DNA of 40,284 nucleotides from a virus: the IMG/VR virus record IMGVR_UViG_3300008117_000309, positions 1 through 40,284 of that record; one strand, written 5' to 3'. Shown here one piece after another: positions 1 through 40,284 of the stretch. Below the pieces are notes generated by a model, which saw only the letters and a program-made list of their open reading frames with translations, made no database searches and was not told where the DNA came from. The position numbers and the translations under genes were made by a program. Each line of letters starts with the position of its first letter. The first letter of the stretch is position 1.

Positions 1-223
1 GCGGTGAAGGCGGTGAAGGCGTTGGTGAGGGAGGCGGAGATGGACAATCGTAAGGATATGATATACCGTCAGAATAAAATAAAGAATTAAATTCCCCATT
101 AAAAAACGAAGATAAAGCGGAGTCAGAATAAGCAATATCAGTTGAAACCCATGTGGGATTTTCAGTATAAAGACCTACTGTATTACCACTACAATCTTGA
201 CCAGTATGAAAATAAGAAGGCAT
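1..223 (-). CDS. Cys/Tyr-repeat fibre-like protein, partial (cut by window edge)
   Basis: The ATG is at 223 on the minus strand and the frame stays open to base 1, giving about 74 residues. The protein starts with MPSYFHTGQDCSGNTVGLYT, which matches the repeat unit of the large protein at 26552-28300 (HxGTDCSGxxVTIYT ... DTAYSD). After one unit it enters a Pro/Ser-rich linker (CPSPPPSPTPSPP), the same order of parts as in the larger paralogue. It lies just downstream of tail tip gene J on the same strand, so it is probably a tail-tip or fibre accessory protein made with the tail genes. The C-terminus is outside the window. Function is inferred from position and paralogy only. Confidence 0.75.
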   Translation of the reverse strand, partial: MPSYFHTGQDCSGNTVGLYTENPTWVSTDIAYSDSALSSFFNGEFNSLFYSDGISYPYDCPSPPPSPTPSPPSP

Positions 224-227
224 AGAG

Positions 228-3200
228 TTATTTATTAATTACGAATCCTTGAATGATTCCGTTTGTTCTTACTGGAGCCACATAAGAAACAACAGATAGT
301 GATCTGGATGCGGTTGCTGATATTGGGTTTGGATATGAACCAGTGTTTCTGGCAGTTACTTTTAAAGTAAAGGTTCCAACTTCTGTTTGATCTTCAAAAA
401 TAGCAGAGTTACCAGTAACAGTTTGTTTGATGCTTTTAAATTTTGGAGTAATTAATTCAACATTGTAGGCGTTTGCGCCATTAACAGGCAACCAGCTTCC
501 AGACAAATCTGCTGTATCTGCTTGCATGTCCCAATTGCCAGTTCTTAATGTTAAAATTCTTGGGAATCCCAAGTCATACACATATTTATTTTGCAGCAAT
601 TCTGCTTGGCCTTCGCTCACTGCTGTATTTCTAGCTGGTGGGAAGGCGGAGAAGAAATCTTGCATCAAGCCAGTTTCGCCTTGTTCAATCTCTGCAAATT
701 TACCAGTGTCAAACTTTGAAGCAATGACCTCATATTCATTGAGGTTTAGTTCTTTGATTGATTGAATTTTATAAACCTGCTGTTTAGTGTTAGCGATTGT
801 AATGGAGCAAGGTGTTCCAGCGCGAACTTGCTGCAACAATGGATAGCCAGAACATCCAGTATCAATAAAGAACTTGGAACCATAATCCAATGCTGGAGAA
901 GAGTCAATGACTTGAGTTCCAGTTGCTTGAAGCGTCACTCTGATCGGAACATCTGTTTGATAGAGTTCAGAAACACTTAACTTTGTTGGAGACTTGGCCA
1001 AATCATAAAAGTCATTAGACTGATATTTGCCAGTTGGAATCAGAACAGAAATTTCTCCCGTTAGTCCAGAAGAGCTAAAATCAGACGATTTAAGAGAAAC
1101 ATTAGTATATATAGAGTTATTAATTGTATCAACATCTAAAACTCGCCCCACATGATTTTTAAGGGTTTTAACATTGTCATTGATTGCGATCAAATCTCCT
1201 GGCCTGCATAAGAGAGTTTCCAAGTTGCCAACAAAGGCCACATTTTCGTCTTCATTAATGGTGGAGTAGATGATGTGTTCACCAAGGCGTTTGGCGTGAG
1301 CGCGGCTAGTAATGCCAAAAGTTTGCGCTGTGGTTCTTAAAATGCCGCGAGTTTTAATGTCATCAGGGTCTTCCACATATTCAATTTTCTGTTTGAACAA
1401 GTCGTCGCGATCTAAATAAGTCACTTCAATAACATTGTATTGTAAATCTCGACGCTCATTTGAGTAGTTGAACATACCATCTTTCACATTCGAATTATTG
1501 AAGAAGCCCATGATTGGCTTGAGCCTATCGTTTGTGAAGTTGATTTCTGAGTTTGTGTAAAACATGTTGCCTCTAAAGCAAGCCACTAGAGACTTCAATG
1601 ATTCAAACACATTGGTTTTATCAGCAATTACGCCATTAAAGGCATATCTTGGCTCTAGTCCGCCATCAGCAGCAGGAACGCCAACAAATACGCCATTAAT
1701 ATCAACACCATCACAATAGCGGCCAATCTTATAAAGCTCCCAATAGTTAACCTCAGATGGCGAAATAAAGTTGCCTAATCCATATCTACGATTGATTAGA
1801 ATATCAAAAAGAACCCAAACAGGATTATCGGTCCAAGCTAGTTTAAATGTTCCATCCCAATTGCCTTTATAAATTGTTTTTTCATCACTAGAATTGCTTA
1901 GGCTATTGAATGAAGCCAAATTCTTTCCAGCAATATATCTTTTGTCTTGACCATTTGCCTTGAGTGGAAAATAATTGCTTGGGACGAAAACTTTCTTAAA
2001 TCTCGCGTCATAACTGCGAGCAGGAATGGAAGTGAATGTTCTAGCATCTAATTTTAAACCACAAATGGTTGAGTATGGATAAGAAAATGGAACATTAATA
2101 ATTTCGGTGATTTTTTGCAAATATATTTCACGGCGGATAAGTGAAGAGTAAGATTCCGCAGTTGTTCTATAGGCTCTTACAAATCTATTTTTATTAACTA
2201 CATGGGGAGGAAGAGAAATTGGCTGTGCAATATTCTGACTTCCTAGAATAAAGCGGCTATATTGTTGAATTACTGAAGCGTTTTCTTCTCGACCAACATC
2301 AATTGATACTGGCGAATTAACCAAGCCTCTAACTTGGAACAATCTTGAAACAAACAACTCTTCTTCTCCAGTTAGCGTTTGGTATCCAGTTTCAATTCTA
2401 AATTCTATTACGGAAGGAATGCTTGTGCCAGCTTGAACGTCTTCTTTTGTGCCATCTGACTTCAATAAAAGTAAATTTTGTTGAGCCGTATCTTGTAAAC
2501 TTGTGATCTGCAAAGAAATAAATACTTGATCAACATTGGGATTTAAAACTATATGCGTAATTCTTGATCCAGGTTCCGATAAATACTTGACATAATTTTT
2601 ATTCCAATTAGTATAGCTCTCAATAGCACCATTAACTTTTCTAAAATCATCACTTCCTTCGTTGGCGTAAGCGCCTTCTAATAAAGCGCGAAAAGCGATT
2701 CTGAAAAATAAAGGCCAACCAGTTGAAGGAGAGTAGGATGTTAAAAATACTTGACCACTAAAAGAAGAATATTCATATATTAAAGTAAAATCAAAATTAT
2801 TTGCATTTATCAAATCTTTTTGATAATCCGTTATGTAAACAGTATCCGTGGCTAATATATTAAACTGATCACCATTGTTTTTAACAATGTTTCTTTTAAA
2901 ACATTTTGTTGATTTATCAAAAGAAAGCGTAATTTTTATATCATTTGAATAAAAGCGATAACTTACCTTGCCAGCTAATACCATCTGAATGATATTTCCA
3001 GTTTTATTCAATGATTCAATGGACCAAGAACTACTTCTAAATTCTGGATTAGGATTTAAAAGGCCAAGGGATAAAGTATTACCGCTCATTAGTTGTTTTG
3101 TTAAACTAACAAATTCAGATTCATTTTTAAATAAATCAGTATGCAAAGTTTTTAATTCACTTAGTTCTTGAATTGAAAAGAATTCAGTTGTTCCTTGTTT

Positions 3201-4394
3201 GAATTCAGAATCAGATATTAATCCAGAACTCGCCATAACAGATGATTCGTTGTATCTTGAATCAACCTCAGTGTATTCTTTATTTAACAGCGTTAATACA
3301 GGCTTGCCTTGCTCAAACGGACCCCTAAGTTTAGAGTTAAATTGAGTATCTAAATAAGTTTTATTGAATAAACTTAATGGTTTTTGAAGATCAGCTCCGT
3401 CTCTTGTTTCAAAGGTCGCGTTAGCATAATTAAATTTAGCCGTGGTATTGATAATCTTAACAGATTTGATGAAATTAATTATTGCATCAACTCCATTTTT
3501 TAAAACATAATTATTTCTTTGATAGAAGAAAACATAAAAATCCCCTTTTGCTGACGTATTGCCACCAGCACTTTGAAAAAAACATGTGTTAATTTTCTTT
3601 TTAGGAGATAAAATCTTTTTATTTTGCAATTCTGTTGACTCTAAATCATAATATATCTGATTATAAATGTCATTAGACAAGATAATCAAATCATCAATGG
3701 AGTGAACGTATCCATCAGGAGCAAGATCAACATTTAAAGAAATTTTTAATGCCAAAAACGGATAATCAGTGGCGAAATATTCTGGAAAATCTGGTAAAAG
3801 ATAAGCTAAAACCTCTCTCTGAGAAGTGAAATTAAACTGTGCTCTTAATAATCTCAATTGTTTAAAAATCGAATCATTTTGAGCCGATGGTTGAATACCA
3901 GCATACACATTCTCAATATTTTGAATTGATTGAAAAATAGAATCAGCTATTCTATCTTTGCCAGATAAAACAGAAAATGAAACACCTTGAGTGTTTGAAC
4001 CACTTAAATCACTCAAATCTGTTATTAAAGTTTCAATAAACTCCGAATTAGAGTAGAACTTATTTTGAAAAGCGGAGCCAATAAAACTCAAGTCAAGGTC
4101 CGCAATAGTGTTAAATGAATCGCTGTCAACTGGCTGACGCACAATAACATCTTCCAAATAAATACTTTCAAATAAACGGATATTGTCAACATATTCGCCA
4201 TTCTGCCCAACAAAACCATCAATTTCTCCGTCTGAAATAAGATCAATATTTTCTACATAGTCATAAGAAGAAACAGCTTGCAAGTCTCCTAACTTTGGCG
4301 GCTTAAATGTTGGTGGAGTAGGTGGTGGTGGAGCATCTGGACCTCCACCCGCACCAACAATTCCTTTGATATATTTTTTAGAAAAATGGCTCAT
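228..4394 (-). CDS. J: Tail tip attachment protein J (host specificity protein)
   Basis: This 1388-residue protein is the last of a lambda-like L-K-I-J tail-tip series and is of the usual length for gpJ. It forms the central tip fibre that contacts the host receptor. A Gly/Pro-rich stretch (about residues 15-35) precedes the segment typical of the start of J proteins (LGDLQAVSSYDYVENIDLI). The conserved tip core is at about residues 775-930, including SYDARFKKVFVPSNYFP and NPVWVLFDILINRRYGLG. A fibronectin-III-like stretch is near residues 1285-1380. The region between about 140 and 700 looks divergent, as expected for a receptor-specificity part. One base separates it from I upstream and a repeat protein follows four bases after its stop. 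Confidence 0.9.
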   Translation of the reverse strand: MSHFSKKYIKGIVGAGGGPDAPPPPTPPTFKPPKLGDLQAVSSYDYVENIDLISDGEIDGFVGQNGEYVDNIRLFESIYLEDVIVRQPVDSDSFNTIADLDLSFIGSAFQNKFYSNSEFIETLITDLSDLSGSNTQGVSFSVLSGKDRIADSIFQSIQNIENVYAGIQPSAQNDSIFKQLRLLRAQFNFTSQREVLAYLLPDFPEYFATDYPFLALKISLNVDLAPDGYVHSIDDLIILSNDIYNQIYYDLESTELQNKKILSPKKKINTCFFQSAGGNTSAKGDFYVFFYQRNNYVLKNGVDAIINFIKSVKIINTTAKFNYANATFETRDGADLQKPLSLFNKTYLDTQFNSKLRGPFEQGKPVLTLLNKEYTEVDSRYNESSVMASSGLISDSEFKQGTTEFFSIQELSELKTLHTDLFKNESEFVSLTKQLMSGNTLSLGLLNPNPEFRSSSWSIESLNKTGNIIQMVLAGKVSYRFYSNDIKITLSFDKSTKCFKRNIVKNNGDQFNILATDTVYITDYQKDLINANNFDFTLIYEYSSFSGQVFLTSYSPSTGWPLFFRIAFRALLEGAYANEGSDDFRKVNGAIESYTNWNKNYVKYLSEPGSRITHIVLNPNVDQVFISLQITSLQDTAQQNLLLLKSDGTKEDVQAGTSIPSVIEFRIETGYQTLTGEEELFVSRLFQVRGLVNSPVSIDVGREENASVIQQYSRFILGSQNIAQPISLPPHVVNKNRFVRAYRTTAESYSSLIRREIYLQKITEIINVPFSYPYSTICGLKLDARTFTSIPARSYDARFKKVFVPSNYFPLKANGQDKRYIAGKNLASFNSLSNSSDEKTIYKGNWDGTFKLAWTDNPVWVLFDILINRRYGLGNFISPSEVNYWELYKIGRYCDGVDINGVFVGVPAADGGLEPRYAFNGVIADKTNVFESLKSLVACFRGNMFYTNSEINFTNDRLKPIMGFFNNSNVKDGMFNYSNERRDLQYNVIEVTYLDRDDLFKQKIEYVEDPDDIKTRGILRTTAQTFGITSRAHAKRLGEHIIYSTINEDENVAFVGNLETLLCRPGDLIAINDNVKTLKNHVGRVLDVDTINNSIYTNVSLKSSDFSSSGLTGEISVLIPTGKYQSNDFYDLAKSPTKLSVSELYQTDVPIRVTLQATGTQVIDSSPALDYGSKFFIDTGCSGYPLLQQVRAGTPCSITIANTKQQVYKIQSIKELNLNEYEVIASKFDTGKFAEIEQGETGLMQDFFSAFPPARNTAVSEGQAELLQNKYVYDLGFPRILTLRTGNWDMQADTADLSGSWLPVNGANAYNVELITPKFKSIKQTVTGNSAIFEDQTEVGTFTLKVTARNTGSYPNPISATASRSLSVVSYVAPVRTNGIIQGFVINK

Positions 4395-4395
4395 T

Positions 4396-5004
4396 TTAGT
4401 ATTTTGGATTGCTCAAAACCGAATCGGCACTATCAATAATAGCAACTTGGTTGGCAGATTTTTTAGCTGTTGAATTTAAAAATTCGTCTGTTAAAGTGAG
4501 TGTGAGCGGGAAAGATTTAATGGAGCTTTGAACAACAAAAGAGCCAACTTTTAATCGCCCATAAACAAGAGGAACTGGATTGCCTTGCTCAGTGATATTT
4601 TCTCGATTGGAGAAAGCTAATGATTTAGAATTAGCTGATGAAATTCCTTCTGCTCCAGGAATTTGAGGATATTGTTGCTTGCCAGCTTGAACATAGGAAT
4701 ATACCGCAGAAGCCACAGCAATAACTAACATAATAATTTGCCCTACTGTTGAACCAATAATTGTTGGCACAAAATCAATTTTCTTGATTTTTTTAATCTC
4801 TGTAAAAGAGTTGCCTTGAACCCACTGGTTGTCAGCAACAATTGAGTAAACAATTTTTTTCTTTAATAAGTCTTTGAGGTCTTTTGAGAAATTTTCATAA
4901 TTAGCTTCTAAAGCTCGAACCACATCTCTAGGTTCTTTGATTGCAAATCTATGCAATCGCCCATATTTTTTGCCTAAAATACCATGTAGATGAATTTCTG
5001 TCAT
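4396..5004 (-). CDS. I: Tail assembly protein I
   Basis: A 202-residue protein between K and J, with the start overlapping the end of K (ATGA-type, 4 bp). The N-terminus (MTEIHLHGILGKKYGRLHRF) and the Gly/Ile-rich hydrophobic segment at about residues 82-107 (IIGSTVGQIIMLVIAVASAV) are characteristic of lambda gpI-type tail assembly proteins. The segment GNPVPLVYGRLKVGS near residue 140 is also a hallmark of this family. gpI is needed for tail-tip assembly; its exact role is not settled. Gene order L-K-I-J supports the call. Confidence 0.88.
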   Translation of the reverse strand: MTEIHLHGILGKKYGRLHRFAIKEPRDVVRALEANYENFSKDLKDLLKKKIVYSIVADNQWVQGNSFTEIKKIKKIDFVPTIIGSTVGQIIMLVIAVASAVYSYVQAGKQQYPQIPGAEGISSANSKSLAFSNRENITEQGNPVPLVYGRLKVGSFVVQSSIKSFPLTLTLTDEFLNSTAKKSANQVAIIDSADSVLSNPKY

Positions 5005-5405
5005 AAGAAGCCTTTTACCTTATTAAGAGTATTTACATCAACTTCATGCTCTTTTGGCTCATAAATTGCAAATTTCTTAGTTTGGAGTGAGTAAATAATG
5101 GACGGCAAACAAGTAGCCTCTGAATTTGCTTGGTCCATTTCTGAAAAAGACTCGTCTCCATCAGGGTGAGAGTGAATCAATGAAATAAATTCGTTTTCGT
5201 TTTTGAACCTCAAATAGTCCAAAGGATCAACACAAAAAAACTGTTTTGGATTTGGTGAGCGATTATTAACAAACTGCACTATATAGTCTTTGCCATTTTT
5301 GCCAACAAAACCGCAGCACTCTAACGAGAAATATCTATCACAATGCTCACGAACAGACTCCAGAATTTTTTTAAAGCTTTTATTTTTGACGATAGGATTG
5401 TCCAT
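5001..5405 (-). CDS. K: Tail assembly protein K, JAMM/MPN domain only
   Basis: The protein carries a JAMM/MPN metalloprotease motif: HSHP followed by S and D (HSHPDGDESFSEMD), with an upstream Glu in SLECCGF. Lambda gpK normally has this domain followed by an NlpC/P60 cell-wall peptidase domain; here the protein is only 134 residues and the NlpC/P60 part is absent. The frame can be extended to a TTG at 5438, but the ATG at 5405 is a better start and leaves a 26-bp overlap with L. It lies between L and I as expected. The likely role is tail-tip maturation. Confidence 0.85.
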   Translation of the reverse strand: MDNPIVKNKSFKKILESVREHCDRYFSLECCGFVGKNGKDYIVQFVNNRSPNPKQFFCVDPLDYLRFKNENEFISLIHSHPDGDESFSEMDQANSEATCLPSIIYSLQTKKFAIYEPKEHEVDVNTLNKVKGFL

Positions 5406-6396
5406 ATTGATAATTGTCTGTGGCTGGAAAGCCCCCAAATGGCAGATAAAATGCGCCTAAACTAGCTGTTTGAGCGCTAGGAACAGGATTATAAACGGAG
5501 CCAGTAACCGTTTGAGAGCCAGAAATACCGCTATAAGATAGGGTGGAATTATAAAACCGCTTTTTGCAAGCTCCAATAGACTTGGAACAGCCATCTTTTT
5601 CCCAAGGAGCGTCATCAAGGCCAGGCATGTTGTTTTCTGTTGCTACATGCGTTTGTGTGCAAACATACCAAGTTCTAAACGGGTCTTTCGGAGTAGAAAC
5701 ATAAACAATCATTCCTGGATTGTAGGTTATATTATAGGTCCACTCATTACTACTGCTTTGAAAGTTAAAGCTGCCAGTTGGAACATAAGTAAATGGCGTG
5801 TCATCTTCTTGGCAAACTGGAGCACCAAAATAGTGACATCCCAATCCGCGATACTGCCAATAACAGTATCTTCCCATCACCAATCTTCCAGGGATGGAAA
5901 AGTTTTCCAAGTCAAATGGAGCAGTCAATTCAAACTCCACAAGAGACTTGTTTTCTTGTGTCTTTTGAGAAATTACATAAGAGTCGCGAGAAATTTCAGA
6001 ATTTGGGTCTGCAACTCCATAAGGATTAATGCCTCCTTCAAAATTTACATCGTCAATGTATTTAACAAAAATTTTAATTCTTTCTAGTTTTGCGAATTTA
6101 AAATCGTTTTTTCGGCGCAAAATCTGACTAATTACCAACTGTTCATTGCTGATTCTAATCTTTGGACGACTGATTCGATTGAAAATATTTGTTTCAAAAT
6201 CCTCAACTTCAACTGCCAAAGGCACATAAGCAATGTTATTCAACACAATCTTGCCTTGTAATCCATTAGAGCATGGATGGAACGGGAAGAAAGAGTCTGG
6301 CTCATTAACCGTATCGTAATAGATTTTGTAAAACTCTAAAACGGCTGTTGGCTCTAAATCAAGTAAGTCTTTAGAAACTTTGTTGTTAATGGGCAT
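5380..6396 (-). CDS. L: Minor tail protein L (tail-tip, Fe-S type)
   Basis: This 338-residue protein is first of the minus-strand tail-tip series. The N-terminal part is the gpL beta-domain type (YIDDVNFEGGINPYG ... FELTAPFDLENFSIPGR). The second half has cysteines in the order CYWQYRGLGC, then C and C further on (CSKSIGAC), matching the four-cysteine cluster site known in lambda gpL, which binds an iron-sulfur cluster. The ATG at 6396 shares a CATG palindrome with the start of the divergent gene at 6395, so each start codon lies partly within the other. No clear -35 box is visible upstream; a TATTAT 8 bases before the ATG could be a -10. Confidence 0.88.
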   Translation of the reverse strand: MPINNKVSKDLLDLEPTAVLEFYKIYYDTVNEPDSFFPFHPCSNGLQGKIVLNNIAYVPLAVEVEDFETNIFNRISRPKIRISNEQLVISQILRRKNDFKFAKLERIKIFVKYIDDVNFEGGINPYGVADPNSEISRDSYVISQKTQENKSLVEFELTAPFDLENFSIPGRLVMGRYCYWQYRGLGCHYFGAPVCQEDDTPFTYVPTGSFNFQSSSNEWTYNITYNPGMIVYVSTPKDPFRTWYVCTQTHVATENNMPGLDDAPWEKDGCSKSIGACKKRFYNSTLSYSGISGSQTVTGSVYNPVPSAQTASLGAFYLPFGGFPATDNYQYGQSYRQK

Positions 6397-6919
6397 GACT
6401 AAAAATAATAACGGTTCAAACTATAAATTACACGAATTTTTAGGAAGTGAGGACGAAAGGCAAAAACTGCTGCTTGTTTATTTGGAATTCTTCAATCGCT
6501 CTAGGCCATTAGACTTCAAATACAAAACTCTTTCTGAGCAAAAAACCAAATACGACGAACATTTTAAATACCTAATTGATCAAACGAAAATATTCTATGT
6601 ATTGCAAGACAATCGCTTTATTGGATTCATATCTTTTGATATTGGCTTAAAAACACTTGAAATTCCAAAAGAACTAGAACAAATCATCAAACCACAACAC
6701 ACATGCGAATTTGTTTTTGCTGCTTCGAGATATTTTAATTGGAACCTTTTTCAACAATCAGCTTTTGGAATTTTTCAGTTGATTAAGGCCAAATATAATG
6801 TAAAATATATAGCTGGAAACGTGCGCAGAAAACATAAAAAAAGACAATTCATTGCAATTGCCCAAAAACTTTTTAAATTTAAAACCATAGAAGACTTCGC
6901 ATATTATGAAATACCGTAA
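6395..6919 (+). CDS. Hypothetical protein, possibly acetyltransferase-like
   Basis: I chose the ATG at 6395 over the upstream TTG. It overlaps, within a CATG, the start codon of tail gene L on the other strand. The 174-residue product has a central stretch resembling a GNAT core (YVLQDNRFIGFISFDIG, about residues 65-80) and a basic C-terminal part (GNVRRKHKKRQFIAIAQKL, from about residue 143) that could be the acyl-CoA pyrophosphate loop and helix. This resemblance is weak and no clear RxxGxG/A motif is visible. It overlaps the next gene by 14 bp, so the two are probably co-expressed. Confidence 0.7.
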   Translation: MTKNNNGSNYKLHEFLGSEDERQKLLLVYLEFFNRSRPLDFKYKTLSEQKTKYDEHFKYLIDQTKIFYVLQDNRFIGFISFDIGLKTLEIPKELEQIIKPQHTCEFVFAASRYFNWNLFQQSAFGIFQLIKAKYNVKYIAGNVRRKHKKRQFIAIAQKLFKFKTIEDFAYYEIP

Positions 6920-7424
6920 TCAGTTTGACTATAATGGCCAATGTTCCGATTCAGGATACTCTGCCGAAACTCTTTTTTCAGAAATGGCTGAAAAACGAGG
7001 TTGGAAAGTCTTAAAAGCAGACCGCAAACAACAACTCTCCCATGTTGATGTTTATTTAGACCACAAAAAACACGGCACTGTTTCTTTTGATGTTAAAGCT
7101 CAAAAGAAAGTGAAACGCACAGACTCAAATACAAACGATAAATATTTGTGGGTAGAGTTCGCGAATGTGGCTGGCAAAGAGGGTTGGCTTCGCGGCAGTG
7201 CTGATTTGATTGCTTTTGAACAAGAGAAGAATTTCTTAATTGTTAGGAGACAAGCTTTGTTAGATTTCTGCGAAAAGAACGTGGACTTCTCTGATAAGGT
7301 TGAGAGTTCTGGTGAGGCAGTGTATCGCATTTATCAGCGAAAAGGCCGCAAAGATGAGATTTCACTGATTCCTATAAAAGATATTAGAGAGCATTTATCT
7401 TATTCTCTTTGGAAGAAGCCATGA
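6906..7424 (+). CDS. Putative PD-(D/E)XK nuclease-like protein
   Basis: A 172-residue soluble protein. An early helix with Glu (SAETLFSEMAEKRGW, residue 21 on), then HVDVYL (D48) and SFDVKAQ (D62, K64), fit the E / D / (D/E)xK spacing of restriction-endonuclease-fold nucleases. The later GSADLIAFE ... FLIVRR resembles the closing strands seen in phage proteins of this type. If active it would cut DNA, for example host DNA or junctions, but the motif was read by eye. It overlaps its upstream neighbour by 14 bp and the downstream sulfotransferase by 4 bp (ATGA). Confidence 0.7.
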   Translation: MKYRNQFDYNGQCSDSGYSAETLFSEMAEKRGWKVLKADRKQQLSHVDVYLDHKKHGTVSFDVKAQKKVKRTDSNTNDKYLWVEFANVAGKEGWLRGSADLIAFEQEKNFLIVRRQALLDFCEKNVDFSDKVESSGEAVYRIYQRKGRKDEISLIPIKDIREHLSYSLWKKP

Positions 7425-8077
7425 TGGAATTTTCTCCATGCAAGCATAAATGGATTTGGAGCATGATTTTTATTCGTGTTCCTAAAAACGCCAGCACTTC
7501 TATCTATTCTCACCTTGGCGATCTTAATTTGATTAAAAAACATGAAAAAACCTTTCATGATGTTTTCTTTAAAAGAAACCCATATAATCAACGAGTCTCG
7601 ACTACGCACGTTAAACCAAACGAAATTTATCAAATTTTTGGTTCAATGGTTCACAATTACATGTCTTTTTCTGTAGTTAGAAATCCATTTGATCGTACAG
7701 TTTCCTTATTTCAGTATGCCAAAGAAAAAAAACTAGGCAATCTTTATCAAAGATCAAATGACGCATCTTTCGAAGATTTTTGCGAAATTATGAGTGAAAA
7801 TTACGCAAATAATACAAAAGATTTTATTGCTACTCATCAACAAGTTGAGTGGTTCGAAGGCGCATTTCAGCCTAATTTTATTCTTCGTTTCGAAAATATT
7901 AAAAATGATTTTAAAGAAATGCTTGATCTTTGCGAAATCAAACACATTAATCCAGATATTCCGCACGAAAACGCAAGCAAAAGATCAGATTATAAAGACT
8001 ATTACAATTCCAATACAAAAAAGATAGTTGAAAAAATCTTTGAAAAAGACATTGACACATTCAAATATACCTATTAA
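7421..8077 (+). CDS. Sulfotransferase family protein
   Basis: The 218-residue protein has both PAPS-binding elements of the sulfotransferase fold. The 5'-phosphosulfate loop is near the N-terminus (FIRVPKNASTSI, residues 18-28). The 3'-phosphate site is at about residues 84-97 (SVVRNPFDRTVSLF, with Arg87 and Ser95). Members transfer sulfate from PAPS to sugars or proteins. The acceptor is unknown; the glycosyltransferase-like gene at 8337 suggests a carbohydrate on the virion or host surface. The ATG at 7421 overlaps the upstream stop, and a GGAAG six to ten bases earlier could be a weak ribosome site. A TTG start at 7409 is possible but less likely. Confidence 0.85.
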   Translation: MMEFSPCKHKWIWSMIFIRVPKNASTSIYSHLGDLNLIKKHEKTFHDVFFKRNPYNQRVSTTHVKPNEIYQIFGSMVHNYMSFSVVRNPFDRTVSLFQYAKEKKLGNLYQRSNDASFEDFCEIMSENYANNTKDFIATHQQVEWFEGAFQPNFILRFENIKNDFKEMLDLCEIKHINPDIPHENASKRSDYKDYYNSNTKKIVEKIFEKDIDTFKYTY

Positions 8078-8080
8078 GGT
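8052..8080 (+). promoter_or_regulatory. Class 1 promoter for 8086
   Basis: TTGACA, 17 bp, TAAGGT, then 5 bases to the ATG. The -10 contains the upstream stop codon TAA. Weaker -10 than most. Confidence 0.55.
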
Positions 8081-8085
8081 AAGAC

Positions 8086-8340
8086 ATGACTGGTAAAATT
8101 AAAATCATTGGCGCAAACAATCAAGCCCATCTTGATTGGATGGAAAAAGAATTTGAGAACTGCACGATTGAACACGCTGGCGGAAACGCAGCAGTTCACA
8201 GTGTTAAAGTTCCAGATCGAGGCGAGTTTCCTTTTGAGCTTTACAAAACTATTGTTATTCAAGACCGCATCATCTTTGAGGGCTATGCTCATTTTGAAGA
8301 TAATCTTGGCCGTTTAGCAATCGAATTCTTTCCTCAATGA
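8086..8340 (+). CDS. Hypothetical protein
   Basis: An 84-residue acidic protein with no recognised domain (MTGKIKIIGANNQAHLDWME at the start, FEGYAHFEDNLGRLAIEFFP at the end); it looks like a small alpha/beta fold. Promoter-like TTGACA and TAAGGT boxes lie directly upstream, with the -10 ending 5 bases before the ATG. It overlaps the next gene by 4 bp (ATGA). Confidence 0.75.
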   Translation: MTGKIKIIGANNQAHLDWMEKEFENCTIEHAGGNAAVHSVKVPDRGEFPFELYKTIVIQDRIIFEGYAHFEDNLGRLAIEFFPQ

Positions 8341-9260
8341 AATATTTAATTATTGATTCTCACAAAGGTTCGCTGAAAGAACCTCAAAATCTTCACTGGC
8401 TAAATGCCAAAAAGATCAAAGACTTTTTGATTCAAAGCGGCCATGAGGCTGACCTCATCTGGAGCTATCCAACAGTCAACGACAACATTAAAGGTGGCTA
8501 TGACCGAATCATTTTTAATCATGCAAGTCACTATTCTTACGTTGACTACGCTTGGCTAAAAGCTAGTCCAGAAGCAAAAATCTTTTACATCACAAACGAA
8601 TACAACCTTGGCGAACCAAGAGCTTTGTGGATGGGAGTGAAAGAAGGTCGTCGCTACGAAGTTATTGCCAATCATGGTGGCAGCATTTCTAAAATCGTAG
8701 AAAAATATTTGAACGGTTGGCACTTTGTTAATTTGAACTGTCTAGTTTTTGACCCCAAAGAAACAACGGCCCCAAAAGAAGGATGCATTTATTATGGTTC
8801 TTTTCGCAAGAATCGCGAAGTCTCATTCCGTAAATATTTAAAAGGCAAAGTAACTGTTTCAACACACCAAAAAAACCGTGAAAAATTTAACGCAATTGAG
8901 GTCAACGGCCCATTCATTGATCGAATCAACTGGTCAAAAGAAGGACTCTCTGCTTTCTACTCTAGTCTCTACATTGAGGACGAGATTAACCATGTCAACT
9001 ATAATTGTTTGGCTAACCGATTCTATGAAGCTCTCAATTATAGCGTTCTTACTCTATTCGATTATGAGTGTAAAAACACCATTGCCATGTCTGGTTATGA
9101 CGTACCTCCTTATTGCATTATTGGTAATGAGCAAGAACTCGCACTAAAAACTCAATTTCAAATGCCAGAAATTCGCGACTATTGTTTGCGAGTCTGGAAA
9201 GAAAAAGCAGCAGAAGAGGTAAAAGAAACCTTGACAAAAATCCTTCTCATTGTAGAATAG
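8337..9260 (+). CDS. GT-B-like glycosyltransferase (CgeB/YkvP-like)
   Basis: This 307-residue protein begins with a Rossmann-like unit (MKYLIIDSHKGS) and has, in the last third, NCLANRFYEALNYSVLTLFD (about residues 221-240). That is the pattern of the glycosyl-transferase 1 domain of CgeB/YkvP-type proteins (usually RxFEALxxGxxxL), in which the Glu contacts the nucleotide sugar. The glycine normally found after EAL is missing. The first half (KIFYITNEYNLGEPRALWMG) resembles the N-terminal domain of GT-B enzymes. With the neighbouring sulfotransferase it could build a sulfated glycan. The -10 box of the next promoter overlaps its stop codon. Confidence 0.7.
   Translation: MKYLIIDSHKGSLKEPQNLHWLNAKKIKDFLIQSGHEADLIWSYPTVNDNIKGGYDRIIFNHASHYSYVDYAWLKASPEAKIFYITNEYNLGEPRALWMGVKEGRRYEVIANHGGSISKIVEKYLNGWHFVNLNCLVFDPKETTAPKEGCIYYGSFRKNREVSFRKYLKGKVTVSTHQKNREKFNAIEVNGPFIDRINWSKEGLSAFYSSLYIEDEINHVNYNCLANRFYEALNYSVLTLFDYECKNTIAMSGYDVPPYCIIGNEQELALKTQFQMPEIRDYCLRVWKEKAAEEVKETLTKILLIVE
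9231..9258 (+). promoter_or_regulatory. Class 1 promoter for 9306
   Basis: TTGACA, 16 bp, TAGAAT, inside the end of the glycosyltransferase-like gene. It is an exception in leaving a leader of about 40 bases before the ATG. Confidence 0.75.
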
Positions 9261-9305
9261 TTAACAACAACACAACCACAAACAAATAAAAAATAAATAA
9301 AACCT

Positions 9306-9557
9306 ATGAGCAACACCATTGCCAAGGCAATTGAAAAAAGCGGACCCGAACAGATTGACCTCTGTTGGGCAATCCTCAAGTATAAGGAAATCGGCGTTCT
9401 TCGCAAAGTCAAAGCCCTTTGTTCGGCATTTGGTTTGGACTTGGAACAAGTAGTGTCCGAGCTTCCAAAAGAAGAAAATGGTCGCATCATTGATTGGGAA
9501 ACCCGTCACATGATTCACGACTCCCTTATCAAGATGACCAAAATCAACAAGCAATAA
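9306..9557 (+). CDS. Hypothetical protein
   Basis: An 83-residue, apparently helical protein (AIEKSGPEQIDLCWAILKYK) with no recognised domain. It is the first gene after the promoter at 9231 and is unusual here in having a real leader of about 40 bases. That leader is very A-rich and has no Shine-Dalgarno sequence. The gene ends one base before the next ATG. Confidence 0.75.
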   Translation: MSNTIAKAIEKSGPEQIDLCWAILKYKEIGVLRKVKALCSAFGLDLEQVVSELPKEENGRIIDWETRHMIHDSLIKMTKINKQ

Positions 9558-9558
9558 C

Positions 9559-9756
9559 ATGGAAAACAAATCAGGCGTTAAGTGGTATTCAGTTTATAGT
9601 CAAAAGGGCGAGCATCAAGCCTCTTATGATCAGTATTTCTCTGATGCGTATGTTTGGGCCTTAGATTGTGCCAAACATATTGGTGGCTACATTTGCGAGT
9701 GCGAGGTTGGCCAAGAGGAAAAAGTGATTTTCAATGCTCTCAAAAAGCAGCCGTGA
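9559..9756 (+). CDS. Hypothetical protein
   Basis: A 65-residue protein with aromatic and cysteine residues (KWYSVYSQKGEHQASYDQYF, then CECEVGQEEKVIF). No domain recognised. It starts one base after the upstream gene and overlaps the next (GTGA), so it is part of the 9306-10222 run. Confidence 0.7.
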   Translation: MENKSGVKWYSVYSQKGEHQASYDQYFSDAYVWALDCAKHIGGYICECEVGQEEKVIFNALKKQP

Positions 9757-10001
9757 AAATATTGGACGCAATTCCTTTGTTATTGCAGCTTGCGGTTGAA
9801 TACTTCAAGTTGCGTAATAAATCCTTTCTTTTCGATATTTTGGAGAAGTTTGACAACAGGATTGATAAACTAACCTCTCAAAGAAATCAAGCGCGTCAAA
9901 TACCCACTCCCGAAGGCCAGAAAAGAGCCACTGAATTCGATGAAGAAATTATTGAAGAGCAGCAAAAAATGCACATCTTCCTACAAGATTTAAAAAAATG
10001 A
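9753..10001 (+). CDS. Small coiled-coil protein, GTG start
   Basis: I place the start at the GTG overlapping the upstream stop (GTGA), since the frame has no ATG there. The 82-residue product has a short hydrophobic stretch (AIPLLLQLAVEYF, about residues 6-18) followed by a charged, probably helical region (ILEKFDNRIDKLTSQRNQAR) and an acidic helix at the end. It overlaps the lipoprotein gene at 9998 by 4 bp. The order coiled-coil protein then lipoprotein recalls an Rz/Rz1 spanin pair, but the hydrophobic part is too short for an ordinary membrane anchor, so this is only a suggestion. Confidence 0.6.
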   Translation: MKILDAIPLLLQLAVEYFKLRNKSFLFDILEKFDNRIDKLTSQRNQARQIPTPEGQKRATEFDEEIIEEQQKMHIFLQDLKK

Positions 10002-10222
10002 AAAAGACTATTCTAGCATTAATGATTTGCGGATGTTGCCAAAAATACATTCCCGAAAGGAATCTGGAACAGCAACCTCCAGAGCTTTTCATTCCGCCAA
10101 ACACAAGCGTAGCCACTACTCAAGGAGTCTATACCACTGGTAAAGACATTGAAATCTGGCACTCTCACAAGAAATACTCTTCTTTGCAAGACGAGCTTTC
10201 CAAATTCAGACCACTAAACTAA
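9998..10222 (+). CDS. Small predicted lipoprotein (possible outer-membrane spanin)
   Basis: A 74-residue protein with a short signal sequence ending in a lipobox-like site (MKKTILALMICGCC; the modified Cys would be Cys13). The mature part is Pro-rich and hydrophilic (EQQPPELFIPPNTS), a common property of Rz1-type outer-membrane spanins. It overlaps the coiled-coil gene at 9753. No catalytic motif is seen. The lipoprotein call is better supported than the spanin call. Confidence 0.65.
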   Translation: MKKTILALMICGCCQKYIPERNLEQQPPELFIPPNTSVATTQGVYTTGKDIEIWHSHKKYSSLQDELSKFRPLN

Positions 10223-10228
10223 AGACTA

Positions 10229-10816
10229 ATGAGCGAACTACAAGAGCGTCAACTCTCCGATTGGAATAACAGCCAAAGCTGGAATGCATTTTTTGAACAA
10301 TTTAATGAGTATTTAAAAACATTGGCCCACTCATACAAACTTCCATCACAAGATGTGGATGATGTTGTTCAAGAGGTTTTCATTTCAATGGCGAATTACT
10401 TTCGCGAAAATAAGTTCGACTCGTCAAAGGGAAACATTTATTCTTGGGTCACAACATTTGCCAAGTGGAGAATGGTTGACATTATTCGCCGCAATCAACG
10501 TCAGCACAAGCATGTTACAACTGGCGACGATCTTCTCATGGAAATGCAGCCAGACGAGAATCAAGACCTTGATGCAAAACTTGAGAATAATTATCAGCAA
10601 AAACTCTTTGTTCAAGCTTTGAAAAATCTTGGCAAAGTTCACAAGAGCAAAGACTATATGATCTTTTGCGATATGCATTTTAACCAACTAAATAATGATC
10701 AGTTGATGAAGAAATACAAAGTGAACTGTGGCACAGTTTACATTGCTAAACACCGCATGATCAAAAAAATCAAAGAGGAAGTCAGCAGAATCCTCTGCGA
10801 AGAGCCAAACTACTAA
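10229..10816 (+). CDS. ECF-like RNA polymerase sigma factor
   Basis: A 195-residue protein with sigma-70 region 2 and region 4 only, as in extracytoplasmic-function sigma factors. Region 2 includes QDVDDVVQEVFISMANYF and the DNA-melting segment NIYSWVTTFAKWRMVDIIRR (about residues 70-90). After an acidic linker (MEMQPDENQDLDAKLE), region 4 carries a helix-turn-helix (LNNDQLMKKYKVNCGTVYIA, about residues 152-171). It would redirect host RNA polymerase to phage promoters. A second promoter class in this window, with AAGTG in place of a -35 box, is a candidate target; that link is my inference. It overlaps the kinase-like gene by one base. Confidence 0.85.
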   Translation: MSELQERQLSDWNNSQSWNAFFEQFNEYLKTLAHSYKLPSQDVDDVVQEVFISMANYFRENKFDSSKGNIYSWVTTFAKWRMVDIIRRNQRQHKHVTTGDDLLMEMQPDENQDLDAKLENNYQQKLFVQALKNLGKVHKSKDYMIFCDMHFNQLNNDQLMKKYKVNCGTVYIAKHRMIKKIKEEVSRILCEEPNY

Positions 10817-11247
10817 TGCAGTTTAAAAAAGGTGTTTCAACAGAGAAGGTAGAGTTAGGAAACTGGCGCGGAGAAACTGCTGTTTTTAAATACCTAAAAA
10901 CAAATGGCAAATTCATAAGAGAACTAGATGCTTACAGAATACTGGAGTCTTGCGAGTTTGTGCCAAAATTATTGGCAAGTTCCATAGATGATAGAGTGAT
11001 TGTCACTAAATATGTTGGCCAATCGTTAAATTTAAAATACCTTCCACCAGAGAGAAAAAAGTTTAAAACTCAAATCCAAAATATGAATCATGAATTAGTT
11101 CATGTTTATGGAATTCATCACAATGACATTCGGTGGAAAAATGTGGTAGAGTCTGATGACGGCAAATTGTTTTTAATTGATTTTGAATCTTGGACCTCAA
11201 CAGAAAAAGGCTCCAAAGAGCGCGACCCTGAAAAAATCTTATCTTGA
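10816..11247 (+). CDS. Small RIO/Bud32-like kinase-fold protein
   Basis: At 143 residues this is a minimal protein-kinase-like fold. Visible elements are the beta-3 Lys (AVFKYLK, K25), an alpha-C Glu (RELDAYRILE, E36), a catalytic loop HHNDIRWKNVV (D104, N109) and a DFG-type LIDFE (D122). No clear Gly-rich loop is present. The arrangement resembles Bud32/RIO atypical kinases, so phosphorylation of a host or phage protein is plausible. It follows the sigma factor directly. Its TGA stop lies inside the -35 box of the next promoter. Confidence 0.75.
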   Translation: MQFKKGVSTEKVELGNWRGETAVFKYLKTNGKFIRELDAYRILESCEFVPKLLASSIDDRVIVTKYVGQSLNLKYLPPERKKFKTQIQNMNHELVHVYGIHHNDIRWKNVVESDDGKLFLIDFESWTSTEKGSKERDPEKILS

Positions 11248-11271
11248 CAAAAGACAAGCATGGGTTACTGT
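11244..11271 (+). promoter_or_regulatory. Class 1 promoter for UVDE
   Basis: TTGACA, 16 bp, TACTGT, then 5 bases to the ATG at 11277. The -35 contains the TGA stop of the kinase-like gene. It also decides the start of UVDE. Confidence 0.72.
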
Positions 11272-11276
11272 TTACT

Positions 11277-12188
11277 ATGAACCTATCCCTTTGCTGCATC
11301 TCAAAAACATTGTCTGATAACGGGCAGAGCTTTCGCTCTATGACTTATACGCAGTTTGCCAAGCTGCCATTCAACGCTGCTATCAGCGAGCTTTCCGAGC
11401 GCATCTTGCACAATTTCAAGATGACGCTCAATACTATTCGCTTCTGTCAGCTTAACAACATTCAAGGCTATCGCTTGTCCTCTTCTCTTGCTCCAGTATT
11501 GACGCACAAGAACGTCAATCTGCGCATTGCAGACCTGCCCAACATCGCTGCTATCCGTAGTGTTTGTGACTCTATCAAGCAACTTTTGGCGCAGCATCCT
11601 CTTCGCTTGTCTGCTCATCCTAGCGAATACATCACACTATCGTCTGACAATCCAGAATGCATCAATAACAGCATCCTTGACCTACAGCAACATGCAGAAG
11701 TGTTTGACTTGCTTGGTCTTCCTCAAGACTATCGTTCGCCGCTCAACATACATGTTAGACAGGATGGCGACCCTCAAACCATTGCAGACAAGGTATTGCG
11801 CGTTTACGATCAACTGCCAGACAATATTCGTCAACGCCTTGTGCTTGAGAACAATGACAATGCCAAAGGTGTTTGGGGCATCAAGAATCTTGTCAAGTAT
11901 TTCTACGGTTCTCGCAACATCCCCATCACTTACGACTCTTTGCATCACAGCATCTTGCATGACAATCTAGCAGCAGAGGAAGCATTCAATCTTGCTTACG
12001 AAACTTGGCCAACTACTCCACTGTTTCACTACAGCGAAGGCATTGATGGCACTCGTAAACATGCTGACATGCCAGTTTCAGTTCCCAACAACTATGGCCG
12101 TGATGTTTATTTTGATGTGGAACTCAAACACAAATGCCAAGCTATTTTCCGCATTCGTGAGTTGACAAAGCAAGCAATCTCCGCATAA
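11277..12188 (+). CDS. uvsE: UV damage endonuclease UvsE/UVDE family
   Basis: This TIM-barrel nuclease family nicks DNA 5' to UV photoproducts and other lesions. Typical segments are visible: an N-terminal NLSLCCIS followed by RSMTYTQFAKL, HNFKMTLNTIRFCQLNNIQGYRLSS, the metal-site strands LRLSAHPSEYITLSS and NIHV, VLENND, and PITYDSLHHSIL. The 303-residue length is normal. The frame can be extended to a TTG at 11244, but that codon is part of a TTGACA box, so I chose the ATG at 11277. Its codon choice (more TCT/CGC, higher GC) looks slightly different from neighbouring genes, which could reflect recent acquisition. Confidence 0.9.
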   Translation: MNLSLCCISKTLSDNGQSFRSMTYTQFAKLPFNAAISELSERILHNFKMTLNTIRFCQLNNIQGYRLSSSLAPVLTHKNVNLRIADLPNIAAIRSVCDSIKQLLAQHPLRLSAHPSEYITLSSDNPECINNSILDLQQHAEVFDLLGLPQDYRSPLNIHVRQDGDPQTIADKVLRVYDQLPDNIRQRLVLENNDNAKGVWGIKNLVKYFYGSRNIPITYDSLHHSILHDNLAAEEAFNLAYETWPTTPLFHYSEGIDGTRKHADMPVSVPNNYGRDVYFDVELKHKCQAIFRIRELTKQAISA

Positions 12189-12189
12189 T
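12162..12189 (+). promoter_or_regulatory. Class 1 promoter for 12196
   Basis: TTGACA, 16 bp, CATAAT, then 6 bases to the ATG. The -10 contains the UVDE stop codon. Confidence 0.75.
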
Positions 12190-12195
12190 GTAAGC

Positions 12196-12765
12196 ATGAA
12201 AAACAAATTTTGGTACCCTGTTCCAGCTTCTCAAACATGGGAGGGTTGGGAAACTTGGCGCAAAAACATTAAGAAACAATATCCAATTCAGTATTGGATG
12301 CGCGAAACTGCGCCTCATTGGTTCTCAATTCATATCAAATGGCCATGTCGAGAACTATACTGGAAAGTTTATCGTTTTTTCAAGCCATGTCATAAGGATA
12401 TTCGCAAGGTTATTCCTCGTCAGTGGAGCGACATCTCTAATTTAATTGTTGAGGTTAATTTTGCCATGATTCTTTCGTTTAAGAAAGAGGCTGAATCTTC
12501 TTTTGTAGATTGGGATGGCACACCCGAACATCGCAAATTCAAGAACTGGCTTGATTCTGCTGTTCATTGGATTGAAGAAGGCAGGCCAAATTGTGAAGCG
12601 CAGCGAGACGTTTTGTATCCTCCACATCCTCTGCCACCAGAATTAAAAAATAAAACTTATGATGAACTTTATGGTGAACTTAATAAAGTTGAAGCACTGA
12701 TTGCTCAAACAGACACTAGCATTCTCAAACAAATGGTTGAATACCGCGATTACTTTTGGACATGA
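12196..12765 (+). CDS. Conserved phage hypothetical protein, Trp-rich
   Basis: A 189-residue protein rich in Trp and Tyr (TWEGWETWRKNIKKQYPIQY) with a helical C-terminal part. The central portion (FFKPCHKDIRKVIPRQWSDI, then FAMILSFKKEAE) resembles a family of large-phage proteins of unknown function that I recognise only by pattern. Its promoter overlaps the end of the UVDE gene: the -10 CATAAT contains the UVDE stop codon and ends 6 bases before this ATG. Confidence 0.75.
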   Translation: MKNKFWYPVPASQTWEGWETWRKNIKKQYPIQYWMRETAPHWFSIHIKWPCRELYWKVYRFFKPCHKDIRKVIPRQWSDISNLIVEVNFAMILSFKKEAESSFVDWDGTPEHRKFKNWLDSAVHWIEEGRPNCEAQRDVLYPPHPLPPELKNKTYDELYGELNKVEALIAQTDTSILKQMVEYRDYFWT

Positions 12766-12920
12766 AAATCAATAGAGAAAAACTATACGAACTTTATCTA
12801 CAAGCAATGGATGAAATTCTTGACGAGTGCGATTGGAAAACGCATTTCACTGCACAAGAATGCGTGTATCTTGTATCGAGAGTTCTAGAACAAAACCCCG
12901 AACTAATTAAAAATGACTAA
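12762..12920 (+). CDS. Small hypothetical protein
   Basis: A 52-residue acidic helical protein (MKINREKLYELYLQAMDEIL at the start). It overlaps the upstream gene by 4 bp (ATGA) and the thyX start by 8 bp, the close packing seen throughout this strand. No domain recognised. Confidence 0.65.
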   Translation: MKINREKLYELYLQAMDEILDECDWKTHFTAQECVYLVSRVLEQNPELIKND

Positions 12921-13590
12921 TAAAGTTGAACTCATTGGATTCTATGGTAGCGACGAGATTCATGCATGTTCTGCTTGGACATCCACTAGCCGCGACATCA
13001 CGGAAGAAAAGCGCGAACGTATTCCCAAGCTTTTGAAGATGCTTGCAGAACAGGGACATCACACTCCTTTTGAAAAAAGCAGCCTGCATTTTCTTGTGGA
13101 TTGCGACATTGCTTCTCACATCCACCTACTCAAGCACCGTATTGGCGTTTCGATCAATGGAGAAAGTGCTAGGTACAAAGAACTGAAAGAAGATAAGTTT
13201 TATATTCCTGATGATTGGGCTGCATTAGATGGTCATAGTGGTGAGGAATGGGACTGTCCTTGGACAAATTTTTCTGTTGATAGTTGGGCAGAAACACTTC
13301 AAAAGTTTACCGAAGAAGGTAATGCATTATACCATCAGTGCCTCAAAGAGCTTGAACCCGTTCTTGGTCGCAAACGCGCAAAAGAATCTGCTCGCTTCTT
13401 CAAGACTTACAATTCGCAAATTCAAGCTGATGTGATGTTCAATTGGCGCAGCTTCCATCATTTCTTAGAGCTTCGCAACAAACCAGAGGCGCAGAAAGAA
13501 ATTCGCGATATTGCAGAATATATGCTTCTTCTTGTAAAATATATTGAAGGCAACCCCTTCAAATACGCACTTGACGCTTTTGGATATTAG
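12913..13590 (+). CDS. thyX: Flavin-dependent thymidylate synthase ThyX
   Basis: ThyX makes dTMP from dUMP with FAD, NADPH and methylene-tetrahydrofolate, supplying thymidylate for phage DNA synthesis. The signature (usually RHRxxSxNxxSxRY) is seen as KHRIGVSINGESARY at residues 74-88, with Lys in place of the first Arg. The FAD/folate segment GHHTPFEKSSLHF is at residues 49-61. The length of 225 residues and the C-terminal region around FNWRSFHHFLELRN (nucleotide-binding helix) are normal for the family. The promoter of the next gene (phosphatase) is embedded in its last codons. Confidence 0.95.
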   Translation: MTNKVELIGFYGSDEIHACSAWTSTSRDITEEKRERIPKLLKMLAEQGHHTPFEKSSLHFLVDCDIASHIHLLKHRIGVSINGESARYKELKEDKFYIPDDWAALDGHSGEEWDCPWTNFSVDSWAETLQKFTEEGNALYHQCLKELEPVLGRKRAKESARFFKTYNSQIQADVMFNWRSFHHFLELRNKPEAQKEIRDIAEYMLLLVKYIEGNPFKYALDAFGY

Positions 13591-13598
13591 TCTATATT
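13571..13598 (+). promoter_or_regulatory. Class 1 promoter for phosphatase
   Basis: TTGACG, 16 bp, TATATT, then 5 bases to the ATG at 13604. It lies across the end of thyX and decides the phosphatase start. Confidence 0.72.
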
Positions 13599-13603
13599 GC
13601 AGC

Positions 13604-14038
13604 ATGAATACAATCAACCACTACACAGACTTTGCCAATGCTGAAAAATATGCTAAAAATTATGACGCAGTAGTTTCTCTTGGTCATTTTCTTCCTGAAA
13701 GATTTCGTGAAGGGAAAAAATATCTGTTTTTAGATTTTGAAGACGAAACCTTTGCCTCTATTAATATAGACCCAACTAATGCAAAATATGCTCCCCAAGA
13801 ATCCCATATACAAAAGTTTTTGGATTTCATTCGCGATTTGTATCCTATTGACAAGTTGTTGGTTCATTGTTTTGCTGGATACAGCCGCAGCCCAGCAGCA
13901 GTCGCAATCGCAAAATGCGAGCGTGATAGAAAAAGCCTTGACATCGCTCTACAAGAGTTGTATGATGCAAGGATTCCAGACAAATTGAAGCCACATCCAA
14001 ACGATGTAATACTTCATCAATACACAATGATTCGATGA
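13604..14038 (+). CDS. Dual-specificity / tyrosine-type phosphatase
   Basis: This 144-residue protein has the CX5R phosphatase loop VHCFAGYSRSPA (Cys89, Arg95), followed by an Ala-rich helix. Asp83 in the preceding PIDKLLVHC strand region or acidic residues near 45-50 (DFEDE) could supply the general acid. It is probably a cysteine phosphatase acting on phosphoproteins or RNA caps. I chose the ATG at 13604, since promoter boxes at 13571-13598 sit immediately before it; an upstream in-frame start at 13544 lies within thyX. A kinase-like gene is at 10816. Overlaps the next gene by 4 bp. Confidence 0.85.
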   Translation: MNTINHYTDFANAEKYAKNYDAVVSLGHFLPERFREGKKYLFLDFEDETFASINIDPTNAKYAPQESHIQKFLDFIRDLYPIDKLLVHCFAGYSRSPAAVAIAKCERDRKSLDIALQELYDARIPDKLKPHPNDVILHQYTMIR

Positions 14039-14526
14039 AACTACTAGGATTTACAAACGGCAAACAAATTGTAGCGTCAATTGCACGTCATGACTACAAT
14101 AGTCTTGGCGAGGGAACTGAATACATTATGGCTGATGGTGGCCAACCGAACATTGGAGACTCAGCAGGTTACAATAGGAAACATGGCAAACGAGTTTGGT
14201 TCGAGGTTCCTCAAACTTTTGCCGAACTCTACAATGATTGGAACCAGTCACTTAATAAACCAAGAAAATATGGAACTTGGAACTATAATGAAGTAAAAAT
14301 CCTAACGCCAGAAGAGGTTCCCAATACTGAAAGTTTTGAGTGGCAAGCTGAAAACGCTATTTGGGGAACGTGTGGAATTAATGGCGATCAACCAACTTCT
14401 TATATTATGCTGAAAGACTGTTCGCCTGAACATTTAATAAACATTAAAGAACTATGCGAAAAGCGCAAAAACAATTCATTACTAAAAATAGTCAATTTTT
14501 GGGTCAGCCAAAAGTGTAAAGAATAG
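14035..14526 (+). CDS. Hypothetical protein
   Basis: A 163-residue protein with no recognised family. The start (MKLLGFTNGKQIVASIARHD) and the middle (EYIMADGGQPNIGDSAGYNR) suggest a beta-rich fold; it has many Trp and Asn residues. It overlaps the phosphatase by 4 bp (ATGA), so it is probably made together with it. Its last codons contain the AAGTGTAA promoter-like element of the next gene. Confidence 0.75.
   Translation: MKLLGFTNGKQIVASIARHDYNSLGEGTEYIMADGGQPNIGDSAGYNRKHGKRVWFEVPQTFAELYNDWNQSLNKPRKYGTWNYNEVKILTPEEVPNTESFEWQAENAIWGTCGINGDQPTSYIMLKDCSPEHLINIKELCEKRKNNSLLKIVNFWVSQKCKE
14512..14522 (+). promoter_or_regulatory. Class 2 promoter (AAGTG) for 14528
   Basis: AAGTG directly followed by TAAAGA, then 5 bases to the ATG. 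No TTGACA at the right distance. Lies in the end of the upstream gene. Confidence 0.55.
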
Positions 14527-14527
14527 T

Positions 14528-14707
14528 ATGATTAATTGGATTATCACTCATCAACTTGACATCTTTCATGCAGTTACAGCCACGATTGCGGCCTTTGCTG
14601 CAATTGCAGCTTTGACTCCAACTCCGAAAGACGACACTTGGGCAGGCAAGCTCTACAAGATTGTGGATTGGCTCGCTCTCAATGTTGGCAAAGCCAAGGA
14701 TAAATAA
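14528..14707 (+). CDS. Small membrane protein, holin-like candidate
   Basis: A 59-residue protein with a single hydrophobic helix at about residues 14-31 (AVTATIAAFAAIAALTPT), followed by a charged tail with a second amphipathic stretch (LYKIVDWLALNVGKAKDK). Such short one-helix proteins with basic tails are common among phage holins and virion-associated small proteins, but no family is certain. The AAGTGTAA element 8 bases before its ATG is shared with virion and surface genes elsewhere, which supports late expression. A terminator follows immediately. Confidence 0.65.
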   Translation: MINWIITHQLDIFHAVTATIAAFAAIAALTPTPKDDTWAGKLYKIVDWLALNVGKAKDK

Positions 14708-14716
14708 TACCCCTCT

Positions 14717-14777
14717 TATAGACTTCGGTTTATAGGACGCAGAGCGGCTCTATTTTGAGCCGCTCTTGCATTTTTTG
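14717..14777 (+). terminator. Tandem hairpins, rho-independent terminator
   Basis: A first hairpin has a UUCG tetraloop (stem TATAGAC/GTTTATA, 14717-14734). A second has a perfect 10-bp stem, AGAGCGGCTC with GAGCCGCTCT (14741-14766), followed by a T-rich stretch at 14770-14776. It ends the plus-strand run of genes. It overlaps the 3' end of the convergent gene at 14750. Confidence 0.8.
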
Positions 14778-15451
14778 TCATAGCGCTGAAAAAGCTCAAA
14801 ATACTCTTCTGATAAGTTTTCAAACTTACTAAGGATTTTTTGCGGGAAATTCCTATAGAAACATTTGTTTTTAATCTCTATAGTTTCAGAAATCCACTTG
14901 CGCGATTGCGCCATATACAAGTAGGAAAACATGTAAGCATTAGCAGACTGAGCATAAGTTTCGGGCGAAATAATGTGCGACCATCTCTTTTTTATTTTTT
15001 TGATGGACCGTCTCTCGCAGTCAGACTCAAGAGCAATCACATGTTTTGCTGTTTCTGTGGGATTTTTAATGTTTTTAATCTTGAGCAACCAATCAAAAAA
15101 ACTATTAAAATTGCGCGAAACTTTCTGATTGTGCCATATAGACTGACGGTTTAGCCACTGATCAAAGTGGGAATCTTCGTGAACAAGAGTGGCAATGACC
15201 CATTTTAAAGGTTTATTCACTGCAATGGCTAGTTCCTTGGGAGAATCAGAGAAGAAACCGCCGCAACTCCCGCCTCCAGAATAAACAACAGAACCGCTGG
15301 AAACTCTAAACTTGACTCCATGTTTTGCGCATTTTTCGTTGATTTCGTAAAAATAGTCCTGCACATCTTTGGGAAAAGAGTTTAAGATGGCGCGAGCTTT
15401 CTTGTCTATTTTCACAGAAATATTTACACCTTGGAACCGTACTTCTTGCAT
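14750..15451 (-). CDS. Putative zinc metallopeptidase-like protein (HEDSH)
   Basis: With the start at 15451 the protein has 233 residues. It contains an HExxH motif, LVHEDSHFDQW (His91, Glu92, His95), with possible downstream third ligand in ALESDCERR (Glu142 or Glu146), which fits a gluzincin-type zinc peptidase. A Gly-rich stretch (YSGGGSCGGFFSDS) precedes it. No signal peptide is seen. The frame extends to 15574, but the internal ATG fits better: it forms a CATG shared with the start of the divergent oxygenase. The substrate is unknown; a phage protein of this kind is unusual. Confidence 0.75.
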   Translation of the reverse strand: MQEVRFQGVNISVKIDKKARAILNSFPKDVQDYFYEINEKCAKHGVKFRVSSGSVVYSGGGSCGGFFSDSPKELAIAVNKPLKWVIATLVHEDSHFDQWLNRQSIWHNQKVSRNFNSFFDWLLKIKNIKNPTETAKHVIALESDCERRSIKKIKKRWSHIISPETYAQSANAYMFSYLYMAQSRKWISETIEIKNKCFYRNFPQKILSKFENLSEEYFELFQRYDKKCKSGSK

Positions 15452-16280
15452 GAAAAAGACCAGTTTTGACGATTCTTGGAAATTTTGGATTTGGGACAAC
15501 GTAAAGAGAGGTTCCTCCAAGAGAGAATTGGCACAAATTTTGCTTGACAAAGGCTTTGATGAAAGCCTAATCATTCAAGAATTTTCCATGCCAGACATCT
15601 TAAAAAAGGTTGAAGGCATTTCTCCACCCGTTAAAATTGAAGATTTGACTGCTAAATTTGGCGCAGAAAAAATCTCTGATAAATTAAACATCTTTAAAAT
15701 CAAGAACGCTTTGACACAGGACCAGTGTTCTCGCGCCATTGAAATCATCAAGAATCGTTGCCAAAAATCTTCTGTGATTGACTACGATAACGGCGGCAGC
15801 AAGATTTCCGACTTTCGCACAAGCTCCACTGCTCATTTGTTCCGCAATTCTGACCCCACAATTGCTGAGATTGAAGATGCTATTTTAAACATTGTTGGCA
15901 TTCCAGAGCAATACAGCGAGCAAGTTCAAGGCCAATACTACAAAGTTGGCGAGCAATTTAAGCCTCATTTTGATTCTTTCTTTCCTCTTAGTGATGACCA
16001 AAAAAAACAGCTAGAGCGACACGGCAACCGCACTTGGACAGCAATGGTTTACTTGAATGACACTCCCAAAGGAGGTCACACTAGATTCACAGAAATAGAC
16101 TTGGAAACAAAACCCGAAACTGGCACAATGATTCTTTGGCAAAACACTAGAGAAGGTTCAAACATTCCTGAATCAAAGCATTGGGGAATGCCAGTTGAAG
16201 AAGGAGAAAAATTCATTCTGAATACTATGAAGCGTTTTATAGTCCATGCTTGCGCATTTATTATGGTCGCATTGCAATGA
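15450..16280 (+). CDS. 2-oxoglutarate/Fe(II) oxygenase, prolyl-4-hydroxylase-like
   Basis: A 276-residue protein. The C-terminal domain has the iron ligands of P4H enzymes: HFD (His173, Asp175) after GQYYKVGEQFKP, the GGHTRF turn, then His244 in SKHWGMPVEEGEK with the 2-oxoglutarate-binding Lys254. It would hydroxylate a protein side chain using oxygen and 2-oxoglutarate. The N-terminal 75 residues are a separate, probably helical region. I chose the ATG at 15450, which overlaps the start codon of the divergent gene. The C-terminus (FIVHACAFIMVALQ) does not look like the family's usual ending; the -1 frame stays open for a further 23 codons. Confidence 0.88.
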   Translation: MKKTSFDDSWKFWIWDNVKRGSSKRELAQILLDKGFDESLIIQEFSMPDILKKVEGISPPVKIEDLTAKFGAEKISDKLNIFKIKNALTQDQCSRAIEIIKNRCQKSSVIDYDNGGSKISDFRTSSTAHLFRNSDPTIAEIEDAILNIVGIPEQYSEQVQGQYYKVGEQFKPHFDSFFPLSDDQKKQLERHGNRTWTAMVYLNDTPKGGHTRFTEIDLETKPETGTMILWQNTREGSNIPESKHWGMPVEEGEKFILNTMKRFIVHACAFIMVALQ

Positions 16281-16348
16281 GCAATGAAGCCGTTGTTGCA
16301 GGCATTGAAGAGATTGAAAAACTTTTCAGAGAACCAAACATGAACTAA
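16277..16348 (+). CDS. Tiny ORF or alternative C-terminus of the oxygenase
   Basis: A 23-codon ORF (MSNEAVVAGIEEIEKLFREP...) starting in an ATGA overlap with the oxygenase stop. It could be an independent peptide, the remains of a gene, or the true C-terminus of the oxygenase reached by a -1 frameshift. It is too short to judge by composition. Confidence 0.25.
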   Translation: MSNEAVVAGIEEIEKLFREPNMN

Positions 16349-16352
16349 TAAA

Positions 16353-16913
16353 ATGGGCCTTTTTGACAATATCATTTTTAACAAGTCAGTTATCCAAGGA
16401 ATTGCGCCAGAAGTTGATAAATATCTGCGACTCTTGAGACAAGAAGAAGTCACCTTTCAAACCAAAGACTTTGACTGCGCCTTAAAAAACTTCTTTATTG
16501 AAGAAGGCCGTCTTTTTGCAGAACACATTGAAGCCCAATGGGTTGAAGAGAACGGTCCTTTTGGCGGTTTCATGGAACCAATTTCCAAAGAAAAGAAACC
16601 GTGCAATAAAACTTGCACCATTCAAGCTTATGACGCGCTTAATTCGGAAGAGGTTGATATTTGGATTGAAATTCAGTTTGTATTTATTGATGGGTTTTTG
16701 CAAAAAGCCTCACTGGTAGGATATGAGGAAACGGATGCAGCAATCAGAATTGAGCGAGAAAAACAATTCCAAAAAAAGTTGGCAGAATCAATTGCATTCG
16801 GCAAAACTTTTCGAGGCAAAGTGCAGGGAGCTTTTGGGCAATTTTTGCGCAAGTTCGCACGCAAGATTATTAATTTTGGCAATCTCATACAACGAATTTC
16901 ATTCAAATTCTAA
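16353..16913 (+). CDS. Hypothetical protein
   Basis: A 186-residue protein with no recognised family. The N-terminal half is helical and acidic. The middle is probably beta-rich (TCTIQAYDALNSEEVDIWIE). The C-terminal 55 residues are strongly basic (RGKVQGAFGQFLRKFARKII), which could bind nucleic acid or membrane. It follows the oxygenase and precedes a gene with a frameshift. Confidence 0.75.
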   Translation: MGLFDNIIFNKSVIQGIAPEVDKYLRLLRQEEVTFQTKDFDCALKNFFIEEGRLFAEHIEAQWVEENGPFGGFMEPISKEKKPCNKTCTIQAYDALNSEEVDIWIEIQFVFIDGFLQKASLVGYEETDAAIRIEREKQFQKKLAESIAFGKTFRGKVQGAFGQFLRKFARKIINFGNLIQRISFKF

Positions 16914-16914
16914 T

Positions 16915-17386
16915 ATGGAAGAAGATTTTGAAATGCGTCTCATGAATAAATATCCAAGTTTGTTTTACAAGAACGAGCTTGAAGCTTTGGCGCGTTCCGC
17001 ATTTCTTGCTTAAAAAAATTCACTATAAAATCATTAACCTCTTTCCAAAGCTGAACGGTTATGAGTTAAATAAACCATTTTATAATTTTCTGCACAAGCT
17101 TTCGGCCAATGCATTAAAACACGCAAAATGGATTAAAATATATCCACCCGCTGTAAAGATAGAACAAATCAAAGAGAAATACTCTGACCTGAGAGTATAT
17201 GTGAGCGGTGGAGATGAACAAATTCAAGGAATGATTAACTTTGCAGAATATTTGTGCAGCAAAACTTGCGAAGCTAGTGGAGAAGAGGGCGCTCTCTGCA
17301 TTAGGGGAGGTTGGTTGCGAACACTCTCTCCAAAGCTGCTTGAGCAAGAGCCATACAAAGGCTATAAAATAGCTAAACAAAAATAA
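16915..17386 (+). CDS. Conserved phage protein, split by an apparent +1 frameshift
   Basis: The first ORF (16915-17013) encodes MEEDFEMRLMNKYPSLFYKN and stops at a TAA. The reading continues one frame over to 17386 with KIEQIKEKYSDLRVYVSGGD, NFAEYLCSKTCEASGEEGAL and RGGWLRTLSP. Those segments are the core of a phage protein family of unknown function whose N-termini usually read like the first ORF (short 'KYPxLF' start). The second frame has no ATG before the conserved core, only a TTG at 16979. A +1 shift at or just before CTT-GCT-TAA would join them. It may be programmed, a real mutation, or an assembly error. Confidence 0.65.
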
Positions 17387-17394
17387 AAAAAACA

Positions 17395-17619
17395 ATGTCA
17401 GCAGGCAAAGGCGATAAACTCCGCAAAGGCGCAAATCTTCCCTCTTATTGGGAGAACTATGATAAAATCTTTGCTAAGAGAAAAACCATGAAAGAGTGGC
17501 AAAAACATTTTGGCCATTTGATTCTTGACTTTAGTGGTTTCCGCGAATATAATTCGGACGATCTTCTCACGGAAGACGAGTATAAAAAAGCATATAAATT
17601 CTCCCATGAAAATCATTAA
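17395..17619 (+). CDS. Conserved small phage protein
   Basis: A 74-residue protein starting MSAGKGDKLRKGANLPSYWE. An N-terminus of this kind (GKGDKxR, then a Tyr/Trp-rich YWENYDKIF) is common in small phage proteins of unknown function. It overlaps the next gene by 14 bp. Confidence 0.7.
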   Translation: MSAGKGDKLRKGANLPSYWENYDKIFAKRKTMKEWQKHFGHLILDFSGFREYNSDDLLTEDEYKKAYKFSHENH

Positions 17620-17860
17620 AACAGAAGGCTGCACAGCCTATGGCTGGTCTTTTGACGGTAAAAGCTCAGTGGACCTATCTCCAGAAGAAGAGAGGCAAAT
17701 TTTTATTTACCTTTGTTTGAAATTTCAAGAAAAAATGAAAGACGGCTGTTTGTCGCTTACTGATTTTGTAGAAGTTTTTCGTTATGATGATTATGAAAAC
17801 GATGGAATAGTTTGTGACCAGTGTGGCGATTCAGTCACAACAACAACTTGGGAAATTTAA
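17606..17860 (+). CDS. Hypothetical protein with C-terminal CxxC
   Basis: The start at the ATG at 17606 gives 84 residues; an upstream extension to 17525 is unlikely because it lies inside the preceding gene. A single CDQC near the C-terminus could be half of a zinc site or a redox pair. Otherwise acidic and unrecognised. Confidence 0.7.
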   Translation: MKIIKTEGCTAYGWSFDGKSSVDLSPEEERQIFIYLCLKFQEKMKDGCLSLTDFVEVFRYDDYENDGIVCDQCGDSVTTTTWEI

Positions 17861-17862
17861 AT

Positions 17863-18048
17863 ATGAAATTAATTTCAGAAGCGCAAACTCTCTTTATTAA
17901 CGTCATAGATCGTTTGGACAATCCCTCATACTCGATGTATGAGGATGCTGTTCCTTTCAGCGACGAAGAAAAATACAACATTCTTCGCTATCTAACAAAC
18001 ATGCTGGAAGCAGAAGAAGAAAAACTATGGAAACAAATCAATGATTGA
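17863..18048 (+). CDS. Small acidic hypothetical protein
   Basis: A 61-residue, acidic, mostly helical protein (MKLISEAQTLFINVIDRLDN at the start). It begins two bases after the upstream stop and overlaps the next gene by 8 bp. No domain recognised. Confidence 0.65.
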   Translation: MKLISEAQTLFINVIDRLDNPSYSMYEDAVPFSDEEKYNILRYLTNMLEAEEEKLWKQIND

Positions 18049-18469
18049 AGATGTCGCCATTCCAAACGATGTGTGGGAAGCCGCGCTCACTGTTTCTAAC
18101 TACGCCAAAAAGCAAGGCTGGAGCGGCGATTGGTGCATTGCTGATGTTTGTTCGCGAGAAACCATGAGCGCTCTCAACAAAGAAATCAAACAATGGAAAG
18201 CCAACCACGACAATCAGGTAAAATTAAAAAGCATTTTAATCCAACGTCCAGACCTTAAAGATCGCGCAAATCGCATGTCAAAATTTATTGAAGAAAACCA
18301 AAAACTCCAAACTCGCCTCGGAGAACTCATTTCTTCCTACGAAGCTGATCTAAAACAGTTTGAAGAGGGTTATAATTATGTCGAAAATGAGCTTGACTTT
18401 TACATGCAAAAGGGTAAAATGAGCAAACTAGAAGACATTGTTACTGAACTCAAACAATTACTATCATGA
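18041..18469 (+). CDS. Coiled-coil hypothetical protein
   Basis: A 142-residue protein. The N-terminal 45 residues contain aromatic residues (AKKQGWSGDWCIADVCSRET); from about residue 50 to the end it is a long charged helix with heptad-like spacing (FIEENQKLQTRLGELISSYE). It overlaps both neighbours (8 and 4 bp), so it belongs to a co-expressed run of unknown genes. Confidence 0.72.
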   Translation: MIEDVAIPNDVWEAALTVSNYAKKQGWSGDWCIADVCSRETMSALNKEIKQWKANHDNQVKLKSILIQRPDLKDRANRMSKFIEENQKLQTRLGELISSYEADLKQFEEGYNYVENELDFYMQKGKMSKLEDIVTELKQLLS

Positions 18470-18864
18470 ACGCCTTCGCTCGCATCAGCCACAAAACTCA
18501 ACTCTATAAAAAAGTTGGTAAAAAATACATCGAACATAATGATCCTTATTTATTGGATGGTTTGGAAGATGGCTGGTGGCTTGTAAAAGTCGCGCCAAAT
18601 AGCAAAACTATTCGCTCAATTGTTTACCCAGACAATGCAGAAATCATTGCCGCTGCCAAGGACAAGGAAGATGAGCTTGTGGCAATCATTCGTGAAGCTA
18701 GTGAAGCCAAGCCCAAAGAAGCAATTCCCATGAGTAAACAATGCCGCAAAGATTGGCAAGTCCTGATAGAGAAACATGGAAAAGAACTCAGCACAATCTA
18801 CTACCCATCTTTTCAAGAAAACGCCGAAAAGATTGTCAAAGCCTTAATTGGTGAAAAGAAATGA
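18466..18864 (+). CDS. Hypothetical protein
   Basis: A 132-residue protein, basic at the N-terminus and helical later (IAAAKDKEDELVAIIREASE). ATGA overlaps at both ends. No family recognised. Confidence 0.72.
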   Translation: MNAFARISHKTQLYKKVGKKYIEHNDPYLLDGLEDGWWLVKVAPNSKTIRSIVYPDNAEIIAAAKDKEDELVAIIREASEAKPKEAIPMSKQCRKDWQVLIEKHGKELSTIYYPSFQENAEKIVKALIGEKK

Positions 18865-19253
18865 AAGACATGACTGAAACACTCACCATTTACCGCACCT
18901 ATTACTATGACTTGGGTGAGCACGGCATCACGCCAGACCATGAAAGTATGGCTGCTTTTTTGCTAGATGAAGGAGTTGTTTACTTATCAGCAATGTGGGA
19001 TGCTGAAAACAACGAAGGCGCATATCTTTGCATCAATATTAATGATTATTTTCATCCTGCTGCTGATAGCGAAGATTTGCCTTGGAAAGATATTCCAAAA
19101 CTGTTTGACATGTATCGCAAAGACGGCTATAATGGTGTAGCGCAATACGTTGCAGACAAACGAGGCATTCCAAACAAACGCTGGAAAGACAGACATAAAG
19201 AACTAATGCAAAAGGTTGATGATAAAATGAAAGAAAACTTAAATGAAGTTTAA
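18861..19253 (+). CDS. Hypothetical protein
   Basis: A 130-residue protein with an aromatic N-terminal half (TIYRTYYYDLGEHGITPDHE) and a basic C-terminal helix (KRWKDRHKELMQKVDDKMKE). Start either at 18861 or at the ATG three codons later. Last gene of the overlapping series 17395-19253. Confidence 0.72.
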   Translation: MKDMTETLTIYRTYYYDLGEHGITPDHESMAAFLLDEGVVYLSAMWDAENNEGAYLCININDYFHPAADSEDLPWKDIPKLFDMYRKDGYNGVAQYVADKRGIPNKRWKDRHKELMQKVDDKMKENLNEV

Positions 19254-19295
19254 TACAAGTTTAGACTTGATGAACACGAAATCAGTTATTAATTT

Positions 19296-19439
19296 ATGAA
19301 CACACTACTAGCACTCACACTTGAACTTCCTGATTGGCTATTTGATGGCGGATTTTGGAGTGGATTTTTCACAGCTGTTGGAATTGGAGTAGCACTCATA
19401 CTCTTTGCAGCCGCAAACTTTAACCCTTTTGGACGATGA
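19296..19439 (+). CDS. Small single-span membrane protein
   Basis: A 47-residue protein with one clear membrane helix (SGFFTAVGIGVALILFAAAN, residues 22-41) after an amphipathic N-terminus. It overlaps the next gene by 4 bp (ATGA). No family can be named; a holin or membrane-anchored accessory role is possible. Confidence 0.6.
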   Translation: MNTLLALTLELPDWLFDGGFWSGFFTAVGIGVALILFAAANFNPFGR

Positions 19440-19708
19440 ACGAAGAACAATTCAAAGAAAGATACAAAGGTCGTGAATGGGAATGGCCTCATATTGGCGA
19501 CAAAGCGAAATTCAAAGGTGCTGATGGGATGTTCTATCCACACCATGTCAATGTCATTCAATTTGCCAAAGACAATTTAGAGGTTGGAAAAATCTATACA
19601 GTTCGAAATTGTGAAGTTTACTCTTCGTGGTGTGCGGTATGGTTGGAAGAAATTGAGGGCGATCATTTCTTTCATCTCTCTATGTTTGAATGGCCCATTA
19701 AAGAATAA
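19436..19708 (+). CDS. Hypothetical protein
   Basis: A 90-residue protein with a beta-rich middle (GKIYTVRNCEVYSSWCAVWL), resembling small phage proteins with an SH3-like fold, but not assigned. It overlaps the membrane protein upstream by 4 bp. Confidence 0.7.
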   Translation: MNEEQFKERYKGREWEWPHIGDKAKFKGADGMFYPHHVNVIQFAKDNLEVGKIYTVRNCEVYSSWCAVWLEEIEGDHFFHLSMFEWPIKE

Positions 19709-19714
19709 AAAATT

Positions 19715-19879
19715 ATGTTTGAAGGATTTCCAAACGGACCAAATGATGAAGATGAAGACTATGTTCCACCACCTATGGCATGGTGGGAGAAAATTTATAT
19801 GGTAGGAGGTATGAGCTTGTTTATCGTGAGCGTCTTAAACTTACTCAAATCATGCAGTGAAAATAAATGCCCATTTTAA
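19715..19879 (+). CDS. Small membrane protein
   Basis: A 54-residue protein: acidic and Pro-rich N-terminus (MFEGFPNGPNDEDEDYVPPP), one membrane helix (residues 29-45, VGGMSLFIVSVLNLL), short Cys-containing tail. Unrecognised. Three bases separate its stop from the next ATG. Confidence 0.6.
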   Translation: MFEGFPNGPNDEDEDYVPPPMAWWEKIYMVGGMSLFIVSVLNLLKSCSENKCPF

Positions 19880-19882
19880 ATT

Positions 19883-20377
19883 ATGATTCCAATCAAAGAC
19901 AAAAAATACATGATCAATTTCAAAGGCCATTGGGGGTCTTATGTTGGTGAAGGCGTATGCACGGGTGATGTTAATGGCTTTTGCGGTGAAAACGGCGATA
20001 CTTTTACCTATGGATTTAAAATTCCCCTTGATGAAGAAACTTGTTTCTTTCTTGAAACAGACATTGTTGCGGAAATTGCTGACGATAATCAAGTCAGACC
20101 ACTAATTTGTGACCCTGACAATTATCCAGAAGATTCTGACTACTGCAAAACTTGCGGCAGTTGTGGTGAAACTGGCTGCTGCTCTCCAATCAACTGCCAA
20201 GCAGTCAAATGCAAATACGGCGAAATCAATTTAAAAGACTATGAATGCACTCTCAACCAATGGGAGATTATGCGTAAGGCTTTAGGAGAACTTGCAGATT
20301 TTGATGATAATAAAGTTGCAATAAACGCATTAAATGCAGTTGACAAAGAATGGGACAAACTCTATAGTAAAGAATGA
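19883..20377 (+). CDS. Cys-rich hypothetical protein
   Basis: A 164-residue protein. A cysteine-rich segment at about residues 88-115 (YCKTCGSCGETGCCSPINCQ ... C) has eight or more Cys and could bind zinc or an iron-sulfur cluster, or be disulfide-bonded. The N-terminal half looks beta-rich with Gly/aromatic residues. Overlaps the macrodomain gene by 4 bp. Confidence 0.72.
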   Translation: MIPIKDKKYMINFKGHWGSYVGEGVCTGDVNGFCGENGDTFTYGFKIPLDEETCFFLETDIVAEIADDNQVRPLICDPDNYPEDSDYCKTCGSCGETGCCSPINCQAVKCKYGEINLKDYECTLNQWEIMRKALGELADFDDNKVAINALNAVDKEWDKLYSKE

Positions 20378-20892
20378 TCACAACAATTAATAAAGACATT
20401 CTGACAGTTGACAAAGGAGTGATTGTTCACTCTGTCAATTGCATTGGAGCAGTAGGTGGATTAGCAGGCGCAATTGCTCGCAAATGGCCCAAGAATGCAG
20501 AAGAATACCGTGCTCATGTGAAACGTCAAAAGCTGCCCATTATGCTGCTAGGCAGCGTTTTTGAAGTGAATGTGGCGCATAATGTTGTTGTAGCAAATCT
20601 GTTTGGTCAGAACAATGTTGGCACCAGAGAAAGACAAACAGAATACTCTGCTCTCATTGCAGGCTTTAAGAGTATTGCTAGTACGAATTTTCACGGTAAT
20701 GACAAAGAAACGATTCATTTTTGTGGAATTGGCTATGAAAAAGTGCCTATTGATTTAACAGACATTTACATTCCATATAAAATCGGCTGCGGTTTGGGTG
20801 GTGCTGATTGGAACATTATAGAAGAAATCTTGCACAAAATATTTGAAAAGAGTTTTAATGACGTTTATATTTGTAAACCAGATTTCTGTTGA
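20374..20892 (+). CDS. Macrodomain protein (ADP-ribose binding/hydrolase)
   Basis: A 172-residue single-domain protein. Macrodomain landmarks are NKDILTVDKGVIVHSVN with N22, a Gly-rich loop GAVGGLAGAIARKWP (residues 26-39), and the second loop IPYKIGCGLGGADWNIIEE (about 131-149), the usual site for the distal ribose of ADP-ribose. Macrodomains bind or remove ADP-ribose from proteins or nucleic acids, or process ADP-ribose-1''-phosphate. In a phage this could counter ADP-ribosylation defences or recycle NAD products; which applies is not shown. Its TGA stop lies inside the -35 box of the next promoter. Confidence 0.9.
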   Translation: MITTINKDILTVDKGVIVHSVNCIGAVGGLAGAIARKWPKNAEEYRAHVKRQKLPIMLLGSVFEVNVAHNVVVANLFGQNNVGTRERQTEYSALIAGFKSIASTNFHGNDKETIHFCGIGYEKVPIDLTDIYIPYKIGCGLGGADWNIIEEILHKIFEKSFNDVYICKPDFC

Positions 20893-20917
20893 CAAAAGTT
20901 CCTTGCCCATGTAACCT
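20889..20917 (+). promoter_or_regulatory. Class 1 promoter for 20930
   Basis: TTGACA, 17 bp, TAACCT, then 12 bases to the ATG. The -35 contains the TGA stop of the macrodomain gene. Confidence 0.62.
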
Positions 20918-20929
20918 TTTTTAAGAAAT

Positions 20930-21118
20930 ATGAAATCATCAACACAAACTTTGATCGCTGCTCTTAGAGTCTTGGCGCAAGATATTGAAACAGAAGACGG
21001 CATTGTTAACTCTTGCTTGCTAGAAGCAGCAGATCGTTTGCGCGAATTGTCAGAACAGCTAGAAGACTCCCGCCAACTCAACAAAGACACTTTTGAAATC
21101 TTTTATGGACAAGAGTAA
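20930..21118 (+). CDS. Small helical protein
   Basis: A 62-residue protein predicted to be helical (TLIAALRVLAQDIETEDGIV, then LLEAADRLRELSEQLEDSRQ with coiled-coil character). It is first after the promoter at 20889 and overlaps the next gene by 14 bp. Unrecognised. Confidence 0.65.
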   Translation: MKSSTQTLIAALRVLAQDIETEDGIVNSCLLEAADRLRELSEQLEDSRQLNKDTFEIFYGQE

Positions 21119-21305
21119 AGTTGAAACCGCAAAAGCTCTAGCAGAAGCTCATCTTGGCTCTATTTTTGACAAATATTTAGTGATTGGCTTTAATGTTGAG
21201 ACGGGCGAAGACGTAATATGCAACTGCACAACAGAACAATTAAAACTATTGCTTTTGATTTTTCAACAACGAGTGCAAAACTCCGATGCACCAACCACTA
21301 ACTGA
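21105..21305 (+). CDS. Hypothetical protein
   Basis: A 66-residue protein starting at the ATG at 21105 (MDKSKVETAKALAEAHLGSI). The ending is helical. It overlaps both neighbours (14 and 20 bp). Unrecognised. Confidence 0.62.
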   Translation: MDKSKVETAKALAEAHLGSIFDKYLVIGFNVETGEDVICNCTTEQLKLLLLIFQQRVQNSDAPTTN

Positions 21306-21387
21306 TCTTCAATTACTTGGGCTGCTATTTTTAGCAGGTTTTGGTATTTTTATTGGAATTAAAATGATACTCTCTACTCATGAATAA
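21286..21387 (+). CDS. Very small membrane protein
   Basis: A 33-residue ORF with one hydrophobic helix (LLGLLFLAGFGIFIGIKMIL, residues 10-29). It overlaps the genes on both sides (20 and 8 bp). The clean membrane span makes it credible despite its size. Confidence 0.5.
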   Translation: MHQPLTDLQLLGLLFLAGFGIFIGIKMILSTHE

Positions 21388-21646
21388 AACACAAAAAACT
21401 GCAATTAAAAACGCTATTAAAAAACTTCAAATTGCCTCCATGCTTCTTGAAGATCAAAAAGACATTGTGGCAAATCATAGCCTTTCAGCAGCTATCTTGT
21501 CTGGCGCAGAAGCTTTTGACTGTCTCGTTAATGGATTTCCAGATATTGTTGAAGAGATTCAAACTCCCCTGATTGATAACCAAAATCAACTCAAGTTCAA
21601 CTTTATGGTTGACAACTCTCAAACCACTGATACAGTAAACCCATGA
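21380..21646 (+). CDS. Hypothetical protein
   Basis: An 88-residue protein, helical in its first half (MNKTQKTAIKNAIKKLQIAS). The promoter of the next gene lies within its last 13 codons, and its stop overlaps the next start (ATGA). Unrecognised. Confidence 0.68.
   Translation: MNKTQKTAIKNAIKKLQIASMLLEDQKDIVANHSLSAAILSGAEAFDCLVNGFPDIVEEIQTPLIDNQNQLKFNFMVDNSQTTDTVNP
21609..21636 (+). promoter_or_regulatory. Class 1 promoter for 21643
   Basis: TTGACA, 16 bp, TACAGT, then 6 bases to the ATG, wholly inside the preceding gene. Confidence 0.68.
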
Positions 21647-22002
21647 AAGCAACCCTCACACTAAACAACAAAGAATACAAAGTTAACCTCAACAAGCTCA
21701 TGCAGCTTGGCGTGGTCGAAGACCTTGACACTAGCACCGAAGAAGACCTCGACAATAAGATCGAATGGTTTGAAGCTGGTGATGTTTTTTGCCATGAAAA
21801 CGGCTTTGTGCTAATCTTGGAAACTAACAATGATTACGGCAGACCGAAGCGTTATCAAATTGCTGGACTTAACGGTTTGAAAGTGTATTCAGACTTTCCT
21901 GAGCCTGTTGGTTTTGGCACTATTCTTAGTTTTTTGAATGATGGAGACTACAAGTTTGTCAAAAACATCAATGAAGACGTTGATAAGCTAATCAATTCAT
22001 AA
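21643..22002 (+). CDS. Hypothetical protein
   Basis: A 119-residue acidic protein, probably alpha/beta, with no recognised family (MKATLTLNNKEYKVNLNKLM at the start). It has its own promoter, at 21609-21636 inside the upstream gene. tRNA-Tyr starts 8 bases after its stop, so the tRNA is likely cut from the same transcript. Confidence 0.7.
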   Translation: MKATLTLNNKEYKVNLNKLMQLGVVEDLDTSTEEDLDNKIEWFEAGDVFCHENGFVLILETNNDYGRPKRYQIAGLNGLKVYSDFPEPVGFGTILSFLNDGDYKFVKNINEDVDKLINS

Positions 22003-22010
22003 AAATTTTG

Positions 22011-22096
22011 GGGCAAGCGGCATAGTTGGAGAGATGCGAAAGACTGTAAATCTTTTATCTTTGATTGAGTAGATTCGAATTCTACCTTGCCCACCA
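22011..22096 (+). tRNA. tRNA-Tyr (GTA), CCA encoded
   Basis: The 86-nt cloverleaf has acceptor stem GGGCAAG/CTTGCCC, D stem GCAT/ATGC, anticodon stem AAAGA/TCTTT with loop CTGTAAA (anticodon GTA), a long variable arm and T arm GTAGA/TCTAC with loop TTCGAAT. Discriminator A is followed by an encoded CCA. Long variable arm and GTA anticodon fit bacterial tRNA-Tyr. No promoter is seen; it probably rides on the transcript of the gene before it. Its 3' end is 3 bases from the stop codon of the convergent virion gene. Confidence 0.92.
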
Positions 22097-22099
22097 AAA

Positions 22100-23446
22100 T
22101 TATCTACTAATTTCTTCCCAATCAAGAGAGGCGAGAACTTTGGCTGGATTACCGCCAGTAGCGCTTCCAGCAGCAACAACAAGAGTTAGTTCATAAGGCG
22201 TATTGGTTAACCCATTTCTTTCTAACTGGAATTTAAATAAAGCCTCTTTTAAAATGTCTAAGGCAGGATTAGACTGATTAGACTGGCTAATAAATCCAGA
22301 GGCGACAGTTCTACCGCCCGAAATACTTGTAGCATCCATTTTATATTCCACTGCTGAATTTGTTCCAGTAGGTGTCCAAGTTTCGCTGCCACCACTCGTT
22401 GTGCCACTGAGAATTAATTTCCATCGAAAATTTCCAGAAGAAGCGGGTAACAAAGATATAGCTGTCAAAATAACAATAGCGTCAAGTTTGGTTGATTTTA
22501 ATCTAATTGTTATGATTGGATAATCAGTATTTGTTGCAGTGATTAATTCGTATGGAGCAGCAACATTGCTGCTGATTGATTGCTGCGCACCTCTTAGTTC
22601 ATAACCACCCTCTGAAATAAGAGAACTACATATTTGTTTGAGTGTGCTGTTGCCAGAAGTGTTGGCGGTATTAATTATTTCATATCTTAAAGGAAGAGAA
22701 GCAGTGGTAATGTATGTTGAATCAATGACGTTTGCGTGTTGAAAGGTGTGGCACAAAATAAATTTGCCGTCAATAACAAAACCCATTCTCACAGAGCCAA
22801 GACCCAACCACTCAATGTCCATCCATAAAATTTGAGCTTTGGTAATGTCAAGAGTTAAGCCAGATGCGCCGTTGCCATCTAGTTTGTCTCCATTCCAGCT
22901 AGACTGCTGAACTCTTGTTTCTGTTGGGGGAGAACCATCAACCAATGAACGCTCAACAAAGTTTAGTGTAGAGCCGTCAAGTTCCAAAAACATTCCATTA
23001 TCCGCGCCAAAATAACCAACCCTTTGTCTTAGACCAGTTTTGGCTGGCGACATTACAAATGTATTTAAATTCAAAAGAGACTTGCCAGGCTGATAGGCAA
23101 AAACTTTTGTTGTTTCTCTTGTGACATAAGAGCCAGAACCACTGGTCACGTTCATGTCTATCAAGCCTTGGTTTTGGTTAAAAGAAACATATCCACCAGT
23201 TCCACTAGCAGATGCCCAAAGACCATTATCAGCGTATCTGTGACTTGAATCGAACAGAGTCAAAGGCTGAGAAGTTCTCATGCGCCCAAACGCATCAAAA
23301 GTAGTGGAACCAGCACTATTTGCAAAACTTAAATCATCTTGTCCAAGCGGCCTATAACAATCGTTGGCCTTGTCCAAAATAAATGGAATTTGACCAGCGG
23401 TATGCGATAACTCTGCAAGGTTTTGAAAAGCGTATAAGTCAGCCAT
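22100..23446 (-). CDS. Virion structural protein (tail or neck/fibre type)
   Basis: A 448-residue protein. The segment TTFDAFGRMRTSQPLTLFDS with HRYADNGLW (about residues 48-75) is a hallmark of a structural protein family found in many large phages. The rest is beta-rich: a conserved-looking LGSVRMGFVIDGKFILCHTF and many Ser/Thr/Gly repeats. It is likely a fibre, neck or baseplate-associated protein. An AAGTGTAA element lies 8 bases before the ATG. It is convergent with the plus-strand run and lies divergent from rIIA. Confidence 0.82.
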   Translation of the reverse strand: MADLYAFQNLAELSHTAGQIPFILDKANDCYRPLGQDDLSFANSAGSTTFDAFGRMRTSQPLTLFDSSHRYADNGLWASASGTGGYVSFNQNQGLIDMNVTSGSGSYVTRETTKVFAYQPGKSLLNLNTFVMSPAKTGLRQRVGYFGADNGMFLELDGSTLNFVERSLVDGSPPTETRVQQSSWNGDKLDGNGASGLTLDITKAQILWMDIEWLGLGSVRMGFVIDGKFILCHTFQHANVIDSTYITTASLPLRYEIINTANTSGNSTLKQICSSLISEGGYELRGAQQSISSNVAAPYELITATNTDYPIITIRLKSTKLDAIVILTAISLLPASSGNFRWKLILSGTTSGGSETWTPTGTNSAVEYKMDATSISGGRTVASGFISQSNQSNPALDILKEALFKFQLERNGLTNTPYELTLVVAAGSATGGNPAKVLASLDWEEISR

Positions 23447-23451
23447 CCATT

Positions 23452-23462
23452 TAATTACACTT
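23452..23462 (-). promoter_or_regulatory. Class 2 promoter (AAGTG) for virion gene 23446
   Basis: On the minus strand AAGTG is followed by TAATTA and 5 bases to the ATG. No -35 box is seen. Confidence 0.55.
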
Positions 23463-23500
23463 TTTAACCAACAATTTTGAAGAAGATTTTGACTTTGCTC

Positions 23501-23528
23501 TTGACAAGCTGCTTTTTGAGCCTATACT
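23501..23528 (+). promoter_or_regulatory. Class 1 promoter for rIIA
   Basis: TTGACA, 16 bp, TATACT, then 8 bases to the ATG at 23537. Intergenic and near-consensus. Confidence 0.85.
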
Positions 23529-23536
23529 AACGCACA

Positions 23537-25480
23537 ATGAAAACACAAACTCTTGCAAACCCACTCATCACTTCGGAAAACATGTCTTCCTCCATCATGG
23601 GCATGGACGCTAAAGGCGCAGACATGGCTACTTATTATCTTCGCGACAAGATTTACAGCGACAAGATTCTTGCTGTTGTGCGCGAATACATTTGCAATGC
23701 TCTTGATGAGCACAAGAAGCACAATATTGATCGTGCAGTGGAGGTTGGAATTCGTGATGAAGATGGCTCCAACATCTTTTTTGTTCGCGACTTTGCCAAG
23801 GGTTTGAGCGAAAACGATATTCGCAACGTGTTTGGCATGTATTTCCGCAGCACAAAGAGCGGCAACAATGAGCAGATTGGCGGCTTTGGCATTGGCAGCA
23901 AAGCTGCGCACAGCTACACTGACACTTTTTATGTGAAGAGTTACCACAATGGCGTTTGCTCGCTCTATGCTTGCGCTCTTGGTGGCGGAGAGACAGGAGT
24001 TCCTGTTGGCCACATCTTGAAAGTGAGCGAATCTCCCACAGAAGAGACTGGCTTGGAAGTTTATTTGGAAATTAAAACAGCTTTAGACATAAACTGGTTC
24101 AGAGAAAAAAGCGAGTTTTTTGTGAAGTTTTGCTCTGCGAATATTGTTTTTGATGCTTTTTATCATCGCACGGAACCTCTCAAGCCAGTTTCTCAAATTG
24201 AGAAGGACGGTTTTGTTTTCAGGTTTTTTGAAAGAGAGCCAAGTTTTTACGTTCGTGCTCATATTTATGTTGCAATGGGTAACGTGGTTTACAAAAACAC
24301 ATTTTCTAATGAAGTTTTAAAAAGCCCGAAGCTCAAAGAAAATCTCATGTTGTTTATTGATGTGCCTATTGGCGCAATGAGCTTGCCAATCTCGCGTGAG
24401 AATTTTGAAAACACAGCAAGCAATAACCGAGTTCTTGCTAACATGCAGCACGCTTTGCGTGAAATCGCCAAAGAAGACATTGATTCCATCAAGCCAATGT
24501 CTCTTCAAGAACTCGTTGAAGATCGCAACAATGTATTCCTTCATGGCGAAAACTTTTCAGTCTATAAGAAGAACATTTATTCTGACGTTTATCCTTTTAT
24601 CACTGGAATTTCAACCGCTGGCGCTGGTGCAGACTTTGAAAAAGTCAAAGGCAAGCCCTTGTGTGCCATCATCAAATCTCGCAAAACTCTCGCATATTGG
24701 AGAAACAAGTTTGAAACTCTTGCCAATAAAAATGGTAAAAAATACTATCTAGTGTATGCAGAAGGTTTGAGCGGCTGCGACATGAGCAAGATCAATGAGG
24801 TTTTTGAAATGCGCAATGTGAAGAGCACCATCTTTGGCTGGCCAAAAACAGCAGGAGCTAAGGTTGATTTGTCCATGAATGCCTCCTTCTGTGTTCAAAT
24901 CAATAGTGTTAGTGGTTATTACCTAACTTATGATTTAAATGCTTTGGAAGTTTATAATCACATTTGCACAATGGTTACTGGTTATCCTCAAACCGCCAAC
25001 ACCATTGAGGAAGCCAAGGAAAACATGAGCAAAATCACTTTTGATTCTTTGAAGAAGCTCAACAACTTCACGGTCAAGCAAGCCAATTCAACCAGAAATT
25101 GCAATACCACTGTGACTCGCAGTTCAACCATGCACAAGAACCTAGTCTCTCTTGGTTTCTTGGATGCAGAAAGCCAAGAATACAAGGACAAACACAAGCA
25201 AATCAGCGAACTTGAGGCTGAAAAATCCAAAGCTCGCCAAAACATTGACAATCTCAAAAAGAAATTTTTGAGCATTGATCTCTCAAACTCTCTAGTTGAA
25301 AAGGCCAAGCGAAACATTAAATTTGCTAAAAAAGCCAACTGCGTGTTTGAAAAGATTGCGGATGAAATTTCTATTCGCGGCAAAATCATCAAAACCATGA
25401 ATGACAACAGTGGATATTACTACTCCAGCAAGCCAAACCTCTCTCGCCAAGAACTTCGCACCATTCTTCGCCTCAAATAA
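23537..25480 (+). CDS. rIIA: rIIA-like GHKL ATPase
   Basis: A 647-residue homologue of T4 rIIA, which in T4 helps exclude prophage-encoded defence and affects lysis. The GHKL ATP-binding fold is visible: N box REYICNALDEHKK (Glu50, Asn54, Asp57), a DxxxG motif FVRDFAKGLS (Asp85, Gly89) and the Gly-rich lid GGFGIGSKAAHS (residues 115-126). The C-terminal 130 residues contain a charged coiled coil (YKDKHKQISELEAEKSKARQ). It has a strong promoter with the -10 TATACT ending 8 bases before the ATG. rIIB follows 40 bp downstream with its own promoter. Confidence 0.9.
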   Translation: MKTQTLANPLITSENMSSSIMGMDAKGADMATYYLRDKIYSDKILAVVREYICNALDEHKKHNIDRAVEVGIRDEDGSNIFFVRDFAKGLSENDIRNVFGMYFRSTKSGNNEQIGGFGIGSKAAHSYTDTFYVKSYHNGVCSLYACALGGGETGVPVGHILKVSESPTEETGLEVYLEIKTALDINWFREKSEFFVKFCSANIVFDAFYHRTEPLKPVSQIEKDGFVFRFFEREPSFYVRAHIYVAMGNVVYKNTFSNEVLKSPKLKENLMLFIDVPIGAMSLPISRENFENTASNNRVLANMQHALREIAKEDIDSIKPMSLQELVEDRNNVFLHGENFSVYKKNIYSDVYPFITGISTAGAGADFEKVKGKPLCAIIKSRKTLAYWRNKFETLANKNGKKYYLVYAEGLSGCDMSKINEVFEMRNVKSTIFGWPKTAGAKVDLSMNASFCVQINSVSGYYLTYDLNALEVYNHICTMVTGYPQTANTIEEAKENMSKITFDSLKKLNNFTVKQANSTRNCNTTVTRSSTMHKNLVSLGFLDAESQEYKDKHKQISELEAEKSKARQNIDNLKKKFLSIDLSNSLVEKAKRNIKFAKKANCVFEKIADEISIRGKIIKTMNDNSGYYYSSKPNLSRQELRTILRLK

Positions 25481-25483
25481 TTC

Positions 25484-25511
25484 TTGACAAACCCTAAAAC
25501 CAAACTATAAT
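25484..25511 (+). promoter_or_regulatory. Class 1 promoter for rIIB
   Basis: TTGACA, 16 bp, TATAAT (both perfect), then 9 bases to the ATG at 25521. Confidence 0.9.
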
Positions 25512-25520
25512 AACTGCACT

Positions 25521-26513
25521 ATGAACTACATCATCAACCAAGCAGGCATTGTCCTGTTCCTCGACAACAAGCCAGTCAAACTCGAAAAGGGTTCCAGCCA
25601 ATACGCCAAAATCATTGAAGCGTTTGACCTTCCCGAAAACGAACAAGAAGCGGCAATTCGCAAAGCTCTCGAAAAGACTGCTGAACGCGCTGAAAAGAAT
25701 GGATTTAAAATCTCTCCAGAAGAGGTTTCCTACAAAGGCGAAACTCTTCCAAAAGCTCTTGCTGAAAAGGTGCGCTCCATTCATCGTGAAGGTTTGCCAC
25801 TCAACTTGTTTGAGAAGTTCTGGCAAAACATTCAAGACAATCCATCTTCATCTTCTGTTCGTGAGCTTTATGACTTCCTTGCTTACAAGGAACTCCCCAT
25901 CACTGACGATGGCTGCTTCCTTGCTTACAAGGGCTTGGAAAGCGATTTCTGGAGCATTAGCGGCAACAAGGACACGAAGGTTGTCAAGGGTCAGATTGAT
26001 AATCATGGTCGCATTCTTAACTCTGTTGGCGCAGAGATTGAAGTAAAGCGCCGTGATGTGGACGACAATCGCGACAATCATTGCTCGTTTGGTCTTCATG
26101 TTGGCAGTCTCGACTATGCTCGCGGCTTTGCTCGCGGCTCTGTGGTTGTTGTTAAAGTGAATCCCAAAGATGTTGTGAGCGTTCCCACAGATTATAACTG
26201 CCAAAAGTGCCGAGTTTCAGCTTACAAGGTTGTTTCTGTGTTCGAGCAGGAAATCAAAGCTCCTGTTGTGGATGAAGACAACGAACCTGTGCAAAACGAA
26301 ACTGTTCAAAAGCGCAGTGAATTTGTGGAGCGTGTTGAGAAGTATCTTGAAAATTGCAAAAAGAAAGGCTACTCTGCTGTTGGCATTCGCAAGATTCAGA
26401 ACAGCTTTTCACCCGAATATCCCTCAAGGAATCGCGTGCTGGATGCACTTGATGAACTTGGTTACTTCTGGTATGAGGGAGAAGAGGGTTGGGAAGTTGA
26501 CTTGGAAGATTAA
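25521..26513 (+). CDS. rIIB: rIIB-like protein
   Basis: A 330-residue homologue of T4 rIIB, partner of rIIA at the membrane. The conserved core is at about residues 90-230: EGLPLNLFEKFWQNIQDNPS, then LPITDDGCFLAYKGL and CSFGLHVGSLDYARGFARGS, and NPKDVVSVP. The C-terminal part adds a helix and a winged-helix-like end (GYSAVGIRKIQNSFSPEYPS). It has the best promoter of the window, TTGACA-16-TATAAT with 9 bases to the ATG, and ends at a strong terminator. Confidence 0.92.
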   Translation: MNYIINQAGIVLFLDNKPVKLEKGSSQYAKIIEAFDLPENEQEAAIRKALEKTAERAEKNGFKISPEEVSYKGETLPKALAEKVRSIHREGLPLNLFEKFWQNIQDNPSSSSVRELYDFLAYKELPITDDGCFLAYKGLESDFWSISGNKDTKVVKGQIDNHGRILNSVGAEIEVKRRDVDDNRDNHCSFGLHVGSLDYARGFARGSVVVVKVNPKDVVSVPTDYNCQKCRVSAYKVVSVFEQEIKAPVVDEDNEPVQNETVQKRSEFVERVEKYLENCKKKGYSAVGIRKIQNSFSPEYPSRNRVLDALDELGYFWYEGEEGWEVDLED

Positions 26514-26520
26514 GATCACA

Positions 26521-26551
26521 AAAAAGGGCGGGAGAAATCCCGCCCTTTTTA
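26521..26551. terminator. Strong bidirectional rho-independent terminator
   Basis: A perfect 8-bp stem, GGGCGGGA/TCCCGCCC, with a GAAA loop, flanked by A-run and T-run, so it can work in both directions. It ends rIIB and the convergent repeat protein. The design matches the terminator at 31388. Confidence 0.92.
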
Positions 26552-28300
26552 TTATATTGAAACTCCCGTAAACCTAAAACCATCGTCAAACGGTTTGATA
26601 AACAAGCCTGTGGGCTGATTTAAAACGCTAATTTTACGATTAAATTCTCGGATAACGTGGTCGCGATAGTCTGACCTGTTGGTTCCAGAATTTGCCACAA
26701 ACAAACCTGTCACATTGGTTCGGTAAGTTTGCCACGTTCCAGAACCAGTCGCATAGCTTGAGTGAATGTCTGCTCGTAAAATGTTTGGATTGGTATATGC
26801 TGGTGGAGACGGCGGCGGCGTTGGTGGCGAAGGTGGAGGCGTTGGTGGTGGTGTTGGCGGAGGCGTTGGTGGACTTGGACAAGAACTTGCGCCTCCAACA
26901 CCATCAGTATATGAATATGTAAAACTAGCAAAAATAAAATATCCATTATACAGTGTGGAGATGCAAGAAGAGGCATACGCTGTCTGACCAACATTAAACG
27001 TATTGCTATTAGTATAAATTGTAGTAGAAACACTGTCGCAATCAATTCCAACATGAGCGTAGTATTGTGTAGAGACACCGCTGCTATACTTGTAAATGCC
27101 ACCGCCACTGGAGATGGCTCCATTAAAAGTTGTGGTTAGGCATGGGTTACTATAGGCCGTATCACTGGCACTAAACGGAGTAGCATTAGTATAAATCGTA
27201 ATAGAACCACCACTGCAATTTGTTACAGAGTGGGAATAAGAAGTTACGGGAGTTCCAGTGCCACTGCTGTATGAATAAACCGCTCCACTAAGAATAAAAT
27301 ATCCAGTGTAAGCTGTTGTTTGGCACAAATCACTGTAGGCAGTATCGGTATAAGCAAAACTGCTAGAGTTTGTGTAAATTGTTACACTGCTTCCGCTGCA
27401 ATCTGTGCCAGCATGAGCATGGGTCGCATTCCCCGCTGTTCCGCTACCCGAAGTGTAAGTATAGATCGTATTATTTTTTACAAAAGTGCCATCAAAAAGA
27501 GACGATATATTGCAGTCTGAATATGCTGTATCAGTATAAGCAAAACTACTAGCGACTGTATAAATTGTTACGCTTCCGCCATTACAATCTGTTCCAACAT
27601 GAGCGTAGTATTGTGTGGCTACGCCATCAACATATTTATAGGTATTTCCGCTGCGAATAAAAATGCCACTAAAAAGCGTTTTAAAACACTGATCGCTGTA
27701 TGCAGTATCGGAAGAACTAAAAGAACTGTATCCCGTGTAAATTGTTGCAGCACCACCGCTGCAATTCGTTCCAGAATAAACATAAGGAATGCCACTGAAA
27801 CTACCAACACCATTGCTATATGCGTAAACGCTTCCACTATGAATAAAGTCTCCAGTATAAGTTGTTGTTAAACATTGATTAGTATAAGCAGTATCGGTAT
27901 ATGCAAAAGAGCTTTGGTTTGTGTAAATCGTTACAGAAGCATTGCTGCAATCTGTTCCAGAATGGGCGTAAGTATTAGTAACAAGCGACCCGTTTCCAGA
28001 GGTATAAGTATAATAAGCATTATTATAAACAAAAGCTCCAGTATAGGGTTGGGCTGGATTAGCGGTGTCTGAATAAGCAGTATCACTAACACTAAAGGAA
28101 TTATTAAGTGTGTAAATTGTAACAGGCGTTCCGCTGCAATCTGTTCCAGTGTAAGGATAATAGGTTGGTGGAGGCGTTGGCGGAGGCGGCGGCGTAGGAG
28201 GCGGTGGTGGAGTAGGCGGCGGCGGAGGCGTTGGCGGCGGCGGAGGCGTTGGCGGCGGAGTGGGCGGCGGCGTTGGCGTAGGCGATGGCGTTGGAGGCAT
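26552..28300 (-). CDS. Seven-repeat Cys/Tyr surface or fibre protein with Pro-rich linkers
   Basis: A 582-residue protein. The first 45 residues are almost pure Pro/Thr (PPPPPTPPPPP). Then come seven repeats of about 60 residues, each with HxGTDCSGxxVTIYT, SFxxxDTAYSD, a second Cys and a YxYxxGxG end. A second Pro-rich linker precedes a C-terminal domain of about 80 residues (ILRADIHSSYATGSGTWQTY ... FDDGFRFTG). Two Cys per unit suggest one disulfide each, hence extracellular exposure. A single-unit paralogue starts at 223. A virion decoration or receptor-binding fibre is the most likely role; no known family is certain. Confidence 0.8.
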   Translation of the reverse strand: MPPTPSPTPTPPPTPPPTPPPPPTPPPPPTPPPPPTPPPPPTPPPTYYPYTGTDCSGTPVTIYTLNNSFSVSDTAYSDTANPAQPYTGAFVYNNAYYTYTSGNGSLVTNTYAHSGTDCSNASVTIYTNQSSFAYTDTAYTNQCLTTTYTGDFIHSGSVYAYSNGVGSFSGIPYVYSGTNCSGGAATIYTGYSSFSSSDTAYSDQCFKTLFSGIFIRSGNTYKYVDGVATQYYAHVGTDCNGGSVTIYTVASSFAYTDTAYSDCNISSLFDGTFVKNNTIYTYTSGSGTAGNATHAHAGTDCSGSSVTIYTNSSSFAYTDTAYSDLCQTTAYTGYFILSGAVYSYSSGTGTPVTSYSHSVTNCSGGSITIYTNATPFSASDTAYSNPCLTTTFNGAISSGGGIYKYSSGVSTQYYAHVGIDCDSVSTTIYTNSNTFNVGQTAYASSCISTLYNGYFIFASFTYSYTDGVGGASSCPSPPTPPPTPPPTPPPSPPTPPPSPPAYTNPNILRADIHSSYATGSGTWQTYRTNVTGLFVANSGTNRSDYRDHVIREFNRKISVLNQPTGLFIKPFDDGFRFTGVSI

Positions 28301-28305
28301 AATTA

Positions 28306-28316
28306 TTTTTACACTT
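28306..28316 (-). promoter_or_regulatory. Class 2 promoter (AAGTG) for repeat protein 28300
   Basis: On the minus strand AAGTG is followed by TAAAAA, then 5 bases to the ATG. It sits beside the inverted repeat at 28321. Confidence 0.58.
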
Positions 28317-28320
28317 ATCC

Positions 28321-28341
28321 TTGAAAGATTCCATCTTTCAA
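28321..28341. repeat. Perfect inverted repeat between divergent genes
   Basis: TTGAAAGAT and ATCTTTCAA, 9 bp each, separated by TCC. It lies between the divergent starts at 28300 and 28376 and beside both AAGTGTAA elements. No T-run follows, so an operator or protein-binding site is more likely than a terminator. Confidence 0.6.
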
Positions 28342-28353
28342 AAGCTTTTTAAA

Positions 28354-28364
28354 AAGTGTAAAAT
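28354..28364 (+). promoter_or_regulatory. Class 2 promoter (AAGTG) for DUF1549 gene
   Basis: AAGTG followed by TAAAAT, then 11 bases to the ATG at 28376. TTCAAA lies 16 bp upstream and could be a weak -35. Confidence 0.58.
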
Positions 28365-28375
28365 ACTAAAGGCTT

Positions 28376-30145
28376 ATGAAAAAAATAGTTTTAATCTTAT
28401 TTTGTCTGTTGGCATCAACCTTTGGCGCAGACTTGAATCTCGCCTCTTTCAAGATTGACAACGTGCTAGAAAAGCAGTGTTTAAATGCCAAAATCAAACC
28501 TCTTGCACCAGTTAGCGAAGACGTTTTCTTGCGCAGAGCATATTTGACCATCATTGGCCGCAATCCCACGTTTAGCGAATACAATGCTTATTTCTCTGCT
28601 TCTGCCGAAAATAAAAAAACAGAACTAATTAAATATCTATTAAAACATCCTGGCCACATTTCGCACATGTTTAATTTTTGGGCAGACGCTCTTAGAATGC
28701 GCGAAAGACTCTCGCCAATCAATAATTTTAATGGTGGACCATACATTGACTATGTGAAAGACTGCATTGCAGCAAACAAACCATATCATTTATTCGTTAA
28801 AGATTTGCTCCTAAGCTCTGGCAATTACTATTCCAACCCTGCTACTGGTTACTACTACAGAGACGTTGGAATGCCTCTTGACAACTTGATTGCCACAAAC
28901 AAAGTATTTCTAGGCACAGACATTGGCTGCGCACAGTGTCACGATGACCCCTTCCAAGACTTCACACAAATGCAGTTCTACAAAATGGCTGCAATGTTTA
29001 ATCAAATTGAGCTTCGCCCCAAAGAATCAAAAGAAACACGCGAAAAGATCAAAGCCTTGAGAGAAACCATTGACGCTCTCATTAAAAGCGACCCTGTTAA
29101 GAATCGCGGCTTAAACAATCAAATTAATAACTTTGTTCGCGCTACTCAAGCTGATCTTGAAATCCTCTCCACAAAAGAACTCAAGCTTCCTCATGATTAT
29201 CAATACAAGGATGCAAAGCCAAACGACTCTGTTGTTCCAAGCACTCTTGACGGCAAAGGAGAAATCAAAAACAAAGAAGATTTGCGGCAAGACGCTGTGG
29301 CTTGGCTCGCCAATCCCAACCATCCCACATTCACAAAGAACATTGTGAATCGCTACTGGAACTTGGTGTTTGGCAAGTATATCATTTCAGAATACGACAA
29401 CATTCACGACTCTGACGCTTTGAACAGTGAACTCATGAACACTTTGGCGAACATTTTTGTTGAACTAAACTATGATAGCCAAAAGTTTCTTTTTGTGCTT
29501 TGCAACACGAAACTCTTTCAGCGTCAAACATACAGTGGAGCTTTCGCCAACAGCGAAAACTTTATTTTCATTGGTCCAGTGAAGCGCAGACTCACCGCAG
29601 AACAGCTTTGGGATTCTGTTGTGGCTCTTTGCGTGGAGAGTCCAGAACAATATAAAACAGAATTTCACACTGAATACGCAAAAAACATGCAAACAACCAT
29701 TGAGGATATTTCGTTAGAGAAGATGAGAATGAAGCTCGAAAAGTATAATCAAATTATGCGCGACAAATACTCTCTCGCGCCAAAGATTGCAAATGTTGTT
29801 GTTGCAAGAGCTTCTGAAATCAATGATGCCAATCAAACAAACACTATTCTTGCTCAACTTGGCCGCAGTGATCGTGAACTCATTCAAACATCTTCCTTGG
29901 AAGGTTCTGTGACGCAAGTAATCTCATTCATGAATGGTCAGCTTGCAAACATTGCCACAAACAAAGAAACATCTCTCATCAAGTCCTTGGCAGGCAAGTC
30001 TCCATCCGAAAAGATGGAAATCATTTACAAAAGCATTTTGAGCCGCAAACCCACACTATCAGAGAAGGCCGCATTCTCTGGCGCAAATGACGATGATGTT
30101 ATTTGGGCATTGCTCAATTCAACCGAATTTAAATTCTCTAATTAA
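28376..30145 (+). CDS. DUF1549/DUF1553 protein (PSCyt2-PSD1 type), exported
   Basis: A 589-residue protein with an N-terminal signal peptide (MKKIVLILFCLLASTFGADL). The first domain matches DUF1549: EDVFLRRAYLTIIGRNPT (about residues 48-65) and the c-type-haem-like TDIGCAQCHDDPF (C185, C188, H189). The C-terminal domain matches DUF1553: WLANPNHPTFTKNIVNRYWN and RRLTAEQLWDSVVALC. The families are hallmarks of Planctomycetota and Verrucomicrobiota; their function is unknown. The leading cytochrome domain common in host versions is absent. A DUF1501 gene follows, as it does in hosts. Confidence 0.9.
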   Translation: MKKIVLILFCLLASTFGADLNLASFKIDNVLEKQCLNAKIKPLAPVSEDVFLRRAYLTIIGRNPTFSEYNAYFSASAENKKTELIKYLLKHPGHISHMFNFWADALRMRERLSPINNFNGGPYIDYVKDCIAANKPYHLFVKDLLLSSGNYYSNPATGYYYRDVGMPLDNLIATNKVFLGTDIGCAQCHDDPFQDFTQMQFYKMAAMFNQIELRPKESKETREKIKALRETIDALIKSDPVKNRGLNNQINNFVRATQADLEILSTKELKLPHDYQYKDAKPNDSVVPSTLDGKGEIKNKEDLRQDAVAWLANPNHPTFTKNIVNRYWNLVFGKYIISEYDNIHDSDALNSELMNTLANIFVELNYDSQKFLFVLCNTKLFQRQTYSGAFANSENFIFIGPVKRRLTAEQLWDSVVALCVESPEQYKTEFHTEYAKNMQTTIEDISLEKMRMKLEKYNQIMRDKYSLAPKIANVVVARASEINDANQTNTILAQLGRSDRELIQTSSLEGSVTQVISFMNGQLANIATNKETSLIKSLAGKSPSEKMEIIYKSILSRKPTLSEKAAFSGANDDDVIWALLNSTEFKFSN

Positions 30146-30149
30146 TCTT

Positions 30150-31385
30150 ATGAACTCTATCAATCGTCGCGACTTCGTTCTTCGTCTAGCCAGTGCAGGC
30201 TTGGGCGTTTCTGTGCTACCAGAAATTCACGCTGCACAGTCTGCCAACAAAGCAGAACACATTATTTACTTGTTTATGAATGGTGGCATGAGCCATCTTG
30301 ATACTTTTGACCCCAAGAAAGACGCAGAAGTAAAAGGCAAATTCAATTCCATCAACACAAACGCTGATTATGCTATCAGCGAACACTTGCCAAAACTCGC
30401 CAAACACGGCGACAAGATGGCAGTGATTCGCAGCATGATGGTCAATACTGGCGCACATGAGCAAGCTCAGTATCTTCAACGCACAAGCTACAAAAAGATC
30501 GGCACAATCATTCACCCAAACATGGGCGCATGGATGTGTAAGATGCAAGACAAGGGAGAAAAAATCAGCATCCCTCAAAATGTTTTGATTAGTGGTCCAG
30601 CAGACCATCCTGGCGCTGGTTGGATGGCAAAGAAATATTCTCCTATTCCAATTCAAGACCCTCTTCGCGGCTTGGAGAACGCAAAGATTAGAAACAAAGA
30701 AGAATTCAGCAAACGCATTGAAGTTCTCAAGCAAATTGAACGCGATGCAATGAAGGGCGCAAATCCTTCTGAAAAGAGCTACACAGAATTCTACGATCAA
30801 ACTGTTCGTTTGCTCAACTCATCCGAGCTTGATATTTTTGACCTCACAAAAGAGTCCGCAGACAAGAGAGAAAAATATGGCAACAATCGTTTTGGCCAAG
30901 GTGTTTGCCTTGCCAAGAGACTTATTGAGCAAGGTGGATGCAAATTTATTGAAGTGTCAGATGGTGGTTGGGACACTCACGTTAACAACTTTGATGCACT
31001 AGAAGATAAATTAGCAATTCTTGACACAGCTTTAACTGCTCTCATTGAAGACTTGCAAGCTTCTGGCTTGTTAAAGAAAACTCTCATTGTTGTGACTACT
31101 GACTTTGGACGCACGCCAATCATCAACGTGAACGATGGGCGCGATCATCATCCTGGCGCATTCTCTAGTGCTCTCATTGGTGCTGGCATCAAAGGCGGTC
31201 AAGTTTATGGCAAGAGCGATGACAAAGGCATGAAAGTTTTGGATGGCATTGTTTCTCCGCAAGATTTCAATGCTACCATTGCTGCTGCTGCTGGATTACA
31301 AACTGAACAAGTGTTAATTTCTCCAGAAGGGCGACCATTCAAAATCGCTGATAAAGGCAAGCCAATTCCATCACTGTTGGCGTAA
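30150..31385 (+). CDS. DUF1501 protein with Tat signal
   Basis: A 411-residue protein. I chose the ATG at 30150, which gives a twin-arginine signal (NRRDFVLRLASAGLGVSVLP). The domain belongs to the alkaline phosphatase/sulfatase-like DUF1501 family: MNGGMSHLDTFDPK near the N-terminus, EVSDGGWDTHVNN and TTDFGRTPIINVNDGRDHHP, which hold likely metal ligands (Asp, His). In Planctomycetota and Verrucomicrobiota DUF1501 genes follow DUF1549/DUF1553 genes, as here, and the products are exported. The substrate is unknown. The pair in a phage is striking. A terminator follows. Confidence 0.92.
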   Translation: MNSINRRDFVLRLASAGLGVSVLPEIHAAQSANKAEHIIYLFMNGGMSHLDTFDPKKDAEVKGKFNSINTNADYAISEHLPKLAKHGDKMAVIRSMMVNTGAHEQAQYLQRTSYKKIGTIIHPNMGAWMCKMQDKGEKISIPQNVLISGPADHPGAGWMAKKYSPIPIQDPLRGLENAKIRNKEEFSKRIEVLKQIERDAMKGANPSEKSYTEFYDQTVRLLNSSELDIFDLTKESADKREKYGNNRFGQGVCLAKRLIEQGGCKFIEVSDGGWDTHVNNFDALEDKLAILDTALTALIEDLQASGLLKKTLIVVTTDFGRTPIINVNDGRDHHPGAFSSALIGAGIKGGQVYGKSDDKGMKVLDGIVSPQDFNATIAAAAGLQTEQVLISPEGRPFKIADKGKPIPSLLA

Positions 31386-31387
31386 AC

Positions 31388-31418
31388 AAAAAGGGCGGCT
31401 GAAAAGCCGCCCTTTTTT
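31388..31418. terminator. Bidirectional rho-independent terminator
   Basis: An 8-bp stem, GGGCGGCT/AGCCGCCC, with a GAAA loop, A-rich on the left and T-run on the right. It ends the DUF1501 gene and the convergent Dps-like gene. Built like the terminator at 26521. Confidence 0.92.
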
Positions 31419-31425
31419 ATTGGTT

Positions 31426-31827
31426 TTAAACTAGCGTGAGCAAGTAAGATGTCTTGTGCAAGACTGCGAGCATTTCATCGCGAAGGTTGAGCAAATCAGT
31501 GTGTCCAGCGAAAACTTCATCGTAGCTTTTTAAAGTTGTTGCTTGTTCTGAAAGAATCATTGCAAAATTTGTTTCGCGCAGATTAGAGAACGCAATCATT
31601 TCGCCGCTAAAGTCAAGACGCTCATAGATTCCTTGATAGGTTTCCACAAACTCATCAATTTTTTCGCTTAATTCATCATAAAGATGACCAAAAGCTTGAT
31701 GATTTGCATAAGAAAAGGTTTGCCAATGAAAAATTTTGAATTGATTTTGCAGGTAAATCAATTTTGTAATCAGAGAGGCGCGACCAGAGGCGACGATTTT
31801 TTCGGAAAAATCAACTTCAACATTCAT
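31426..31827 (-). CDS. Dps/ferritin-like protein (DUF5856-like)
   Basis: A 133-residue helical protein. The pattern NQFKIFHWQTFSYANHQAFG and LYDELSEKIDEFVETYQGIY is that of Dps-like four-helix proteins (His, Trp and the D-x3-E carboxylates of a ferritin-type site). A phage subgroup annotated DUF5856 looks the same. The role may be DNA protection, iron handling, or a structural use of the fold. I chose the ATG at 31827, which follows GTGTATAAT by 6 bases; the GTG at 31842 lies inside that promoter element. Divergent from the gene at 31880. Confidence 0.8.
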   Translation of the reverse strand: MNVEVDFSEKIVASGRASLITKLIYLQNQFKIFHWQTFSYANHQAFGHLYDELSEKIDEFVETYQGIYERLDFSGEMIAFSNLRETNFAMILSEQATTLKSYDEVFAGHTDLLNLRDEMLAVLHKTSYLLTLV

Positions 31828-31833
31828 ATATGA

Positions 31834-31844
31834 ATTATACACTT
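31834..31844 (-). promoter_or_regulatory. Class 2 promoter (AAGTG) for Dps-like gene
   Basis: On the minus strand AAGTG is followed by TATAAT, then 6 bases to the ATG at 31827. It overlaps by two bases the -35 of the divergent promoter. Confidence 0.6.
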
Positions 31845-31870
31845 GACAAGCTCATTTTTCATATTATAAT
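31843..31870 (+). promoter_or_regulatory. Class 1 promoter for 31880
   Basis: TTGACA, 16 bp, TATAAT (both perfect), then 9 bases to the ATG. The structured RNA may be read from here. Confidence 0.88.
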
Positions 31871-31879
31871 TAGCTACCC

Positions 31880-32227
31880 ATGCAAGCACTCACCGAACAA
31901 CTTCTTGAACTATGGTATGAATTAATTGGCGGCGATCATCACAAGGATCGCGACTGTCACTTCTACATCGAAAAAAACTTTTCAACTTACGAAAAATCAG
32001 AATGGCGACTGCATCATCGCGGTTACTTGATTGGCGATTATGAAAAAACTTTTCCCACTTATAAAGAAGCAGAAAAAGGACTGCAAGATTTGTTGATTGA
32101 ACAAATGCTTTATTTTACAGAATATTGGGAAAGCAATACAGAACTGCGCGTTCGCCGCAAAGTTCAAGCAATTTTGGAAGGGAATAACTCACCTGCTAAT
32201 GAACCTTCCAAATCGGAACGCAGGTAA
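31880..32227 (+). CDS. Hypothetical protein
   Basis: A 115-residue protein with many aromatic and charged residues (LLELWYELIGGDHHKDRDCH) and a basic C-terminus. Unrecognised. Its promoter (TTGACA-16-TATAAT, 9 bases to the ATG) is one of the two best in the window. Its stop codon falls at the first base pairs of the closing stem of the structured RNA candidate. Confidence 0.72.
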   Translation: MQALTEQLLELWYELIGGDHHKDRDCHFYIEKNFSTYEKSEWRLHHRGYLIGDYEKTFPTYKEAEKGLQDLLIEQMLYFTEYWESNTELRVRRKVQAILEGNNSPANEPSKSERR

Positions 32228-32449
32228 TCCGAGTTAGTTACAAGGGTGGCAAGTATCCAAAAGAGAGGGCCGAAATTCCCCGTGAATCAATACTCACAAC
32301 TAACAAATTGCCGCGCTGCCACAAGCGAAATCCCGATGGAACTGCCTCTTGCAAAAGAGGGTGTCACCCAAATGACGGAAAGTAACAATGCTCTTACCGA
32401 AGTGGATGCGGGTCGCTCCCGCGAGAGCATTGTGCGGCAAGAGGATTAC
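32224..32449 (+). ncRNA. Structured non-coding RNA candidate, unassigned
   Basis: Perfect complementary segments nest as in a folded RNA. Closing stem P1 is GTAATCC (32224-32230) with GGATTAC (32443-32449). P2 is GTTAGTT (32233) with AACTAAC (32298). P4 is TTGCCGC (32308) with GCGGCAA (32434). A hairpin CCTCTT/AAGAGG (32345-32360) has a GCAA loop. P7 is CAATGCTCT (32386) with AGAGCATTG (32424) around an inner hairpin GCGGG/CCCGC. GTGGCA (32246) with TGCCAC (32317) would form a pseudoknot across P2. TTACAAGGGT occurs at both ends (32238, 32446). I do not recognise it as RNase P, tmRNA, 6S, retron or a group I intron. Confidence 0.65.
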
Positions 32450-32454
32450 AAGGG

Positions 32455-32482
32455 TTTAAAATATCATCCAATTTGTTACTAT
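32455..32482 (+). promoter_or_regulatory. Weak class 1-like promoter for endolysin
   Basis: TTTAAA, 16 bp, TACTAT, then 6 bases to the ATG at 32489. The -35 matches only four of six positions. Confidence 0.45.
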
Positions 32483-32488
32483 TAGTAT

Positions 32489-33241
32489 ATGTCTTTTAGC
32501 AACACTGGAAAAGTTTGGACCGTGAGCGGTTTCGCTCAATATTTAAATGGAATTAAAGCTCCAACTTGGGCTAAATCTGTTTGCCTCCATCATACAGCCG
32601 CGCCTTCCCTGAATCAAAGGCCAGATGGTTTCCTAGCAAAACACTTGGAAAACCTCAAAGACTACTATTCCAATCAATTAGGTTGGCGCAGCGCACCACA
32701 TTTATTCATTGATGACGATCAAGTTTGGGGCATGACTCCATTAACTGAAACTGGCGTTCATGCTTCTAGCTTTAATCGCACCGCTTTGGGCATTGAAGTG
32801 CTTGGAGACTACGACAACGAAGACCCCAAGAAAGGTAGAGGTTTCGAGTGCTGGAAAACAGCAGCAGCCGCAACAAAAATGCTGTTAGATTGGCTCAAAC
32901 TGCCAGTGAATGATAAAACTGTATTGTTTCATCGTGACGACCCACGCACAACCAAAACATGCCCTGGCACAAAGGTTCAGAAGCCTTGGGTGATTGACTT
33001 GATCAAAGATTTTAAATACACAAACAGTCCTCCGCCAACACTAGCACCAAGTTTTGCGCCTCTTGCGCCGATTCTAAAACTCAAAGGATATTCGGACGAA
33101 GACATTAAAAAAGGTTTAAAATCAGTCAGCGGCAAAATCTTTTGGCGCGAAAAATGGCTCGAAACAGCCTACTATGACAAAACCGCAGGAGCTACAATGA
33201 TTTCGCTTGCAGAGCTTGATTCAATTCAAAAAAGTTGTTGA
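32489..33241 (+). CDS. N-acetylmuramoyl-L-alanine amidase, endolysin
   Basis: A 250-residue protein with an amidase_2/PGRP-type zinc domain: VCLHHTAAPS (His34/His35), ETGVHASSFNRTALGIEV (His91), LFHRDD (His148) and TKTCPG (Cys158), the usual HHC zinc site. It cleaves the amide bond between MurNAc and the first L-Ala of peptidoglycan to release progeny. A Pro/Ala-rich linker follows (PPPTLAPSFAPLAP), then a short C-terminal segment (KLKGYSDEDIKKGLKSVSGK ...) that may bind cell wall. No signal peptide is visible, so a holin is expected. The TGA stop lies inside the next -35 box. Confidence 0.93.
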   Translation: MSFSNTGKVWTVSGFAQYLNGIKAPTWAKSVCLHHTAAPSLNQRPDGFLAKHLENLKDYYSNQLGWRSAPHLFIDDDQVWGMTPLTETGVHASSFNRTALGIEVLGDYDNEDPKKGRGFECWKTAAAATKMLLDWLKLPVNDKTVLFHRDDPRTTKTCPGTKVQKPWVIDLIKDFKYTNSPPPTLAPSFAPLAPILKLKGYSDEDIKKGLKSVSGKIFWREKWLETAYYDKTAGATMISLAELDSIQKSC

Positions 33242-33265
33242 CAAGTTAGATTTTCGTTCTATAGT
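33238..33265 (+). promoter_or_regulatory. Class 1 promoter for 33271
   Basis: TTGACA, 16 bp, TATAGT, then 5 bases to the ATG. The -35 contains the endolysin TGA stop. Confidence 0.82.
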
Positions 33266-33270
33266 TTGGA

Positions 33271-33579
33271 ATGAACGAATCAAAAACTCAATCCAGCATC
33301 TTAATCACCATGATTGGCACCGCATTTGTTACACTTTTTATTTGGTGTTTTTGGAACGAAAGCCCCATCAATCAAATGAACAAAGTGCAGATTGTGCAGC
33401 CCATCAACGTAAAAGATGTTGAGAAATGGGTGCATTCTCTCGCAGAGTCATCGTTCAAAAGCAACTTGCTCACAGTGTTGGGCGCAGAATATGGTGGTGA
33501 CAGCGAAGAGCTAAACAAGCTCATGAAAGCATTTATTGAGGTAAAAATGCAGGAACTTTCCAAGCAAAAAACCATTTGA
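33271..33579 (+). CDS. Single-span membrane protein after endolysin
   Basis: A 102-residue protein with one N-terminal membrane helix (ILITMIGTAFVTLFIWCFW, residues 10-28) and a soluble, partly helical part of about 70 residues. The position directly after the endolysin suggests a lysis role such as holin accessory or inner-membrane spanin, but no lipoprotein partner follows and no family is recognised. Its promoter -10 ends 5 bases before the ATG, and its own TGA stop is inside the next -35 box. Confidence 0.7.
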   Translation: MNESKTQSSILITMIGTAFVTLFIWCFWNESPINQMNKVQIVQPINVKDVEKWVHSLAESSFKSNLLTVLGAEYGGDSEELNKLMKAFIEVKMQELSKQKTI

Positions 33580-33603
33580 CAAGCAAAGAAATCTCTCTAC
33601 AGT
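33576..33603 (+). promoter_or_regulatory. Class 1 promoter for 33615
   Basis: TTGACA, 16 bp, TACAGT, then 11 bases to the ATG. The -35 contains the preceding gene's TGA stop. Confidence 0.75.
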
Positions 33604-33614
33604 AAAGTCATAAT

Positions 33615-33845
33615 ATGAGAGTCGCTATCGCAGTTGATATTATTTCTACCCCAAAATTTTTCTTCGGTCATACTGGAGAAACAATCAAATCATGGTTCGT
33701 TGGAAAATACAAAATGCATCGAATCAGGCTTGATGGATACGAAAAAACAATTGATCTATACGAGGATGAAATTTATTTCCCTGATCATGTAGAAGGATAC
33801 AATCAACCAAGCTGTCAAAGGAGATTCTTTATAACAAAAGTATGA
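33615..33845 (+). CDS. Hypothetical protein
   Basis: A 76-residue basic protein, beta-rich in appearance (MRVAIAVDIISTPKFFFGHT). Unrecognised. It has a promoter at 33576-33603 and overlaps the next gene by 4 bp (ATGA). Confidence 0.68.
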   Translation: MRVAIAVDIISTPKFFFGHTGETIKSWFVGKYKMHRIRLDGYEKTIDLYEDEIYFPDHVEGYNQPSCQRRFFITKV

Positions 33846-34102
33846 TTCACACTGAAACAAAATTCGCATACCGTCACAAGCCAACGGGCAAGTGGGTTGT
33901 ATTAGAAACATTCATCAGTAATTGGGATGTATATATGCATCTTGTTGATGAATTTTCACCAGAAGGTATGCTTTACAATGCTCGCAACATCATTGAAGAA
34001 GACTTGCTGCGCAGTACCATGAATGGTGAGCGATATGCTGCACTAAACTTTCATGAATTTGAGCTTGTGGAAATTGAAATCGAGTATAGATTAAAGGCAT
34101 GA
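33842..34102 (+). CDS. Hypothetical protein
   Basis: An 86-residue protein with an N-terminal KFAYRHKPTGKWVVLE, a pattern of small beta-rich phage proteins, and a C-terminal FHEFELVEIEIEY. Unrecognised. ATGA overlaps at both ends. Confidence 0.7.
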   Translation: MIHTETKFAYRHKPTGKWVVLETFISNWDVYMHLVDEFSPEGMLYNARNIIEEDLLRSTMNGERYAALNFHEFELVEIEIEYRLKA

Positions 34103-34203
34103 GCGGATACAATAACCCAAACAATGAAGTGATGGATGGTTGGCCCACAATCATAATGTGGATTTTGCTTGTTTTGGGTCTAATTTATGTTTATTTAAAA
34201 TAA
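34099..34203 (+). CDS. Very small membrane protein
   Basis: A 34-residue protein with a hydrophilic start (MSGYNNPNNEVMDGW) and one membrane helix (TIIMWILLVLGLIYVYL). It overlaps the upstream gene by 4 bp and ends one base before the next ATG. Confidence 0.55.
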   Translation: MSGYNNPNNEVMDGWPTIIMWILLVLGLIYVYLK

Positions 34204-34204
34204 C

Positions 34205-34717
34205 ATGAGAGAACTAAAATTTCGCATTTGGGACAAACAAAACAAAACTTGGCTGGAGAACAGTTGTTCTTTGCACTGTTTCAGCAATTGGAGCATTTGC
34301 CCCTTCACAGGTAAACTAGTTGATTACATTGGTGCAATTGACGGCGATCATGGCGACAAATACACTGCATCCCCTGCTCCTGATTATTACATGCAGGGTG
34401 GGAAAATTGTAAAAGATTCTCGTTATGTTATCCAGCAATACATTGGCTTGAAAGACAAGAACAATGCTGAAATCTACGAAGGCGATATTGTTAAGTACAG
34501 CAGATGCCATGTAGTTTCTGTTGAAGAACGCAAAAATGTTTTCAGTTCAAAACTCATCGAAGATGGTGATTTTGTTGGTGAAATTATTTTCCTTTTTCCA
34601 AGCTTTTGCTGGTCTTATGATCACAAGAGATATGATGATATTGAAAATATGACTGGTGCATCGCATAGATATGAGGTCATTGGCAACATCTTTGAAACCC
34701 CTGATCTCCTAAAATAA
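34205..34717 (+). CDS. YopX family protein
   Basis: A 170-residue protein with the YopX landmarks: the start RELKFRIWDKQNKTW and the conserved QYIGLKDKNNAEIYEGDIV (about residues 78-96), ending with YEVIGNIFETPDLL. YopX-domain proteins are widespread in phages and function is unknown; the fold contains a beta-barrel. A second copy follows directly, and the first 20 bases of the two genes are identical, which points to a tandem duplication. Confidence 0.92.
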   Translation: MRELKFRIWDKQNKTWLENSCSLHCFSNWSICPFTGKLVDYIGAIDGDHGDKYTASPAPDYYMQGGKIVKDSRYVIQQYIGLKDKNNAEIYEGDIVKYSRCHVVSVEERKNVFSSKLIEDGDFVGEIIFLFPSFCWSYDHKRYDDIENMTGASHRYEVIGNIFETPDLLK

Positions 34718-34718
34718 T

Positions 34719-35075
34719 ATGAGAGAACTAAAATTTCGAGTCTATATTCCCGATCATGAGAAGTTTTGTTATTTTACCTTGGGTAATTTCGATTACTCAG
34801 ATCGTTACCTGTATCAACACAAATATCCTGTTCAACAATACACTGGCTTGCAGGACAAACATGGAAAAGACATTTACGAAGGCGACATTGTTTCTGGTAT
34901 CTGCTTAAATGATGGGCCACAAATTTGCGTTGTTGGCTTTGATACTTTTTGGATTTTTTATACTAAAATTAAATATTATCCATGCGAAGAGTGGGATAAT
35001 GTTGCAATGTTGGCGCAAGAGCATAATGAAGTAATTGGTAATATTTTTGAGAATAGTGAACTTTTAAATCAATAA
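34719..35075 (+). CDS. YopX family protein, second copy
   Basis: A 118-residue shorter paralogue of the gene before it: RELKFRVYIPDHEKFCYF, QYTGLQDKHGKDIYEGDIV (about residues 40-58) and NEVIGNIFENSELL. It lacks the insertion found in the first copy between the N-terminus and the conserved motif. Two bases separate the two genes. Confidence 0.92.
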   Translation: MRELKFRVYIPDHEKFCYFTLGNFDYSDRYLYQHKYPVQQYTGLQDKHGKDIYEGDIVSGICLNDGPQICVVGFDTFWIFYTKIKYYPCEEWDNVAMLAQEHNEVIGNIFENSELLNQ

Positions 35076-35078
35076 ATT

Positions 35079-35228
35079 ATGAACAACAACGACCAAAATA
35101 CCGAATACGAGTATCTTCCCATTCAACCTTGGGAAATCGAAGGCGCAGAAGAGCTTAGTGATGGCCCTTTTGAAGCCAATACACAACACGATCAACAAGC
35201 TGATCAGTCTTGCGAGTATAGCAGCTAA
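35079..35228 (+). CDS. Small acidic protein
   Basis: A 49-residue acidic, disordered-looking protein (MNNNDQNTEYEYLPIQPWEI). It starts 3 bases after the YopX gene. Its last 74 bases overlap the 3' end of the minus-strand kinase gene, so the two transcripts would be complementary there. Real but uncertain. Confidence 0.5.
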   Translation: MNNNDQNTEYEYLPIQPWEIEGAEELSDGPFEANTQHDQQADQSCEYSS

Positions 35229-35577
35229 AGAAGTATTTTGCTTCTTCAATTGACGGCTCTTGATAAAGAGCATCAGTGTCGCTATATTTTGACGGGCAAT
35301 CTGTTTTGATGTAAACGATTGTGTCAGGAGAAATGATTTCGCGCAATTCTTTTGTTGGGCAAATCATATCAACCAGTTTCACTCTAGCATCGCTTTCATC
35401 AATAGCTTTTCTCATGTTTTTTGCCGCGAGAATGCGGCCTTCCATTGAGAAGTCTTGATTTTTAGTGAGGTTACGAATATAATCGTTATTAAAATGCGCA
35501 GCGTAACACTGCTCCAAGAATCTCTTGCAGAAATATGTTTTGCCTGCTCCGCTTTTGCCAGTGACGAGAATAATCAT
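35155..35577 (-). CDS. P-loop kinase-like protein
   Basis: With the ATG at 35577 the protein has 140 residues. It starts with a strand and Walker A motif, MIILVTGKSGAGKTYFCKRF (GKSGAGKT at 7-14). A DxxR-type segment NNDYIRNLTKN and DTIVYIKTDCPS follow, as in adenylylsulfate kinase and small nucleotide or polynucleotide kinase folds. The substrate cannot be named. This is one of the few genes here with a good Shine-Dalgarno sequence (AAAGGAG, 5 bases before the ATG), implying a normal leader; a TATTAT box lies further upstream. Confidence 0.82.
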   Translation of the reverse strand: MIILVTGKSGAGKTYFCKRFLEQCYAAHFNNDYIRNLTKNQDFSMEGRILAAKNMRKAIDESDARVKLVDMICPTKELREIISPDTIVYIKTDCPSKYSDTDALYQEPSIEEAKYFFSCYTRKTDQLVDRVVYWLQKGHH

Positions 35578-35605
35578 AAAAACTCCTTTCAAAAGATAAT
35601 ACACT

Positions 35606-35854
35606 ATGAAGAACAAATTCCAATGCCGTTCGTGCGATAAAATTATATTTAATTTCCCAGCGGAAAAACTAGTCGCTCCCCATCCTTTTATTGAGGGAGC
35701 GGAAATCTTTGGCTGTCCTCACTGCCAGCAATGCGAAGAAGGATTCACGGCTCTTTGCGACAGCGACGACTGCATCAATCCCGTTAGTGGAGGCACGCCC
35801 ACTCCAGAAGGCTATAAATTTCTTTGCTACAAACATTTGTCAAAATACCTTTGA
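35606..35854 (+). CDS. Small zinc-ribbon-like protein
   Basis: An 82-residue protein with three cysteine pairs: CRSC at residues 7-10, CPHCQQC near 38-44, and later Cys in LCDSDDC and FLCYKHL. The pattern CxxC ... CxxC fits one zinc ribbon. Such small proteins are common in phages and may bind nucleic acid or protein. The TGA stop lies inside the -35 box of the tRNA promoter. Confidence 0.72.
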   Translation: MKNKFQCRSCDKIIFNFPAEKLVAPHPFIEGAEIFGCPHCQQCEEGFTALCDSDDCINPVSGGTPTPEGYKFLCYKHLSKYL

Positions 35855-35878
35855 CAAACACTAAAGCCAAGGCATAAT
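35851..35878 (+). promoter_or_regulatory. Class 1 promoter for tRNA-Leu
   Basis: TTGACA, 16 bp, CATAAT, about 57 bases before the tRNA. The -35 contains the TGA stop of the zinc-ribbon gene. Confidence 0.8.
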
Positions 35879-35935
35879 AGAGTTGTTACAAGGCGGTTCG
35901 CCGCTAGAAGTTAAAAAACTTTTGATCTTTGAAAT
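35879..35935 (+). other. Leader with UUCG hairpin before tRNA-Leu
   Basis: Between the promoter at 35851 and tRNA-Leu the transcript can form GCGG-TTCG-CCGC (35893-35904) and AAGTT/AACTT around AAAA (35908-35921). These could guide 5' processing of the tRNA or be a small RNA. Confidence 0.5.
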
Positions 35936-36019
35936 GCCGATATGATGAAACAGGTAAACATAGCAGACTTAAAATCTGCTGGAGGAAACTCCTTGCCAGT
36001 TCGAGCCTGGCTATCGGCA
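35936..36019 (+). tRNA. tRNA-Leu (TAA), no encoded CCA
   Basis: The 84-nt cloverleaf has acceptor stem GCCGATA/TATCGGC and discriminator A, anticodon stem GCAGA/TCTGC with loop CTTAAAA (anticodon TAA), a long variable arm (TGGAGGAAACTCCTT) and T arm CCAG/CTGG with loop TTCGAGC. Class II shape and TAA anticodon give tRNA-Leu, suited to the TTA codon that is common in AT-rich genes. CCA is not encoded, unlike tRNA-Tyr at 22011. It has its own TTGACA-16-CATAAT promoter. Confidence 0.93.
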
Positions 36020-36035
36020 CTATTTTCAACATTAT

Positions 36036-36046
36036 TAGTGTAAATA
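36036..36046 (+). promoter_or_regulatory. Class 2 promoter (AGTG) for metzincin
   Basis: TAGTG followed by TAAATA, then 5 bases to the ATG at 36052. No -35 box is seen at the right distance. Confidence 0.55.
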
Positions 36047-36051
36047 AATTC

Positions 36052-36525
36052 ATGAGCGACATTGTTCACTGGACTTATTTACCTCTCTGGAAGCCAAAGA
36101 ACCTATCCCATGAGCAAATTCTTTCTGCTATCCGCCACGCTACGAACGAGTGGAATCTTTGCATGAAAGGATTAGTAGAGCTAAAAGAAGGAAGCGGCGA
36201 ACTTCAAATACGCATCTGCTTTGATCAAAAAATAGATAAAAAACTCAACCCCAACAGAATCGCAGAGTGCCGCGCTTTTCGAAACCCTCGTCGTTGGGAA
36301 ATCTCTTTTGACAGTCGCGAAAAATGGCATGTTGGTGGCTGGCGCAAAACGCTTGGCATTGGATATGATCTAAGATCGTCCGCACTGCATGAATTTGGTC
36401 ATGTTTTTGCTTTGCCACATGCAGAAAGTGTGGATTTTATCATGTATCATGATTATAATGATAGTAAGAAATTAAACAGCCGCGAAGTTAAAAACTATCG
36501 CGAATTTTTCGTTAACAATCTTTAA
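36052..36525 (+). CDS. Matrixin-like metzincin protease
   Basis: A 157-residue protein with the zinc motif HEFGHVFALPH (His113, Glu114, His117, His123) and a Met-turn FIMYHDY (Met131), as in matrixin-type metzincins. Ala replaces the usual Gly at position 8 of the motif. No signal peptide is present. I chose the ATG at 36052; upstream in-frame sequence is the tRNA. It could cut a host or virion protein; its presence beside two secreted proteins suggests an action at the cell surface. An AGTGTAA element lies 8 bases before the ATG. Confidence 0.87.
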   Translation: MSDIVHWTYLPLWKPKNLSHEQILSAIRHATNEWNLCMKGLVELKEGSGELQIRICFDQKIDKKLNPNRIAECRAFRNPRRWEISFDSREKWHVGGWRKTLGIGYDLRSSALHEFGHVFALPHAESVDFIMYHDYNDSKKLNSREVKNYREFFVNNL

Positions 36526-36526
36526 C

Positions 36527-36778
36527 ATGACTCCAGAAGAGCAACAAGCAAACTTAAAAATTCAAAAAGAAATGGATGAGGTCATCAAAGACCTTGAAGC
36601 TCAAAACATTTCGCTCGATGTTGTTGAGGAAACTGGCTTGGGAGACTTGGTGGAAAACGTGCTAACAAAGTTTGGCATCACAGAAGAAAAGTTTAAATCT
36701 TGGTTTAACCTCAAAGAGTGTGGGTGTTCAAAACGCAAAAAGTATTTAAATAAAATAGTATCTTGGAAGAAAAAATAA
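36527..36778 (+). CDS. Small conserved phage protein
   Basis: An 83-residue protein, acidic at first and basic at the end, with ITEEKFKSWFNLKECGCSKR near the C-terminus; a GCSKRKKYLNK-type tail is common in small phage proteins of unknown role. It starts one base after the protease stop. Confidence 0.72.
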   Translation: MTPEEQQANLKIQKEMDEVIKDLEAQNISLDVVEETGLGDLVENVLTKFGITEEKFKSWFNLKECGCSKRKKYLNKIVSWKKK

Positions 36779-36782
36779 AATT

Positions 36783-37355
36783 ATGAAAACATTGCTTACG
36801 TTATTTTTTTTACTGACAGCAAGCGTCACAACAGCTTATGCTGATATTTTGCTCGGAGCGCCTGGCATAAGTATTGGCTCACGAATCGCTACTAAGGTTC
36901 CATTTCAAATTGATTACACATTATCAAATTCATATAGATTTATTTTTTATGGTATTCAAGCTAAAGGCGATACGCTAGGTGCTCAAGGTTATTCTGGCAT
37001 AACTGGTAATGGTGGTCAATTTCACTTAAAAGCCTCCGTTTCAAGTAGTGCAAAAGAATTTGAAAAAGCTGGATTGCTTGAGTTTCGCAATATTCAAGAT
37101 TTTAATCTATCTCCGATACAAACACTATTAATTTATCCTGCCGCTGTTTTTCAATCAAGCGATCATCCGATTGAAATTGTTTTGAAATGGAGTGGAGAGG
37201 GAAACGCGCATAAACCAAATGGAGTTTTTAATATTTTAGGAGAGTATCAAAAAGACCCGCCAATTCCAACTGGTTCAATTATTTTTAATCTTGGCAATTT
37301 AGCAATTGAAGGTGAAAGCAACCCAGAAGCCTCTATAAAAGTCATCCGAGATTAA
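36783..37355 (+). CDS. Secreted protein
   Basis: A 190-residue protein with a clear signal peptide (MKTLLTLFFLLTASVTTAYA, cleavage after Ala20). The mature part is Ser/Gly-rich and beta-rich with no recognised domain. It is adjacent to a second secreted protein and the two are probably co-expressed. Surface display, periplasmic function or superinfection exclusion are possible roles; none is shown. Confidence 0.78.
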   Translation: MKTLLTLFFLLTASVTTAYADILLGAPGISIGSRIATKVPFQIDYTLSNSYRFIFYGIQAKGDTLGAQGYSGITGNGGQFHLKASVSSSAKEFEKAGLLEFRNIQDFNLSPIQTLLIYPAAVFQSSDHPIEIVLKWSGEGNAHKPNGVFNILGEYQKDPPIPTGSIIFNLGNLAIEGESNPEASIKVIRD

Positions 37356-37356
37356 A

Positions 37357-38403
37357 ATGAAAATATTATTTTTTTGCTTGCTCACTGTATCATTGCTCGC
37401 ACAAAACACGGAATCTTGGGTGCGTCAAACCGATTTATCCACTGGACAAATTTACGACACATTTATTGATGAAAAAAGCGGCAAATACATAACTCCGCTA
37501 AAAATAAACAAAGAAGGGGCAATGTTTGAACTCTTTGCTCGCGGCACAGCATGGGACAATAATATTTATTTGCTTGACACTAAAATAGTTGGAACTTATA
37601 ACCCGCAAGTGGTTGTTGACATTGTTTCGGAAGACCCTTACTTAAAAGGTGAAGCGAATAGCTTAACTTATGTTAAACGCACTCGCGCAGATCGTCCGTT
37701 TGCTGTTAATATACAAGTTCAAGGATTGGCGGGTAATGAATTAACAACAAAATATATATATTTTAATGTTCAAGGTAAAAATTATGATGCAAAAACATAC
37801 TCTTCTCTTAACAGAGAACAATATTTGATTGAAGAAAGCAATCTTACAAACGGAACATATAATTTAAATCCATTGTATCATCAGCTTACTTCACCAACAA
37901 TAAGTTCAGGCAATGGAGAACAAACTTTTACATTTGTTCGTTATTCATCCTACAATGTTCCTGATACTGTTCTAGCGCAGCCTAAAATAGAAATTTGGCC
38001 ATTAGCTTCTGCCACTATAAATAACATCACACCTAAACAGGTTTTTATTGATCGCATTCCTTCTATTATTATTGAATTTAATCACTTATATCCCGATTCT
38101 CATACCTTTATCCAGATTTATAAAGGCAATCAAGTTCTTGGAACTAAAGGTAAAATAGTGGACGGAACCGAAATAAAATTTGGTTCTTATTACAACCAAA
38201 CAGACGAAGCTACAAACATACCTCAAAATTTAACATTAACTATTAATGATTTATCAAATTATGCATCAGCAGATGGCTTATACACTCTTGAAGTGATTAC
38301 GCATACGCCATTTTTTAATCGCACAATGGAGCGTTTAAAATATATCACTTTTGAAGTTGATAGAGTAATTAGTTCGAGAGGTAGATTTAGCACGCTGGAA
38401 TAA
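37357..38403 (+). CDS. Secreted beta-rich protein
   Basis: A 348-residue protein with a signal peptide (MKILFFCLLTVSLLA, cleavage near Gln16). The mature part starts with ESWVRQTDLSTGQIYDTFID and appears wholly beta, with two or more possible Ig-like modules (GYP-poor, Asn/Thr-rich; e.g. RIPSIIIEFNHLYPDSHTF at about 227-245). It begins one base after the upstream gene's stop. No family recognised. Likely acts outside the cytoplasm with its neighbour. Confidence 0.78.
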   Translation: MKILFFCLLTVSLLAQNTESWVRQTDLSTGQIYDTFIDEKSGKYITPLKINKEGAMFELFARGTAWDNNIYLLDTKIVGTYNPQVVVDIVSEDPYLKGEANSLTYVKRTRADRPFAVNIQVQGLAGNELTTKYIYFNVQGKNYDAKTYSSLNREQYLIEESNLTNGTYNLNPLYHQLTSPTISSGNGEQTFTFVRYSSYNVPDTVLAQPKIEIWPLASATINNITPKQVFIDRIPSIIIEFNHLYPDSHTFIQIYKGNQVLGTKGKIVDGTEIKFGSYYNQTDEATNIPQNLTLTINDLSNYASADGLYTLEVITHTPFFNRTMERLKYITFEVDRVISSRGRFSTLE

Positions 38404-38419
38404 TATATTGAGAAAAATC

Positions 38420-38447
38420 TTGACAGCGGCCAAGACCTCTCCATAAT
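38420..38447 (+). promoter_or_regulatory. Class 1 promoter for 38454
   Basis: TTGACA, 16 bp, CATAAT, then 6 bases to the ATG. Confidence 0.82.
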
Positions 38448-38453
38448 GAGAGC

Positions 38454-38690
38454 ATGAACAAACAGCCGACCAAAGCTCTCTCTAAACTCAATGAGAACGC
38501 TTCTTTGAGCAGAATCAATGACGCATTTCGCCCCTATGATTCCATGATCAGCTTGCGTTACTTTGGCGAATATGCTGAAAATGCCATCTTTCTTGGCGCA
38601 GAAGCAACCTGTCAGTGGAAAATCGTTCAAGACTCTCAAGGATGCTGGTGTTTAATTCCTAAAACTGTTAAAAAACAAATAGATCAATGA
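38454..38690 (+). CDS. Hypothetical protein
   Basis: A 78-residue protein (MNKQPTKALSKLNENASLSR at the start), unrecognised. A promoter with CATAAT ending 6 bases before the ATG is present at 38420-38447. It overlaps the next gene by 4 bp (ATGA). Confidence 0.7.
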   Translation: MNKQPTKALSKLNENASLSRINDAFRPYDSMISLRYFGEYAENAIFLGAEATCQWKIVQDSQGCWCLIPKTVKKQIDQ

Positions 38691-38872
38691 ACGAAGATAG
38701 TCCTATTATTTTTGCGATGGTAGCAACAATGGCACTGATTTTTGGAGGCGTGCTTAGTTGGTGCATTTGTTCAGACTCTTGGCGGCAAGAACTTGTTGAC
38801 AAAGGTTTTGCAGAGTGGCAAATTGTCGCAGGAACTAAAGAAGTTGAATTTAAATGGAAAGAAAACAAATGA
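38687..38872 (+). CDS. Small membrane protein
   Basis: A 61-residue protein with one membrane helix (IIFAMVATMALIFGGVLSWC, residues 7-26) and a soluble tail. ATGA overlaps on both sides link it to its neighbours. Unrecognised. Confidence 0.66.
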   Translation: MNEDSPIIFAMVATMALIFGGVLSWCICSDSWRQELVDKGFAEWQIVAGTKEVEFKWKENK

Positions 38873-39093
38873 AACAATACTCCCTCTCCCCCAAATACGA
38901 AATCTTTGACCACACTACTGACCCGCCAATAAAAACATTTATTGTTTGCGATGACCCTGATGGTTTAGACTGTGTTTGCTTGCAAAAAAGTGATGGAGAA
39001 ATGGAATTTATTCCTCCAGACATGGCTTTGCTACTGGCAGAAGCAATGATTAAAATGGCTGAACACCTTAAAAATCATGATAAAATCTCTTGA
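38869..39093 (+). CDS. Hypothetical protein
   Basis: A 74-residue protein starting at the ATG in the ATGA overlap at 38869; it is acidic (CDDPDGLDCVCLQKSDGEME) and ends in a helix. Unrecognised. The TGA stop lies inside the next -35 box (TTGACT). Confidence 0.68.
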   Translation: MKQYSLSPKYEIFDHTTDPPIKTFIVCDDPDGLDCVCLQKSDGEMEFIPPDMALLLAEAMIKMAEHLKNHDKIS

Positions 39094-39117
39094 CTAACTT
39101 GAGGCAATCACTATAAT
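39090..39117 (+). promoter_or_regulatory. Class 1 promoter for 39124
   Basis: TTGACT, 16 bp, TATAAT, then 6 bases to the ATG. The -35 contains the preceding gene's TGA stop. Confidence 0.82.
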
Positions 39118-39123
39118 AAAAAC

Positions 39124-39345
39124 ATGAAAGCAACTCTTGAATTTGAACTGCCGCAAGACTCTGGAGAGCATCAAACAGCCCTTGACGGCTGGAAATGGCG
39201 CATGATTGTGAACGAAACGCTCGAAAATCTTCGCCATGATTTAAAATATAATAATGATTTAAACTCTGAAACAGTTAGAAACCTTGAAAGCGTGCGAGCT
39301 TTCATCTTTCAAAGAATGACGGAAGAGAATCTTTGCTTGGAGTAA
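39124..39345 (+). CDS. Hypothetical protein
   Basis: A 73-residue protein (MKATLEFELPQDSGEHQTAL, then DGWKWRMIVNETLENLRHDL). This DGxxW pattern is common in small phage proteins near replication genes, but no function is known. Promoter TTGACT-16-TATAAT with 6 bases to the ATG. Confidence 0.72.
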   Translation: MKATLEFELPQDSGEHQTALDGWKWRMIVNETLENLRHDLKYNNDLNSETVRNLESVRAFIFQRMTEENLCLE

Positions 39346-39349
39346 AGAT

Positions 39350-39511
39350 ATGAACATGCCTCACCACTCCAATATTCGAATCGTTCCCCATTCGAATGTT
39401 TCTCGCGAAAGAAAAGAAACTGAACACTCAATCGAGTCTGTATGTGTGGCAATTTTTGGCGGAATTTTATTGTTTTTAATCTGTTTGGCAGCATCAAGGA
39501 GAAAAGATTAG
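39350..39511 (+). CDS. Small membrane protein
   Basis: A 53-residue protein: hydrophilic, His/Arg-rich N-terminus, then one membrane helix (VCVAIFGGILLFLICLAAS, residues 31-49) and a basic end. Starts 4 bases after the preceding stop. Unrecognised. Confidence 0.6.
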   Translation: MNMPHHSNIRIVPHSNVSRERKETEHSIESVCVAIFGGILLFLICLAASRRKD

Positions 39512-39644
39512 ATAATAAATAATGCCTTAAAACACCCGAAAAAAAACATCCTGGCGCAATTTGTAATGATTTCTTAATGAATCTCCACATTTTTGCCGCA
39601 TTGTGTAATATTATAATGCTATTATAAACCAATTAAAACAACAA

Positions 39645-39842
39645 ATGAAATTTTTAGGAAAGCTACTTTGTAAATTTTTAACCTACTGGTTCACAAGCAA
39701 GAGAGAAAGAGAGTCTGAATTGAGTAAATGCTTGCGGTGTTTAGAGCCTCAAAAACTCCCTCAAAACAACAAAGTTTATAGCCGCAAAAAGCCCAAATAT
39801 CGCCCTAAGAAAAGAAAGAATTTTGGTGCCAAGAAGGACTGA
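39645..39842 (+). CDS. Small basic protein
   Basis: A 65-residue, strongly basic protein with two Cys (KCLRCLEP) and a Lys/Arg-rich tail (SRKKPKYRPKKRKNFGAKKD) fit for nucleic acid binding. AT-rich -10-like boxes (TATAAA, preceded 16 bp earlier by TTGTGT) lie upstream. The 133 bases before it are AT-rich with no other gene. Confidence 0.6.
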   Translation: MKFLGKLLCKFLTYWFTSKRERESELSKCLRCLEPQKLPQNNKVYSRKKPKYRPKKRKNFGAKKD

Positions 39843-40103
39843 GTTTTTCCTTGATTATCAAGGAGAAATGCCCTTGTGGGCGTTTGGATTTTAAAGGGTA
39901 AGATAGTGCCAAGCTCACTGACCACTGTATAGGTAGAATACAAGATAGATGTAAGAAACATATAAGGGATATATAGAAGAGATAAGAGAAAAAGAAAAGA
40001 CATTATTGAGTGTTTTGTGATGAAAATTGTGGGGGGAAGCTTCCACGGCAATTTAAATGTATTAAATATTCCAATTTCTTTAACAAGTCCCAAGTTTTTT
40101 TTG

Positions 40104-40132
40104 TTGACAAAAGTGTTATTCTACCCTATAAT
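40104..40132 (+). promoter_or_regulatory. Class 1 promoter in right-end region
   Basis: TTGACA, 17 bp, TATAAT (both perfect). No ATG lies close by; the nearest open frame starts at 40215. It may drive a small RNA or a gene with a long leader. Confidence 0.8.
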
Positions 40133-40214
40133 AAAACACAATTCTCACAAAATCTGAACCCATTCGGACCAAATAAAGAATTTTTGAACCATTTCCACCC
40201 AAATAAGAACATTT

Positions 40215-40284
40215 ATGAGATGCAGCACACTGCTCTGCGGAGCGCCAGCAGAATACATTCATCGCGCAACAAAAGAAAAAAAAT
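40215..40284 (+). CDS. Possible CDS start, cut by window edge
   Basis: An ATG opens a frame (MRCSTLLCGAPAEYIHRATK...) that runs to the end of the window, downstream of the promoter at 40104. Only 23 residues are visible, so it cannot be judged. A small hairpin GCTC/GAGC lies inside it. Confidence 0.3.
   Translation, partial: MRCSTLLCGAPAEYIHRATKEKK

Follow-up and report, generated by a model that had tools for sequence, protein, structure and literature searches.

Sigma70-type promoters end directly in front of many start codons of the window, i.e., the complete stretch of 40,284 nucleotides analyzed here, and Shine-Dalgarno (SD) sequences are no more frequent at its starts than in shuffled sequence. 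The start-abutting geometry is shared by two or three promoter types that are unrelated to each other, one of them the late promoter of the T4 type. Together with the absence of SD sequences and its persistence in diverged relatives, it gives good support to the view that the mRNAs of promoter-proximal genes are leaderless, and most separately promoted genes of this phage and its relatives should be expressed from mRNAs with neither a leader nor a ribosome-binding site. We regard this explanation as a whole, in which separately promoted phage genes give rise to leaderless mRNAs (leader of 0 to ~4 nt), as highly probable.

Promoters and start codons in the window

An earlier note on this DNA had listed twelve genes with TTGACA- and TATAAT-type boxes close to the ATG; all twelve were verified, the -10 box ending 5–11 nt upstream (Table 1), and gene 20374 represents a further case absent from that list. 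Hexamers and spacing are those of sigma70-type promoters (-35 TTGACA, -10 TATAAT, spacer 16–18), and the proposed fixed spacer of 16 bp, with 17 in a few genes, was likewise found, with 16 in 11 of 13 promoters and 17 in the other two. The promoter of gene 8086 is the weakest of the set, featuring an ambiguous -10 box that overlaps the stop codon of the upstream gene. Two of the twelve distances (33615, and 8086 if TATTAA serves as its -10 box) predict a short leader rather than none. One additional, weak case precedes gene 31827 and is divergent from the promoter of gene 31880. A strong promoter in front of the tRNA-Leu gene served as internal control; it is not followed by an ATG at the short distance of the other promoters, in keeping with its non-coding transcript.

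Table 1. Promoter elements and sigma factor gene in the window; distances are from the end of the element to the ATG.
Feature	Position	Strand	Elements	Distance and remarks
Promoter, gene 8086	8052..8080	+	TTGACA 8052-8057, -10-like TAAGGT 8075-8080, spacer 17	5 nt
Promoter 8086, alternative -10	8072-8077	+	TATTAA	8 nt
Promoter, UvdE/UvsE-like gene 11277	11244..11271	+	TTGACA-N16-TACTGT	5 nt
Promoter, gene 12196	12162..12189	+	TTGACA-N16-CATAAT	6 nt
Promoter, phosphatase-like gene 13604	13571..13598	+	TTGACG-N16-TATATT	5 nt
Promoter, gene 20374	20340..20368	+	TTGACA-N17-TATAGT	5 nt
Promoter, gene 21643	21609..21636	+	TTGACA-N16-TACAGT	6 nt
Promoter, rIIA-like gene 23537	23501..23528	+	TTGACA-N16-TATACT	8 nt
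Promoter, rIIB-like gene 25521	25484..25511	+	TTGACA-N16-TATAAT	9 nt
Promoter, gene 31880	31843..31870	+	TTGACA-N16-TATAAT	9 nt
Weak case, gene 31827	31834..31839	-	TATAAT; weak -35 ATGAAA, spacer 17	6 nt
Promoter, gene 33271	33238..33265	+	TTGACA-N16-TATAGT	5 nt
Promoter, gene 33615	33576..33603	+	TTGACA-N16-TACAGT	11 nt; predicted leader ~4 nt
Promoter, gene 38454	38420..38447	+	TTGACA-N16-CATAAT	6 nt
Promoter, gene 39124	39090..39117	+	TTGACT-N16-TATAAT	6 nt
Control, promoter before tRNA-Leu gene (35936)	35851..35878	+	TTGACA-N16-CATAAT	
AGTGTAA	14513..14519	+	AGTGTAA	8 nt to ATG 14528
AGTGTAA	28355..28361	+	AGTGTAA	14 nt to ATG 28376 (DUF1549/DUF1553 gene)
AGTGTAA	36037..36043	+	AGTGTAA	8 nt to ATG 36052 (matrixin-like protease)
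AGTGTAA	28309..28315	-	AGTGTAA	8 nt to ATG 28300 (-)
AGTGTAA	23455..23461	-	AGTGTAA	8 nt to ATG 23446 (-)
Phage-encoded ECF-type sigma factor	10229..10816	+		

Chance is excluded as the source of this arrangement by three tests, namely shuffled upstream regions, start versus other ATGs, and promoter-to-ATG distances. The pattern TTGACN-N15..18-TANNNT (or CATAAT), ending 3–11 nt upstream, was found at 12 of 57 called gene-start ATGs vs. one of the 1410 other ATGs in the window (21% vs. 0.07%), and this single ATG is the start at 33615, a real start missed by the simple gene caller from which the gene calls were taken. A scan against shuffled controls, as proposed in the earlier note, revealed promoters before 11 of 58 called starts vs. 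0.0 in shuffled upstreams, and the pattern recurs in relatives. Starting instead from the 33 promoter-like sites on both strands, an ORF ATG follows 4–10 nt downstream in 10, compared to about 1.1 per 7 nt farther off. SD sites were indeed as rare as had been suggested: GGAG or GAGG occurs 5–16 nt upstream of one of 58 window starts, which is the shuffle level (0.7), and in the phages none of the top 6-mers close to the start is an SD sequence.

Regarding gene layout, an abutting promoter precedes about 18 of the 59 window starts, 25 starts lie immediately behind an upstream gene or overlap it, and the remaining 16 belong to neither group. The description of the pattern as genome-wide holds for 13 sigma70-type starts and the weak one, but not for most of the 59 genes; likewise, leaderless translation as the normal mode is supported for promoter-proximal genes, but is too strong a claim for all genes.

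Conservation and additional promoter classes in related phages

In related phages, which are kin and not independent samples, 25 of 306 and 28 of 275 genes feature the full promoter vs. 0.4 and 0.2 in shuffles, and 23 related virus records contain 148 motif matches vs. 15 with the reversed pattern (rows summed by hand). Of TATAAT boxes, 96 end 6 nt before the ATG vs. 0–25 at other distances in the range from 0 to 29, and one 184-kb phage has 17 of its 22 start-proximal TATAAT sites at this position. The promoter geometry was kept in 7 of 9 rIIA homologues (33–41% identical) and in 7 of 11 rIIB homologues (51–64% identical). At less than 90% identity, the motif of gene 11277 persists in 8 of 10 relatives and the full motif of gene 8086 in 9 of 9, the latter promoter, like those of 12196 and 13604, overlapping an upstream coding end that is itself conserved on other grounds. 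In more distant DUF1501 phages TTGAC-type cases are few (2 of 348), and scanning all viral contigs for the pattern gave at least 120 matches, a count that is no prevalence estimate.

A second element, AGTGTAA, which was not part of the earlier note, usually ends 8 nt before the ATG. It lies 4–12 nt before a called start in 8 of its 19 occurrences vs. a mean of 0.22 in 210 letter permutations, and the GTGTAA-N8 peak reaches 60 vs. at most 17 at other distances. AGTGTAA probably constitutes a further promoter class, presumably a late one, and a divergent sigma factor encoded by the phage could be its reader. The better candidate for this role is a divergent sigma factor of ~230 aa, since it was found in four AGTGTAA phage records; it fits better than the ECF-type sigma factor of the window.

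Late promoters of T4 consist of TATAAATA and depend on the sigma factor gp55 (PMC2988020). Both components are common to T4 and those relatives of the window phage that encode a T4 gp55-type sigma factor (phrog_234), which carry TATAAATA instead of AGTGTAA. In 16 of 28 cases (L055–L077), only 5–6 nt separate the element from the ATG, whereas T4 maintains it at 24–28 nt and thereby leaves a leader. This shift of ~20 nt toward the ATG allows late expression with and without a leader to be compared in a natural setting. Unlike T4, the lineage of the window uses AGTGTAA, with TATAAATA at none of the gene starts of the window, and the near-identical relative G363 encodes a sigma factor different from the gp55 type.

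Proposed initiation mode and alternative explanations

In the proposed mechanism, the sigma70-type RNA polymerase of the host would use TTGACA-N16/17-TATAAT-type promoters whose -10 box ends 5–9 nt before the ATG, a distance that would make the A of the AUG the natural +1 purine. The probably late AGTGTAA class likewise abuts the ATG and would also yield leaderless mRNA. Known leaderless mRNAs are initiated by 70S monosomes, and from the start geometry we infer both the transcription start sites and a probable 70S initiation on the 5′-terminal AUG. Operon-internal genes lack SD sequences and mostly overlap or abut the preceding gene, so that coupling or 70S scanning probably accounts for their translation.

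An alternative option could be that the promoters are real, but that translation proceeds mainly from longer transcripts in which the genes are internal, leaderless RNA being a minor product. This would be in line with the many promoters located inside or at the end of same-strand upstream genes (8086, 11277, 12196, 13604, 20374, and 21643), yet internal cistrons likewise lack SD sequences, including all 25 starts adjoining an upstream gene. Furthermore, the rIIA-like gene 23537 and gene 31880 have no adjoining same-strand upstream cistron, since their preceding genes are divergent, and the spacing is under selection in rIIA homologues, which argues that leaderless RNA matters. We therefore consider predominant read-through rather unlikely. 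Compaction would place promoters near ATGs simply because the genome is dense, with true starts, preceded by leaders, farther downstream. Although the genes are tightly packed, this is improbable, as the distance peak is sharp (5–6 nt for TATAAT, exactly 8 nt for GTGTAA) instead of broadly spread, T4 is similarly compact and nevertheless keeps its late element at a distance, rIIA and rIIB homologues of 33–64% identity align from residues 1–4 onward, and no enriched SD motif was found anywhere. Finally, AT-rich starts could be selected for unstructured mRNA, which aids SD-less initiation in general, and merely mimic -10 boxes; the upstream regions are in fact AT-rich (GC 0.34). Such mimicry is exceedingly improbable, as it leaves unexplained the TTGACA at N16, the GTGTAA at exactly 8 nt and the enrichment at gene starts, and paired boxes in shuffled AT-rich upstreams amount to 0.0.

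Known leaderless systems, the host and implications

Leaderless genes with a -10 box adjoining the ORF were described for Deinococcus-Thermus (PMC12340547) and Actinobacteria (PMC3160421), and in D. radiodurans the box lies 6–7 nt before the start codon, similar to the window phage (PMC12340547). In the window, the -10 box is found at about this distance above chance and SD sequences are absent; in both settings the box would serve as promoter and not as ribosome site, with no 5′ UTR. However, the bacterial systems feature a bare TANNNT and coexisting SD genes, whereas the phage combines a strong TTGACA and a 16-nt spacer with an essential absence of SD, and belongs to a lineage that has phage-specific promoter classes in addition. 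The discovery of leaderless initiation was made in lambda (PMC3160421), likewise on a phage mRNA from a sigma70-type promoter, but there it is an isolated case among SD genes (15 of 36 starts vs. 4.7 shuffled), while many genes are concerned in the window phage. In the literature searched, a leaderless mode across a whole phage lineage was not found described, although a few bacterial groups are known for it. In phages, leaderless translation is usually seen as an isolated oddity, and otherwise as a trait of hosts such as Actinobacteria, Deinococcus-Thermus and archaea. Thermus phage P23-45 is similar in that some of its gene classes, the middle and late ones, probably have leaderless transcripts; in a 50-kb control, however, its top start-proximal motif was the SD sequence AGGAGG, which is absent in the window phage.

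Phages usually match the initiation mode of their host, and leaderless expression as ordinary host mode, which would extend our explanation rather than replace it, appears possible but doubtful. Among 195 verrucomicrobial genomes, TTGACA-N16-TANNNT-N5..7-ATG occurs 481 times vs. 295 for the N25..27 version, a modest enrichment, and AAGGAG is barely used in some verrucomicrobial genomes. The earlier note's extension to the host was not supported: the host searches yielded no assignment, and the two planctomycete/verrucomicrobial chromosomes sampled most deeply (G301 and G140, 200 kb each) showed strong SD usage, with AAGGAG as top start-proximal 6-mer, but lacked a -10 peak close to the start. 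Small samples of SD-poor verrucomicrobia (G012, G116, G195, G168, and G056) gave no convincing -10 peak, and samples of planctomycetes (G312, G275, G239, G340, and G009) none beyond a few cases. Comparison of the window DNA with 388 verrucomicrobial genomes yielded one weak match only, in a tRNA-Tyr region, in a search that scored few candidates and is thus insensitive to CRISPR spacers. A DUF1501 scan of genome contigs was dismissed as a guide to the host, giving only planctomycete/verrucomicrobial homologues of ~48% identity or less; in the DUF1501 tree, 22 of the phage copies form their own clade and one distant copy falls among planctomycetes. The ECF-type sigma factor of the window matched the Rhodopirellula/Verrucomicrobium model only weakly and below the model cut-off.

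On a broader scale, the chances appear evenly balanced that a broad environmental phage set has nearly all promoter classes at the start codon and dispenses with SD sequences throughout infection, probably owing to a host, perhaps from the planctomycetes or verrucomicrobia, with efficient initiation on leaderless mRNA. The start-abutting promoters and the lack of SD sequences are common to phage lineages whose late sigma factors differ. The resulting sequence rule (TTGACN-N16-TANNNT-N5..7-ATG, GTGTAA-N8-ATG, and TATAAATA-N5/6-ATG) could be used to correct gene starts and to find hosts with the same initiation mode. If the broader reading is true, the transcription start would double as the translation start for the sigma70, gp55-type late, and new AGTGTAA classes.

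Sigma70-type promoters abutting start codons

Besides the features tabulated here, the 40,284-base IMG/VR virus record encodes rIIA-like and rIIB-like proteins, ThyX, a UvdE-like endonuclease, an amidase and two tRNAs; DNA beyond the window was taken from its 91.6-kb near-identical relative G362. A repetitive long protein with Gly/Pro-rich segments (26552-28300, minus strand) is possibly tail-associated or an adhesion protein.

Features of the window and of one related locus
Feature	Location	Remark
Lambda-type tail proteins	window 228-6396	minus strand
ECF-type sigma factor	window 10229-10816	
DUF1549/DUF1553 and DUF1501 gene pair	window 28376-31385	
AGTGTAA	window, before starts 14528, 28376, 36052	
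AGTGTAA	window, before genes 28300, 23446	minus-strand genes
Divergent ~230-aa sigma-like protein	L303 478-1164 (G363)	in addition to ECF-type sigma

The TTGACA/TATAAT-type boxes that an earlier note had described for 12 genes are present at all 12, and a thirteenth start-abutting promoter lies at 20374. Across these 13 promoters, the spacer is 16 bp in 11 and the -10 box ends 5-11 nt (mostly 5-9) before the ATG. With starts called by a simple gene caller, TTGACN-N15..18-TANNNT ending 3-11 nt upstream preceded 11 of 58 starts vs 0.0 in locally shuffled upstreams. When CATAAT was also allowed, it marked 12/57 start ATGs vs 1/1410 other ATGs in the same DNA, the single exception being start 33615, which the gene caller had overlooked. 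The full promoter was found at 0/39 starts in T4, 0/35 in lambda and 1/325 in 400 kb from two bacterial chromosomes.

Among relatives found with rIIB and with tail protein L, 25/306 and 28/275 genes carry the full promoter (0.4 and 0.2 in shuffles), and whole-record counts over 23 related virus records, with rows summed by hand, gave 148 matches vs 15 for the reversed pattern. Promoter and spacing are retained upstream of 7/9 rIIA homologues (33-41% amino-acid identity) and 7/11 rIIB homologues (51-64%), and in none of the homologues of ThyX, the glycosyltransferase and the ECF sigma, genes without such a promoter in the window. Since the promoters of 8086, 12196 and 13604 overlap the 3' end of the preceding gene, conservation there is not independent evidence. 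Judged by sequence, the predicted start-abutting promoters are real and conserved. In two large DUF1501 phages, G378 (L289-L290) and G379 (L287-L288), leaderless promoters have a common conserved spacer part like AGGAAACNCNCTATAAT, followed by N6-ATG.

Further elements at the same spacing

When 6-mers were ranked by how enriched they are in the 3-12 nt preceding starts, the window's phage gave GTGTAA, and not a Shine-Dalgarno (SD) sequence, with 9/34 occurrences start-proximal (6 at exactly 8 nt) vs 0.2 expected. AGTGTAA outscores every other permutation of its letters, its closest rivals being overlapping registers of the same element, and precedes more genes in G362 outside the window. In other relatives the leading 6-mer is either TAAATA, 5 nt before the start, or TATAAT, exactly 6 nt before it. 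Summed over related loci, peaks comprise TATAAT at 6 nt (96 cases), GTGTAA at 8 nt (60) and TATAAATA at 5-6 nt (39).

The last of these, a T4 gp55-type late box, lies 5-6 nt before the start in loci L055-L077, the group with gp55-type sigma, whereas in T4 itself its distance to the start codon is mostly 24-28 nt. Relative to the point where transcription begins, the T4 box is placed roughly one helical turn upstream (PMC2988020). A small sigma of ~150-160 aa is encoded by seven relatives; its copies match one another and, in 3/3 tested, the gp55 family phrog_234. A ~230-aa sigma-like protein differing from the gp55 type occurs in four AGTGTAA phage records (G363, which is near-identical to the window's phage, G368, G371 and G376). 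Different elements converge on the distance at which transcription should begin on the AUG; no other argument favours leaderless mRNA over simple compaction of the genome as strongly.

The host

The DUF1501 gene points to a planctomycete or verrucomicrobial host, although foreign genes in phages are possible. DUF1501 turned up at 25 viral loci, some of them carried by contigs as long as 225 kb, and 22 of the copies placed in a tree form one phage clade apart from the bacterial copies; the DUF1549/DUF1553 and DUF1501 pair is typical of planctomycetes and verrucomicrobia, yet carried by phage. The leaderless pattern matched 481 times across 195 verrucomicrobial genomes, vs 295 matches when its gap was set to 25-27 nt, and it is also present in many planctomycete genomes. 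For now, support is lacking for the suggestion that leaderless translation extends to the host: the deeply sampled planctomycete and verrucomicrobial genomes use SD sites and lack a -10 peak at their starts, and none that convinces emerged from smaller samples of other genomes. SD use appears very low in verrucomicrobial genomes such as G012, G195, G168 and G056, where AAGGAG-N5..8-ATG is not above the reversed control. In others, e.g., G158, G032 and G027, many leaderless-spaced promoters lie inside inverted repeats such as TTGACATATCATNNNNATGATATGTT, which suggests autoregulated genes.

Translation without Shine-Dalgarno sites

By sigma70 start selection, a -10 box ending 5-9 nt before the ATG predicts a +1 on the A of the AUG or on a neighbouring base, and mRNAs from the abutting promoters would begin there. 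On leaderless mRNAs known so far, 70S ribosomes initiate at the 5'-terminal AUG (PMC12340547; PMC9031893). In D. radiodurans, a -10 motif lies 6-7 nt before one third of genes (PMC12340547), and a 2011 survey placed leaderless genes in several phyla, planctomycetes and verrucomicrobia not among them (PMC3160421). The -10-adjacent arrangement is known in bacteria; for a phage lineage with early and late promoters abutting start codons, we found no description in the open-licence literature searched.

The rarity of SD sites noted earlier was confirmed, as 1/58 phage starts vs 0.7 in shuffles is shuffle level, in contrast to lambda (15/36 vs 4.7) and P23-45 (45/72 vs 9.2); planctomycete and verrucomicrobial contigs also show clear SD use (71/327 vs 23.5). 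Cistrons without an abutting promoter lack SD sites as well; 25/59 window starts abut or overlap the preceding gene, and 16/59 belong to neither class. For such SD-less cistrons without their own promoter, translational coupling or scanning would be the likely route.
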